Below, one piece after another: positions 1-64,000 of a stretch of DNA of 64,000 nt (position 1 is the first letter of the stretch; each line of letters opens with the position of its first letter). A program made the position numbers and the translations under genes. The DNA is taken from the NCBI GenBank assembly GCA_024036415.1, contig JAMWET010000026.1, positions 180,001-244,000 of the forward strand, read 5' to 3'. The DNA comes from Prochilodus magdalenae (lineage: Eukaryota; Chordata; Actinopteri; Characiformes; Prochilodontidae). The notes below the pieces were generated by a model. It saw only the letters and a list, made by a program, of their open reading frames with translations, was not told the DNA's origin and searched no databases.

Positions 1-822
1 GACCGGTAGATGTCCTCAGGCAGCGGGACCGGTAGATGTCCTCAGGCAGCGGGACCGGTAGATGTCCTCAGGCAGCGGGACCGGTAGATGTCCTCAGGCA
101 GCGGGACCGGTAGATGTCCTCAGGCAACGGGACTGGTAGATGTCCTCAGGCAGTGGCACTGGTAGATGTTCTCAGGCAGTGGGACCGGTAGATGTCCTCA
201 GGCAACGGGACTGGTAGATGTCCTCAGGCAGTGGCACTGGTAGATGTTCTCAGGCAGTGGGACCGGTAGACGTCTTCAGGCAGCGGGACCGGTAGACGTC
301 TTCAGGCAGCGGGACCGGTAGATGTCCTCAGGCAGCGGGACCGGTAGATGTCCTCAGGCAGCGGGACTGATGGATTCTCTCAGGTAGCGGGACCGGTAGA
401 TGTCCTCAGGCAGCGGGACCGGTAGATGTCCTCAGGCAGCGGGACCGGTAGATGTCCTCAGGCAGCGGGACCGGTAGATGTCCCCAGGCAGCGGGACCGG
501 TAGATGTCCTCAGGCAGCGGGACCGGTAGATGTCCTCAGGCAGCGGGACCGGTAGATGTCCTCAGGCAGCGGGACCGGTAGATGTCCTCAGGCAGCGGGA
601 CCGGTAGATGTCCTCAGGCAGCGGGACCGGTAGATGTCCCCAGGCAGCGGGACCGGTAGATGTCCCCAGGCAGCGGGACCGGTAGATGTCCTCAGGCAGC
701 GGGACCGGTAGATGTCCCCAGGCAGCGGGACCGGTAGATGTCCTCAGGCAGCGGGACCGGTAGATGTCCTCAGGCAGCGGGACCGGTAGATGTCCCCAGG
801 CAGCGGGACCGGTAGATGTCCT
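1..822. repeat. 26-bp minisatellite, about 31 units, grown from a LINE fragment
   Basis: Near-perfect head-to-tail copies of a 26-bp unit beginning GACCGGTAGATGTCCTCAGG. The array runs off the left edge. Variants (ACGTC, TCCCC, CAGTGGCAC) recur in blocks, which suggests unequal exchange. The last unit passes without a break into a reverse-strand LINE reverse-transcriptase fragment. Read on the minus strand, one unit spells codons for DIYRSRCL, the motif that follows LQ in that fragment. Because 26 is not a multiple of 3, the frame rotates from unit to unit. Open frames inside the array are not genes. Confidence 0.95.
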
Positions 823-957
823 GCAGGTCTGGAAGTTTGCTGCCTATGATGGACTCCGCTGTCCTCTCCACTCTCTTCAGGGCCTTGTGGTCGCAGGCAG
901 TACAGCTGCCGTACCAGACAGGGATGCAGGCCGTGAGGATGCGATGAATGATGTGTG
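807..957 (-). mobile_element. LINE reverse-transcriptase C-terminal fragment
   Basis: On the minus strand an open stretch reads AC-x-PVWYGSCTACDHKALKR followed by a conserved II-G-x-K-LPDLQDIYRS. This is the pattern seen at the C-terminal end of ORF2 in L2/Rex/CR1-type fish LINEs (W-Y-G-x-C ... D-x-K-AL ... LQDIY). The rest of the element is missing. The fragment is cut at the point where the 26-bp minisatellite starts. A second fragment, probably from a related LINE, lies at about 59.46-59.86 kb. Confidence 0.75.
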
Positions 958-2003
958 ATATGAAGCCTTATAATGCAGGGCTTAATGCCAGTGCATGTGT
1001 GGGATTATGAACATTTATGCACAGAAGCGTATGTCAAACACTGTAAAGCATTATGAATGCTTTATGGGTCTCTATGAATGCACTTATAATGCATTACGGA
1101 TACCTGATTAATAGAACGTGTTACTACATTTTTTTTTTTACTTTTTAAAATCTTTTTTTTTACTTTATTTTTCAGTTTTGATATTAAATCCACCCCAGAA
1201 AAAGCCTCAGCTATGTAACCTGGTGATTTAAAATGTAAATTAAATAGAGATGTATTTTAATTACCTAATTAATGACCATTTACTATTTTTTAAAATACTT
1301 GCATTAATGAACTGTGTATTTCAATAAGTAATAAAAAAGTGATATGACATGATGATTTGCTTGGAGCTCAATGACCAATCCGGACACCTGCGTTATTAAT
1401 AATGTGTATCCATGTTAAACATGCAGTGTCTCTTACACTAATGGAGCTGCATTGTTACGGATTATGATTTCTTCATGGTTTAATGTTTGGCCTGTTACTG
1501 TTCGATTCACTAAATGACTCTTTACCTAAATCTGAAACAAAGTAAATCCGGACTGATCACAGTGTTATCTATTAAAATCAAATTTAAAAATAAGAAATTT
1601 TTGGATTTTTTTTTTTTTGTGGGTGCCAATCAAACCGTTACGCTTTCTGCCAAGCTCCGCCTTCTTTTCCTCTGTCCTCCAATCACACTAGCAACTCTTA
1701 CCTCCCGCTGGCCTTCAGTTTGTTTGCATAGAAACTGTAGTTTTAGTTAAAAGGTGTTTTAAAAGGGAGATTCGCTCCAGAATAGTATTCAATATTTAAT
1801 ATCTATAAGCAATATAATAATCTATATAATATCTAATATCTAAAGGCACTAAAAAGCCATATCATTTTAATATCAGAAAGATAAATATTCTTATATCTAC
1901 TATTTGGTACCCACTGCTCCATCTTCTTATCTTTGGCTCCGCCTGCCGCGGCAGTATGCTTTAGCCTAGCAGGCTCAGGTTTAAGTTTGTAGGCTCCAGT
2001 TTG
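958..2003. other. AT-rich intergenic DNA, no gene seen
   Basis: Low-complexity T runs and AT-rich sequence. A stretch at about 965-1115 has repeated GCATTATGAATGC / CTTATAATGCATTA motifs that look like an old palindromic interspersed repeat. I see no conserved reading frame, splice-site pair or RNA gene. Confidence 0.5.
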
Positions 2004-2509
2004 TGTCAGGAACAAAGAACTTGGCTCTAAAAGCCGGAGGAGCTTGATTAAACAGATCCATAGCCGAGCACGACAGCAAAATACAAGCAAACAGAGCCAA
2101 TGGGCGATGTGGGGTCATAAACGGAGAGACAGGCAAGGGTGGAAAACCCAGGAGATCAGACAGACCAGGATAATCCACGAGAGAAATCAGATCAACAGAG
2201 GGACAGTCGAAAACCAGAGAGGCAAACAATCAGACTACCAGAACAGGAGAGACTCAAGGAGAGAAAGTCGAAGGGACTCAAAACCAGAGACAGCGACAAG
2301 ACAGGCAGGAGAGTCTGGCTAATGGGTGTGAGGGGTTCCTAAGCAGACTGGGTGAATGAGCAGCAGGTGTGTGTTTAATCAGTGTTCAGGAGATCTGGAA
2401 CGGGAGAATGAGGAGTGACTGGGTGAATGGGCACAGGTGAGGGTGATGTGGGCTCTGGGAAATGGAGTTCGGGGGATCGGCGGTGTCAGAAAAACCCAGA
2501 GGCGTGACA
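2004..2509 (-). mobile_element. Solo LTR, reverse orientation (family also at 57.7 and 62.4 kb)
   Basis: On the minus strand it begins TGTCACGCC and ends TTCCTGACA, giving TG...CA termini. Inside it carries a 'ttcccagag' block near the 5' end, as in the copies at 57,681 and 62,443. Flanks are GTTTG on the left and ACTTG on the right, at best a decayed 5-bp target duplication. No internal gag, pol or env region adjoins it, so it is a solo LTR of a gypsy- or ERV-like element. The short open frames in it are not genes. Confidence 0.6.
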
Positions 2510-3527
2510 ACTTGCTGACTTGTATATCTCAGCTGGCTGGATAGAACATCACGCGAATGTGGGAGTGGATCCTCGCTTCACGGTTAAGGGGCCACAGTGT
2601 TGGCTGTGTTGAGTTGGCTGGGTTGGGTTCTTTCAGTACAGCCAGGACTGAATGCAAACAGGAGTAAGATCCATAAGACTTGATCTTAAATCTCTAGCCA
2701 GTAGGGAGTGACGTTTTCGTTCACCAACTGTATTCGTTGGCGTGGAAATTCTGACCAAACTGACCAAACTTATTTCAGGCCTCTTGACCCCTTGCCTGAC
2801 ACTACCCATCCAGGGCGCCCCTTGCTAGGGCATGTTGTCGGGTTAAGGGACATGCTTTATCATAGAGGTTAAAGGTCATCGGTGTTCGCGAGTGAGGACG
2901 AGAAAATATGGCTACATCCGGAGACGCACCGAACACTGAACCACACAGTCTACACAGTGACCTCTAATGTGCAGACTTCTTAATCATGCATAGCTCAGTA
3001 ATAACCCAGAAGGTGTCTTCTGCATATTCATATTTCCTTCCCGTTTCGTATCAGGGTGGAGGTGCGGAGTAGGGGACTGGTGTTAGCCCGTGGATGTGAC
3101 ATGTTCCTAGAAAGGGCAAAAAGCGAGGTCCATCGAGACATGGCTGAGCGAGCTTGGTGACTGACCTGCACAGTCCTGACCTCAACCTGATAGCGGAGAC
3201 TGTGAGCCAGGCCTTCTTGTCCAACATCAGTGTCTGACCTCACAAATGCACTTCTGGAAGAATGGTCAGAAATTCCCATGAACACATTCCTTACCCTTGT
3301 GGAAAGCCTTCCCAGGAGAGCTGAACCTGTTCCAGCTGCAAAGGTGGGCCGACATCATATTAAACCCTATGGGTTAAGAATGGGATGTCACTCGAGTTCA
3401 TATGCCTGAGCTAAACAGAGCCTCTGAAAGCCCTGTTGACCTCTCGTTTTTGAATGATCGCCCATATCCTGTGTGGAATTCATGGTATGATAAGTTTTGT
3501 TACTCTGCTCTCGAAAGCAAAAGATTA
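2510..3527. other. Upstream region of gene 1
   Basis: No coding signal. A block near 3036-3110 (CGTATCAGGGTGGAGGTG ... GAGTAGGGG) is repeated in diverged form near 7255-7285, upstream of gene 2, so it belongs to the duplicated unit. The last 80 bp (about 3450-3527, including GGAATTCATGGTATGATAAG) match the sequence just upstream of the gene 3 ISRE (about 14,300-14,354). This shared stretch is therefore a conserved proximal promoter. Confidence 0.5.
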
Positions 3528-3541
3528 AGTTTCCATTTCCT
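3528..3541 (-). promoter_or_regulatory. ISRE of gene 1
   Basis: AGTTTCCATTTCCT; its reverse complement AGGAAATGGAAACT fits the interferon-stimulated response element RNGAAANNGAAACT at every fixed position. It lies 141 bp before the exon-1 donor. The same site stands at the equivalent place in genes 2, 3, 4 and 6. Binding by ISGF3/IRF factors is inferred from the motif only. Confidence 0.8.
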
Positions 3542-3682
3542 AGACTTTGCGTACTGTCCTGGAGCCACACCTCTTATCTTCACGGCCGCTAAATCACAGT
3601 GCAGTCCATCGCATTTTAAGAGCTACTTGAGGAACTTGAAGAACGAGTGCCACTCATCTACACACAGAAGGAACAACAATAG
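3542..3682 (+). other. Gene 1, exon 1 (5' UTR), approximate start
   Basis: This aligns with the first exons of genes 2 and 3: a GAGCCACACCTCTTAT block, then GAACGAGTGCCACTCATCTAC, ending ..CAATAG before the donor GTGTGT at 3683. The matching acceptor is ..TTCTTCAG at 4714, giving an intron of about 1.03 kb. The transcription start is not determined. In the frame of the downstream ATG this exon ends in a TAG stop, so it is untranslated. Confidence 0.6.
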
Positions 3683-4723
3683 GTGTGTATAGTGACTCGA
3701 ATTCATTGATCTGCTTTTATAAGTGGATAGAAGTTGGCGCAGACTGTATATTGTTATGTTGGGGATTAAACGTCTGTTCGGTTATGGGTTAGGTTTGAAT
3801 ATACATTTTTGATTTTGCTAGTTTTTGGTGTTCTGTGTTCCAGTGTAGTAGTTTAGCTTGTATGACTGTGGCGTAGTCGGTGGATGCTTCAAACTGGGCT
3901 CCCCTGTTTGGCGCCTTCCAATAGAACTTAAAACTTTTCCTGAAAATTTCCGTATGGCGCTAGTTAGCACTTTTCATGCCATTTAAGTTGTAACGACTTG
4001 AGAATCTTAACTTCTATGACGCTGAAGTGGTTATGCTACAACGCATTTCAAAAACTCATCTGGACACTCAATCTACACCTTCTAGTAGCCTTTTTAAGAA
4101 ATGCCGAAATGTCTTCTTGAAATAAGATTAGGACGCTGTTGAGAAGCCATCAGGCTCAGCTTCTTACCCTGTAAAGGAAGTGCAGTAGAATTTGAAATAT
4201 GCTTTGATATGATCAAACCTGCCAATCATAACCCAGTGAAAACCCAATACTAATATTCATAAAAACAAGAAATTCTGGTCCACACCACATATAAGGTGAG
4301 CACCATCTACTGTTTGGTAAGCCACAGGTACAACTAGGTGTGCGCCGGGTACTACGTGGTGAGCTTTTGTTAGCATCTATGTGTAGAGTAGCTGATACGG
4401 CGCCACCTAGCTGATATAGTGCTCTGTAAGATAACTTCACTAGAGACGGAAAAAGTTCTTCAGTAGGAACTCTTCATCTGCTGTAGTTTAGAATTTGTTG
4501 TTCTGAACTGAATAAATAAATATCTGAAAAATGTAAAAAACCCAACTACTAACCAACGATTGCTACATCATTGGAAAAGGAATCCTAAATCAATCGTGTT
4601 TTTTTATTTTTTTTATTTAGTTTATCGTGACTATCCAGTTTTATCCAGTATTTAAAGACTTGGTTTTGATTTTTTTGTCCTTCGGTTTCACTGATCTGTA
4701 TTTCTGTTCTTCAGAATCCCATC

Positions 4724-5344
4724 ATGGAGAAGCCCCTAAGCAAACTGTCCGAACTTAGAGACTCAGAGTTTGGGCAGCCATGTCCCCGGCATGGGCTCAA
4801 ACTGCTATACTGGTTTGCGCATGATTACGTTGACTTTGATGACTATGGCCAAATAGCCCCAAAGAACCCGAAGGCCACGCCTGAGACCGGAGCGTATGGG
4901 TTTCGTGAGTTCCACAACTCTCCAGTTAATGGTGCCTACCTCCTGCCCGAACAGAGCCTTCCATACTATAAAGTGGGGAATCTTAAACGCATGAGAAGAC
5001 GCATGAGAACCAAGTTGTGGTTGCCAAAGTATGTGAGGCAGGACTACAACGGAGGCCAATACAAACGCAACATGGACCGCAACAAGGACCGCATCATAGT
5101 GCGGTTGAATGCTGGCTATTTGGACATGGTGTACATTACTGAACACACTGATAAGATTAATTTCGGCCGAGCCCGTCAAATCAGCCCAGGTCTGATTAAA
5201 CACATTAGAAAGTTTAAGGCAGTTGAAGACTTTCTCCAAATGATGGAGGCTCCTCCGAACAAGAATCCAGTCGAACCTCCAAAGAAAACCAGCCAGGAAA
5301 AGAGACCACGGCCACCAAAGAATGACTGTTGTATCATTCTTTAG
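4724..5344 (+). CDS. Gene 1: PRHGL-YW family protein, CIIL prenylation box (206 aa)
   Basis: Intact single coding exon of a family I do not recognise. The acceptor (polypyrimidine tract then CAG at 4714) lies 9 nt before the ATG, the same spacing as in genes 2-5, which supports this start. Visible blocks: FGQPCPRHGLKLLYWFAHDY (residues 16-35), YGF (58-60), LPYYKVGNL (79-87), DRIIVRL (122-128), VYITEH (136-141) and EDFL (168-171). After VGNL, where relatives have a short N-x-PGA loop, this copy has the basic run KRMRRRMRTK (88-97). The tail is rich in Pro, Lys and Arg and ends CCIIL. By CaaX rules the terminal Leu predicts geranylgeranylation, and the extra Cys and basic tail favour stable membrane attachment. 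There is no signal peptide and no transmembrane segment. An ISRE upstream suggests interferon induction. Molecular function unknown. Confidence 0.88.
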   Translation: MEKPLSKLSELRDSEFGQPCPRHGLKLLYWFAHDYVDFDDYGQIAPKNPKATPETGAYGFREFHNSPVNGAYLLPEQSLPYYKVGNLKRMRRRMRTKLWLPKYVRQDYNGGQYKRNMDRNKDRIIVRLNAGYLDMVYITEHTDKINFGRARQISPGLIKHIRKFKAVEDFLQMMEAPPNKNPVEPPKKTSQEKRPRPPKNDCCIIL

Positions 5345-5544
5345 GTGTGCTATATCAAGGCAGACATAGTCTAGACAGAGTTCCCATCGGTTTGCCTTAC
5401 TAGGTGTAGCTTTCTCATTGTTCTTTTTTGATAAAGCCATTTCGAGTCATTGGTAGCTTGTATATTGCAACATACTTATAATTTCTAGATCATTGTTACT
5501 CCATGTGTTGGAGTAATACTTCAGTCGTGTTTTAAATTTGCTCA

Positions 5545-5550
5545 AATAAA
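5545..5550 (+). other. Poly(A) signal AATAAA of gene 1
   Basis: AATAAA within CTCAAATAAAAG, about 200 nt after the gene 1 stop. The same context recurs at the equivalent place after gene 3 (15,937), and as ATTAAA after gene 2 (11,020). Confidence 0.7.
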
Positions 5551-6429
5551 AGCTTGTTCTTTTCTCTTCTGCCACTTTATGATAGCATTTCTACTTGCTG
5601 GAGTTCTAAAACTCAGATGCGAAGGGGAAATGAAGACCGTTGTAAACACATCTTAAGTATCTCATTTACAGCCTATAGACTGAAGAGCTAAAGACATGTC
5701 CAGAGTTAGCTTCATATGTGTTGTGCCTGAGCACTGATGCTAATGAGGCTAACGGGTGATAGAAGGTTCACAGCTCATCAGTTAGCATCCATGTCTGAAT
5801 AACCACACCCAAATATTAGCAACAGTGTGTGGTTTAGGCATGCGCTAAGCTAACACAATGGGGTAGCTGCGTCCATTCATTGTTAGCTAATAACCACGCC
5901 CTTGTCTCAAATTTCAAATATTAGCAACAGTGGGTGGTTTAGGCATGCACTAAGCTAACACGATGGGCTTATATGGTGTTAACAGAGTGCAGCAGTGACT
6001 CCGGCAGGCCTGGCTATCCCGGTAAAAGCATAAATGGGCATAACTGTATGTGAGTATGGGGTTTATTGTCATTATATTTCTTATAATTCAAATTTAAAAC
6101 GAAACAAATATCGATGTTAGCATCAAGTAATTTGGGATCCCCCATTCCATTGACTACCTCAAACACACGATGGCTACCAAACACAGTGAAGAACCCAACA
6201 TTGCTGTCTTTATGTACAGAAAACAACAAGCTAGTGTTTCGGCTTTATTGAGTATTGAGTTTGAAATGTATGGGTAATTCTGTCATTCAGATTTTAGATG
6301 ATATAATTCATAGGTCGACGTGAGGTCGTTGTTTCAGATGGAAGACTTTTCCACTGCTCCATATGGACGCTTTGTAGAATAACTAGAACTATCATATTAC
6401 GTATGAGCTGACATAAAAGGTGGGTTTGT
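5551..6429. other. 3' flank of gene 1, duplicated unit
   Basis: No coding signal. It is homologous to the 3' flank of gene 2 (about 11,040-12,260), sharing blocks such as the GTTAGCTTC...GATGCTAATG.GGCTAACGGGT stretch and ACTACCTCAAACAC. Inside it, a segment of about 115 bp containing AAATATTAGCAACAGTG is present twice in tandem (about 5812-5862 and 5917-5970). Confidence 0.6.
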
Positions 6430-6533
6430 TGTGGTTAGGCGCATACCAGCTGCTAATTGGTCTTGAAATTCCGGTTTCCCGAACTCATTCTAGCAATGCA
6501 TAAAACCCTCAGTGTTGAGTCTCAGAACAAAAG
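6430..6533 (+). pseudogene. Relic promoter and first exon of a lost family copy
   Basis: About 100 bp match 12,265-12,370: ACCAGCTGC.AAT..GTC.TGAAATTCCGGTTTC, then a TATA-like CATAAAACC and a CTCAGAACAAAAG|GTAGGT donor. AATTCCGGTTTCCC is an ISRE-like site with two mismatches, in the same orientation as the intact ISREs. No family coding exon follows before gene 2's own promoter, so the gene body is gone. Confidence 0.45.
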
Positions 6534-6874
6534 GTAGGTATGCTTTCAACTTGACAGGCACTCGTCATTGGAATTACGGCACCTCTATACGAAACAACCT
6601 AATAGGGCTATGAATGTAGACACAATTGATTCACAAATAACTGACCTCGTGATTTTTCTTCATTCTCTTCTTTAACATTTTAAATTGTAAACTTGTTATG
6701 CACGTGTTCAGCTTAAAACTTATTGTCTTAAATTTATTGTATAAATTATTGAAATTCTAACAGTAACTGTTATAAATTATAAAGCAAATATTATTTAAAA
6801 AAACAAGAAAACTTAATAGTAATTATTCATGAACTACTATGAAATTAATACACCAGTCCTCTAGTTAGACAATG

Positions 6875-7170
6875 TGTCATGTGGGACAAGGCGAGGAGGC
6901 AGGATGCAAGTGCAAGTCTTGAAAACAAAACCAAAGAAACCAAAGACACTAGTAAACTAAGAAACGACTGACATGGAGACAAAACACCAAGCCAGAACAA
7001 AGGGAACAACAGGGAGTATACGTCAACAAGGACTAATAAGAAACACCTGGGAAAGGGGCGGAGCTACAAACTAAGGCCAGGTGAGGTGGAGGGTGGGGAC
7101 AGGAGGAGCAATAACCAAAACATATGCAGAAGCACATGGAAGTGACAAAAGACATTGTGGCTAATCAAGC
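6875..7170. mobile_element. Probable interspersed repeat (TE fragment)
   Basis: Sequence with GGCGAGGAGGCAGGATGCAAG at one end and CACCTGGGAAAGGGGCGGAGC in the middle resembles widespread fish repeats with such signatures. Class not resolved. It interrupts sequence that is otherwise part of the duplicated gene unit. Confidence 0.35.
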
Positions 7171-7334
7171 CATTACGCTCTCCACCAAGCTCCACCTATA
7201 AAATCAGATTTGTTGGTGATGTTTATATAAAGCCAAGTGGTTGATTGCTGGTGTTTCATATCAGGGCGGAAGTGTTGAGTAGGGGCACTTCTCAACATTG
7301 CCCAACAAACAATTGAATTAAGCTCATGGATGTA

Positions 7335-7843
7335 ACATTTGTTAGCATGTTCTGGTGGTCCGTCAGTGCAGTCTGTAATGTTCTGGTGGTCAGTCTGCAC
7401 ATGTAAGCAGTCTGTAATATTCTGGTGGTCAGTCTGTGCATGCATACAGTCTAATATTCTGGTGGTCAGTCAGTGCAGTCTGTAAAGTTCTGGTGGCTAG
7501 TCTGTACAGTCTGTAATGTTCTGGTGGTCAGTCGGTGCAGTCTGTAATGTTCTGGTGGTCCGTCAGTGCAGTCTGTAATGTTTTGGTGGTCAGTCTGTGC
7601 AGTCTGTAATGTTCTGGTGGTCAGTCGGTGCAGTCTGTAATGTTCTGGTGGTCAGTCGGTGCAGTCTGTAATGTTCTGGTGGTCAGTCGGTGCTGTCTAT
7701 AATGTTCTGGTGGTCAGTTGGTGCTGTCTATAATGTTCTGGTGGTCAGTCTGTGCAGTCTGTAATGTTCTGGTGGTCAGTTGGTGCAGTCTGTAATGTTC
7801 TGATGGTCAGTTGGTGCAGTCTGTAATGTTCTGGTGGTCGTTA
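7335..7843. repeat. 31-bp minisatellite, about 16 units
   Basis: Head-to-tail copies of a 31-bp unit containing GTAATGTTCTGGTGGTCAGT and C[GT]GTGCAGTCT. Point variants distinguish the units. It lies about 400 bp upstream of the gene 2 ISRE. The open frames in it are spurious. Confidence 0.9.
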
Positions 7844-8240
7844 CATTACTGGTCAGATGCTTGTGGCAGAGGAGTGGAATAAGGATAGGAGTAAGTGAAG
7901 TGTTCAGGGCTCTGAAGCCCTGGGGGTAGAAATTTGGACAGACAATGAAGACTGGATTGTGCACCAGAGCTAGAGGACCGCTTTCTTCAGGAAACCTCTC
8001 TGAGATATCTTCCTCTAGTGACTGAACAGTAAAGTGTGTTTCTAGGAAAATGCTTAGAAGCTCCGCTGTTGGGAACGGCCAAACTTGCAATAAAGTGCTT
8101 GGGCCCCACGGATTGCCACTTGTGGCCGTATCTTTAATCATTAGTAGTAGGAATAGCTGCCACATGACTGAGCAAAGCTGAGCTGGGAAGGAAAGAGTAG
8201 TGATGAGTAGTGTTTCTCCACTCTCCACAGTAAAGGCTGT

Positions 8241-8254
8241 AGTTTCTGTTTCAG
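8241..8254 (-). promoter_or_regulatory. ISRE of gene 2
   Basis: AGTTTCTGTTTCAG; the reverse complement CTGAAACAGAAACT matches GAAANNGAAACT. The outermost base is C, not the usual A/G. It lies 138 bp before the exon-1 donor, matching gene 1 (141 bp) and gene 3 (131 bp). Confidence 0.75.
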
Positions 8255-8392
8255 TGTTTGCTCACTTTCCATGAAGCCACACCTCTTATTTCCATAAACA
8301 CTAAACCGGGATTGGATGTAAAGTCCACCTCACTCACAGTGCAACTTGCAGAACGAGTTCTACGTATCTACACGCAGGAGGAACTGAACTTG
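8255..8392 (+). other. Gene 2, exon 1, approximate start
   Basis: Homologous to gene 1 and gene 3 first exons (GAAGCCACACCTCTTATTTC; GAACGAGTTCTACGTATCTAC). The donor TTG|GTAAGT is a strong consensus. The acceptor is ..CTTCCCCAG at 10,216, giving an intron of about 1.8 kb that contains the ATTCT-type array. The reading frame of exon 1 stays open and joins in phase with the coding exon (..EELNL then RSV-M), but no in-frame ATG is visible. I treat it as 5' UTR. Confidence 0.6.
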
Positions 8393-9477
8393 GTAAGTAC
8401 ATTGATTCTAATTCATAGACTGGCTTTTCATAAGCTGTTATGAGTTAGCCCAGACAGTTTATTAATATTAGTGAGGCTACAAATTCCGATGAGTGTTAGT
8501 TATACCTGTAATAAATAGCGTTTGGATTCATGTAACTTGTATTTGCTGTTTTAACCATGATGGTGCTCTGGGTTCATGTGTACCAGTTCAGCTTGTATTG
8601 TTCTGGCATAGTTAAAAAGCTTATTCTCCCAGGTGGTTGTTAATAATTTGGTGCGTTATCAGCCATTTTTTTGCTGATCCCAATAAAACCATACCAGTAA
8701 TAAGCCATCAGAACTCCCGGTAACAACACGCGCCACATGCTGGACTATCCAGACTGCTGAACACCTGACACGCACATGTACACACATGTCTTGAACAGCC
8801 GCCTGTCTGTGTTTCTCCTGAGCACCTTACCTCAACTCACCACTGTCAGTTTACAGTTCCTACTACCCGGTGCAATAATACCAAGGCTTATTGGTCCAGT
8901 GTTTAAGGTATATAGTTCATAGTGTAATATTTACACCATGTTTATAATAATACCATGTTTATTATGATTGTCATGTGCAGTAACGCCACCATTGTGTACA
9001 ATGTACAGTATTCTCTATTTAACGTTCAGCATTAAAACGTTCCATATTCACTTTATTAGTCTGTCTATGCTGTCTAGTATGTCCACCTTGCCTTCTACAT
9101 GCACCTGCTTTATGGTATAGATGCGTATAGGAGGCTGAGGAACCGCAGTCTCGCTCAGCTGTGCACTACTTGTATGACGATATGAACTTGGACTTTGATA
9201 CTAGTGATACAGGTTGACTGATTAGCAAAGGTTAGCACTGTCCTTGTAAGAATGTTTTGGCTGTGACACACGTGAGCAAACGTTTGCTCTGCTGGAACAT
9301 ATTTGGATAGCTGATCTCGTAATGAAAGTATTTTTAAAAGCCTTAATGTTATTCGACCTGCACTACTGTTTATACTGGCACTGTCACACCCCCTTTAATC
9401 CCACGTCTTACTTCTGGTAGTGCACATGTCACTTTATCGTTCTTATTGTCTTCAGTGTCTCAAGGTCCTTATTTTAC

Positions 9478-9985
9478 TCTATGGTATTTTGTTCTCTATT
9501 TTATTCTATAGCATTTTATTCTCTTATTTTTATTCTATCATATTTTATTCTCTTATTTTATTCTCTATTTTATTCTATCATATTTTATTCTCTATTTTAT
9601 TCTATCATATTTTATTCTCTTATTTTTATTCTATCATATTTTATTGTCTATTTTATTGTGTCGTATTTATTTCTCTTATTTTATTCTCTATTTTATTCTA
9701 TCATATTTTATTCTATCATATTTTATTCTCTTATTTTATTCTCTATTTTATTCTATCATATTTTATTCTCTATTTTATTCTATCATATTTTATTCTCTAT
9801 TTTATTCTATCATATTTTATTCTCTTATTTTATTCTCTTATTTTATTCTATCATATTTTATTCTCTATTTTATTCTATCATATTTTATTCTCTTATTTTA
9901 TTCTATCATATTTTATTCCCTATTTTTACTCTAGCATGTTTTATTCTCTTATTTTTTTCTATCATTATTTATTTTTCAATTTTGT
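9478..9985. repeat. ATTCT/ATTTT low-complexity array in the gene 2 intron
   Basis: About 500 bp of permuted TTTTATTCTATCATA and TTTTATTCTCTA blocks. Two long overlapping open frames (Y/F/I/L/S only) result from the lack of stop triplets. They have no codon-like structure and are not genes. Confidence 0.9.
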
Positions 9986-10225
9986 TCTATTTTATTCAGC
10001 AACACATTCACATTTCAGTAGCCTTTCAAGAATTCCAAAATATATATCCAATATTTCCAATATTTTATTGAATTAACAGCAGAAAGATTAGGAAGCCCAT
10101 TAAAAAGAGCCCATCAGCCTTTACTTCTTACTGTGTAAGAGAACAGCATAACATCTCTTTCCACGGTTCCGGCTGTCCACCCTTTAATTTCTCTTCTCTG
10201 TATTTCTCTTCCCCAGAGGTCAGTC

Positions 10226-10780
10226 ATGGTGAGAATTGACACCATAGATGATCTGTTCAAGCTTAAGGAATCTGAGTTTGGCCGGCCGCGTCCTCGCCAT
10301 GGACTCAACCTGTTGTACTGGTTTGCGCATGATTACGTGAACGTGAATTCGAATAACCGGATGGTCCCATTGGCCCACCCTAAGACTGGATTGTATGGGT
10401 TTCATATGTTCCACAACTTTCCACAAGCTAAAGGCGAGCGCCCCTTGCCCAGTCACAATCTTCCGTACTTTGAAGTGGGAAATCTCAATGCGCCAGGAGC
10501 AAATAGATTACCCCAGTACGTGATGCAGGACTTCACCCACCAGCGAGACGATAGTAACAAGGACCGGATCATAGTACGGATGAGAGGGGACGTTTTGGAA
10601 AAGGTGTACATTACTGAACACATCGACAAGACGGATTTTGGTCGAACCCATGAAATCAGCCAAGACCTACTTGCAACCATCAAGAATATGAAGAGAAAGG
10701 AATTCCTACAAAAGATGGAGCCTCCTCGGAACAACAACCCACTGCGGCCGAAGAATGGTTGTTGTTGTACCATTCTATAG
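10226..10780 (+). CDS. Gene 2: PRHGL-YW family protein, CTIL prenylation box (184 aa)
   Basis: Intact coding exon, shortest of the family. The ATG is 9 nt after the acceptor at 10,215-10,216. Blocks: FGRPRPRHGLNLLYWFAHDY (18-37), YGFHMFHN (57-64), LPYFEVGNLNAPGAN (79-93), NKDRIIVRM (111-119), VYITEH (127-132), FGRTHEIS (138-145) and EFLQKME (159-165). The tail ends CCCTIL (179-184). CTIL is a CaaX box with terminal Leu, predicting geranylgeranylation, with two further cysteines that could be palmitoylated. No signal peptide or hydrophobic segment. It is closest to gene 3 (shared NAPGAN loop and FGRTHEIS). Expression is probably interferon-inducible, judged from the ISRE upstream. Biochemical function unknown. 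Confidence 0.88.
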   Translation: MVRIDTIDDLFKLKESEFGRPRPRHGLNLLYWFAHDYVNVNSNNRMVPLAHPKTGLYGFHMFHNFPQAKGERPLPSHNLPYFEVGNLNAPGANRLPQYVMQDFTHQRDDSNKDRIIVRMRGDVLEKVYITEHIDKTDFGRTHEISQDLLATIKNMKRKEFLQKMEPPRNNNPLRPKNGCCCTIL

Positions 10781-11019
10781 GTGTCCTGTTTCATGGCGCT
10801 GGAAGGGCTGAATGCCTAGACAATGTTAAGTGCAGGCCCAGCTATAGTTACCATCAATTAAGCCTTACTTAGCAAAGCCTGCCATTGTCCTTTCATGGGT
10901 TAGCATTAGCGTTGTTCAACATCGCTTTAGCTTGTTGCAACACATGGTTTATGCTGGATTCTACACTATAGTAACCCCATATATTGGAATATTACTTCTG
11001 TCGTGTGTTAATATAGTCA

Positions 11020-11025
11020 ATTAAA
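11020..11025 (+). other. Poly(A) signal ATTAAA of gene 2
   Basis: ATTAAA about 240 nt after the stop, at the position equivalent to AATAAA in genes 1 and 3. Confidence 0.55.
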
Positions 11026-11924
11026 CGTCTTTATCAAACCGCATATGCTTAAAAATGCCTATTTCTTTTCATCTTCCACCTCTTCTGTGAAACCCATCCA
11101 TGCATTCTTTACCGCTAGCTTTCCTGAAGTCCAAAAACATTAATACACATTAATAAAACTGAGGTGATGCTAGTTTGCCTAACAGCCTAAATGCTAAAGA
11201 GCTAAAACCACGTTCAGAGTCCAACGTTAGCTTCTTACTTCTGCACCTCAGCTGTGATGCTAATGGGGCTAACGGGTAACAGAACCTGACAGCTTACATC
11301 GGATAGCATCCATGTCTAAATCACCACACCCTTGTCTCCAATCATGTTGAGGTGCTAAGCTAGTTCATATAAGTACAGCTGTGTCTGGTTTACTGTGGTG
11401 GCTTAGCCATGCATTTAGCTAGCCTGATGGGCTATAAGCATCTACTACTTAGCTATTAGCCTAGCTACAGCACCAAGCAAACTTGGACACCAAACGTTTG
11501 GGTTTTGAGTGATAGACCATTGGGGTCCAGGAGGAAAGTGTCTGAATCAGAGCTGTGTATTTCAAAGCTAACATTTTCACAGCTCTGAAAGGTCCTACAT
11601 GTTTACTCCAACGCATTCCCACTGTTTGTTTACGTTGCTAAGGAAATGCACACGAGTGCAAATTTCATGGTGGGGGAACCGGTCAGGGAGGCTAGGTATA
11701 GCCTACGTGTGGATAATGGTATTAAGTATGCCACTTCGTGTCATCATATTTCCCATAATTCAATAGTAAAACTAAACTTATAACAATATTAGCTTCACAA
11801 AAAGCTAGCAGAAGAGTGCAGCATGTTCTGTATGGACTCCACTGACCACCTCAAACACGCAATGGCTACCAAACACACAGAAGAACCCAACATAGCTGAT
11901 TTTGAGAACGCAAAACAGCAGATA

Positions 11925-12200
11925 CAGTGGTGTGCAAAAGTGTTTGCCCCCTTCATGATTTCTTATTTTTTTTGCATGTTTGTCTCTTAAATGTTTCAGA
12001 TTTTTTTTAAACTAAGGTTTTTTTTTATTAAGTGAGAAAATCCGAACCTACATGGCCCTGTGTGAAAAAGTGTTTGCCCCCTTATAACCCTTAACAGCAA
12101 CAACTGCAATCAAGCACTTACTTGCAATGACCCGTTCCCAGCGCTGTGGAGGAATTTTGGCCCACTCATCTTTGCAGTATTGTTGTAATTCAGCCACATT
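11925..12200 (-). mobile_element. Tc1-like transposon remnant (transposase C-terminus)
   Basis: On the minus strand a frame reads ELQQYCKDEWAKIPPQRWER, the standard C-terminal pattern of fish Tc1-like transposases. The + strand flank has CAGTGGTGTGCAAAAGTGTT followed by GCCCCC, repeated as AAAAAGTGTTTGCCCCC about 120 bp later, typical of such element ends. Only the last part of the transposase is present. It interrupts sequence homologous to the 3' flank of gene 1. Confidence 0.75.
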
Positions 12201-12264
12201 GGATGGTTTTCGAACATGTCCAGAACAACCATATTGCGTATAGATAGACATAAAAGGTGGATTT

Positions 12265-12370
12265 AAAGTGCTTCTCCAGCCAGAGCTTACCAGCTGCCAA
12301 TCAGTCCTGAAATTCCGGTTTCTCAGACTCATTCGTTCATTGAATAAAACTCAGTATTGAATTTCAGAAT
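12265..12370 (+). pseudogene. Relic promoter and exon 1, probably of pseudogene A
   Basis: Homologous to 6430-6533: AATTCCGGTTTCTC is an ISRE-like site with two mismatches, followed by a TATA-like TGAATAAAACTC. The donor of the other copy (AAAAG|GTAGGT) is not conserved here. The wrecked coding exon at 13,319 lies downstream at a family-like distance (about 0.95 kb). Confidence 0.4.
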
Positions 12371-12479
12371 GTTATTCTTTCTTCTTAACAATACCATTCC
12401 GTGTTAGCGTTATAGCATTATAGCTATGACGTATGGTCCAGTAACTACTTATTCAGTGACTGTTATGAATTATTCAGCA

Positions 12480-13080
12480 ATTACTGGGTAAAAAACAAAT
12501 GAGTTGTTCTTGAATTACTATGAAATGAAAATCTCAGTCCTGTAGTTCTTATATGTCAATGCCTGTATTTTCTAATGGGTCATAACTCATGTTCAGTAAT
12601 AGACAGCTGGTTATTGTTCTATAGGTACTTTCAATGAAAAGATTCCAAACCATATTCTACTATATATACTATATACACTATATATACATCAATGAGTTGC
12701 AGTGAATGGAATCAGGGGTGGTGTAAGTATAGCCATTTTTTCACCAACACTTTATTTCCTAAAGATAAAATAGAAGTAAAAATAGTTTCTTTGGGGATTA
12801 TTTGCCTTATCACGCCCTACACACACTTGAATTGAACTGAATTATTCATGAACTACTGTGAAACTAATACATCAGTCCTGTAGATAGTAAATGACAATGA
12901 CTGCTTATTCCCGAGACTAATGACTCATGTAATAGACAGCTGGGTCCATTTGTTACTGCAGGTATTTCCAATGGAAAAATTTCATAACACGTTTCTCTAT
13001 TCTCACGTATCTCCAGTGCAGTCTTTAGGGTGTGGAAATAGAAGTCCTGACTGCTTGGTCATTTCTTTCTTTCTTTTGTA
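12480..13080. other. Intron-like sequence of pseudogene A, internally duplicated
   Basis: Blocks such as ATTCATGAACTACTGTGAAA, GTCCTGTAG and AATAGACAGCTGG occur twice, at about 12,510-12,640 and 12,840-12,950. A diverged single copy precedes pseudogene B (about 16,840-16,990). This is non-coding and marks A and B as duplicates of one unit. Confidence 0.5.
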
Positions 13081-13318
13081 TAGATACATTTCTTAAGAAT
13101 GTACAATCTTCAATAAAGATTTACAGGTTCGCAAATATAACAACAGTACATTCCGTTATTCTGTTAAAGAAAACAAAAAAAAGAAAAGAAAGAAAGTAAG
13201 AAAGAAAGAGAAAAGCTACAAATACCCACCCACACCACCCCCTCTCTCTAAACACCAAATATAGAGTTAGTATAGAGGTAAATTAAGTTGTACTGGTCAT
13301 TTCTTTCTTTCCTAACAG

Positions 13319-13566
13319 CATTAAGCATGGTCCAAACCTGAACCTGAACCGCCGAGAAACTCATTTTGGCCATCCCCATCCGAGACATGGACACAACCTC
13401 CTGTATTCGACTGTGTTGGACTTGAGATTGGAGGGATGACCATACAGTGCAGGCATGAAGATGTAGACCTTTACGTTCATAGGTTCTACAACAGAATTGA
13501 GGATGCTCGTCGTGACCTGCCATACTACGAGGTGCGAAATCTAAGTGAAGGGGCAAACAAATTAGC
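13319..13566 (+). pseudogene. Pseudogene A of the PRHGL-YW family
   Basis: The acceptor is kept (TTTCCTAACAG at 13,318) and an ATG lies 9 nt further on, but codon 5 is a stop (ATGGTCCAAACCTGA). Later parts of the family protein are readable in pieces: HFGHPHPRHGHNLLY, then a short deletion removing W-F-A, then DLPYYEVRNLSEGANK in another frame. The copy ends abruptly in a GCTA/GATA microsatellite, so the C-terminal half is missing. The second piece resembles the LPYYEVGNL block of genes 1-3. This is a dead copy truncated by microsatellite growth or a break at it. Confidence 0.85.
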
Positions 13567-13622
13567 TAGCTAGCTAGATAGATAGCTAGCTAGCTAGCTA
13601 GCTAGATAGATAGATAGGTAGG

Positions 13623-13671
<49 letters not shown>

Positions 13672-13672
13672 C
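13561..13672. repeat. (GCTA)n/(GATA)n microsatellite
   Basis: Runs of GCTA and GATA (with TAGG variants) for about 110 bp, starting exactly where pseudogene A loses homology to the family. Confidence 0.95.
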
Positions 13673-14354
13673 TATTTGTTGGAATAAACAAGGTCAGTGT
13701 GGTCAGTGTTGATTTGACCATGTCAATTTTGTTGAAAAATCCAGATTTTTTTTAAACCTACAAAAACCTGTGCTAGTTATTTCCATATATGACCCACATC
13801 TACTTCAAAGTGCAGGAGATAATTACGATATCAGGGCTTTTAGGTTCAGAAATGGCCTACAGTTCTGCACACACCTCCCCGGTTTAGCTCTATAACCGGT
13901 GTGTGTTTTAGTGACCCGCCCCCAAAACCTAGTAACAGTAATTACAGTAATACGAACATAAGTAATATGTGTAAACTAACTGTATTTCTTTACTAAACTA
14001 AATAAGCAACTAATTCATTCAAAAAACAAAAAAATATATAAAAATATACAATAACATATATAATTAGCTTAGAGCTCAAACTTAACAGTGACACGACTGC
14101 TATTAACACTGTGTATCCAGGCTTCATTAATGTTTACCATATGCCTTAGGCTAACAGAGTTGTATTCCCAATCAAATCAAATAGTAGGATAATGAAAAAA
14201 GGTTGGGCTTCTACTTTCCAGAGTTTGTACACTTTACCTAGAACCCCACCACTACCATTGTGATTCCAGATCTCTTAACTAAGACCTCTTGTTTTTGAGA
14301 ATGTATGGAATCCATGGTATGATAAGTTTTGCGTCTCTCTATAGCAAAAGTTTT
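13673..14354. other. Upstream region of gene 3
   Basis: AT-rich, no coding signal. The last 70 bp (GTTTTTGAGAATGTATGGAA .. GGTATGATAAG .. AGCAAAAG) are conserved with the gene 1 proximal promoter. Confidence 0.5.
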
Positions 14355-14368
14355 AGTTTCTATTTCCC
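14355..14368 (-). promoter_or_regulatory. ISRE of gene 3
   Basis: AGTTTCTATTTCCC; the reverse complement GGGAAATAGAAACT matches RNGAAANNGAAACT at all fixed positions. It sits 131 bp before the exon-1 donor. Confidence 0.8.
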
Positions 14369-14499
14369 AGAGCTGGTATACTTTTCATAGAACCTCACCT
14401 CCCATCGCTGTGGACGCAAGCAAACAAGTGCAGTCTGTCTCGTTTAAAGAGCTACCTGAAGAGCGAGTCCTACTCATTTACAGACGAAAGAAGCTAAAG
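14369..14499 (+). other. Gene 3, exon 1, approximate start
   Basis: Homologous to exon 1 of genes 1 and 2. It ends GCTAAAG|GTAGGT (donor at 14,500). The acceptor is CTTCCCCAG at 15,189, giving an intron of about 0.69 kb. Exon 1 is open in the frame of the coding exon (..ERVLLIYRRKKLK then RTI-M) but shows no in-frame ATG, so I treat it as 5' UTR. Confidence 0.6.
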
Positions 14500-15198
14500 G
14501 TAGGTATATTTGTTTTACTTTATAAACTTGCTTTCTTAAGTTATTACAAGTTGGCCCAGATGGTCTATTGATGTTAGTGAGGCTGCAAATTCAGATGACT
14601 ATTAGGTATAACTGTATCGGTTAGGGTTTGGATTCATTTGACGTGTATTTGCTATTTTAACCAGGTTGGTGTTCAGCTTGTATTGTTCTGGCCTAGTAAA
14701 TCGCTTAATACTGGCCACCCATGTGGTGCACGTATCTGAGTTGTTAATAATTTGCTGCATTATCAGCAATTTTGTTTTTGCTGATCCCAATAAAATCTTG
14801 CTGATACTGGTGAATGTACAGGTTGTCTGTATAGTGTAGGTTAGCACAGTACTTGTAAGAATGCATTGGCTGCAATGAAACTTGAACAAAGTTGACTAAC
14901 ATACCAAAGGTCTGTTCTGCTTTGACATATTTGGACAACTTATCTAGCAATTAAATTTTTTAGTTTTTTTTTTAGTCAAACAGTAAAAAAATGGACTTAA
15001 GTGGACAACGGCACATTTACCTTTCGGTAGCATTTCAAGAATTCCAAAAATATCTCCAATATTTCACAGAATTAACAGTAGATAGATCAGCCTCTACTTC
15101 TTACTGTGCAAGAGAACAGCCAAGCACCTCTATCCACTGTTCTGGTTGTCCATCCTTTAATTCCAATTATCTGTATTTCTCTTCCCCAGAGGACAATC

Positions 15199-15759
15199 AT
15201 GGTGGCGATTGACACTCTAAAGGAGCTACCCCAGCTTAAGGACTCTGGGTTTGGTCGGCCAAGTCCTCGGCATGGACTCACCCTGTTGTACTGGTTTGTC
15301 AACGATTGTGTGCACTTCAATGCTAATGGCCTGATGGTCCTACAGGATCACCCTAGGTCTAAAAAGTTCGGGTTTCATAGATTCCGCAACATCCAAGTTA
15401 ATGGTGACTACCCCCTGCCCAATGAGAACTTTCCATACTATGAAGTGGGAAATCTAAACGCCCCAGGAGCAAATGCATTACCCACATACGTGAGGAAGAA
15501 CTTCACCCTCAATCAAGATGGCAACAACAAGGACCGGATCATAGTACAGATGAGAGGTGACTTTTTGGACAAGGTGTACATCACTGAACACATCAACAGG
15601 AGAGATTTTGGCCGAACCCATGAAATCAGCAAAGATCTGATCACAACCATCAAGAATATGACAATAGAAGACTTCCTCCTAGAGATGGGGACTTTTGAGC
15701 GCAACAACCACAGCCAAACTGTTCCGCCCAAAAGGAGCTCCTGTTGTACCATTCTTTAG
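15199..15759 (+). CDS. Gene 3: PRHGL-YW family protein, CTIL prenylation box (186 aa)
   Basis: I chose the ATG at 15,199, not an upstream one at 15,106, because it is 9 nt after the acceptor (15,188-15,189), as in its paralogs, and the upstream part is intron. Blocks: FGRPSPRHGLTLLYWFVNDC (18-37), FGFHRFRN (57-64), FPYYEVGNLNAPGAN (78-92), NKDRIIVQM (110-118), VYITEHI (126-132), FGRTHEIS (137-144) and EDFLLEM (157-163). The tail ends KRSSCCTIL, a CaaX box preceded by another Cys and basic residues, predicting geranylgeranylation. No transmembrane segment. Closest relative in the window is gene 2. Regulation: ISRE upstream. Function unknown; a membrane-tethered antiviral role is inference. Confidence 0.88.
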   Translation: MVAIDTLKELPQLKDSGFGRPSPRHGLTLLYWFVNDCVHFNANGLMVLQDHPRSKKFGFHRFRNIQVNGDYPLPNENFPYYEVGNLNAPGANALPTYVRKNFTLNQDGNNKDRIIVQMRGDFLDKVYITEHINRRDFGRTHEISKDLITTIKNMTIEDFLLEMGTFERNNHSQTVPPKRSSCCTIL

Positions 15760-15936
15760 GGCCGGAGGGGCTGAACGCCTAGACGATGTTAAGTGCCTTA
15801 CTAAGCCAAGCTTTGTCATTGCTCGTTCTTGGGCCAAGCGATTTGCTGTAATGGTTTAATTTGTGTACACATGGTTTATACTGGTTTCTGCTGTATAGTA
15901 AGCCCACTGTACACCAGCCATGTGTTAATATACTCA

Positions 15937-15942
15937 AATAAA
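15937..15942 (+). other. Poly(A) signal AATAAA of gene 3
   Basis: AATAAA in ACTCAAATAAAAG, about 180 nt after the stop, in the same context as gene 1. Confidence 0.7.
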
Positions 15943-16457
15943 AGTCTCTATTAAAACTCTCTTTCTTTAAAAGCGACTATTTTTTCATCGCCCTTTATTT
16001 ACTAGCCCTGGGAAACATGTAACATCACACACAGGAGCACTATGAGCTCTACGGACCATGATCACGTCTATGAAGGTTTCGGATAGAATGGAGAGGGCAC
16101 TGATGGAGGGATTCGAAGGGAGGGAGAACGGAAAATCAAACAACGTGTCGCTTCTCTTAGGGGAGTTTAGGGCAGAGAACCAAGTTCTCAAATCCAGTAT
16201 GTAGTGGGGTCTGAGCCCTACAGATTATAAGGAGCTTCAGCTGCAACTGTACACACTCTAATTGAACATTGACATGTCGAGTACCGATAAGCCTCACTGG
16301 CTGACTAACCAGGTTTCACATCAAGAACTTGTTGGCCCTGAAGTTGGCACTGGGGAACATGGGAACAGTGAATGGAACGCTACGTTAAAGCCGGTTCTAG
16401 TGCTCAGCTCTGGAAACATAGAGGCAATCTTTATTGGTAGCTTGAGAAACACGTACC

Positions 16458-16713
16458 ATATCGGCGCTGTCCAAAGAAAAACAGGTTTCTCCAAAATGGC
16501 AACTTTACAGGAGAGGCCAAAAACCTGGCTGAGTGTGAATGGAAGTCAATGGAACCAGACATCTTTCCAAGCATGTTTTGGATATTTCTGGTGATCCATT
16601 CATCATGAAACGTCCACCCAATGTAAACAGCAGGTCATGTGACCAAATGATGCCAAAAACTAAAAATTTAACCAAATTGGAGATACATGGTTTTCATTGC
16701 ACAGCCACGATAT
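16458..16713. mobile_element. MITE copy 1 (about 250 bp, TIR type CGCTGTCCAAAGAAAAACA)
   Basis: The left end ATATCGGCGCTGTCC and the right end CACGATAT are inverted. Internally CAGGTTTCTCCAAAATGG faces GGAGATACATGGTTTTCATT. It shares its whole length with copies at 22,010, 40,592 and 55,039, with conserved centres GTCAATGGAACCAGA and TGTAAACAGCAG. Non-coding: a non-autonomous DNA transposon. Confidence 0.8.
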
Positions 16714-17040
16714 TTAGGTCACATACATGAACAGCCTAAAATGTTGAAACCCAACATTTTTTATATATATATATAAAATGGTTATATGTATAAAACTACC
16801 TAAACTGTAGGCCTGTTGTTCACTTGCTATCCAGGATCTACTATGAATCATTCAGTAATTACTGTGAAACCAAAACCAAAACAACAATCACTGCATTTCC
16901 AGTGATGCCAGTGATTCATGACGCAGTAGTGTTCAGTAATACAAAGCTGGGTTAGTACTCAACTATTGAAAATATTCCCAAGCACATTCTTCCATTCTCA
17001 AGTATTTACCGCTGAAGCCCTCAGGGTGCAGAAAAGTCCT

Positions 17041-17300
17041 GACTGCTTGTTCATTTCTGATCCAAACTGGTCCAGCTGCAAGACTGGGTATGGCCGTCCC
17101 CACCTGAGACACGTGTGCAACCTCCTGTACTGGCTTGCATATGACTGTTGAAACCTGAGAATGGGGGAAGGACCATAGAGTGCTGGAGTGAGGATGGAGA
17201 CTTTGGGTTTCACAGGTACTACAACAGAATGATGAAGGCAGACTCCTGCCATACATTGAGGTGGGAGATCTGAATGAGGGGGTCAACAAGTCAATCCTTG
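17041..17300 (+). pseudogene. Pseudogene B of the PRHGL-YW family
   Basis: Family blocks remain recognisable: GYGRPHLRHVCNLLYWLAYD followed by C and a stop, then in other frames GDFGFHRYYN and a decayed Y-x-EVGDLN. The central PRHG has become LRHV. Its upstream 60 bp (CTCAAGTATTTACCGC .. GTCCTGACTGCTTG) match the intron of pseudogene A, so both come from one duplication. It breaks into a 69-bp tandem array at about 17,273, and the C-terminal half is absent. Confidence 0.8.
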
Positions 17301-17617
17301 CTAGTAGCTACTGTCCACACTTCTTTGCTTGCGGCATTACCAATGAGGGGGTCAACAAGTCAATCCTCGCTACTACCTACTGTCCACCCTTCTCTGCTTG
17401 CGGCATTACCAATGAGGGGGTCAACAAGTCAATCCTCGCTAGTACCTACTGTCCACCCTTCTCTGCTTGCGGCATTACCAATGGGGGGGTCAACAAGTCA
17501 ATCCTCGCTACTACCTACTGTCCACCCTTCTCTGCTTGCGGCATTACCAATGAGGGGGTCAACAAGTCAATCCTCGCTAGTAGCTACTGTCCACCCTTCT
17601 GTGCTTGCAGCATTACC
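17273..17617. repeat. 69-bp tandem array, 5 copies, seeded in pseudogene B
   Basis: Exact 69-bp spacing (starts at 17,273, 17,342, 17,411, 17,480 and 17,549). Each copy begins AATGAGGGGGTCAACAAGTC. Since 69 = 3 x 23, the array is open in more than one frame and gives a 127-residue ORF with a 23-residue repeat (EGVNKSILATTYCPPFSACG). The first unit starts in the family's NL-x-E-G-x-N-K segment, so the array was copied out of pseudogene sequence. I see no start or splice context that would make it a gene. Confidence 0.9.
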
Positions 17618-17709
17618 AGCAAACTGATTGGCTCTTGTCCTTGAGGCAGCTGAACCCACCCTTTGATGAGCTAATGCTAAAGCTAACATAGAAGTTAGAA
17701 GTAGGACGC

Positions 17710-17870
17710 TGTGTCGGATCCACTCACACCAGCACCATGTCAGTGTCGCTGCAGTGCCGAAAATGATCCACCACCCACATAGTACCTGCTCTGTGGGGGT
17801 CCCGGTGGGGTCCTGACCACTGACAAACAGGATAACTAGGTATGTAGAGAAACAGGAGGTTTGCTCTGAG
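17710..17870. mobile_element. Short interspersed repeat (MITE-like fragment)
   Basis: Contains ATGTCAGTGTCGCTGCAGTG .. AATGATCCACCACCCA .. TACCTGCTCTGTGGGGGTCC, a sequence type I know from many teleost genomes as a non-coding interspersed repeat. Class not settled here. Confidence 0.45.
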
Positions 17871-17959
17871 GAGCTGTGTCAGAGTTTCTGCTTCGCTTGA
17901 CAGAGATAGCAGTGATTAGACACAGTCATGAGGAAGGCGAGGTTGATCAAATGCTCAAC

Positions 17960-18245
17960 CCTGCTAGAATAACCAGCATAGACCAGCATGACTGGTCACC
18001 AGCACATCCGGGACCAAACCAGCTGAAACCAGAATCGAACATCGTCTCGGTATGGAGCTGTAGAGGTTCCTAATGGTGTCCTGTGATAATCCATCCCATG
18101 CAGCTTGAATATCCTCACAGAGGTTCCTGCAGATGGTGCTGTAGGGGTGGAGGTGGAGTGACACCAGGCCTTCTGGACGTATGATGCATGACACCAAACC
18201 GTTCGTCTTGGCGCTGACCACGGCATGGTAACCACTGTTAGTTGA
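17960..18245 (-). mobile_element. Tc1/mariner-type transposase remnant, internally deleted
   Basis: The minus strand reads RGQRQDERF, then after a deletion QAAWDGLSQDTIRNLYSSIP followed by RRC, the usual end of IS630/Tc1-type transposases. The same RGQRQDER segment occurs in the copy at 47.26-47.56 kb. No intact frame. Confidence 0.65.
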
Positions 18246-19356
18246 ACAATCCTGATAAGGCTGTACTGTGTAGAGGTATATCAGTAACCTCAGTAACCTC
18301 AGTAACAGTAACAACCCTTCACTGAACAGGGAATCTCTGACCGTCCCTTAGTGAACCTCAGGATAGCCACTCCTACCTCAGACTCAGGCTGGATCAGTTT
18401 CTGTTTCCTTGCTAGTGAGCTCTCTGGGGAAGTAGGCTGTGCCTGCTGCCTTCACACAGAGCTACTAAAACAACCACTGATTTGTAGAGCGTGTGGAACG
18501 GACCGCACACCCTCCAGTAGGTCTGAACTCTTCTCTCTTAACATAATTACATTAGACGCTAGATACGGTGGACTACATGTGTTGCACTTGAACTGGCTGG
18601 TGTTGCTTTGAGATTCCTGTTGCCACTTGCGTAACTCCTGGTGAGTTCATTTCCTGTTCAGTCGTGCCTATCTGGTGACAGAGTAATGGAAGTATGTCTT
18701 GGACATGTAGTTAAAGCTCGTCTACTCTGAGTGTAGAAGACCTCTAGTTCTTGTCCACTGTGCTTTACACTTCTGTCCATTACCCATGTTGGGCAATCCA
18801 ACCACAGACCTTCGTGTTGATGAGCCACAAGCCGACATCGCCAAACCACACGACCAGTCGTCATTATTATGATGTAAGAGAATCAAGAAGTCGAAAAGAA
18901 ATTTAAAAATGTAACCATAGAAACCGATTTCTAAGGCTTATACAAAGAGAAATCCCGCCATCTTTGACAGCAGAGGTTGGGATGGAACCCCCGACCTTCC
19001 TATCCGAAGGTGAGCGTGATAGTGGTGATAGTGGTCAACCAAAAATTGCTCCCTAGTGTTACTGGTTGAGGCCGCAGTGCATGATGGATGGTGGATGTAC
19101 ACCATCAAGATAGCTCCACCAGTGCACTGGAGTAGAGCACCATCTACACCGGGTATCTTCAGTGCACTACAGTCTTGATTCAGTATGCCAACACTACGCA
19201 GCATGCCATTTCGAATACGGCGCCACGCCTCGCTCTATAGCGCCACCATCAGGCCAAGCAGTGTTGTTTTTGCTGCATGGCGAGATCTTCGTACAAAATG
19301 AGTTATAGCCCCGTTTACCACATTTGCCGCTTGACGTGAAGGTTCTTGTGTCTTTA
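18246..19356. other. Intergenic, no gene seen
   Basis: No family coding block and no RNA gene. At about 18,960-19,000 GTTGGGATGGAACCCCCGAC looks like the reverse of a tRNA-type B box and could be a worn SINE head. Confidence 0.4.
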
Positions 19357-19370
19357 AGTTTCTGTTTCTC
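19357..19370 (-). promoter_or_regulatory. ISRE of gene 4
   Basis: AGTTTCTGTTTCTC; the reverse complement GAGAAACAGAAACT matches RNGAAANNGAAACT. It is followed by AGGCATTACCCCACCCCACC and exon 1. The equivalent promoter of gene 5 has the same surroundings but a decayed site. Confidence 0.8.
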
Positions 19371-19483
19371 AGGCATTACCCCACCCCACCTCACCCTTAC
19401 GTGTTTATTTCCTCAAAGCAGCAGACAGGAAATAATCGATCTCACCCAGCACGTCTAAAAATCTCTCATCTTTCTCTTACAAG
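19371..19483 (+). other. Gene 4, exon 1 (5' UTR), approximate start
   Basis: Homologous to gene 5 exon 1 (CCTCAAAGCAG.AGACAGG..; CCCAGCACGTC; CTCTTACAAG|GTACAGT). Donor at 19,484, acceptor TCCTACTTAG at 19,880, intron about 0.4 kb. An in-frame TAA lies just before the ATG, so this exon is untranslated. Confidence 0.65.
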
Positions 19484-19889
19484 GTACAGTATAGGTTACG
19501 GCTTTTCATAGCGCTTGCAAGTTGCTTTTATCTGCACATGTACGTGTTTGTCTTTGTTTTATGAGCTGCTGAACACAGTCGTATGGGTGTCTCCCTATTA
19601 GAACGTCCACATGAATTAGGCCATGCTTCCTATAAATGATATCTCAATGAGGTACTGGTATGCTTGTGCTTGAGTTGATACGCTGATGCTGAAACTGCCA
19701 TGATATGTTTATGCATTAAGCCAAAACTGCACCAAGTTTCAGCCAATGAAAAACATCATATGGTTTCACCAACTGTTATGAACGGGAGATGGAAGTTTGT
19801 GTATGAGACATTATGAATGCTGCTTCAGAGGTCACTGAGTAAAGCAAACGTCTGTATGCTATGTGTTCTCTCCTACTTAGGGATAAACC

Positions 19890-20591
19890 ATGGTGAGAAT
19901 TGTTTGTCTGAACACTCTGGCTGAGCTTCGGGACTCCGGGTATGGTCAGCCATATCCCAGACACGGACTCAAGCTCTTGTACTGGTTTGCTAAAGAATGC
20001 GTCCAAGTCTACAACAACCAACTGATGGCACTCTGCAACCCCTCTCATGGTGACTTTGGTTTCCGACCATTCCAGAACAATGACCGGCTTCTTCCCGCTA
20101 CGAGCATGGCCTACTACGAGGTGGGCAACTTGAATGATTACAATGACAGCTGCTTGCTGCCTGAATATGTTAGCGAAGGATTCACTGGCTACTCTGACGA
20201 GAGCAATACGGATCGCATCATCGTCTGCCTTGATTCAAACTGGTTCGACAGCGTCTACGTCACGTGCCACAAGACCCAACGGACTTTTGACCGTAACCAA
20301 ACTTACAGCATTGATTCACAACTCATAAGAACCATCAGAAAGATGGAGCGAAATGATTTCCTCAGATCAGTCTACATACCCATCAGACTTCAGTCCAAAC
20401 CTCAGTCCAAACCTCAGAGCAAACCTCAGAGCGCACCTCAGAGCGCACCTCAGAGCGCTTTAATATCCAGTCAAAATCAAAACAAAGAGAAACCAAGAAA
20501 CGAGGAGAAATCCTGTTGTGAAATCTTTCTTTTGGTGTTTGTTGCAGTAATAATGCTTTTACTATGGCTAAGCTATATTACTAAGCATTAA
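19890..20591 (+). CDS. Gene 4: PRHGL-YW family protein with C-terminal tail anchor (233 aa)
   Basis: The ATG is 9 nt after the acceptor. Blocks: YGQPYPRHGLKLLYWFAKEC (18-37), GDFGFRPF (54-61), YYEVGNLNDYNDS (75-87), SNTDRIIVCL (105-114), VYVTCHKTQ (122-130) and NDFL (155-158). Residues 168-190 hold a QSKP/QSAP repeat. Then come Lys/Glu-rich residues, KSCC (207-210) and the hydrophobic stretch EIFLLVFVAVIMLLLWLSYI (211-230), with only TKH after it. This is the arrangement of a tail-anchored membrane protein with its domain in the cytosol. The CC pair lies where gene 3 has CCTIL-stop, so the anchor looks like an extension past the old CaaX stop, or the CaaX form a truncation. Closest relative is gene 5. 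Its promoter has a perfect ISRE. Function unknown. Confidence 0.88.
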   Translation: MVRIVCLNTLAELRDSGYGQPYPRHGLKLLYWFAKECVQVYNNQLMALCNPSHGDFGFRPFQNNDRLLPATSMAYYEVGNLNDYNDSCLLPEYVSEGFTGYSDESNTDRIIVCLDSNWFDSVYVTCHKTQRTFDRNQTYSIDSQLIRTIRKMERNDFLRSVYIPIRLQSKPQSKPQSKPQSAPQSAPQSALISSQNQNKEKPRNEEKSCCEIFLLVFVAVIMLLLWLSYITKH

Positions 20592-20726
20592 CACCCAACG
20601 CTGCAGACCGACCACTGATTCGGTATGCCATTTTGTATCACTGGCATGTCCAAATGATGACCTGAGGCCTTTGTTATCTATGGAAAAGGAAAAGATTCGT
20701 AAAAGTCATGGTCAATTGACGAGGCC

Positions 20727-20732
20727 AATAAA
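20727..20732 (+). other. Poly(A) signal AATAAA of gene 4
   Basis: AATAAA in GGCCAATAAATTGC, about 135 nt after the stop. It is not conserved after gene 5. Confidence 0.6.
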
Positions 20733-20796
20733 TTGCTAACTACATGCCATATGAAAAATAACAATCCTGTAATTTTGTTAAAGCTTAAAACACTTT

Positions 20797-21535
20797 CATG
20801 TAGCATATATCTCGTATATGATTAGCTTTGTATGCATGTTAGCATGTAGCGTATACACCGTTTATGATTAGGTTTGTATGTGTTAGCTTACATGTAGCAT
20901 ATACGTCATATATGATTAGCTTTGTATGCGTGTTAGCTTGCATGTAGCGTATACGCCGTATATGATTAGCTTTGTATGCGTGTTAGCTTGCATGTAGCGT
21001 ATACAGTGTATACGATTAGGTTTGTATGCGTCTTAGCTTGCGTGTGTCGTATACGCCGTATATGATTAGCTTTGTATGCGTGTTAGCTTACATGTAGCGT
21101 ATACACCGTATATGATTAGCTTTGTATGCGTGTTAGCTTGCATGTAGCGTATACGCAGTGTATGATTAGCTTTGTATGCGTGTTAGCTTGTGTGTAGCGT
21201 ATATGCCGTATATGATTAGCTTTGTATGCATGTTAGCTTGCATGTAGTGTATACGCAGTGTATGATTAGCTTTGTATGCATGTTAGCTTGCATGTAGCGT
21301 ATACGCCGTATATGATTAGGTTTCTATGCGTGTTAGCTTGCGTGTGTCGTATACGCTGTATATGATTAGCTTTGTATACGTGTAGCGTATACACCGTATA
21401 TGATTAGTTTGTACCGTGTTTGCTTGCGTGTCGCGTATGCGCTGTATATGATTAGCTTTGTATGTGTGTTAGTTTGCGTGTAGCGTATACGGCGTGTATA
21501 ATTAGGTTTGTATAAGTGTTAGCTCGTAATAATGG
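20797..21535. repeat. 50-bp minisatellite, about 14-15 units
   Basis: Tandem units of about 50 bp with CATGTAGCGTATACGCCGTA followed by TATGATTAGCTTTGTATGCG and TGTTAGCTTG. It is rich in CG steps with CG/TG/CA variants between units, the pattern expected when a methylated array loses CpGs. No open frame of interest. Confidence 0.92.
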
Positions 21536-21569
21536 ACATTACTATACATTTAAGCTTTTTTATTTAAAA

Positions 21570-21800
21570 ATTAGAGCACTTTTTACAGCTAGCCCCTCCC
21601 CACCGCAGTGTTTGGGGCCTCACAGGTGTTTGTGATTACTCAGGTGTGTTTAATCGCTTCACTAGTGCAGGTATAAGAGAGTATTCAGCATTTAGTACTG
21701 GTTTAAGGGCTTTTGAGTCTGCTTTAGATCTCTGTCAGCATGACAGAAATTACAGAGAGGAACGTTGTACCATTCTTGTCTGATGTAGGACTCTAGCTGG
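21570..21800 (+). mobile_element. Tc1-like transposon, 5' portion
   Basis: CACAGGTGTTTGTGATTACT .. CAGTGCAGGTATAAGAGAG-type sequence, common in the 5' leader of fish Tc1-like elements. The same block lies downstream of gene 5 (about 34,860-35,040), where a transposase-like frame follows. It may have been duplicated with genes 4 and 5 or inserted twice. Confidence 0.5.
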
Positions 21801-22009
21801 TCAGCAGTCCTGGATCTTCTTTATTAGATTTATTATTTTTATTTGGATTTATTATTGGTGAAAAATCTGGACTGCATGCAGGTCAGTTCAGCACCCGGAC
21901 TCGTCTTCTCTGAAGTCATGCTGTTGCGATGACTGCAGTATGAGGTTTAGCTCTGTCTGGCTGAATCATGCAAGGCCTTCCCTGAAAGATACGTGGTCTG
22001 GATGGGAGC

Positions 22010-22265
22010 ATATCGTCACTGTACAAAGAAAAACAAGTATCTCCAAAATGGTAGCTTTATAGGAGAGGGCAAAAACCTGATTTGACTGTACTGGAAGTCA
22101 ATGGAACCAGACTTTTTTCCAAGCAATTTTGGACTAGTTCTGTTGGTCCATTTATCATATCATTGTCACACAGTGTAAACAGCAGCTGATGTGTTCAAAT
22201 GATGCATAAAAGTAAAAATGTACAGAAATGGAGATACATGTTTTTCATTGGACAGCGATGCTATG
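22010..22265. mobile_element. MITE copy 2
   Basis: Ends ATATCGTCACTGTACAAAG and CATTGGACAGCGATGCTAT are inverted. It is collinear with copy 1 at 16,458, including the GGAAGTCAATGGAACCAGAC centre. Confidence 0.8.
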
Positions 22266-22299
22266 CTGTTCTAACACCCCTATATACTGTTTAGCATTG

Positions 22300-22830
22300 G
22301 AAGTGTCTTTCCAGATGTGTGTGCTGCCCATGCCATAGGCACTAATGCAAAACCATACCATCAGAGATGGAAGCCTTTTAACTGTGTGTGATAACAAGCT
22401 GGATGGTTCCTCTCCTTTCGAGTCCGCAGGAAAAAGCCTCAGGACATTTCAAACGAGCTTGGCCCAAAGAAGTCGGCGGCATTTCTGGATTGTGTTGACA
22501 TGCATGCATTGTGTTTACAGACGATGATTTCTGGACGTGTTCCTCAGCCCATGCAGTGACTTTCAGTACAAATTTATACCTGTTGTTATTGGAGTGCCGG
22601 CTCCGAACTCATGAGATTCCAGGATTGACCGTTGGACTCTCCAGATTCTCTGAATCTTTCGATGATATTATGAACTGTAGCTGGTGGGAAACCCAAAGTC
22701 TTTGCAATTTAATGTAGAGTAATTTTTTTCCTGAAATTTTTGCTCAAATTTTAAAGGCAGTTTTTGGGCAGGACTTCTGCCTATCTTTGCTTCTAAGAGC
22801 CTCAGCCTTTCTAGAAAGTTATATTAATAC
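22300..22830. mobile_element. DNA-transposon-type interspersed repeat fragment
   Basis: Contains CCATAGGCACTAATGCA, AACAAGCTGGATGGT, GTCGGCGGCATTTCTGGAT and CAGATTCTCTGAATCTTT in the order found in a repeat common in teleost genomes. Decayed, no open frame. Confidence 0.5.
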
Positions 22831-22924
22831 CCCAATGCTTTGCGGTCATCAAATTTCATATGAGTTTTCATGAAATGGTAAAATGTCTAACATCTGATAT
22901 GTGTTTTATGTTCTGTTGTGAATA

Positions 22925-23460
22925 AAATATACAGCTTTGGAAATAAATAAGAGACCAGTACATTCTTAAAGCAGCATCTCCACATGTACAGCAGGTTCTT
23001 AGTGAGAACAGAAGGTTGGGTTCTAGCTTTACTGGCAGATACAGTGAGTGTCTGGTTCATAAGGTCAAGGTCCAGCAGCAAACACACAGGACAACACAGC
23101 TACAGACTGTCAGAGGGCCAAACCCACTCTCTACCGACCGTAATGAGTGCCACCTCATTCCAATGTCCCTCAAACACACAAAGATGACCTGGAGTGACCT
23201 ACAGAGAGACTGGCGAGTGGTGGCTGGGGTGAAACGCACAGCGAGCATGGTTCTAAAAACAGGCTTCTGGAGGTCATTAGTGATTTTCTAAATAAACAGA
23301 TCTAATACAATATCTGATCTGGAGTTTGGGAGACATGCTTCCAGTAGTGTAGAGAATCAAACAGAACTGAGGGATTCTGGTCCAACACAAACCCAGAACC
23401 TGTACAACTAGAGACACTGATCAGTTTCAGGTGGTCTTTAAATTTTACCAGGGCTGTATG
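22925..23460. mobile_element. Interspersed repeat, class unresolved
   Basis: It starts TTTGGAAATAAATAAGAGACC and ends near CAGTTTCAGGTGGTCTTTAA, resembling a known type of teleost non-autonomous element. The frames in it are short and unrelated to any family I know. Confidence 0.4.
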
Positions 23461-24610
23461 TCTATGAGATTTGTATTCTGTTTTTTTTATTATTATTAAT
23501 TTAATTAGATCTTACACAGCATCCCAATGTTTTTTGGAAATGGGCTTCAACTTGGTAAAACTATAAAGTGTAAAAATGCCTTTTAATAAAATCTAACAAT
23601 CTTCAAAAGTTCAAAAGCGTGGAATACAGAAAGTGAAAACCTTGTTTCTTGTAAAAACGTGTCTGTGTACTTTGTGCTAACCTCAACACTCAACACAAAT
23701 GGTGCATGAATTTTTATAATATATTGCTCACAGCTGGATTTCATATTTTTATTTTTTGCTATTGAATGTTTTCATTAAACAATACAACAGTTTAAAAGAA
23801 AGATTGAATTGTTTGTTCTGTAGAAAAGTCCTTTCTTTGCCATGTTCACAATGGAAACAAATATTTTAATTCCTACCATCATCCATACGCTTTATTGGAT
23901 AAAAAAAAAAGACAACAAACGTCCATATATGTAGAACTTTCCCCCCCCAAAAAACATAAATAAAAGTACTAGAATATTTGTAATCAGCTGATAAATCGAA
24001 TCAAATTAAATGACTCATATAAGAAGCTACATCAAAAGTAGGAGGTGAAACTTTATACCGCAAGTACATAATTATACTGTGTCATGATGAAACCTCTATT
24101 TATTGGATACAAAGTCAAATGATGAAGTTGCAGAAAGTTGTGGAGATATATTTTTTATGATCACATGTACATAGTAAATGTCAAAGCACTTCTGGAGCAG
24201 TTCTGGAGAAAGAAGAAAGGAATGGAGTCCAGGTATGAAGGTAGAGAACAGTCTTTTAAATGTGAATCGTATTTTCTCCAGATATTGGAAGAGAGCCATG
24301 TCTCTTAGCCGGTGTTCAAGCGAGGAAAACAAGAAACTAGATCTGTTTTTAATCGCTGTATGTTTACAGTTCCGTTTTATGACTTTATAAAGACACTAAA
24401 ATAGGCGTAACACTTCTACACTGACATTAACCACCTCACCTGACTCTCCCCGTTTGGACGTTGTGCATATCATAATTGTCATTAATGACGTTAATAATCG
24501 CTATCCAGATTGTGTTTACGACATTTGGACTGTTGTAAATGACACTTTATAGATGAAGGCTGGTGGGACTGTAGTTGGCTTTAATAACATCAGTTATTCA
24601 GACTTAAAAA
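23461..24610. other. AT-rich intergenic with first copy of the satellite spacer
   Basis: No coding signal. The part from about 24,370 to 24,610 (TAAAATAGGCGTAAC .. TGCATATCATAATT .. TTCAGACTTAAA) is the spacer that recurs in diverged form at about 28,060, 29,205 and 30,940, each time associated with the 29-bp satellite. Confidence 0.6.
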
Positions 24611-24619
24611 GCAAAGCAA

Positions 24620-27600
24620 CAGTTTTAGCTTTGAGCTAAGAGAGACTGTGTGTTTTTAGCTTTGAGCTAAGAGAGGCTGTGTGTTTAGGTTTGAGCTAAG
24701 AGAGGCTGTGTGTTTAGCTTTGAGCTAAGAGAGACTGTGTGTTTAGCTTTGAGCTAAGAGAGGCTGTGTGTTTAGCTTTGAGCTAAGAGAGGCTGTGTGT
24801 TTAGTTTTGAGCTAAGAGAGGCTGTGTGTTTAGCTTTGAGCTAAGAGAGGCTGTGTTTTTAGCTTTGAGCTAAGAGAGGCTGTGTGTTTAGCTTTGAGCT
24901 AAGAGAGGCTGTGTTTTTAGCTTTGAGCTAAGAGAGGCTGTGTTTTTAGCTTTGAGCTAAGAGAGGCTGTGTGTTTAGCTTTGAGCTAAGAGAGGCTGTG
25001 TGTTTAGCTTTGAGCTAAGAGAGGCTGTGTGTTTAGCTTTGAGCTAAGAGAGGCTGTGTGTTTAGCTTTGAGCTAAGAGAGGCTGTGTGTTTAGCTTTGA
25101 GCTAAGAAGCTGTGTGTTTAGCTTTGAGCTAAGAGAGGCTGTGTGTTTAGCTTTGAGCTAAGAGAAACTGTGTGTTTAGCTTTGAGCTAAGAGAAACTGT
25201 GTGTTTAGCTTTGAGCTAAGAGAGACTGTGTGTTTAGCTTTGAGCTAAGAGAGGCTGTGTGTTTAGCTTTGAGCTAAGAGAGGCAGAGTGTTTAGCTTTG
25301 AGCTAAGAGAGGCTGTGTGTTTAGCTTTAAGCTAAATGAGGCTGTGTGTTTAGCTTTGAGCTGAGAGGTTGTGTGTTTAGCTTTGAGCTAAGAGAGGCTG
25401 TGTGTTTAGCTTTGAGCTAAGAGAGGCTGTGTGTTTAGCTTTGAGCTAAGAGAGGCTGTGTGTTTAGCTTTGAGCTAAGAGAGGCTGTGTGTTTAGCTTT
25501 GAGCTAAGAGAGACTGTGTGTGTTTAGCTTTGAGCTAAGAGAGGCTGTGTTTTTAGCTTTGAGCTAAGAGAGGCTGTGTGTTTAGCTTTGAGCTAAGAGA
25601 GGCTGTGTGTTTAGCTTTGAGCTAAGAGAAACTGTGTGTTTAGCTTTGAGCTAAGAGAGGCTGTGTGTTTAGCTTTGAGCTAAGAGAGGCTGTGTGTTTA
25701 GCTTTGAGCTAAGAGAGGCTGTGTGTTTAGCTTTGAGCTAAGAGAGGCTGTGTGTTTAGCTTTGAGCTAAGAGAGGCTGTGTTGTTAGCTTTGAGCTAAG
25801 AGAGGCTGTGTGTTTAGCTTTGAGCTAAGAGAGGCTGTGTGTTTAGCTTTGAGCTAAGAGAGGCTGTGTGTTTAGCTCTGAGCTAAGAGAGGCTGTGTGT
25901 TTAGCTATGAGAGGAGCTTTGAGAGAAGCGCTGTGTGTTTAGCTTTGAGCTAAGAGAGGCTGTGTGTTTAGCTTTGAGCTAAGAGAGGCTGTGTGTTTAG
26001 CTTTGAGCTAAGAGAGACTGTGTTTAGCTTTGAGCTAAGAGAGGCTGTGTGTTTAGCTTTGAGCTAAGAGAGGCTGTGTGTTTAGCTTTGAGCTAAGAGA
26101 GGCTGTGTGTTTAGCTTTGAGCTAAGAGAGGCTGTGTGTTTAGCTTTGAGCTAAGAGAGGCTGTGTGTTTAGCTTTGAGCTAAGAGAGGCTGTGTGTTTA
26201 GCTTTGAGCTAAGAGAGGCTGTGTTTTGATTTTAGCTAAGAGCTTTGAGCTAAGAGAGGCTGTTGTTTTAGCTTTGAGCTAAGAGCTAAGAGGCTGTGTG
26301 TTTTAGCTTTGAGCTAAGAGAGACTGTGTGTTTAGCTTTGAGCTAAGAGAGACTGTGTTTAGCTTTTTGCTAAGAGAGGCTGTGTGTTTAGCTTTGAGCT
26401 AAGAGAGGCTGTGTGTTTAGCTTTGAGCTAAGAGAGGGTGTGTGTTTAGGATTTTTGATAGGGTAGGGTAGTTTTTTAGCTTTGAGCTAAGAGAGGCTGT
26501 GTGTTTAGCTTTGAGCTAAGAGAGGCTGTGTGTTTAGCTTTGAGCTAAGAGAGACTGTGTTTAGCTTTGAGCTAAGAGAGGCTGTGTGTTTAGCTTTGAG
26601 CTAAGAGAGGCTGTGTGTTTAGCTTTGAGCTAAGAGAGACTGTGTTTTTAGCTTTGTGATAGTTTGGGCTTTGTTTTTAGCTTTGAGCTAAGAGAGGCTG
26701 TGTGTTTAGCTTTGAGCTAAGAGAGGCTGTGTGTTTAGCTTTGAGCTAAGAGAGGCTGTGTGTTTAGCTTTGAGCTAAGAGAGGCTGTGTTTTAGCTTTG
26801 AGCTAAGAGAGGCTGTGTGTTTAGCTTTGAGCTAAGAGAGACTGTGTGTTTAGCTTTGAGCTAAGAGAGACTGTGTGTGTTTAGCTTTGAGCTAAGAGAG
26901 GCTGTGTGTTTAGCTTTGAGCTAAGAGAGACTGTGTGTTTAGCTTTGAGCTAAGAGAGGCTGTGTGTTTAGCTTTGAGCTAAGAGAGGCTGTGTGTTTAG
27001 CTTTGAGCTAAGAGAGGCTGTGTGTTTAGCTTTGAGCTAAGAGAGGCTGTGTGTTTAGCTTTGAGCTAAGAGAGGCTGTGTGTTTAGCTTTGAGCTAAGA
27101 GAGACTGTGTGTTTAGCTTTGAGCTAAGAGAGACTGTGTGTTTAGCTTTGAGCTAAGAGAGGCTATGTTTTTAGTTTTGAGCTAAGAGAGGCTGTGTGTT
27201 TAGCTTTGAGCTAAGAGAGCTGAGCTAAGAGAGGTGTGTTTGTTTTTGAGCTAAGAGAGGCTGTGTGTTTAGCTTTGAGCTAAGAGAGGCTGTGTGTTTA
27301 GCTTTGAGCTAAGAGAGGGTTTGTTTGAAGCTGCTAGAGGCTGTGTGTTGAGCTTTGAGCTAAGAGAGGCTGTGTTATAGCTTTGAGCTAAGAGAGGTTG
27401 TGTGTTTAGCTTTGAGCTAAGAGAGCTGTGTGTTTAGCTGAGTGTGTGTTTTAGCTTTGAGCTAAGAGAGGCTGTGTGTTTAGCTTTGAGCTGCTGTGTG
27501 TTTAGCTTTGAGCTAAGAGAGACTGTGTGTTTAGCTTTGAGTGTGTGTGTTTAGCTCTGAGCTAAGAGAGCTAGGAGAGGCTGTGTGTTTAGCTTTGAGC

Positions 27601-27862
27601 TAAGAGAGGCTGTGTTTTAGCTTTGAGCTAAGAGAGGCTGTGTGTTTAGCTTTGAGCTAAGAGAGGCTGTGTGTTTAGCTTTGAGCTAAGAGAGGCTGTG
27701 TGTTTAGCTTTGAGCTAAGAGAGACTGTGTGTGTTTAGCTTTGAGCTAAGAGAGGCTGTGTGTTTAGCTTTGAGCTAAGAGAGGCTGTGTGTTTAGGTTT
27801 GAGCTAAAAGAGGCTGTGTGTTTAGCTTTGAGCTAAGAGGGGCTGTGTTTTTATCTTTGAGT
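24620..27862. repeat. 29-bp satellite array, about 3.2 kb, over 100 units
   Basis: Head-to-tail units TTTAGCTTTGAGCTAAGAGA + GGCTGTGTG. Most are identical. Variants GAGACT, GAGAAACT and TTTTTAG recur, and a few units are broken (near 25,905, 26,440, 27,210 and 27,430). Each unit holds the small inverted repeat TAGCtttGAGCTA. Stop triplets in the TAGC and TGAG/CTAA steps block long frames on the + strand. No gene. Confidence 0.97.
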
Positions 27863-28814
27863 TATAGATCACTAGATAACTTAATGTGTATATGTTCTAT
27901 CGGGACCACTACACAAATCAAATCGGGACAGGTGAGGTCAGTGGTCAGAAACTGACCTATGATAAATAGGGGATGTTAAAGAAACCAGAAAACTAGATTG
28001 ATAACTTTAATTAATGTAAGCTTACAGTGTGACTGTATTGCTTTTTTATTTGACTTTTTATTACTTTATAATTATTTTATTTTTATCACTTTATAATGAC
28101 AATAAAATAGGTGTAACGGTTTAAGAGGTTTTGCATATCACAATTATCTCCAATAGTTTATGTGGCGGTGAGGACTTCTGTTATTACGATCATGAAAATG
28201 AACTCAAACTTCCAGATTGTGAAGGACATTTGGAAAACTAGTAATTCAGACTTAAAGAACAAAGCAAACCATTGAATGGAAATAAAAGAAGTAAAACCGT
28301 AAACTAGGCTTAACCAGACTGGTCCTGGGCCTACCCAATCAGATATAAAATATTTAAAAAATATGATAAAAAGATTATAAAAATGGATTTGTGTACCATC
28401 CAGCCCACCACACAAATATATTCAAGCAGCTAACTGGTTTAAAAAATGGCTACGGTTTTAACTTTGGGATAGGATGTATTATGCTTTTAGCTTTGTTGCC
28501 AAGGGGGGCTATGTGTTAGCTTTGATGCTAATAGTTGCTGTTGTTTTAGCTATGACTTACAGATCACTAGATACTTAACGTATATATACATTGTATTGGG
28601 ATCACTACCCAAATAAAATCTGATTGCCTGGGGGTGTCTGACCAGAATGACCAATGATCAACATGTGTGACACGTGTTATTGGAAACCACGGAAAAACTA
28701 AATCAGTATGTATTGAATTAATTTAAGCTTACGATGTGGTTTTATTACTTTATAATGAATCTAAGTTTTGACACCAGATTTTTAGGCGTGATTAGCGATA
28801 AAGAGCCCATGTGT

Positions 28815-29015
28815 TGTGACAGACTATGTTTTACTTAAACCGTATATGCTTTATTTACAGAAATATGGAACAAATTACAGAAATATTGAACAAATCGTCC
28901 CCAGCTGTTGGTTTAATAAGGGACGCATGTTCTTAATCGGTGAAATAATACAAAGGACCATCCCTGGGGGGTAAAGCGATGATTCTGTCTTATGGAGGGA
29001 TGGCAACCCTAGAAA
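28815..29015. mobile_element. Non-autonomous repeat ending GGATGGCAACCCTA (copy 1)
   Basis: Shares GTGACAGAC, ACGGAACAAAT-like repeats, GGTTTAATA.GGGACGCA and GGCAACCCTAG with 30,535-30,765. The GGTTGCCA.CC end is typical of a hAT-type non-autonomous repeat of fish. Class uncertain. Confidence 0.4.
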
Positions 29016-30534
29016 CTTTTACAGATCACTAGATACATAATGTATGTAGACATTGTATTATACATTGCATGGCATCTACCCAAATAAAATCTGGGCAGGT
29101 GTGGTCCTGTGGTCTGACCAAACTGACCAATGATACATGGGGGTTGTTAAAGAAACCAGAAAACTAAATCAGTAACTTGAATTAATTTAAGCTTACGATG
29201 TGGTTTTATTACTTTATAATGACAATAAAATAGGCGTGACGGTTCTAGACCAACATTGGCCACCACACCTAACTTTATTTGGAAGTCTTGCACATCATAA
29301 TTATCCCAATAGTTTACGTAACTGTGAGGACTTCTATAGGATCATGAAATATTTTTCTTTTCTTCTTTTGTTTCCTATTTCATATTAAGTCAACCTTAAT
29401 ATTGATACTGATATTGGTACATTGATATTGATGTTATTAATAATCTGTATCCAGATTGTGAAGGCCATTTGGATTGTTGTAAATGAACTGTTTGTGGTGA
29501 AGGCCAGTTGTAGTTATTCAGAGTTAAAGACCAAAGCAACAGTTTTAGCTTTGAGTGGAGAGGCTATGTTTTTAATTTTGAGCTAATGTGTATTATGTTT
29601 TTAGCTTTGATGCTAAGAGTAGCTATGTTTTTAGCTTTGATGGTAAGAGGGGCTGTTTTTAGCTTTGATGGTAAGAGGGGCTATGTTTTTTAGCTTTGAG
29701 CTAATATGTATCATGTTTTTAGCTTTGAGCTAAGAAAGCCTTTGTTTTCAGCTTTGGGCTAAAAGGATCTATGGTTTTAGTTTTGCACCAAGAAGGGTTA
29801 CGTTTTAAGCTTTGATGCTAATGCTTTTAGCTTTCAGCTAGAAGAGGCTATTTTTTTAGCTTTGAGCTAAATGAGGCTATGTTTTTATCCTAGACGTTCA
29901 GAGGGGCTATGTTTTAGCTTTGAGCTAATAAATGCTTTTAGCTTTGAGCTAAGAAAGACTTTGTTTTTAGCTTTCAGCTAATGCTTTTAGCTTTCAGCTA
30001 GAAGAGGCTATGGTTTTAGCTTTGAGCTAAATGTGGCTATGTTTTTATCTTAGACGTTCAGAGGAGCTATGTTTTAGCTTTGAGCTAATAAATGCTTTTA
30101 GCTTTGAGCTAAGAAAGACATTGTTTTTAGCTTTGAGCTAATGCTTTTAGCTTTCAGTAAGAAGAGGCTATGTTTTAGCTTTGAGCTAAATGAGGCTATG
30201 TTTGTATCTTAGATGTTAAGAGGGGCTATGTTTGAGCTTTAAGCTAATAAATGCTTTTAGCTTTAAGCTAAGAAAGACATTGTTTTTAGCTTTCAGCTAA
30301 TGCTTTTAGCTTTCAGCTAGAAGAGGCTATGGTTTTAGCTTTGAGGTAGAAAAGGCTATGGATTTAGCTTTGAGCTAGAAGAGGCTATGGTTTTAGCTTT
30401 GAGCTAGAAGAGGTTGTGTGTGAGTGATGTGTTCGAAATCACATCCCATATTTGAGCTGATTCTGGGGGTGTTTGGGGGAAAGTCAGTCATGATCAATCA
30501 TGTGTGACACGTGCTTATTGGACATTTACGGTAA

Positions 30535-30765
30535 TACATAAGAAAGCGTGTCCCGTATTTGAGCTGAGTCCCGGGGGGCGATCATTCGTGTGTGTGTGAC
30601 AGACGTGTATATCGGACATTTACAGACATACGGAACAAATTTACGGACATTTATGGAAATACGGAACAAATCGCTCCCCGTGTTGGTTTAATACGGGACG
30701 CAACATTTAATTGCCAAATAAAGAGCGATTCTGTATATTACGGGACGGGTGGCAACCCTAGTTAC
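30535..30765. mobile_element. Non-autonomous repeat ending GGGTGGCAACCCTAG (copy 2)
   Basis: Better preserved copy: GTGTCCCGTATTTGAGCTGA .. GGGACGGGTGGCAACCCTAG. The short + strand frame in it has no family features. Confidence 0.4.
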
Positions 30766-31299
30766 AGATCACCTAGATACATAACGTATTTATACGTTGT
30801 ATTGGCATCACTACCCAAATAAAATCTGGACAGGTGTGGTCCTGTGGTCTGAAACTGACCAGTGATACATGGCGGGTGTTAAAGAAACCAGAAAACTAGA
30901 TCAATAACATGAATTAATGTAAACTTACCGTGTGGTTTTATTACTTTATAATGACAATAAAATAGGCGTAACGGTTCTAGACCGACATTGGCCACCACAC
31001 CTAACTCTCATTTGGAAATCTGATACATCATAATTATCTCAGTTTATCTCCAATAGTTTACGTCACTGTGAGGACTTCTATAGGATCATGAAATGTTTTT
31101 CTTTTCTTCTTTTGTTTCTTATTTCGTATTAACTGATATTGGTACATTGATATTGATGTTATTAATAATCTGTATCCAGATTGTGAAGGCCAGTTGGACT
31201 TCCCTCCATATTAACCCTAGTTATTCCTCCATATTAACCCTAGAGTTAAAGAACAAAGCAAGCCACTAAATGGAAGGAAGGAAGGAAATACAATCTAAC

Positions 31300-31720
31300 A
31301 CTAGGTTTATCCAGACTGGGTCTACCCCATCAGATTTTGGTTCTTTTTATTTTTATAAAATGTGAGCTGTGTGAAATTCTCAAAGCAATCATCTAACATT
31401 ACTTCATTACGTTTATGCTGTAGTATCTTAATAGAGACTCAAGTGTTCTTACATGGTGTACATGTATATGGATCATTAACATACCGTACATAATGGAGTA
31501 TTAAACATGTAGGTGTGGTGGTGAATCTTGCAGTGACACTGTATAGTGGACCTGTAATGTAGGGTTCTAATAAAATAGTCTGAGAGCAGACGAACAAAAG
31601 GGGTTTCTAATAAAGTGGCCAGTGAGCGGAGGTGAGTTTTGATAGGAGTACATAAGTGCTTGTTTATTAGTTGTGTTGTCAAGTCAATCAATGTTGCCAT
31701 GTTACCTAAGGCCCTCCTGT
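31300..31720. other. Upstream region of gene 5
   Basis: No coding signal. GGTTTCTAATAAAGTGGCCA at about 31,600 resembles the end of a common fish MITE. Confidence 0.4.
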
Positions 31721-31725
31721 CTTTA

Positions 31726-31739
31726 TGGTTCTGCTCCTC
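31726..31739 (-). promoter_or_regulatory. Decayed ISRE of gene 5
   Basis: TGGTTCTGCTCCTC occupies the exact position of AGTTTCTGTTTCTC in gene 4. Flanks TTTA..ATTACCCCA are shared. Both GAAA half-sites are hit by T-to-G or T-to-C changes. A TATA-like ATTTATACCC is kept just downstream. Gene 5 probably lost direct ISRE control. Confidence 0.65.
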
Positions 31740-31857
31740 GGACATTACCCCATCTCACCTCACCCCGCCCTCCCTCATTTATACCCTCAAAGCAGAAGAC
31801 AGGGATTAGTCAGTCTCGCCCAGCACGTCAAAGAATCGCTCATCCTACTCTTACAAG
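31740..31857 (+). other. Gene 5, exon 1 (5' UTR), approximate start
   Basis: Homologous to gene 4 exon 1; ends CTCTTACAAG|GTACAGT (donor at 31,858). Acceptor TTGTTTTCTTAG at 33,392, intron about 1.5 kb. Confidence 0.65.
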
Positions 31858-32271
31858 GTACAGTATGGGCTATAGCTTCTCATAGCGCCTGCAGTTACCT
31901 CAGTTTCACATGTATGTGTTTTTCTTTCAGTTATTTTATATGATAATTCGATTTATATGGTTCTTTACTTTTGTAATTGTTTAATTCAGATCTTGATTGT
32001 AGGAAAAAAACAGTTGGTCAATGCGGTATCAGTCTAAGCTCTGGGCATTTGAGTAAATGTATGCTCTACATAATGATGAGGATCATTTGTTTTAATCGGC
32101 TGAGATTGAAAGAAACAATATTGAATTATGATTTTATTCGTTTCTACAACAAAGTAAATAAATTTACAGTAATGAAAAAAAAAACATAATACTATAATGC
32201 TCACAGAAAATGCAGCAGGGTCATTATCATTACAATATATAATATGTTTTGTTTTATTTTATATTTATATC

Positions 32272-32281
32272 TATCTATCTG

Positions 32282-32332
<51 letters not shown>

Positions 32333-32355
32333 GTCTGTATATATATATATATATC
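32272..32355. repeat. (TA)n microsatellite in the gene 5 intron
   Basis: About 50 bp of pure TA followed by CTGTCTG and a second short TA run. Confidence 0.95.
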
Positions 32356-33401
32356 TGTAGTGCATTTCAATTCCTAGTGAGCTCTAAAGGCCAATTTGTC
32401 TCAAATTGTGCATGCCTAAATTAGAGTTAAGAGTTAGGTTAGAAAAGCCAAGGCCACACCTGTGAACCTCCAATTACCAAACACATATTAACCATTGTTT
32501 GTTGTTTGTTTGGATAATCAGTTATTTTGTTCTCTATTTGGTTTTAAAATAGAAATGATTTGTATAAAACACTAATTACTCTATGGATTGTTATGAAGCG
32601 CAAAAAAGAGATTCAGATTCCATCAGCTTTATGTAAACGTATCACACAGCATTGTTATTTATACATTTTAGAACATTTAGAACTGTATTTCTAAACAGCA
32701 CAGCACACCGTTAACCAGCGCTGGATGTTTCTTGTTGAAATGCATTAATACAGACAAGTATTTCAGTATTCACTGTAGTTTACTATTTACTGACTGTAAA
32801 GGATATTGTAAAGTACTGTAAAGTGTTAAGTAGCGTTACGTCATGACAAGCCGAGAGAAGGAATGAATAATCTGTAATGGATTACTCATTCTTTTTTGTT
32901 ATTTCAAAGACGTCCTTGTGGTTCACCTGAATTACATGGTCATGAAAGCTACCCAAAGCTGGGGTATGTTGATTAGGCTGCCAGTGTGCGGGGGCTTTCT
33001 CCTGGACATAGCATATTTGCAGCAGAATTGTAAATTGGACTACTTAGCGACCCTATAACTACAATAACGTATTCTCAGGGAAAATATATGGAGGACAACA
33101 TGGACCAGCTGTATGAACTATAGGTCTACTGGGCCAATTTTCCAAAATTTTTTACTGGAATTTCCAATTTCTTTCTGAGTAAATTACTGGAAAGGCCTAA
33201 GCACTCGGTAACTTTATGCCATTCCAGACTAAGAGAAGGAATTTGTACTCATCCTGTTTCGAGTAACTGTGCCACCTAAGAATGCCAGCGATTACTTCAA
33301 GACCAATTTCAAAATGGTCAGCTCCAAATCCTAGGACCATTGTTTTGCTTGCATCCATTGTACTGCTTCAGTGTACGTTTTTGTTTTCTTAGACACAAAC
33401 C

Positions 33402-34052
33402 ATGGTGAGAATCCGGTGTCTGAACACTCTGTCCGAGCTTCGGGACTCCGGGTACGGTCAGCCATACCCAAGACATGGACTCAAGCTCTTGTACTGGTTG
33501 GCCACAGAATGCGTTCAAGTCTACGACGACCAAATGATGGCAAGCTGGAGGCCCTTTAACGGTAACTTTGGCTTCCGACCGTTCGTGGACAATGATGGGC
33601 TTCTTCCCGCTACCAGCTTGTCCTACTACGAGGTGGGCAACTTGGATGACTACAATGCCAGCCAGCTGCCTGAATATGTGAGGGAAGATTACTCCGCCAA
33701 GGTTGACAACAGCAACATGGATCGCATCATCGTCTGCCTTAATTCCGTCTGGTTCGACAGCGTCTACGTCACGTGCCAGAAGACCCAGTGGACCTTTGAC
33801 GAGAAGCAAACCTACCGCATTGGTCCGCAACTGATAAGCGCCATCAGGAGGATGGAGCGGAAAGACTTCCTCAGACCAGATACAGGCCACCACCACCCCA
33901 GGCCCCAGAGCGCCGCGCTATCCACTCAACAGTCAGAAAGCTGGAAAGACTTCTTTGCTGCAGCCTGTATATTTTTGGTAGTCTTTATTATTGGGCTTTG
34001 TAGCATCGCCTTGCTAATTCTTCTAATATGGGTAATCATTTCTCAGAAATAA
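33402..34052 (+). CDS. Gene 5: PRHGL-YW family protein with C-terminal tail anchor (216 aa)
   Basis: The ATG is 9 nt after the acceptor. The N-terminal half is very close to gene 4: YGQPYPRHGLKLLYWLATEC (18-37), GNFGFRPF (54-61), YYEVGNLDDYNAS (75-87), SNMDRIIVCL (104-113), VYVTCQKTQ (121-129) and KDFLRP (154-159). The tail is different. It has HHH and Pro-rich residues, WKDFF (181-185), and the hydrophobic segment AAACIFLVVFIIGLCSIALL (186-205) continuing to residue 213, then SQK. There is no QSKP repeat and no CC pair. It reads as a tail-anchored membrane protein with the conserved domain in the cytosol. No convincing poly(A) signal within 300 nt. Its promoter matches gene 4's, but the ISRE is decayed, so regulation may differ. 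Function unknown. Confidence 0.86.
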   Translation: MVRIRCLNTLSELRDSGYGQPYPRHGLKLLYWLATECVQVYDDQMMASWRPFNGNFGFRPFVDNDGLLPATSLSYYEVGNLDDYNASQLPEYVREDYSAKVDNSNMDRIIVCLNSVWFDSVYVTCQKTQWTFDEKQTYRIGPQLISAIRRMERKDFLRPDTGHHHPRPQSAALSTQQSESWKDFFAAACIFLVVFIIGLCSIALLILLIWVIISQK

Positions 34053-34850
34053 CACTCAGCTCTACAGGCCTCTGATGCGGTTTGGCCAGTTTGTCCTTAA
34101 TGAAAAGTTGCCCGGAAGCCGTTTTGATCTATGGGGAAGATGGTGGTTCACCTGAATGACATGGTACCTAAGGTAATTGACTATATGCTATATGAAAGCT
34201 AACAATCCTACCATCTAACTGATGTTCCTTGGGTAGCTCGTAAGGCTACTACGCAATAATACTGTGTAGTAGTATAACTACCCCACCTGACAAAGTTGGG
34301 GTATGTCGATTAGGCTGCCTGTCTACACCCGCATTGTCTTGCACATAGTATATATGTAGCAGTATTGCAAATTTGCCAACATAGCCACCTTCCACAATGA
34401 ACAATATTATAATTACTATGAAATATTCTCAGGGAAAATATTATAGCTTGGAAATTCGAACTATAGAGTGCAATTTTTTATGGGGAAAACTGCTTAACCA
34501 TATGCTAAAATCATAATATATACTCTGCATTCTGATGATCCATCATTTAACCCAGTCTTTCTATTGCATAACTCTGTATTAATATAATAATCAACTTTTT
34601 AAATTACCGCAAAGCACTGCAGGCAGTTTTGATAAATAGCACCTATGCATTTTTTTGTTTTCCAAACGTTAGCAGTGTTAAAGTAGACTTAGCTCCACAG
34701 CACTTGTGTCATAAACTGTGTCCTCCATATTGTCCGGGACTAAAGTTATTATTTATTGTTTGGTTATTATTCATTTTGTTTCTTAAGCAGCAGTTAAAGT
34801 ATTCTTTCTCAGACTGTAATAATGTATATTTAGAAACATGTTATTTTTTA
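34053..34850. other. 3' flank of gene 5
   Basis: AT-rich, no coding signal. Parts match the gene 5 intron (AAAGTTGGGGTATGTCGATT versus AAAGCTGGGGTATGTTGATT at about 32,955; also CTCAGGGAAAATAT at 33,077 and 34,428). A segment of about 450 bp was therefore duplicated across the coding exon. Confidence 0.55.
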
Positions 34851-34854
34851 TCAT

Positions 34855-35640
34855 TTAGAAATTACAGCACTCTTTACAGATAGCCCCTCCCACTCCCTTT
34901 CAAGGCCCCATTGTGTTTGGGGCTTCACAGGTGTTTGTGGTTACTCAGGTGTGCTTAATTGCTTCACCAGTGCAGGTATAAGAGAGCAGTCAGCAGCTAG
35001 TATTCTTTTAAGGCTGTTCGTGTCTGCTTTAGCTCTTTGAGGTAGTTGAGCCAGTGAAAGTCAAGGTAACCATCAGATGGCTGAGAAACAGTGATGAGCG
35101 TCAGTCAAACATTGGGCCTGCAAAAAAACAGTGGCCAGAAATCATAGTGTAGTGAAGAACTGGTGAACTTGGTTAACTTAAAGGGACTGATAGGCCAAGG
35201 AAGACCTTCTACAGAGACAGAACCCCTCAGGTCACAAACACTGAACGTCATGGACAGTACTATCCATGGACACTGAAGTCATGGACAGTACTATCCATGG
35301 ACATTGTACTTTATGGACAGTACTATCCATGGACACTGTACTTCATGGACAGTACTATCCATGGACATTGTACTTTATGGACAGTACTATCCATGGACAC
35401 TGTACTTCATGGACAGTTATATCCATGGACAGAGTATTCACCACAACACCGGAACCATCTGCGATCCAGAAAACCAGGATGGTGGGGTTACAGTTAGATA
35501 AACAGTTCTGGGGTCTTGGGGACAAGTGAGGCATACGAGCTCATCTGTAAAGCATGGTGGTGGGAGTGTTATGGCCTGAGCCTGTATGGCAGCCACAGCC
35601 AATTTCTAAGAATTTTCACTTTAACCACATATTAGTTGTT
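34855..35640 (+). mobile_element. Tc1-like transposon remnant split by a minisatellite
   Basis: Leader block as at 21,570, then GCCAGTGAAAGTCAAG, a GRPRK-T-like frame (GGCCAAGGAAGACC at about 35,196), and after the array AAGCATGGTGGTGGGAGTGT, which encodes KHGGGSV, a hallmark of Tc1-type transposases. Stops and a 32-bp array interrupt it. Dead. Confidence 0.6.
35247..35432. repeat. 32-bp minisatellite, about 6 units
   Basis: Units with ATGGACAGTACTATCCATGG followed by ACA(C/T)TGTACTT(C/T). Each unit contains the inverted pair CCATGGACAG..TATCCATGG. Three reading frames stay open; none is supported as a gene. Confidence 0.9.
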
Positions 35641-35677
35641 TGAGTATGCAAAACACTGAAGTACAGAAATCAGAAAT

Positions 35678-35738
35678 GTGTGTGTGTGTGTGTGTGTGTG
35701 TTTATATATACCTGTATGTATGTATGTATGTATGTCTC
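35678..35738. repeat. (TG)n and (TGTA)n microsatellites
   Basis: A TG run, a short TATATA segment, then repeated GTAT. Confidence 0.95.
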
Positions 35739-36189
35739 TTTCAGAATCTACAATATCAAAAATCAAAATAGGGCTGTTTGTTTTGTGCTGATGACAACAC
35801 TCACTCAAACGGTGCCTAAAATTATATATATATGAATTTATCTTTATATAATCTATGTATAATCTATAACGGTGTGCTGTGTTGTCTTAATTAAACAATA
35901 AGATTTATTCCATTATTCGTTCTGTCTTTAATTTTGGAGTTACTGTCCAGCATCATCCCAATTTTCTTTATTTTTTAAAAATTTCAGTAGGTTATGACAA
36001 GAATGCATGTCCCCACCCCACTCCAAAAAAAATCCAAAATAAATATACTTATCTGTAAAATACAATAATCAGCTGGTCATCCATTCAAATAATATAAAAA
36101 AAATATTAAAGTGCTGTGTAAAGTGTCAAGAATAGAGATTTACCAGAACTGGTCATACATGGGTTTTAGTAAATACAGTTGGTGCAAAA

Positions 36190-36445
36190 AAATAAAAATA
36201 CAAATCTGCCAATTCCGACCAAATATCCCTATTAAATACTGGATTTTCCTTTTCCGAATATTCCAAGTATCTTCAAATCTTAACTTTACAGGAGAGAACC
36301 AAACATTCTTTATTTTCAATGCAAGTTAATGGAAAGAGGCTCTATCCAAAGTAATTTGGGAGCATTTCTATTGATAGATGCTACATCAAATTGTTACATA
36401 ACACAAAACTGATACGCTCAAATGATGTAGACAACTAAAGATCAT
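36190..36445. mobile_element. MITE copy, strongly diverged
   Basis: Collinear weak match to the MITE at 16,458: ..CTTTACAGGAGAGAACCAAA.., GCAAGTTAATGGAA, CATTTCTATTGATAGATGCTAC and CTCAAATGATG. Termini not clear. Confidence 0.5.
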
Positions 36446-37640
36446 AAACTGGTATAATACATGCTCAGCGTTTTGTTTAATTTACTGTGATTGATTTTAT
36501 ATGACTGTAATTGACAGTATATGACTCTATTAGGTACACTGTGTAAGGTTTGGGGAAATAGAGACCCCTCTGGTGGAAATGTGTCATTGCAGGCAACATG
36601 CAGAAGAGCCTATTGTATCTGTGGTAGTGTAGGTCGCGCTGGGACGCCCCACCTGTTCGTAGAGAACTCCAACCTTGATAAAGAGTGTGTCATCTGAGGA
36701 TGTGAGTAATTTATCTATTATTGTCATCAGTATAATCCTGTTGCTGTTCTCGTAGCCATGACGTAGACCTAAACATTGAGCCGGGCCTTCTTTTTGACTT
36801 TGGCCCTTTTTGTTTTATGACTTTATAAGCCAAATAATTCACTTTTACAGGAGTGTGTTCCACCCAGGAGAACTGGCAGTCCCACATGAACCACTAATAA
36901 AAAAATGACAACAGCATTTTCCCCATTAACCCTTTCCAGATGTGTTCTAAGGGTGTTTCCCCCATTCAAGCTTCCTAAGGAAACCTAAGGAACTTAAAGT
37001 TCTAGTTCTAATTTATTTTCCACACGTTTGTCACATGGCTGGAACCATGATTTCTTTCTTTCCTTATTTCTTTATTTCTTTATTTTCTCCATTTCACGCC
37101 ACTCCAAAGGCCATCTTGCAGAGACGGCATGTACCTGGCCTCGGCAAACAATATGACCATAGTGGCAGAGAAAAAAAAACAATCCGTGGAGGCTTAGCTC
37201 TTCGTGCCACAGACATGGCAGCTGGGTGAACTCCGCGGAAGAAACATTACACAACAAAGCCTGGAGATGGATGAGAAGAAAGGAGGCATGCCCTTAAACA
37301 AACATGGACAATTTCGAGGAGCTTCATTTTACAAGAAGTTATTCGGCAGAGGCATTTGCTAAACAAACAACCAATGCTTCCTAAAAGTGTAAAGTGTGAG
37401 GTTTGTTTGTTTTCTGAATTTTTTGTTTGTAAATTTGTTTTTTATTTTTGTAATTTTGTTTTCTGATGTTTTTTTTTTTTTTCATTTTTGCAATTTTGTT
37501 TCTTTTTTTGTTTGAAATTCGTTTTTCATTTTTGTAGTTTTGTTTTCTGACATTTAATTAGAAATTTGTTTTGCACTTCTTGGCCACTGTAGAAACATCT
37601 GACTTTCAAACTTCTATATAATAGATATAATGTTTTACTG
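36446..37640. other. Intergenic, no gene seen
   Basis: No coding signal or RNA gene. T-rich stretch with repeated TTTTGTTTT/TTTTTGTAATTTTG motifs at about 37,395-37,570. Confidence 0.5.
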
Positions 37641-37654
37641 TGAATAAAATATGG

Positions 37655-39968
37655 TTAGTGTTGAGTATATATACTGTGTAGTGCTAAGTATATATACTGG
37701 TAGTGTTGAGTATATTACTGTGTAGTGCAGAGTGTATATATACTGTGTAGTGTTGAGTATATATGCAGTGTGTTGTTGAGTATATATACTGTGTAGTGTT
37801 GAGTATATATACTGTGTAGTGCTGTGTGTATATATACTGTATAGTGTTGAGTATATATACTGTGCATTACTGAGTGTATATATAGTGTGTAGTGCTAAGT
37901 GTATATATACTGTGTAGTGTTGAGTATATATACAGTGTGGTATTGAGTATGTATACTGTGTAGTGTTGAGTATATATACATTGTGGTGTTGAGTGTATAT
38001 ATACTGTATAGTGTTGAGTATATATACTGTGCAGTACTGAGTGTATATATAGTGTGTAGTGCTAAGTGTATATATACTGTGTAGTGTTGAGTATATATAC
38101 AGTGTGGTATTGAGTATGTATACTGTGTAGTGTTGAGTATATATACATTGTGGTGTTGAGTGTATATATACTGTGTAGTGTTGAGTATATATACAGTGTA
38201 GTGCTGAGTGTATATACTGTGTGTTGTTGAGCATATATACTCTGTGTTGTTGAGCATATATACAGTGTGGTGTTGAGTGTATATATACTGTGTAGTGTTA
38301 AGTATATATACAGTGTAGTGCTGAGTCTATATACTGTGTGTTGTTGAGCATATATACAGTGTGGTGTTGAGTGTATATATACTGTGTATTGTTGAGTATA
38401 TATACTGTGTAGTTTTGAGTATATATACTGTGTAGTGTTGAGTGTATATATACTGTGCAGTACTGAGTGTATATATAGTGTGTAGTGCTAAGTGTATATA
38501 TACTGTGTAGTGTTAAGGGTATATATACTGTGAAGTGTTGAGTGTATATATACTGTGTAGTTTTGAGTATGTATACTGTGTAGTTTTGAGTATTTATACT
38601 GTGTAGTGTTGAGTATATATACTGTGTGTTGTTGAGCATATATACAGTGTGGTGTTGAGTGTATACACTGTGTAGTGTTGAGTATATATACTGTGCAGTA
38701 CTGAGCGTATATATAGTGTGTAGTGCTAAGTGTATATATACTGTGTAGTGTTGAGTATATATACAGTGCAGTACTGAGTGTATATATAGTGTGTAGTGCT
38801 AAGTGTATATATACTGTGTAGTGTTAAGGGTATATATACTGTGAAGTGTTGAGTGTATATATACTGTGTAGTGTTGAGTATATATACTGTGTAGTGCTGA
38901 GTGTATATACAGTGTAGTGTTGAGTATATATACTGTGTAGTGTTGAGTGTATATATACTGTGTAGTGTTGAGTATGTATACTGTGTAGTGTTGAGTATTT
39001 ATACTGTGTAGTGTTGAGTATATATACTGTGTGTTGTTGAGCATATATACAGTGTGGTGTTGAGTGTATACACTGTGTAGTGTTGAGTATATATACTGTG
39101 CAGTACTGAGTGTATATATAGTGTGTAGTGCTAAGTGTATATATACTGTGTAGTGTTGAGTATATATATACTGTGCAGTACTGAGTGTATATATAGTGTG
39201 TAGTGCTAAGTGTATATATACTGTGTAGTGTTAAGGGTATATATACTGTGAAGTGTTAAATGTGTATATATACTGTGTAGTGTTGAGTATATATACTGTG
39301 TAGTGCTGAGTGTATATACTGTGTAGTGTTAAGGGTATATATACTGTGAAGTGTTGAATGTATATATACTGTGTAGTTTTGAGTATGTATACTGTGTAGT
39401 GTTGAGTATGTATACTGTGCAGTACTGAGTGTGTAGTGCTTGAGTAATGTATACTGTGTAGTAATATGTTGTAGTGTTGATTTATATACTGTGTAGTGTT
39501 GAGTGTATATACAGTGTGTTGAGTGTTGTTGTTGAGTGCATATATACAGTGTTGGTGTTGAGTGTAGTTATAGTATTTATACTGTGTAGCGTTGAGTATA
39601 TATACTGTGTGTTGTTTGAGCATATATACAGTACTGTGAGTGTATATACTAGTGTGTTGAGTATATATACTGTGCTAAGTGTATATATAGTGTATATATT
39701 GTGTAGTGTTATGTAGCGTTGAGTGTATATATAGTGTGCAGTACTGAGTGTATATATATACTGTGTAGTGTTAAGGGTATATATACTGTGAAGTGTTGAG
39801 TATATATACTGTGTAGTGCTGAGTGTATATACAGTGTAGTGTTGAGTATATATACTGTGAAGTGTTGAGTGTATATACTGTGTGGTGTTGAGTATATATA
39901 CTGTGTGGTGTTGAGTATATATACTGTGGCGTTGAGTATATATACAGTTTAGTGTTGAGTATATTGCT
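37655..39968. repeat. 23-25 bp TA-rich minisatellite, about 2.3 kb
   Basis: Nearly 100 units built on TGTGTAGTGTTGAGTATATA + TAC, with 23-, 24- and 25-bp length forms. Longer multi-unit blocks (for example CAGTACTGAGTGTATATATA .. GTGCTAAGTG) recur, so there is higher-order structure. The long minus-strand frames (Y/I/T/H/S/Q rich) are a by-product of the repeat and not proteins. Confidence 0.95.
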
Positions 39969-40037
39969 GTTCTTGATGGAATCTTTGCCAAGCGTGACTT
40001 TAACCCTACTCTGGAGGAGCCACTCCCCCTTTTCTAG

Positions 40038-40051
40038 AGTTTCAGTTTCCT
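40038..40051 (-). promoter_or_regulatory. ISRE of gene 6
   Basis: AGTTTCAGTTTCCT; the reverse complement AGGAAACTGAAACT matches RNGAAANNGAAACT exactly. Flanks CACTCCCCC.. and ..CTAGCTAGTGCTCTC are shared with the orphan promoter at 47,871. Confidence 0.82.
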
Positions 40052-40078
40052 AGCTAGTGCTCTCGCTTCCTCCCTCCC

Positions 40079-40110
<32 letters not shown>

Positions 40111-40236
40111 GTCTCTCTCTGCGGGGAGTCCAAACCTCTGTGTGCACAGCTTCTGTGAGCGGCAGTGGAAAAGCGGTGACACCTGAGAGAGACAGCGAGA
40201 GAGAGAGAGAGAGACAGAGACAGAGAGTGAACAAAG
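40052..40236 (+). other. Gene 6, exon 1 (5' UTR), approximate start
   Basis: Contains a CT tract, GGAGTCCAAACCTCTGTGTG, a GA tract and GAGTGAACAAAG|GTATAGTC (donor at 40,237). The acceptor is TTGTTCTGTGTTCTAG at 42,947, giving an intron of about 2.7 kb with a MITE and the decamer array. Near-copy of the exon at 47,885-48,028. Confidence 0.65.
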
Positions 40237-40591
40237 GTATAGTCTTCCTTTCTTTTTGCTTACTTCGTTCTGTTTCACTCTGCTGAAGGGAAACATAAAC
40301 AGCCTCTTTCATTCATTTCTTCACCTTCTTCACTTCATTCGCCAAACCACGGAGAAGTGCCTTCAGTTCGGACTCTCTCTAACGCCTGCCAGCACGCCAC
40401 CTTGTTTCTATATAGGCCTAATGCATAGATACCAAGTACGTTGAAACACTAGTAACACCAAACGTGCACGGGTTATGTTCGAGATGAGGTTGACGTATCA
40501 AGCTTTCAACGAGCCCAATGATGCAGTGAATGGACAGTAGGGCTGTACAGTAATACATATGAACAGAGCCTCTGTTAAAGGCCTTCTACAA

Positions 40592-40836
40592 CATCGCTGT
40601 CCAATGAAAAACATGTGTCTCCATTTTTGTCCAAATTTACTTTTATGCATAATTTGACCACAGCAGCTGCTGTTTACACTGTGTGAAGATCTCATGATAA
40701 ACTGACCAACAGAAATGGCCCAAAAGTTCTTGGAAAGACGTCTGGTTCCATTGACTGCTATTGAAGTCAAATGAGGTTTTTATCCTGCCCTGTAAACTTG
40801 CCATTTTGGAGATACAGGTTTTTCTTTGGACAGTGA
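40592..40836. mobile_element. MITE copy 3, in the gene 6 intron
   Basis: CATCGCTGTCCAATGAAAAA at one end and TTTTTCTTTGGACAGTGA at the other. Opposite orientation to copies 1 and 2. Confidence 0.8.
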
Positions 40837-41845
40837 AGTTAAACAGTCCAGCTCGGTGTTAATCAGTAGCATGAAATCAGCCTGCTAATCTTCATGGTCT
40901 TTGGCCAAGGTAATTGTATACTTGCATATATGGACGTGAGTTCAGTGTAGGCCTTTCTTCGTTAAGGGAAGCCCAGATAGACCTATAAACACAGGAGCAG
41001 CTTCCACATACTCTGTCCTTTGCTCTTTACCGGTTCATCAACCTTCGGTAAATATTGATAAACAAGCTGATGAAAACAGAACGAATGACGAGTTCATCCC
41101 ATCACAGTCGTCCAAACGTCCTGAATGATACGCTTGTGGTTTAGGGGACTTTGAGCGCCAAGCTCAGTTTTTCACACTTGGCTACAGAATCGAGACTGAA
41201 ACCAAAACACTGCGTCAAGCAGGAGGATTTCCTGTCAGCGGTGTTCGGATGTTCGTCCGGTTATCTGTGTGCTATCTACACATTGAAGTCAAAGTGAACA
41301 TTGTTGTCTTTGAGAGTGTGCAAGTAGACTGCGGTTCTGCAGACTCGCATACGCAAATATAACATTAGAACAACAGGTCGACATACTAGAGCGCATAGAC
41401 AGACCAAGAAGAGGAGTGTGGGACATTTTTAGTGTTGAATGTTTGTTGGTTGTACGCAGTGGCGGCTTTACTGCACAAGATAAGCATAATAAACATGGTG
41501 TTAATGTGAGCACTGTAATCAGTGTGAACATTGTACTGTTAACTGTATCGGTGGTGGTATCTCCAGAATGGCAGCCTTACCATTGTTGGATATCAGTGTT
41601 TTTGTATAAGTGTGTATGTATAAAGGGTGTATAAGGTCACCATGTGGGAATGAGTGCATTCAGAACCTGAATTGTATGCATTTACGACGGGGTCCGAGCC
41701 CCTGGGAGAATGCCATCAGGGCTCTACAGGTTATAGGTCAGAAGCAATTTGGAGATAAGCTGACCCATCTGGTCAAACCAGACACATTACATTTAGTGTG
41801 TAGTGACACAGTGTATGAAAGCTCTGTGACAAGGTTCTGTCTTTG
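40837..41845. other. Gene 6 intron, unique part
   Basis: No coding exon of the family and no splice-bounded frame that I can support. Confidence 0.5.
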
Positions 41846-41849
41846 GGCT

Positions 41850-42830
41850 GAGTTGGACTGAGTTGGGCTGAGGTTGGGCTAAGGTTGGTCTGAGTTGGTC
41901 TGAGTTGGACTGAGTCGGACTGAGTTGGGCTGAGTCGGACTGAGTTGGGGTGAGTCGGACTGAGTTGGGCTGGGTCGGAATGAGTCGGGCTAAGGTTGGG
42001 CTGAGTTGGGTTGAGTTGGGCTGAGTTGGGCTGAGTTGGGCTGAGCTGGACTGAGTTGGGCTGAGTTGGGCTAAGGTTGAGCTGAGTTGGGCTAAGGTTG
42101 GACTGAGTTGGACTGAGTTGGACTGATTTGGGCTGAGGTTGGGCTAAGGTTGGTCTGAGTTGGGCTGAGTCAGACTGAGTCGGACTGAGTTGGACTGAGT
42201 TGGGCTGAGTTGGGCTAAGGTTGGTCTGAGTTGGGCTGAGTCAGACTGAGTCGGACTGAGTTGGACTGAGTTGGGCTGAGTTGGGCTAAGGTTGGGCTGA
42301 GTTGGACTGAGCTGGGCTGAGCTGGGGCTGAGGTTGGGCTGAGGTTGGTCTGAGTCGGGCTGAGTTGGGCTGAGTCGGACTGAGTTGGACTGAGTCATTG
42401 GCATGTCTCGTGATTTCAAAGCTACCCACCAAGTTTCATCCCATTGGTTGAGTTGGGCTGAGTCGGACTGAGTCGGGCTGAGTTGGGCTAAGGTTGTTCT
42501 GAGTTGGTCTGAGTCGGACTGAGTTGGGCTAAAGTTGGGCTGAGTTGGACTGAGTTGGACTGAGTTTGGCTGAGTTGGACTGAGTTGGACTGAGCTGGGC
42601 TGAGTTGGGGCTGAGGTTGGGCTGAGGTTGGTCTGAGTTGGTCTGAGTCGGACTGAATTGGACTGAGTTGGGCTAAGGTTGGGCTGAGTTGGACTGAGTT
42701 GGGCTGAGTTGGACTAAGCTGGGCTGAGTTGGGGCTGAGGTTGGTCTGAGTTGGGCTGAGTCGGACTGAGTCATTGTCATGTCTCGTGATTTCAAAGCTA
42801 CCCACCAAGTTTCATCCCATTGGTTGATTC
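41850..42830. repeat. 10-bp array (GAGTTGGGCT)n in two blocks with a duplicated spacer
   Basis: Decamer GAGTTGGGCT and variants (GAGTCGGACT, GAGGTTGGGCTAAG) fill 41,850-42,392 and 42,450-42,765. Each block ends in the same spacer of about 65 bp (GTCTCGTGATTTCAAAGCTA .. TTTCATCCCATTGGTTGA), at 42,393-42,450 and 42,770-42,827. Block plus spacer was duplicated as one unit. The minus-strand frames rich in Q/P/S/N/L are artefacts. Confidence 0.93.
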
Positions 42831-42959
42831 CTTTTGGGTGCCGCTATTAGTACTTATAGATTACTTGGCTTCATCGAACCCCAAGGAGAATTATTGATTA
42901 TATATATTAAGGGTTCTAACAATAATTTTTCTTGTTCTGTGTTCTAGATCGTCATCAAG

Positions 42960-43667
42960 ATGCCCAAAATCAAGACGCTGAACGAACTGGCCCACCTGGA
43001 GGTGACCAGATTTGGTCGGCCCTATCCGAGGCACGGCCTCAAACTGCTGTACTGGTTCGCCCAAGACTGCGTCTCCTTCAGTCAGTACATCATGCTTTCA
43101 GAGTGTGATCCGGAGAGCGGAGACTTCGGGTTCCACCTCTTTGAGAACAGATACGACAGAAACGGCGTTAAACTCCTGCCTGATGTGGACATCCCCTATT
43201 ACGTGGTGGGCAATCTGAACTCGCCAGGAGCGGATGAGCTGCCCAGTTACGTCTGCGAAGACTACACCGGCCACCTGGATAACAGCAACATGGACCGTGT
43301 GATTGTGAGCCTTGATAATGAGATGTTTGACCGAGTGTATGTGACTGAGCATGACGACCGCTCAAACTACAACCCCGACGCTACCTACCGCATCAGCAAG
43401 GGCCTCCTCAAGGCTATCAGGAACCTGACGTTAGAGGGCTTTCTCATGCAGACTGGATACAGGGGACGCTCAGACTACATATTTCAAGGTGTTGTTATAA
43501 ACCTCAACCCGAACGTTGTGACTCCAGCTGTCAGACCTCCAAGGAACTGGGATTATCGTATCGAGATACCGGAGCCTGAACCAGTGACTGACAGCAACGA
43601 TTGGGTCACCACTGGATACTCATCTGGGACGGAGAGAAGCACATGTTGTCCGTGTACCATACTGTAG
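42960..43667 (+). CDS. Gene 6: PRHGL-YW family protein, CTIL prenylation box (235 aa)
   Basis: Longest copy. The ATG is 12 nt after the acceptor (9 in the others). Blocks: RFGRPYPRHGLKLLYWFAQD (17-36), GDFGFHLFEN (54-63), IPYYVVGNLNSPGADELP (78-95), DNSNMDRVIVSL (107-118), VYVTEHDDRSNY (127-138) and TYRISKGLL (142-150). A tail of about 70 residues follows, with a Pro/Glu stretch (EIPEPEPV, 202-209), ending STCCPCTIL. CTIL is a CaaX box with terminal Leu (geranylgeranylation predicted), with two more cysteines nearby that could be palmitoylated. Base composition is more GC-rich than in genes 1-3. It combines features of both subgroups: a CaaX end, and a VYVT strand with N-[MT]-DR as in genes 4 and 5. 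A perfect ISRE lies upstream. Function unknown. Confidence 0.88.
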   Translation: MPKIKTLNELAHLEVTRFGRPYPRHGLKLLYWFAQDCVSFSQYIMLSECDPESGDFGFHLFENRYDRNGVKLLPDVDIPYYVVGNLNSPGADELPSYVCEDYTGHLDNSNMDRVIVSLDNEMFDRVYVTEHDDRSNYNPDATYRISKGLLKAIRNLTLEGFLMQTGYRGRSDYIFQGVVINLNPNVVTPAVRPPRNWDYRIEIPEPEPVTDSNDWVTTGYSSGTERSTCCPCTIL

Positions 43668-44485
43668 GCGTACGCTCTGTGCGTAACCTGTCCAAAAGTT
43701 CTGGGACGTGAAGACATCGGGTTGGCCTTTGGTCTGAACATTCTGCATTGATCTGCACTCGCATTCCCCAGTTCTTTTCTGAGGCAGCACTGGCTGTTAA
43801 GGTTTTTTGAAGAGTCTGAATGAATGTGGCGGAACGGTATTTCCAAAATGCCAGCACAGTGACATCATTCCCAAAGTCACCTTCCATTGGTTAACAGAAA
43901 ATGAAGAAGTTCCAACTCATTGGATCCTCCTAATTGTGATATGAGTAAACGAGAGAGTGTTAATGATTAATGACCAAAGGAAAGCCAAATATGGTCCTCA
44001 GATGCTCCTCACACCTGGAGGTTTCCAGAGGAGTTGGTCTTCGAGGTCACTTGAGCTATAACTCTCTGTGACCAGCTTGGAGAAAAACAGACAAGGCCTA
44101 CACTCCTACACATGGAGTAGTAAAAGTCCACTCAGGATTTAGGAGAAAGTGCCTTCTGTCTATTAACATAGCTCCGCTAAGCCTATAAGTATGTGAATCT
44201 GGATATAATGTGCTACGAGAGTGACACTAGTGGAATGCAGAGGGTGTATGTGGGAGATAAGAATTACGTGACTATATTGTGTGTGTGTGTGTGTATGTAT
44301 ACTGTGTATATTTGCATTGTGCTTTGTGCTGTAGTCAACATCAGGGCAGCCCAAGGTAGGCATCTGGTCAGCAAGTTGGCTGGGCAAGGACCAAATTTGA
44401 ATTTTTTTTCACATTTTTAGCAAATTAATATTTTTGAAAAAAAAAACAAAAACAAAAAAAACCCAAAGTTTTAAAGATGTACAAA
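43668..44485. other. 3' flank of gene 6
   Basis: No gene. A (TG)n run lies at about 44,279-44,300 and an A-rich tract at 44,434-44,465. The nearest AATAAA is at 44,671, inside a LINE tail, so the true 3' end is not clear. Confidence 0.45.
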
Positions 44486-44487
44486 GA

Positions 44488-44575
44488 GGGTTTTAAAGAC
44501 AAGACTCCTAACACTGGCCAGCCTATAAAAACGAATAGCCGTGTAAGTCACTCTGGATAAGAGTTTTCTTTATAC
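44488..44575 (+). mobile_element. SINE tail fragment
   Basis: AAGACTCCTAACACTGGCC .. GTGTAAGTCACTCTGGATAA is the 3' part of the tRNA-derived SINE found complete at 61,492-61,716. Confidence 0.65.
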
Positions 44576-44589
44576 TGCACAACCCTGTT

Positions 44590-44677
44590 TTTATTTTTTT
44601 TTTTATTTGTATTTGTATCTGTGCTGTTTTTTGTGAAAACGCTACTGGCTGCTAAATTTCCTTTGGGATCAATAAAG

Positions 44678-44715
<38 letters not shown>

Positions 44716-44716
44716 G
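44590..44716 (+). mobile_element. LINE 3' end with (TATC)n tail
   Basis: CCTTTGGGATCAATAAAGTA followed by repeated TATC is the usual 3' terminus of fish L2/Rex-type LINEs. Truncated at the 5' side. Confidence 0.65.
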
Positions 44717-44759
44717 CATCAGCTAAAAAAATCGGCTAAAAAAAATAAAAATTTCTTTC

Positions 44760-44945
44760 GGATTCTGTTTTCTGGCTTGTTTGATCACCTGGTTTTGACC
44801 TTTGGCTTGTCTCTCGCTCTATGACTTTGCCCAGTTTTGATGCGATCTTGTTCTTTGCTCTTGTGTTCAGCCACCAGTTTGTTAAATAAACATCCTCTGG
44901 CTTTTAGCTCTGCTTGTTCTTTGTACCTGACTGTATGTGCTGATA
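44760..44945 (+). mobile_element. LTR 3' fragment
   Basis: AAATAAACATCCTCTGGC followed by TTTTAGCTCTGCTTGTTC resembles the 3' part of the LTR at 57,681-58,399 (AATAAAACCAAACTGAC .. TTTTAGCTCTGCTCACG). Confidence 0.4.
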
Positions 44946-44971
44946 TGTGGGCCTATATAAGGTATAGTACC

Positions 44972-45275
44972 AGTTGTGGGCTGGAGGTTAGGGAACCAGC
45001 CATGTGACCGGAGGATCGCCGGTTCGGCCGCTGGAGGGTCGCCGGTTCAATTCCCTGAACGGACAGTAACGACTGAGGTGCCTTTGAGCAAGGCACCTAA
45101 CCCCCAACTGCTCCCCGGGCGCCGTGGATAGGGCTGCCCACTGCTCCGGGTAAGTGTGTGCTGCCCCCTAGTGTGTGTTTATTAGTGAGTGTGTTTGTGA
45201 GTGTTTCACTTCCCAGTTAAATGCGGAGACTAAATTTCCCCACTGTGGGATCAACAAGGGATTCAAATCTACCAG
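44972..45275 (+). mobile_element. tRNA-derived SINE, second family
   Basis: The head has an A-box-like GTGGGCTGGAGGTTAGGGAA and a B-box-like GCCGGTTCAATTCCC. The body has GAGCAAGGCACCTAACCCCC, AACTGCTCCCCGGGCGCC and TTAGTGAGTGTG, the signature of a widespread teleost SINE. Tail GGGATCAACAAGGGATT. Confidence 0.7.
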
Positions 45276-46750
45276 TGTGGTCCTTGTCTTATAGAGAGCT
45301 GAGATTGTTCTGAACGATCTGACACGAAATGCAGAAAACTGAGAACTTGACCTTTGACCCCAGAGGGCTCCCAGATGAATAATGTCTTTTGGAGAAATAG
45401 CGTTTTGTCCATGTCACTTGTAGTACAGTACAAGCTTATGTAGGTAGCCTTATGAGCGGTACCCTACAGTAAGGGGTTACCCGTTTCTAGGTGGCCCTAC
45501 ATGGTAACCAGGCTACTGGAGTTCAACAACCCCGCACCATGTAAAGTAAACTACATACCACATGTGATGCTCTCATGTACATCATAATGACCTTAAATGA
45601 TCTTATTGAAAGGACGAAGCCAGAAGCCTCTAGCACAGGCCAGATCAAAATATTTCCTAATCTGCTGCTACCGAACTTTCAGGTGACGTTTTGGTGACCA
45701 TGTTTTTAAAATTTTTAGTGCAGAAGTGTGTGAAGCATGTTATCATGCTTACTGAAACTAGGAACGTCTTAAAAATGGAAGGGACGTTTGGAAAAACTGC
45801 TCCTGGATTAGATTAGAAAACCATACGTTATAGCTCCACTTTGCTGGTGTACAGTTCAAAACTACAGCACAGCTGGTTACGCACCCTGTAGTTAAGGTTT
45901 GGGGAACTGAGGGCCGCAGTCCTGCACAGTTTGGTGGGTTCTCTGCTCTAATGCACCCACCAAACCTAGTATTTAGCCATAGGCGGTAAAGTGTGCTAGC
46001 TCTTGTTAATTCCTGTACGTTCAGTGTGCAGCCTTATGGTTTTATTACGGCACTAACACAGACGTAGCCTTCAACAGGAAGGATGTGCTTGACTGATAGT
46101 GATCATCACTGTATCTTACAGAGTAATCATTCCAGACCTAGTGAACCACACACCAATGAATCAGTCCAGTGGTTGACTCTTCAGTAGTGCTAATGATGTA
46201 TGTTCTCGCCGAGGAGTGAAGCATTCGTGGAGAGCCAGCTGCAAGGGTTACCGAAACCAAGGAAGGATGCTCACATTAGGTCCTGTGGGTACCAGATTTC
46301 AGCAGGTACAAGAAACCAGAGATGGTGACTGTTGATACCGGCCCGGACATAGGTACAGAACACTGGAACTGGAACTTTCATTAGGTGTTATGATGCACTG
46401 TTCAAGTTACAGCTCCCAGTGAGTAGCCATGGATGTGCGTAGAGTGCGTGAGCGACTGTCTGAAGGCCAAACAAGTATCTGTGGGTGTGCACAGAGCTCG
46501 ATCACAACCCGGTACACACAGATAACGGGGAACCTGCTCCGACTGTGGCACTCACACATAGAGTATATTTAAGCTGGGGCTTTCTCAGCTACAGCAGGGC
46601 TGTCTTACACAGCTTTCAATAAACTGACTTTCATTTTTGACATTTAGGCTGGTCTCGTAGAGTTTCCACCACAGGATCTGTTAGAGCATTAGGCCATGCA
46701 TACACGAAAATAGAGAAATTGTTGAATACGGTTCTTTGCAAAGTGATACA
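45276..46750. other. Intergenic, no gene seen
   Basis: No coding signal. Around 46,560-46,660 a TATA-like TATATTTAAGC, AATAAACTGACTTTC and GTCTCGTAGAG look like the R-U5 part of an old LTR, but no TG..CA ends were found. Confidence 0.4.
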
Positions 46751-46751
46751 T

Positions 46752-46958
46752 TTACGACATTTAGCTGACGCTCTTATCCAGAGCGACTTACAAGGTTAAT
46801 GATTACAGGAAGGCCCAGTGTAGTGTTAGGAGTCTTGCCCGAGGACTCTTATTGGTGTAGCTCAGCATAGTCACCCAGACTGGGATTCGAACCTCAGTCT
46901 CCCACATGTAGAGGTAGCACCCTGAGTGGTGGTATTACCCACTGAGCTACACCAACCA
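46752..46958 (-). mobile_element. tRNA-derived SINE (HAmo/HE1-like)
   Basis: On the minus strand the head reads GGTGTAGCTCAGTGGGTAA (A box) with GAGGTTCGAATCCCAGTC (B box), then the body, and the tail TTGTAAGTCGCTCTGGATAA .. GCGTCAGCTAAATGTCG. Further copies at 57,998, 58,726 and 61,492. Confidence 0.85.
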
Positions 46959-47259
46959 CATACAGCCTTTGCCCGGTGTAATATCCGGCCTGGTCTAATT
47001 AGTCGGAATTCCAAATACGTCCCATACAAGTGGTTTGTCATCGGATCCAAATGAAAAATGGTGGACCCAAGCTTTGTTCCTGTCTGCTTCTAGGGGAAAT
47101 ACTGTTTTGGATGTAACGACTAATACCATTGTTCTATACTTCGCTTTCCCTCCCGATTGCGGTGCTGTTGGAAAGGAAGATAAAGGTCACCAGGATCAAT
47201 AACTGATGATACATTTAAACTCATATGATCAATATTTATTGAGCTACACATACAGAAGT

Positions 47260-47560
47260 CTGTCTCTCAGGTCTTCTGGACGTGTGACAACAAGCCGTTC
47301 ATCTTGGCGCTGACCACGGTGCCTCCACACACGGATACGTTGGCCGTCTCCACCAAGAGTAAAGCAGGACTCTTCACTGAAGATGACCCGCTACCATTTT
47401 GAGTCACTCCATGACAGTCTGGCACGACACCACTGCAGTCCTTGGTGACGCTGACATGGTGTTAAGCCCAGTCGTCATAACGGTCTGCGTGCATGTAGCC
47501 CAGGCTGACTTCTGGAGGACATCACTGCGATAAGCCCCGTCCTTGCTTACGGCCGAGCCT
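47260..47560 (-). mobile_element. Tc1/IS630-type transposase remnant
   Basis: The minus strand reads RVIFSEESCFTLGGDGQRIR .. RHRGQRQDERL, the segment around the second catalytic Asp of the DDE domain (normally F-x-DE-S-R-F). Here the Asp is Glu, the Arg is Cys and a stop lies two codons upstream, so it is inactive. Same family as 17,960-18,245. Confidence 0.75.
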
Positions 47561-47870
47561 CAAACACTGACTCATAAGCATGTCTCACCATGTCAAACCT
47601 ACTCACCAAGTTTCATTCCAGTCGGCTTCTGGGTTCAGAATACAGTGCACAGGCGACCATTAAGAATAGCTGTACAAGAACTACGTACCTATGTACCATC
47701 CAGTACCGAGTCCACCTCTCCACGCCAGGCATCCCAGAATTTCCCAGTAGAGTTTCCCAGTTGAGGGGCTGTGCATGTGCTGCCTCCCAGTCTGGAACTT
47801 GGATTCACCATTGTAATGCATGTGAGGGCTGTGTTAACCGTACCCAGGAAAAGTCACTCCCCCATTCATA

Positions 47871-47884
47871 AGTTTCTGTTTCCT
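47871..47884 (-). promoter_or_regulatory. Orphan ISRE
   Basis: AGTTTCTGTTTCCT; the reverse complement AGGAAACAGAAACT matches RNGAAANNGAAACT exactly. It is the duplicate of the gene 6 ISRE with the same flanks (CACTCCCCC..; CTAGCTAGTGCTCTC). Confidence 0.82.
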
Positions 47885-47892
47885 AGCTAGTG

Positions 47893-47946
<54 letters not shown>

Positions 47947-48028
47947 GCGAGGAGTCCAAACCTCTTTGTGCACAGCTTCAGAGAACAGCGGTGGAATAGC
48001 GGTGAAACCTGCGAGAGGGTGAACAAAG
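47885..48028 (+). other. Orphan family-type first exon
   Basis: CT tract, GGAGTCCAAACCTCTTTGTG, GGTGAAACCTGCGAGAGGGT, then GAACAAAG|GTATAGTC, a near-copy of gene 6 exon 1 with an intact donor at 48,029. No family coding exon follows in the window. The next large ORF is the envelope-like one at 52,901, with a good acceptor at 52,618. Confidence 0.6.
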
Positions 48029-49015
48029 GTATAGTCTTCCTTTCGTGCTTGTTGTATGTGACTCCTTTCTGCTGACGAGCTACAACAAACATAAGCAGCC
48101 TCTTTCATTTCTTCGTGTTTACGAGCCGAAAGTGTGTTATCTCATTGAGGCCTAACGCAGGCCACATGGTTTCCACACCAACACGTGCTTAACCTCGGAT
48201 ACTAACACCATCGGTGGCATCTTACAACAAGGTTGCGTCGGTTCACGGTGCGGAAGGCTAAATAGTTCAGTTTAGGGGGTAATGGTAGGAATTAGGACCA
48301 ACACTATTTCAGATTATTGTGATGTCTCAGGTAGGCTGTCACATGTTCATAATTATATGTACCAGTCTTTCATATGCACCGAAACTAAAACACGTACATG
48401 CATTAGAGCGTTCATATCCAAGGGCATATCCAATACATATGTGTTGTGTATATATCATGTGCATACTGTTGTAACGTGATGTTTTAATATTGCATGTAAT
48501 ATTTATTATCCACTGCTGGGCTCTTACAAAGCAGCTTTTAAGAGATACGTACCGACAGCTTTAACATAAGGGTGCCTTTGAATATGACATGATTATTAAT
48601 AATGCCGAAGCCACACGATAATAATAATACGGAATAATAAATACCAGAGAAAAACGTATCTCCAAAATGTCGTTTTCCGTGGTCTACCACTTCCTGGCTG
48701 AGTTGCTGTCGTCACCTCCACTTTGTTATACCACCACTGCCAGTCGACTGTGAGATATTTAGTAGGGAGGGAATATCACGACTGGACTTGTTGCCCAGGT
48801 GGCATCCTGTCAAGGTACCATGCTGGAATCTACTGAGCTCCTGAGAGCGACCCACTCTCTCACTAAGGAGCAGTCTGCATGTCTAGGTGCTTGGTCCTAT
48901 ACACCAGTGTGGCCGTGGATGTGACTGGAACTCCTGAGTTCAGTGATTGGAATGGGACTCTTATCTTTTATGAATTAGAAGTCATAGCTGATAAAGTGTG
49001 AGATCGGTTTATTCA
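48029..49015. other. Sequence after the orphan exon
   Basis: No family coding exon. A scrap of the MITE terminus (GAGAAAAACGTATCTCCAAA) lies at about 48,647-48,670. Confidence 0.5.
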
Positions 49016-49019
49016 TTCG

Positions 49020-49560
49020 ATTGAATGGTTTGAATGAATGACTGAATGAATGAATGAATGAATGAATGAATGAATGGATGACTGAATGGATGACTGAATG
49101 AATGAATGAATGAATGAATGAATGAATGAATGGATGAATGAATGGATGGATGAATGAATGAATGAATGAATGAATGAATGACTGACTGAAAGAATGAATA
49201 AATGGATGAATGAATGACTGAACGAATGACTGAATGAATGACTGAAAGAATGAATGAATGAATGAACGGATGAATGAATGAATGACTGAATGAATGAATG
49301 AATGGATGGATGAAAGAATGAATGAATGACTGACTGACTGAATGAATGAATGAATGGATAGATGGATGAATGAATGACTGAATGAATGAATGAATGGATA
49401 GATGGATGAATGAATGACTGACTGACTGACTGACTGAATGAATGGATGAATGAATGAATGAATGGATGAATGACTGAATGACTGACTGGCTGACTGACTG
49501 AATGACTGAATGAATGGATGAATGAATGAATGAATGAATGAATGAATGAATGAATGAAAG
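49020..49560. repeat. (GAAT)n tetranucleotide array
   Basis: About 540 bp of GAAT with GGAT, GACT and AAAG interruptions. Confidence 0.96.
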
Positions 49561-49710
49561 GAAGACTGAACTAACTATTAGTGTGAATGGGAATACCAGC
49601 TCAGTGGGATGGGGATAGTTAGTGGAGAGACATTATTGGTGTGCTGGATTTAAGGCCAAAATGTAAATATGGGTCTATGGGTCTCCACTGGTACTTGGAA
49701 TAATTACTAA

Positions 49711-50414
49711 CCCTTTGAACTCTGACCTCTCCAGCATTTCGGCACTATAACCCTGGCCTCCCCAGCAATTTTCGACAATTTTCAAAATGCGTTCAAAATA
49801 TATTCAGCGCCGCAGTTTCATTTTAGGCCTACTGACCTAATGCCAGAACCAAAGGCATTAGGTCAGTAGGCTATGCACAGAAACCCTCCGCACGGTTTAC
49901 ACCAGTACACCGTTTCAGCGCGCTCTGGCAGGTCCTGGTCCTTCGCTTCCGGATTTGCTCTCTTGGCTTGCTTGTACTTTGCGGCACAAACACGCATCTG
50001 TTGTTCCGAGATGCACCTTCCGGTTACTCCGGCACGTGCAGTGGGATGCTGGGTTCATTCTGCAGCCGGGCTTCATCTCTTCCTGTTTTGCGATGTGACA
50101 TGGGCACCAGCGCTCGGCAGTGTGTCCCAATCAAGTCATGACACAGCTCGTCAACAAACACCTGGGAAGTATAAAACCTCTTGCCAAGTTGGTTGTGTGG
50201 TTTGTAACAGTTCTGTATGATGTAAGCATCATACGCACACCACACATTACCCACGCAGTGCTATTATTAGACCAGCAGATTCCAGCGTCATGAGTGCCAT
50301 GCGCAGTGTGACCAATATTATAGCAATGGCCAGTATTGCAGCCTGTTGGGTTTTGACGGTAGATAGGTGGGCCGCTATAGTGGCCTTTCAGGTACATACG
50401 CCGTGTTCAAAGGG
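49711..50414 (-). mobile_element. piggyBac-like element remnant
   Basis: Ends are inverted: ..CTAACCCTTTGAAC at left and GTTCAAAGGGTTAA at right, with a TTAA target at the right end (CTAA at left). On the minus strand pieces read VGNVWCAYDAYIIQNCY-like and a later Cys/His-rich segment with spaced cysteines, in keeping with the C-terminal part of a piggyBac transposase. Frames are broken. Confidence 0.55.
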
Positions 50415-50639
50415 TTAAGCTGCAATGGTTCCTACTCATTGGTCAATGGCAGACCAGTGAGCAAGTACTTAACAGACACATATCCCATGTATGTTCCTGT
50501 ACTGGTTCTTTTACCTTAGCACTTATGACGCATGTATAGTTTTATGAAGAACCAGTCATTCTACATCACCATTTTTCAAACCTCTCTTTATCCAACAGAC
50601 TTAAACAGGGCCCGGTTAGTTACTGAGCCTATATGCCTA

Positions 50640-51125
50640 TAACACTGTGACTGAACCGTCCCTAATGACGTCTAACACCCCTATGAGCATCAGTAACAGC
50701 TGTGACTGGATTGGGCATGGACTGGACAATGTTCTGGATGTAGGCCACCTCAGTGTTCAGACACTCTTGCATCATAGAAGTAGGCAGTTGGGCCAGATTT
50801 GGTGGATGCCTTCCGTCCCTGGCACAATTCCGAGGAGAATTCCCTGTAGACTGGGATTTTAGCACTGCTGGTAGACCCGTATGACCGTACGCTTCCATAC
50901 ACCTGCAGATTCAGCTGCTTCCTTCACACTATGGTCTTTGGCCACGCCCACATGCCGCTATCACTCCTTTTAGCCAATCATTAACATCGAGACATTCCCT
51001 GCACTGTACCACCTCTTCTCTATCTATGGATCCCGTCACTCGCACCCCGCAGGTGTTTATAGCCCTATCGTCCTCGTGCAGCGCCATCTGCAGGAGCCTG
51101 AAGTTACTACCACCTTTGTATGTAA
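50640..51125 (-). mobile_element. Internally deleted Tc1-like element, copy A
   Basis: The minus strand joins a helix-turn-helix-like N-terminal part to a C-terminal RHPPNLAQLPTSMMQECLNT .. IVQSMPNPVTAV piece, skipping the catalytic core. About 85% like copy C (56,520-57,010). Confidence 0.6.
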
Positions 51126-51769
51126 ATAAGCTCTGTTCTGTGTGTATTGTGGCTCATTCAGACAGCTCACTGTGGATGGGCGGGGCCAAACTGCTATAGG
51201 TTGGTTAGATGGATAGGTGGGAGGTCCATACATTTGTGTGTCTCCCCCAAAACACACAACTGATAGTCTATGAAAGTTCAAGAATGTGAACTTTCAGCAG
51301 GACAGAGAAGGGAGGGTCTCTGAGCTATGTGTATGTGTCAGATGTATGTGTATGAGACTGATAACCCCTCTCCCATCCCTGACAACCATAGTAACGTTCC
51401 CAAACATACACCACCAAACAATTACACCACCAAGCAGAACTTAACACAGTGGCATGAGCTCCCGGGTGACCTAGACCAAGATCTCAGACCCTAATTAGCT
51501 TATTAGGGCTATGGCTTATTCACAGTCACTGTCAGGAACGACGAGGTGATGTAATCGTCGAAGCTCAAGCAGTCTTTCTCAAACCTTGTCCAAACAATCA
51601 GCCACCACCGGCTCCTCTGTGCAGCCGCCCAGCACTCTGAACTTTAAAATAACGGATGCCCACGAAACAGGGGACGGTACAAGAAAGTGGCAAAGTGCTT
51701 ATAGGTAGCCGTTTCCTCAGCTCATAATGGAAATACGATATAGCAACATGTTAGCATAAATGGTGGAGA
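51126..51769. other. Intergenic, no gene seen
   Basis: No coding or RNA signal identified. Confidence 0.4.
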
Positions 51770-52062
51770 TCAAGTTTAGGGTCTGGAAGACCAAGGAAAC
51801 CTTCTAGAAGAACTTCTTATAGACCCCTGTTTGACTGCCGAAGACCTTTAGGCAGGTTTAGCAGGCTCTGGATTGGTGGTGCAATGTTCTATCATGCAGT
51901 GAGCCATGCAACATTCATGGAAGAGTCATCAAGCGTTCCTACATCCTCACCATAAACATCAATTTGAGAAATTTGCAAATAAACTTCAAGTCTGCATATA
52001 CTCTATTAACTCTTCATACTAGCAGAAATTTTGAACAGGGGTGCCCAAACTTTTTCACTGCC
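51770..52062 (+). mobile_element. Tc1-like transposase remnant (N-terminal half)
   Basis: GTCTGGAAGACCAAGGAAAC (GRPRKP-like), GACTGCCGAAGACC, GGTGGTGCAATGTTCTATCA and CATGGAAGAGTCATCAAGCG follow the order of a fish Tc1-like transposase. The end GGGGTGCCCAAACTTTTTCA is typical of element termini. Broken by stops and a large deletion. Confidence 0.6.
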
Positions 52063-52384
52063 CCTGTACACATACAATATTCATTTTCCATCTAATTCAA
52101 ATCATAATACGGTCTAATCATAATACAGTCTCCTCTACTTACAAAAAAATGGTTGAGACAATGGGTAAAGCGCTAATGCTAAAGCTAATGCTAAAGCTAA
52201 TGCTAATAATAATAGAAATAATAATAACGTTTTTTCAAGTATATACACCAAATTTGATGACGTCTACACACATCAAGTTTACCTCCATGTTTTATTCACC
52301 CTTCCTTTAACCAACATTGCTTGGGGACTGAAGACACTTGTGTGTTACAGGAGTCGTACAGGGGTCTTCATAAAGCTGCATATG

Positions 52385-52580
52385 TTTGCAGCACATGCAG
52401 AACTGTGCCAGGCAAGGCATCCACCAAATCTGGCCCAACTGCTCAATTCTTTGATGCCAGAGTGTCTGAACATCAATGTGGCCCACATCCAGAAACGTGT
52501 CCAGCTCATGCCAAATCCCATCCCAGCTGTTACAGGGACATTTGAGCCACAGGGGTTTCGTTTTTGTCGGGTGAGCTTTC
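52385..52580 (+). mobile_element. Tc1-like element, C-terminal fragment, copy B
   Basis: The + strand reads RHPPNLAQLLNSLMPECLNI .. MPNPIPAVTG, the same C-terminal piece as copies A and C but inverted relative to them. It ends just before the probable envelope splice acceptor. Confidence 0.6.
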
Positions 52581-52616
52581 TCACATGTCTTCTGTTTCCA
52601 TGTTTGTGTTGTCTGC

Positions 52617-52618
52617 AG
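52617..52618 (+). promoter_or_regulatory. Probable 3' splice site before the envelope-like ORF
   Basis: CTTCTGTTTCC .. TGTTTGTGTTGTCTGCAG|GG is a strong polypyrimidine tract with CAG acceptor, 283 bp before the envelope ATG. Inferred from sequence only. Confidence 0.45.
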
Positions 52619-52900
52619 GGATTGTGTTGTCTGGAGAGAAGGCCCCAGCACATCTATTACTGAGACGAAGACACACTTGTTCTTATAGATAGTACAGAGA
52701 CATCTATCATCAATTCCATGTGAGCTGTGAGACCCAATCCACCACCGCTGAGTGAAGAACCTACTTCTGGGAGACTTCCTTAATAGAAGCACCACGACCC
52801 AAGACCTGGGAGGGCTTTCCACGTAGTCCTGCCAACTCCCAACTGTGGTACCATCTGAACTACAGCTCCAGAGCACCTGATCTGCTGAACTGCCAAGAAG

Positions 52901-54805
52901 GTGAACACCCCCAGAGCGATGATGATGATGATCCCCAAGAAGCTGGCCCAAGTGATGTCTTCAAACCAGGTACCAGGAGTACGGCCCGACAAGAAGCACA
53001 GCCTTCACAACCCGAGAGCGGGGACTGCACTGAAGAAGCATGAGGATCCAGTTCCCACCTGCTTGACATTGTTCTTGACGGTTCTGCTCACCACTGCCTT
53101 GCTAGGACTGACTGTATGCATGTTGTATGATAGGTACAAGCATAAAGCTGAGACTGTCCACCTGAAAACCAACCAGATCCGGACCCAGCACAAGCAAAAC
53201 GCTGACCCTATAATGGTGCGTCAAACTTGGAACTTAACGGACGGAGTGGAATGTGAGCGGTACTGCCCACAGGACACCCAGCAGAGCTGCGTGTGGAAAG
53301 AACCCTCCGAAGGGGAGTATTGGGTCCAACACGAATGGACCCTAGTACGTAGAGGGGTGCCAAAGACATATTCACACCCATGCGTACACTGGCCAGGAAT
53401 GTCCACGTGTACACAGGAGCCAAACTGCGTTGGCCCAAGTGTTGAACCCGGTAGGAAAAATGAAGGGTTGCAATGCGTGCTAGCTCTGGTGCTACTCCTT
53501 CGGAGCAATCGCTCCTCGCCAGAAGGTGATTCCTATGTCGTGTATAGGAGCACAGGAACCAAGGCCTTTTTAAGAGACGTCAAAGGGGACGTTAGGGGGG
53601 TAGGGGTCCCCAAAGCTGAGCAATGTAAGGTGCCAGCGAGGATGTCAGTAGGAGTGCGGTGCGAGCCATCTATCTGCTTCGAAGTGGTAGAAAGAAACAG
53701 GTCTAGGCGAGTGGTGGTGCAAAGATGGCAGGCAGTTGAGATGATGGAGCTAGTTCAAGGGGGTGCGGAAGTCGTGGCTGATGTTGTCTATCCTGAGGGA
53801 AAAGGCCTGGTGGTTACGCAGTATGCCTCCTCAAATATGCTGTACCGCTACATACCCTATACCGCCCAGACTAACACTGATTGTACGGCCCACCACATTG
53901 AGATTACACCCACCATAGTAACAATTGGTGGACTGAAGGATTGTTGGGAAAGTGTCACACCATGCCCATTACTTTGTCTACTGGACAGTATGGACCCAAC
54001 GATTGGTAGAAACAAGGGTTTGGACAACTGCACGGTAATGAGTAGACCTAGCACGGCCCCACCTCCCATAATTCAAGATGGCGGCCTGCGCTATCCATTT
54101 TGTTTTTGCCGAGGGGAGGACAACGAGGCAACCGGTATCATGAGCAGATGTGACCTGAAGTTAGACGCCACCATTCAGATAAGCAACCGAGGTAACGCCA
54201 CCTTTGACGTAGACTTCACTGAGGGGTCGAATCCTGTAGCGGATATTTTTTGGGTTTGCCGAGAAGGGAAGGAGTTGCTCCAGTCGCTTTCAGGTGACTG
54301 GATGGGCTGCTGCGCTCCCGTCACGCTTACTGGAAGTGTTTTCGAACTCTCGTGCGGGAAAGAAACGGTAGCTAGGCCTAAGAGAGAGGTTAGGTGGGGA
54401 GGTGAGAAGCCAACCTCGGGCTGGACAGGAGTTCCTGTTCGTTTACCACCTGAACTACAGGCCATGTTTGGAAACAGTAGAGTCAACTACCGGTCCGGAA
54501 GTGACACCGTGTGGACTCCAGGTGGCGACAAATGCTGCAGCCATATCCCCATGCACACGGCCGAGGGAGGACGTTTATCTGAAGCGCTGGATAGACTAAA
54601 GAAACTTAGCGCAGAGATGACAGCCAATACTAGAGGGGGATCAGCGAGTGCAGGTGGGTTGTTTTCCAGCCCTTGGAAAACGACTTTATTTGGATTGGGA
54701 ATGCTTTTGCTTGGATTACATTTACTGTCGTTTGTGTGGGTGTGCTGTTTCATGCCTACGGTACGCAGCACGGTTTTGGAAAGGATGTCAAACGCCCTCA
54801 GATAA
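52901..54805 (+). CDS. Endogenous retrovirus envelope-like protein, uninterrupted (634 aa)
   Basis: One open frame with no stop or frameshift. Residues 1-52 are polar/basic, 53-76 are a hydrophobic signal-anchor, and a Cys-rich ectodomain with NxS/T sites at 111, 203, 266, 376 and 432 follows. A furin-type RPKR lies at 492-495. A short segment then leads to CC (545-546), an amphipathic stretch near 557-574, a membrane span (about 594-617) and a 17-residue tail starting with CC at 615-616. This order (anchored leader, surface part, furin site, transmembrane part) is that of retroviral Env, and the C-terminal part resembles Env of fish endogenous retroviruses. The segment between the furin site and the CC pair is only about 49 residues, and I see no clear fusion peptide or long first heptad repeat, so fusion activity is doubtful. 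No gag, pol, tRNA primer site or flanking LTR pair is visible. It could be a domesticated env or a young env remnant. Confidence 0.72.
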   Translation: MNTPRAMMMMIPKKLAQVMSSNQVPGVRPDKKHSLHNPRAGTALKKHEDPVPTCLTLFLTVLLTTALLGLTVCMLYDRYKHKAETVHLKTNQIRTQHKQNADPIMVRQTWNLTDGVECERYCPQDTQQSCVWKEPSEGEYWVQHEWTLVRRGVPKTYSHPCVHWPGMSTCTQEPNCVGPSVEPGRKNEGLQCVLALVLLLRSNRSSPEGDSYVVYRSTGTKAFLRDVKGDVRGVGVPKAEQCKVPARMSVGVRCEPSICFEVVERNRSRRVVVQRWQAVEMMELVQGGAEVVADVVYPEGKGLVVTQYASSNMLYRYIPYTAQTNTDCTAHHIEITPTIVTIGGLKDCWESVTPCPLLCLLDSMDPTIGRNKGLDNCTVMSRPSTAPPPIIQDGGLRYPFCFCRGEDNEATGIMSRCDLKLDATIQISNRGNATFDVDFTEGSNPVADIFWVCREGKELLQSLSGDWMGCCAPVTLTGSVFELSCGKETVARPKREVRWGGEKPTSGWTGVPVRLPPELQAMFGNSRVNYRSGSDTVWTPGGDKCCSHIPMHTAEGGRLSEALDRLKKLSAEMTANTRGGSASAGGLFSSPWKTTLFGLGMLLLGLHLLSFVWVCCFMPTVRSTVLERMSNALR

Positions 54806-55038
54806 TTCCCGATATCATAAACCATAATTCCTGGATGGGATAGAGCCGACTGAAGTACTGGTGAGCTCTCCTTAGGCCACTACATGTGTCTTTAAATTTT
54901 GTCCCTGGCTTCTATGTGTTATATTCTATTGGTTATGCCTTATGATTACCATCATAAACTTTGTGTCTGCGACCAGGACAATGAAAAGTGGTTTATTTCA
55001 TATGTTACTTAGCAACGTGTAAGGTATTAGCCCAGCGT
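54806..55038. other. 3' flank of the envelope-like ORF
   Basis: No polypurine tract, LTR start or AATAAA was recognised. Confidence 0.4.
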
Positions 55039-55293
55039 ATTTCGTCGCTGTCCAAAGAAAAACAGGTATCTCCAAAACTGCTACTTTACAACAGAGGCCA
55101 AAAACCTCACTAAACTTTAATGGAAGTCAATGGAACCAGAATTTTTCCCAAGCAAATTTGGGACATTTCTATTGGTCCATTCATCATGAAATTTACACAC
55201 AGTGTAAACAGCAGGTGCTGTGTTCACATGATGCATAAAAGTCAAAATCGACAAATACGATGTCTGCTTTTCTTTGGACAGAGATGATGAAAT
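55039..55293. mobile_element. MITE copy 4
   Basis: ATTTCGTCGCTGTCCAAAGA .. CTTTGGACAGAGATGATGAAAT, collinear with copies 1 and 2. It lies 234 bp after the envelope-like stop. Confidence 0.8.
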
Positions 55294-56515
55294 ATGTATC
55301 GTAATGTAATATATGTGTCACTAGAACAAAAAATTTGGACACATTTCTTATTACCAGCACTTTTAGACTTCAGTGTTGAGAATCCGCCATCTCAGCAAAC
55401 ATCAGTCGTCCATCTGACCTCCAAGAGTGAAATGAGGCCCCCACGGTTTGTCCTGAAACCCCCGACAGGCATGCCGAGGTCCGCTTCGTAGGCCTTGCAC
55501 ATCTTAGCAGATGCTTTCATGGAGTGCTTTACCACTCTGGTCTTGATCAATTGGCCACAGACGTAGCAGGATGCTGTATCCTCTTGATGGCCTCTACATC
55601 ACCTGTATCCACTGTCCACTCACTCTGCTGGAACATCAACTGAAATGGCTGTTTCTACACACCTCCATTTATACTGCTATGTAGACTACTGGACAGTCCC
55701 AGACGGTTCTAGAAAGTTCTAAAGAGTTCTCCAACGTTCTAGAAACTTCCAGACAGTTCTATAGCCTTCTGGAGCGTCCTCACAGATTTGAAGTCTACTC
55801 AGCACTGAATGAGACAATGTCCAGGCGTTCTGGACAATAGAGGACTTTTTGGAACACCATTGTCCTGACCACAACAGCTAAGTTTATGGGGACCTGTAGC
55901 GTTCTCTGTATATTTTGGGCCTAAGGAGAACACACCTAGTACCTGGGATTTGTAACCTAGTGTACCCTACTCAGTTATCATTTGTATTCTCCAGTATATG
56001 AAGTTTGTCGTTACTCTTTGTTGACTCTTTGTCGCTCTACAGTTGCGCTAAGCTTTGAATTTCGCTCTTGCCGTTTTGGGATTTGTGCTTTTAGTGAACT
56101 AGTCTAAGCTGTTAAGTATTGTTTTAGGTTCTGGGTAACTATAAGGCTATGGCTGGTTATTGATATCCAATAAATTGGATGCCAAGGAGTTGGGCGGAGA
56201 TTTTACCACCACAGACAAACATCATGTAGACCTTATCTAGTATGGTGGTAGCCACATATGGGCGGAATAGCTTTTGGTACACCTGGCATGGGGTCTTTGT
56301 TACTTGTATAATGAGTATGACGTGCTCTGTAACCAGGGAGGCCGATCGGCAGTGCCTACTGATGCGTCTTCACCAGATTGACTTTGTGGAAATCCTGGCC
56401 TGATCCCAGTACACAGTGTAACTGGATTACCATTATGATGTGGTAATGTTCATTTCTGCTATGCTTTTACTTTTTGGATATTACTCTTTTGTTTACGTTG
56501 TATTCTTTTTGGCTC
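55294..56515. other. Intergenic with heat-shock-element-like triplets
   Basis: No gene seen. TTCTAGAAAGTTC (55,707-55,719) and TTCTAGAAACTTC (55,737-55,749) each fit the three-unit heat-shock element nTTCnnGAAnnTTCn. They sit in a short AGTTCTAGAA-type tandem, so chance is likely. Confidence 0.35.
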
Positions 56516-56519
56516 GCCG

Positions 56520-57010
56520 GACAAAACAAATGGTCACCTGTGACTGAAACGTACCTAACATCTCCACCAGCACTAATAACAGTTGTGGTTGGATTGGGCA
56601 TGGACTGGACAAGTTTCTGGATGGAGGCCACATCAGTTTAGACACTCTTCCATCAAAGAATTGGTCAGCTGGTCCAGATTTTGGTGGATGCCTTCCCTGG
56701 CCTAATTCCGAGGAGAATTCCCTGTAGACTGGGATTTTAGCCATTGCTGGTAGACCCGTATGACGGTACGCTTCAGCTACTTCCTCCACACTATGGTCTT
56801 TGGCCACGCCCACATGCTCAGTCACTCCTTTTAGCCAATCATTAACGTCTGCCTTGGAGCCATTTACCATACATGGTACGAGACATTCCCTGCACTGTAC
56901 CACCTCCTCTCAATCTACAGATCCCGTCCCTCACACCCCGCAGGTATTCATAGCTCCCTCATTCTCGTGCAGCGCCATCTGTAGGAGCCTGAAGTTACTA
57001 CCACCTTAAA
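56520..57010 (-). mobile_element. Internally deleted Tc1-like element, copy C
   Basis: Same structure as copy A (50,640-51,125): TTTTAGCCAATCATTAACG, CCTGCACTGTACCACCTC and GTGCAGCGCCATCTG are shared. The minus-strand frame runs through the junction but has no catalytic core. Confidence 0.6.
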
Positions 57011-57675
57011 CACACAAGGTGACTCATTGTTTGTCGGGTGAGCTTATATTCCACTTATGGTTTTTGGCTTTACTAGTGTTATGCTTATGCTCCAAGCTTG
57101 ACCTGTTACTGACCGTGATTGATTGACAGGATAAGAACAATAACTGTATATCGCTTGTATTCATCATTTATAGTTCATACATATATGGTTCATGACTGTC
57201 AACCCTCTACGTTTAAAAAAGGAAGCTTTGTGTACACTGCCTTGCATCCATAATCTGAAATAAAAACTGGAGCCTTCTCTTCTTTTTAGACGGAGCCCAG
57301 TGTCTGGAATCTTTCTTTAGAGTTCCTGAGATTGAGTGTAGTAGTGAAGTCTTTTAGCCATGCCATTCCACACAACAAGGGGAAGCAGAAAACGATTCCA
57401 TCCCTGTTGTAAGAAACAAGGAAATGCACAGTCGCTCCTTACCACTTCTAGAAGACACAGTAGTGAGTCTACATCCTGTCATGTTGGATTGATTCGACTC
57501 AACAGTGCATTGACTGTATCAGCTCTTCAGGTTCAATGGGCCAGGGCTAGCTGGTTAGCATGCTAACTCCAGTAGATATCTCCACAACACTTTGATGTCT
57601 TTGATACACCGTCAGTACTGTTATTTCTGACACTCTGTTGAAAATTTCAGTTCATTTGAAACCATTTTGACCGAC
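57011..57675. other. Intergenic, no gene seen
   Basis: No coding or RNA signal identified. Confidence 0.4.
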
Positions 57676-58404
57676 ATATCTGTCACGTTTCCGGGTCTTC
57701 CCTGGTCTCATGTCTCTCTGGACTCAACTTCCCAGAGGGCAACACTCGATGACACCACACAAGTGTCCAATCCGCTCCGCTCTCCATCACCAGAGTTTTA
57801 GTACAGCTGAAATGAATTAAGCCCTCCTATTTATACCACTCCTTGCCGCTTCCGCATTTGCGAAGCTTTGCCAAACTATCGTTTGCAATTCTGAGCGTTT
57901 TCCATGTGTATCTGCTGTTCAGGTTTTGATCCCTTTTCCTCCCTGACCTACTCTTTTGCTTAACGTCTGTATCTACATTTCTTACATTTACATTTCTGGC
58001 ATTTAGCTGACGCTCTTATCCAGAGTGACTTACAAGGTTAATGATTACAGGTAGGCCAGTGTAGTGTTAGGAGTCTTCCCCAAGGACTCTTATTGGTGTA
58101 GCACAGCATAGTCACCCAGACCGGGATTCGAACCCCAGTCTCCCATGTGTGGTGGTGGCTACTTTTCTCCCGACCTTGGTTCTTCATCTTTTGACCATTC
58201 TCATAGCCTTTCCCTCTCAACTTGGTTGTCTCCGTTGCTTGTCTCTCCCGGTTCTGAACTCTGCCTGTCCCTGACTAAGTTTTTGCCTTGCCCCTTATCT
58301 TGTACTGGGTGTTGCTGCTTAATTGGACCATCTCATTGTGTAATAAAACCAAACTGACTTTTAGCTCTGCTCACGTCGACCCGAGTTTTGTCCCTGACAA
58401 TATC
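57676..58404 (+). mobile_element. Solo LTR with 5-bp target duplication and nested SINE
   Basis: The LTR is 57,681-58,399, TGTCACG .. CCTGACA, flanked on both sides by ATATC (57,676-57,680 and 58,400-58,404). A TATA-like TATTTATACC lies near 57,830 and an AATAAA near 58,340. A minus-strand SINE at 57,998-58,150 is inserted in it. Related LTRs at 2004 (minus) and 62,443. A recombined remnant of a gypsy/ERV-type element. Confidence 0.75.
57998..58150 (-). mobile_element. tRNA-derived SINE inside the LTR
   Basis: GGCATTTAGCTGACGCTCTT at one end and GGGATTCGAACCCCAGTCTC at the other, as in 46,752-46,958. It lacks part of the tRNA head. Confidence 0.8.
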
Positions 58405-58725
58405 TCATTTTTAAAGTGCAGCTGTTTTGGAATGTCTCTGAGGCATCAGTTCCAGAATTCCAGATACTGTTTGTGCTGTTTTCCAGTGAATACAGGTTAA
58501 AGTGGATTTGGAAACTCACGTTTTGCCTAGTGAAGTACTGTACATCGCCAAAATGAGAAATAACTGATCTCAAATCACCACATGCTTTTGGGATTCCTGG
58601 TGATAACTGCAACATCTAAGGATAAATGAGACATATCATGGAAGGATTTTCCGGAAGATCAAGGCGGTGATCCAGTTGCACACTCAGTACTGATACTAAC
58701 TAGGGTTTGAGTATTTACAATAACG

Positions 58726-58860
58726 GCATTTAGCTGACGCTCTTATCCAGAGCGGCTTACAAGGTTAATCATATTACTGGTAGGCCAATGTAGTGTTAAG
58801 AGTCTTGCCCAAGGACTCTGGTCTAACACAGCATAGTCACCCAGACTGGGAGACTCAGAA
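58726..58860 (-). mobile_element. tRNA-derived SINE, truncated
   Basis: GGCATTTAGCTGACGCTCTT .. GTCACCCAGACTGGGAGACT; the tRNA head is missing. Confidence 0.75.
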
Positions 58861-59044
58861 ATCCACAGTGCATACTTAGAAGCAGCCTAGTACTGAGGAT
58901 GATGCAACAGGAAATGGAAAGGGAGGAGCTTCTCAAGTCTTGTTTGATGTGTTGATGGAAAGCCTCGGCTAGACTACCTGTTGTAAGGTGTTTAAGGGAG
59001 CCATTGACTCAAATGTGAGTGATGCCAAAGATGGAACCACCGCT

Positions 59045-59165
59045 AGACCCTCATCTAGAAGTCAGGTTCTATTGACTTACCTAGGTTTTTGTCCTCTCTT
59101 GTACAGTTGCCATTTTAGAGATGTGTTGCTATAGCAACATTTGCTATTTTTTGGACATTGAGAAT
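59045..59165. mobile_element. MITE half-copy
   Basis: CTATTGACTTACCTAGGTTT .. TTGCCATTTTAGAGATG .. TTTGGACATTG matches one half of the MITE at 40,592. Confidence 0.55.
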
Positions 59166-59459
59166 ATACAGTATGGGGTAAACCAAGATAGTGTAAGGCA
59201 AATCAAGTGACTGGGGTGATATGGACTGTCCACCCACCCACATTGTGAAATGGAGCTCCCAGGCTCTGTTGTCTGATTAAAGGGGAAGTGAGTCCCCTCG
59301 CCCACTCACCCACACCATGCGACCGTGTTCCTGGAATGATTTTGTCATGATGGCTCTTGGGTTCATGAGTCCTCTCTGCTTCATCTTCGTGTCTTCCTTA
59401 ACCAGCGTTTTCTCACCCAGCACACATTACACCAATACATCATACAGCCATTGGGAATA

Positions 59460-59860
59460 GCTGTGGTGTCAGCCGATTCCGGGATCTGTACCTCTCCACT
59501 GTAGCTCTCCAGTACAGTTATACAGCTGGTATGTGTCAGCAAGGCTTGCCAGCACAGTGGCCAACCACTCCCACCCCTGCCATGGACTCTCCACCCTCCC
59601 GCCCTCAGGCAGAAGGTACCAGAGCATCTGTTTCACCACCACCACCACCGCCGCCAGAATCGGCGGAAGCTTCTTCATCCCCCAGCATAAACCAGGACTA
59701 ATCTAGACCCCCTCCAACACCTACCATAGACTGTCGATACATCACCTCTCTTTACCATCACTGCATACCTGCACACTGAGTCTTAACCGTACTGTCCAGT
59801 TTACAGTGGACCATGTTTGCCCTACGTCCTCAGTCACGACCAGCTGTTAAACACCGATTC
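59460..59860 (+). mobile_element. LINE ORF2 C-terminal fragment
   Basis: Readable pieces DLYLSTVA, HSHPCHGLSTLPPSGRRYQS and SFFIPQHKPGL follow the order of the C-terminal end of fish L2/Rex-type ORF2 (HPxHGLFTLLPSGRRYxS). Frameshifted and expanded by CAC/CCG repeats. Probably related to the fragment at 807-957. Confidence 0.6.
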
Positions 59861-60359
59861 CCCATTCGCTTATTGTCCTGTATGGTGTGTATACATTGAA
59901 TTCGTGTTTGGTGGGGGCGCCCCGTGATAGTGTGTGAAGCGCTGTCTGTCAGTTGAGTCGAAGTACAGTAGATGGGCGTGTATTTCTTCAACCCCATTCA
60001 TTCTTAATGGGAAAAAATCACAACATGGCGGATCCTAAACCTGTGTACAAGCAGACCAGTTCCCATCATTGCCGAACCTTCCAGAGTTGGAACGGTGTGG
60101 TGGATGTCTCGAAAAACTGTGGGGTTTAGTTAGTGTACAGGAAAACCAAACCAATATGTAAAAACAGTGACCAAAGGACGGGACAGTGTTCCTGTTTTCA
60201 CCCTGTAAACCAAAGGGCAGTACATTGGGAGGCGTACGTCCATCTGTTCATCTTTAAAACCCTGAGACTGGGCGTATCTGTTCATTTATATTTGGACTGG
60301 AAGATTGTGAAAGAGTGAATAGGAAGCAGAAACCGTCTGTTATGGGTGTTATAGCTGTT

Positions 60360-60482
60360 GCAGTCTGCTAGCTGTCTTCCTCTTTCACTCCACTCCACTC
60401 CTCTCCACTCGGCGTGCCTGGGCTGCAGCGATAGCATCCACCGTACGGAATCAAGAGAGACGCTTGGATGAAACAGCCTTGG
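60360..60482 (+). other. Possible 5' exon with strong donor
   Basis: CACTCCACTCC repeats, then CAAGAGAGACGCTTGGATGA .. CAGCCTTG|GTAAGTGA. The donor is a near-perfect consensus. No partner acceptor or ORF was found in the window; it may begin a gene beyond the right edge. Confidence 0.2.
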
Positions 60483-61491
60483 TAAGTGAACAGGAGCTTT
60501 CCGAACACACAGGACTGGATATAAGTCTTAGGCATGTGAGCAGACTGTCTAATATCTATTGATCAGTGTTTATAGGTATCTCAGCTGCTCCGGCGCCACT
60601 AACAACTCGACATGACTTTGGAATAAATATTTAAATTATGGTAAAAAATTAAATGAATTAAATTTTTTCCCAAAAACGTAGTTGTGAGCTGGTTAGAAGA
60701 GAAAGAATGTATTATCTCAGAGTATCAGAGTGTCAGAGAGTGATGCTCTAAGGACTGAGACTAAATAGCAGTTAAATAAATAAAATTAAATAGCCCTCAA
60801 ATAGATACATTTAAATTATTACATAATAAAACAATAAAAAATATTCTAGATTTTTTAAAGACTGTAGCAAGCAAGCTAGCAAGATGTGATTTTTACAGGT
60901 TAACAATAAACATTCAAAAAAAAAAAATCTATTTCAGTTCATACTTCCAAAAATGCAACACTATAAAATTATTTTCTCTCTGCTTAAACCTTAAACCTGA
61001 ATTTGGAGACACTTTGAGAATCAGGAGATGATGTCCTGGCAATACAGTCAAAAGTGCATTTCGGTACATCATAAACAGATTTTAAAAACAAAAAAAAAAA
61101 AAAGAATTTTAAAAATAGAAATTTCCAGAAGAACTAAGATTTCATGATCACAGGCTCATGACCAAAAAATAAAACCTACAGTATTCCTTTCTTCTCCTTC
61201 AGGATTTCAGGTGCGGCTCTAGTCGTGTTTAAGCTGAGTGTTAGATTTTTGGGATGCTTTGAGAATCAGAAGATAACGCCCTAGGAACTGAGCCAGAAGG
61301 GCAGTTTGCCCACACTGAGTTCCATCTGAACAGCAGGGGGGTCTACTTCGCTGTTCTTGCCTCCCTGGGGGCTTGGCCTCGGATTTCCTCTCCTACGTCT
61401 GGACATGGACTCCGTATAAACGGCTTTTCTGTGAAGCTGCTTTGAGACAACGTTAGCTGTACAATGTGCTATACAAAAGCTGAGGTGGGGT

Positions 61492-61716
61492 GTAGGTGGT
61501 TGGAGTAGCGCAGTGGATAACACCACTACTCACCAGAGAGCCATCACCAGGTGTAGGAGTCTGGGGTTTGAATCCTGGTCTGGGTGACTACGCTGTGCTA
61601 CATCAGTAAGAGTCCTTGGGCAAGACTCCTAACACTACACTGGCCTACCTGTAATATGATTAACCCTGTAAGTCGCTCTGGATAAGAGAGTCAGCTGAAT
61701 TATAATATAGTTACAG
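61492..61716 (+). mobile_element. tRNA-derived SINE, complete
   Basis: Head GGAGTAGCGCAGTGGATAAC (A box) and GGGGTTTGAATCCTGGTCTG (B box), body with GGGCAAGACTCCTAACACTA, tail GTAAGTCGCTCTGGATAAGA. Plus-strand copy of the SINE at 46,752. Confidence 0.85.
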
Positions 61717-62138
61717 GGTCAGAATTAAACCTCTTCTTCTTTTTTAGAAATGTTAACAGTCTGCTACACTGCATCTCAAACCTCACAGTGAGAGTTTAGA
61801 GCCCTAGGGACTGGGCCAAAAGTGCATGTTGCCCATAAATAGATTTTATTATTTGGATAATTACATGAAATACAGTAAAAGGAAAAGTAGCAGGACTTTT
61901 TGGTGATCAAGACAGTCGCCTAGATGAATGACTTCACAGGTTATGAAAAAAAACCTTCATTAAACGAATAGAATTTTATTATAGGATCTTACGGGACAGT
62001 AGATACTGTGTTCATAAAAATCTCCTTCAGAATTATGATGCTGTGTTTATGTCTTAAACCTCACTTCCTGAGAGATTTAGTTATGACCAGGAGGTCATGC
62101 CCTTAGAATCAAGCCAAATGTGCAAATCCATACATCAT

Positions 62139-62328
62139 AAAAATATTCAAAAACATGTAAAATAGGGTGAAAAGTGAGAAGAACTTCTAGAAGAACAGAG
62201 ATTTTATTATTACAGGCTCATAATCGAAGCTGAAAATCTTTTACTGGGACCCTGTAATAATAAAATCTTTGTTCTTCTAGAAATTCTTCTCACGTCTCAC
62301 CTTATTTGACGTGTTTTTGAATATTTTT
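62139..62328. repeat. 78-bp inverted repeat with 34-bp loop
   Basis: Arms 62,139-62,216 and 62,251-62,328 are reverse complements at 71 of 78 positions with no gap. The inner 18 bp of each arm (AGATTTTATTATTACAGG and its complement) match perfectly, and the outer ends match too. A transcript would form a long hairpin. Confidence 0.85.
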
Positions 62329-62442
62329 AGGAGAAGATTTTGGATAACAGGAATAGGAGACTGGATTTGGATAGCCTGTTGTATCGTCTTCAACCTCACT
62401 GTAAGATTTTTGAGACATTTTGAGAATCAGGAGATAATCTAG

Positions 62443-62941
62443 TGTCACGTCTCCTGGTTTTCCCGGCTCTTTCGCTCCCCTGGACTCCAGTTCCCAGAGG
62501 GCATTGCTCGATGACGTCGCACCCACCCGTCATCCAATCAGTATCCCGCCCTAGCTCTCAGGAATATTAGACTCACCTGGTGTCCATTAAGACTCCCCGT
62601 ATTTAAACCCGCCTCAAGCACTTCCTCGTTGCGGAGTTTTGCCAACCTAGTTAGCATCTCTGAGTGTTTAGCTGCTTGTGTTTTAAGACCCTGGCTCGGA
62701 CCCTGTTTGTTCTAGACCTCCTCTCTCGCTTACTCCCTATTGCCTTTCTCGTTTGATCTCCCATCTGGCTTCCGATCTCCTCTTTCCTTTCCCTGCCCAT
62801 CCCCTGGCCTAGCCCTTCTAACTGGCCTGCCTGACCCTGACTGTGATTTCTCCTTCATCTCCACCCTTCATCTTGAGTCATGTGGTGTTGCTTTGTTTGA
62901 CTCGCTTGTTGACCGTTGGCCCTAGTTCTTTGTTTCTGACA
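62443..62941 (+). mobile_element. LTR, same family as 57,681
   Basis: TGTCACGTCTCC .. CTGGACTCCAGTTCCCAGAG .. TATTTAAACCC .. TTTGTTTCTGACA. No clear target duplication (TCTAG left, GAAAT right). Confidence 0.6.
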
Positions 62942-63344
62942 GAAATAAATTTAGAAATAAAGTAGCCACAAACTAGAAATCCTTTAAAAACACTCATATT
63001 TTAAGATTACATTTTTTAAAATTTTTGATTAAAAACAAAAAGTAGCTTTAAGCTAGTTAGAAGATCCAAAATGTGGGTCCAGACCTTCAGCCACTGTGTA
63101 GATTTGCTCAAGTCCACCATCGGTACTGAATGAACCTAATGACATATTGATTAACCAAACCCGCTATGATCACTACTGGGTTGCACAAGTAGCAGTAGGT
63201 TAGCGAACCCATGGACCTAGAGTGGACAATAGCTCTATCAGTTATACCATATCAACCCAGTTCACCAGCTAAGTGCCTCAAACCTCCCGCACTGGGTATT
63301 ATTATACCACTTGTCAGCACTAAGCACACGTAGTTAGCCTACTG
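62942..63344. other. Intergenic, no gene seen
   Basis: AT-rich, no coding signal. Confidence 0.4.
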
Positions 63345-63712
63345 AGCTAACCAGCTAGCTAATCCACAATCTACTGCTAAACAGTTTAGCTACCTGGCTA
63401 ACATTATCCATATGGAAGCTAGGACAGTAGCTAGCTAATGTGCTAACCAGCTAGCTCCTCCACAATCTACTGCTAAACAGTTTAGCTACCTGGCTAACAT
63501 TATCCATATGGAAGCTAGGACAGTAGCTAGCTAATGTGCTAACGAGCTAGCTCCTCCACAATCTACTGCTAAACAGTTTAGCTACCTGGCTAACATTATC
63601 CATATGGAAGCTAGGACAGTAGCTAGCTAATGTGCTAACGAGCTAGCTACTCCACAATCTACTGCTAAACAGTTTAGCTACCTGGTAACCTAGCACTGTA
63701 GCTAGCTAATGT
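63345..63712. repeat. 96-bp tandem repeat, about 3.8 units
   Basis: Units start at 63,345, 63,442, 63,538 and 63,634 with GCTAACCAGCTAGCTCCTCC (CCAG/CGAG variants). Rich in AGCTAGCT and TAGCTA inverted motifs. The last unit lacks 16-20 bp. Confidence 0.92.
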
Positions 63713-64000
63713 ACCTCTTTAAGAGCAAGCCGTGACACCAACCGTGAAGGGTTATTTCAAGGTCAGTGCGGTGATGCGTTCTTTAGGGAACCTGAAGTCT
63801 CAGAAAGTAGAAGAATATCCTTATTGCACATTTTGGGTTCCTCTTTTGCTTTATGGGTGTGATATCTGATCACGTCCCTCACAGTGAGGAGTGGAGTGTA
63901 TGGGTTATGAGTTCTGGTTCTCAGGTATGGTTTAATGAATTTGGAATTTATTTTTTTAATATCAGCAAGTACATTAGAAGCACATATTTTACTTTGCTAA
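63713..64000. other. Right edge, no gene seen
   Basis: No coding signal in the last 290 bp. Confidence 0.4.

Follow-up and report, generated by a model that had tools for sequence, protein, structure and literature searches.

Gig1 is a known interferon-stimulated gene family of fish, and in some studies it ranks among the most strongly induced fish antiviral genes. In infected sole its fold change was the largest of all (PMC8621919), and in carp skin its induction exceeded 1000-fold (PMC8842664). In salmon, the gig1-like genes consist of a small exon 1 and a large exon 2 that carries the complete ORF of 222-240 aa; they are the leading candidates at a pancreas-disease resistance QTL and were called not thoroughly studied (PMC12247413). 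The terms CaaX, transmembrane, RNase and barnase do not occur in the main text of that paper when it is searched for them. Gig2 is likewise induced by interferon in fish and came out of the screen that yielded Gig1 (PMC4337036).

In the window (the whole 64-kb stretch of Prochilodus magdalenae DNA analysed), we found a tandem cluster of six intact gene copies (A to F), two pseudogene relics, an orphan promoter with its exon 1 and a short promoter relic. The cluster is larger than that of the salmon gig1-like genes, of which there are three copies. The ISREs listed below come from an exact-motif scan, and the donors and acceptors of all genes were read off the sequence.

3528..3539, + strand: ISRE of gene A; donor GT at 3683
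4724..5344, + strand: CDS of gene A, Gig1-like, 206 aa; predicted exon 2 start at about 4715
8241..8252, + strand: ISRE of gene B; donor GT at 8393
10226..10780, + strand: CDS of gene B, 184 aa
13287..13570, + strand: Gig1-like pseudogene relic 1, in two frames (hmmsearch and tblastn; translation)
14355..14366, + strand: ISRE of gene C; donor GT at 14500
15199..15759, + strand: CDS of gene C, 186 aa (AlphaFold model 1)
16930..17270, + strand: Gig1-like pseudogene relic 2, adjoining a 69-bp tandem array at 17273-17618
18396..18407, + strand: seventh exact ISRE, within a 33-bp promoter relic of the F/orphan kind that matches the orphan at 88%
19357..19368, + strand: ISRE of gene D; donor GT at 19484
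19890..20591, + strand: CDS of gene D, 233 aa (AlphaFold model 2, first 167 aa)
31718..31927, + strand: exon-1 region of gene E; shares 77% identity with D 19349-19555; donor GT at 31858
33402..34052, + strand: CDS of gene E, 216 aa
40038..40049, + strand: ISRE of gene F; donor GT at 40237
42960..43667, + strand: CDS of gene F, 235 aa
47871..47882, + strand: orphan ISRE with F-type exon 1 (47834-48109); donor GT at 48029

The exact motif AGTTTCNNTTTC occurs at seven sites in the window, all on the + strand, against a chance expectation of 0.20, and seven sites were reached in none of 100 shuffles. The sequence-only reading had named six of these (3528, 8241, 14355, 19357, 40038 and 47871) and their uniform orientation; each proved to be exact AGTTTCNNTTTC on the + strand, and its count of a perfect or near-perfect ISRE in five of the six paralogs and one orphan exon 1 was correct. 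The seventh, at 18396, was absent from its list, and no F-type donor follows it. The ISRE does precede the exon-1 donor as claimed, but the spacing of 110-190 bp has to be corrected: from ISRE start to donor GT we measured 127-199 bp (A, 155; B, 152; C, 145; D, 127; F, 199; orphan, 158 bp). That reading was silent on the decayed ISRE of gene E, the two pseudogene relics, the C-termini and the predicted barnase-like fold. No family CDS was found within the window downstream of the orphan exon 1; the idea that this exon drives a long ORF at 52889-54802 was raised and is not claimed here.

When one mismatch was allowed, 13 ISRE sites were found against 6.37 expected, a number reached in 3 of 100 shuffles; this excess is weak, so the signal resides in the perfect sites. 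Since the ISRE copies are related via duplication, the shuffle count overstates their independence, and a fairer test is conservation relative to the flanks. In the alignment of A, B and C, all ten fixed ISRE positions are unchanged in the three genes, while the other gap-free columns are identical in 136 of 308 (44%); the chance that all ten would be conserved is 0.44^10 = 2.8e-4 when columns are treated as independent. The motif is also kept in three paralog groups that are near or at silent-site saturation and whose upstream regions align only inside their own group. An ISRE close to the predicted exon 1 and conserved above its flanks was found in five of the six genes; that of gene E has decayed (31726-31737, 4 of 10 fixed positions unlike D). 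Could the ISREs be passive passengers of duplication without function? The kinship of the copies, by which the count alone inflates significance, the decay in E and the two exact ISREs with no family CDS behind them would suit that explanation. It is nevertheless very unlikely, given the conservation above the flanks in A, B and C and the retention of the motif across three highly diverged groups with only within-group upstream similarity. The ISREs of the cluster are in all likelihood functional, and the view that this is an interferon-stimulated gene cluster, which the sequence-only reading put forward, is well supported by these promoter sequences.

The second part of that view, namely that the protein family of the cluster is an unrecognised one, is probably mistaken: both the layout of the genes and a motif encoded by one primer indicate Gig1, a family which that reading itself had mentioned. 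In each of the six genes, an exon-1 donor is followed by a single exon 2 with the entire ORF (184-235 aa), and the acceptor lies 9-12 nt upstream of the ATG. As in teleost Gig1 (salmon Ssa03; crucian and grass carp), the copies are in tandem and share the two-exon layout, the protein size and an interferon-type promoter. They also share GNLN, a conserved motif of the six proteins that is encoded exactly by the published salmon Gig1 forward primer. That primer pair is the only sequence link to named Gig1 (PTHR38706). Its free-placement score was reached in 29 of 1000 shuffles, and the conserved 4-mer test was chosen once this score was known. No relative turned up when the contigs of IMG/VR and GTDB were scanned for patterns, and a search for family peptides in a set of open-access papers gave no match. 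A separate interferon-stimulated family distinct from Gig1 would account for a sequence link of one tetrapeptide in one primer and for a reverse primer that encodes no 4-mer conserved in the six proteins, but layout, protein size, tandem arrangement and primer motif all fit Gig1, and we consider such a family improbable. It is highly probable that the six genes belong to Gig1. Gig2 is PARP-like. The sequence-only reading saw no gig2/PARP-like pattern, and a Pfam search that admitted E values up to 10 likewise matched none of the six proteins to PARP.

The C-termini of the six proteins are of two types. A CaaX box closes the sequences of A (CIIL) and of B, C and F (CTIL in all three); D and E lack it and have a hydrophobic, predicted transmembrane segment at this end. 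A CaaX box with leucine as X directs geranylgeranylation. From these termini we infer that the cluster proteins are very probably anchored to membranes. OAS1 p46, GBPs and ZAP-L are prenylated products of mammalian interferon-stimulated genes; to our knowledge their domains are unrelated to the domain here, and two of the paralogs in this cluster (D and E) bear a transmembrane tail instead. In the open-access papers searched, none of the 10 listed out of 3,010 matches on prenylation had gig1, and the single paper listed for gig1 together with prenyl was a fungal one.

The new element is the RNase Sa2/barnase-like predicted fold of these Gig1-type proteins. From one set of six paralogs we computed two AlphaFold models, headed by C and D (46% identical). 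RNase Sa2 was the best match of both and barnase followed it among the RNases, with middling scores. The alignment covered RNase Sa2 nearly fully. Among the matches listed, the first 24 had 16-24% identity and five non-RNase matches 5-12%. The hhalign score was higher than that of any of 300 shuffles and than that of the reversed profile, which gives weak support for the RNase fold. At the sequence level, none of the six proteins matched PF00545 in Pfam, although a fragment of RNase Sa did so with 73.8 bits. Nothing informative came from searching sequences in Pfam, NCBIfam, PADLOC and PDB, and with Foldseek no viral model reached E 0.001 (the best was 0.25). The Orf78 and DUF6548 matches of D lie over its hydrophobic tail, and the Tox-ART-HYE1 match of B (E 0.19) is below threshold. 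RNase Sa and barnase might rank first for an unrelated alpha+beta fold, being small, similarly arranged and over-represented. We regard this as unlikely in view of the same top family from two different head paralogs, the near-complete coverage of RNase Sa2, the higher identity to the first 24 matches and the hhalign result. On the basis of these computed models, the common domain probably has a barnase-like fold.

The predicted resemblance to RNase Sa, barnase and RNase T1 (PF00545) includes strand order and possible equivalents of the Glu, Arg and His residues, which were placed partly by eye. The proteins differ in that their sequences fall under all profile thresholds, their tails are CaaX or transmembrane, and the putative triad is incomplete in three of the six copies. 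All three residues are present in B, C and D, and one is lost in A (Glu to Lys), E (His to Gln) and F (Glu to Val). The longest block invariant in the six proteins, PRHGL.LLYW, lies at a helix start in the models. It is conceivable, at a little short of even chances, that the domain is an RNase fold turned pseudo-enzyme, which stops viruses from replicating by binding, on membranes, either RNA or a partner protein, and cleaves no RNA. The three substitutions, the absence of a sequence-level RNase match and the invariant block, which appears to have no known catalytic counterpart in barnase, favor it; the joint retention of Glu, Arg and His in B, C and D, the invariant Arg and the His kept in five of six copies speak against it. 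That at least one copy is an enzymatically active RNase is possible, though we would not presume it.

Taken as a whole, we think it likely that the locus is an ISRE-driven tandem cluster of membrane-anchored, barnase-fold Gig1 proteins. Interferon signalling reaches the ISRE through STAT1/STAT2/IRF9, or through IRFs directly. Here its target would be the ISRE that closely precedes a short, non-coding exon 1, and this exon would be spliced to the exon 2 that carries the complete ORF; induction is what we infer from this arrangement. The products would be small proteins that face the cytosol and are attached to membranes, A, B, C and F through a CaaX lipid and D and E through a C-terminal transmembrane tail, and their common barnase/RNase Sa/RNase T1 domain would probably cut or bind RNA at membranes. 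More tentatively, and with less than even odds, Gig1 proteins may be interferon-induced, membrane-tethered RNases of the barnase/RNase T1 type known from bacteria and fungi. Lipid and transmembrane tail would be swapped among paralogs at the same aligned C-terminal position, the different anchors would let them patrol different membranes, the sites of RNA virus replication, and some copies would now be without catalysis or the interferon switch.

In the open-access papers that we searched, we found no description of a vertebrate antiviral effector of the barnase/RNase T1 type. Three papers were listed for gig1 with ribonuclease, and in one of them, PMC4337036, the word refers to Dicer. The two papers listed for barnase or BECR together with vertebrate or interferon concerned toxin and HEPN domains. 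If the reading is true, a bacterial-type RNase fold would join the vertebrate interferon effectors. The predicted fold and anchors would hint at the working mode of a little-understood fish defence family, and they pose a direct and cheap question, whether RNA is bound or cut at membranes, for which the cluster holds natural contrasts: one copy has lost its ISRE, others lack a putative catalytic residue, and the predicted anchors are of two types.

The cluster of six intact paralogs (A to F) is very probably a member of an already known family, Gig1, and not of an unrecognised one as the sequence-only reading had supposed. The family is taken as Gig1 on its salmon-like layout and on the peptide GNLN in a salmon primer. 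All six genes have single-exon ORFs whose acceptor, read from sequence, lies 9-12 nt 5' of the ATG, and the predicted proteins are 184-235 residues long. Atlantic salmon carries three tandem gig1-like genes with the same exon 1/exon 2 layout: an exon 1 of 98-136 bp and an exon 2 with ORFs of 222-240 aa (PMC12247413). The Gig1 sequence compared was one salmon primer pair (from the primer table of PMC3552842). The forward primer translates to GNLNPE, and GNLN is among the 14 4-mers found in at least four of the six window proteins; a conserved 4-mer was found neither in the reverse primer nor in any of the 24 primers of 12 other genes in that table (18S and the virus pair excluded). Shuffled primer pairs carried a conserved 4-mer in 273 of 200,000 cases. 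A looser primer score placed Gig1 at the top of 13 pairs, though with matches where they were not expected; 29 of 1000 shuffles scored as high. Two decayed Gig1-like copies are also present, and no family CDS was found from 43,667 to the window end:

13,287-13,570, + strand, decayed copy 1
16,930-17,270, + strand, decayed copy 2, abutting a 69-bp tandem array (17273-17618)

The exact interferon promoter motif (ISRE), AGTTTCNNTTTC, occurs seven times in the window against 0.20 expected from shuffling, and none of 100 shuffles reached seven. One-mismatch sites are in weak excess (13 against 6.37 expected; 3 of 100 shuffles as high), so the perfect sites alone stand out. The six elements first claimed are real and the common orientation holds (7/7 on the + strand), but a seventh exact site, at 18396, had been missed. 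At 18,393-18,425 lies a 33-bp relic of the promoter shared by F and the orphan, an F-type exon 1, with 88% identity to the latter. The distance from ISRE start to exon-1 donor, put at 110-190 bp, was measured as 127-199 bp (A 155, B 152, C 145, D 127, F 199, orphan 158). An intact element is indeed absent from E, but this gene keeps an exon-1 region (31,718-31,927) with a decayed ISRE: identity to the D counterpart is 77% from just before the ISRE past the donor, and the element departs from that of D at 4 of its 10 fixed positions. Close 3' of the ISRE, exon 1 contains (TC)n pyrimidine runs in F (40066-40100) and the orphan (47893-47942). A microsatellite in salmon gig1-like exon 1 has a length linked to disease susceptibility (PMC12247413).

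Because the genes are duplicates, the ISRE sites are not independent. In the A/B/C alignment all 10 fixed ISRE positions are identical, against 136 of 308 other gap-free columns (44%; upstream 40/122, downstream 96/186); ten such columns in a row give p = 2.8e-4, a rough value that takes columns as independent. For A, B, C and D, blastn with the upstream sequence matched only members of the gene's own group, bar one match of dispersed type (B intron region); for F, 30 of 72 matches were listed. The orphan (47,871) matches F exon 1 in two stretches (83% and 72% identity). When genes were paired across groups (A/B/C, D/E and F; 11 pairs), dS was not computable in seven, above 4 in two, 2.30 for C/E and 1.85 for E/F. 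Within groups, dN/dS of the core domain is 0.43-0.56; the family core evolves under constraint, yet fast.

Long tandem arrays are possibly a substrate for copy-number change:

24624-27861, unit about 29 bp, between D and E
37656-39964, unit about 23 bp, immediately 5' of F
41843-42771, unit about 10 bp, intron of F
49031-49558, unit about 4 bp, 3' of orphan exon 1

The window also holds copies of a dispersed repeat, each about 250 bp long and about 77-87% alike, which occur in either orientation (16458-16672, 22010-22260, 40592-40841, 55039-55255), and a UnaL2 LINE 3' element (46751-46804, - strand; Rfam RF00436). One open frame of 638 aa (52889-54802, + strand), which may resemble a retroviral envelope, had no match of note in Pfam (best E 0.049) and none in PDB (best E 1.9).

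The C-termini look like membrane anchors of two kinds. Four are CaaX boxes, CIIL in A and CTIL in B, C and F, each closely preceded by extra cysteines. In D and E the alignment columns that hold the Cys and Ile lead instead into a single hydrophobic segment, which ends 3 and 7 residues, respectively, before the C-terminus (best 19-residue hydropathy 2.91 and 3.28; below 1 in the other four). The 3' regions of D and E gave no convincing match to those of the CaaX genes.

By strand position, the candidate catalytic residues are the Glu of YYE, the Arg of DRI and the His of VY.TEH, presumably corresponding to barnase Glu73, Arg87 and His102. The putative Glu is kept in B, C, D and E (Lys in A, Val in F), the Arg in all six and the His in all except E (Gln); B, C and D have all three. 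At a low threshold, hhalign matched Arg and His with Glu offset by one residue in the first alignment set, and Arg without His in the second. The modelled RNase fold is thus likelier than RNase activity. The terms ribonuclease, RNase, prenyl, CaaX, transmembrane and barnase do not occur in the main text of PMC12247413, and no prior description of an RNase fold or of membrane anchors in Gig1 was found in the open-access literature searched.

Gig1 reportedly suppresses reovirus in cultured cells (Sun et al. 2014, Virology, as cited in PMC8621919). In salmon, by contrast, lower resistance accompanied higher gig1-like expression (PMC12247413). The salmon study also found, in a poly(I:C) experiment, ATAC and H3K27ac peaks that overlapped exon 1 of copies 1 and 3, not 2. 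Grass carp Gig1 is reported to be induced by reovirus and not by recombinant interferon (review, PMC4337036), so IRFs may drive expression through this ISRE independently of interferon. In the mechanism that we propose, interferon signalling would act through the ISRE seen in the sequence to produce a two-exon mRNA. The protein would be tethered to membranes with its computed RNase-fold domain facing the cytosol, where this domain may bind or cut RNA.
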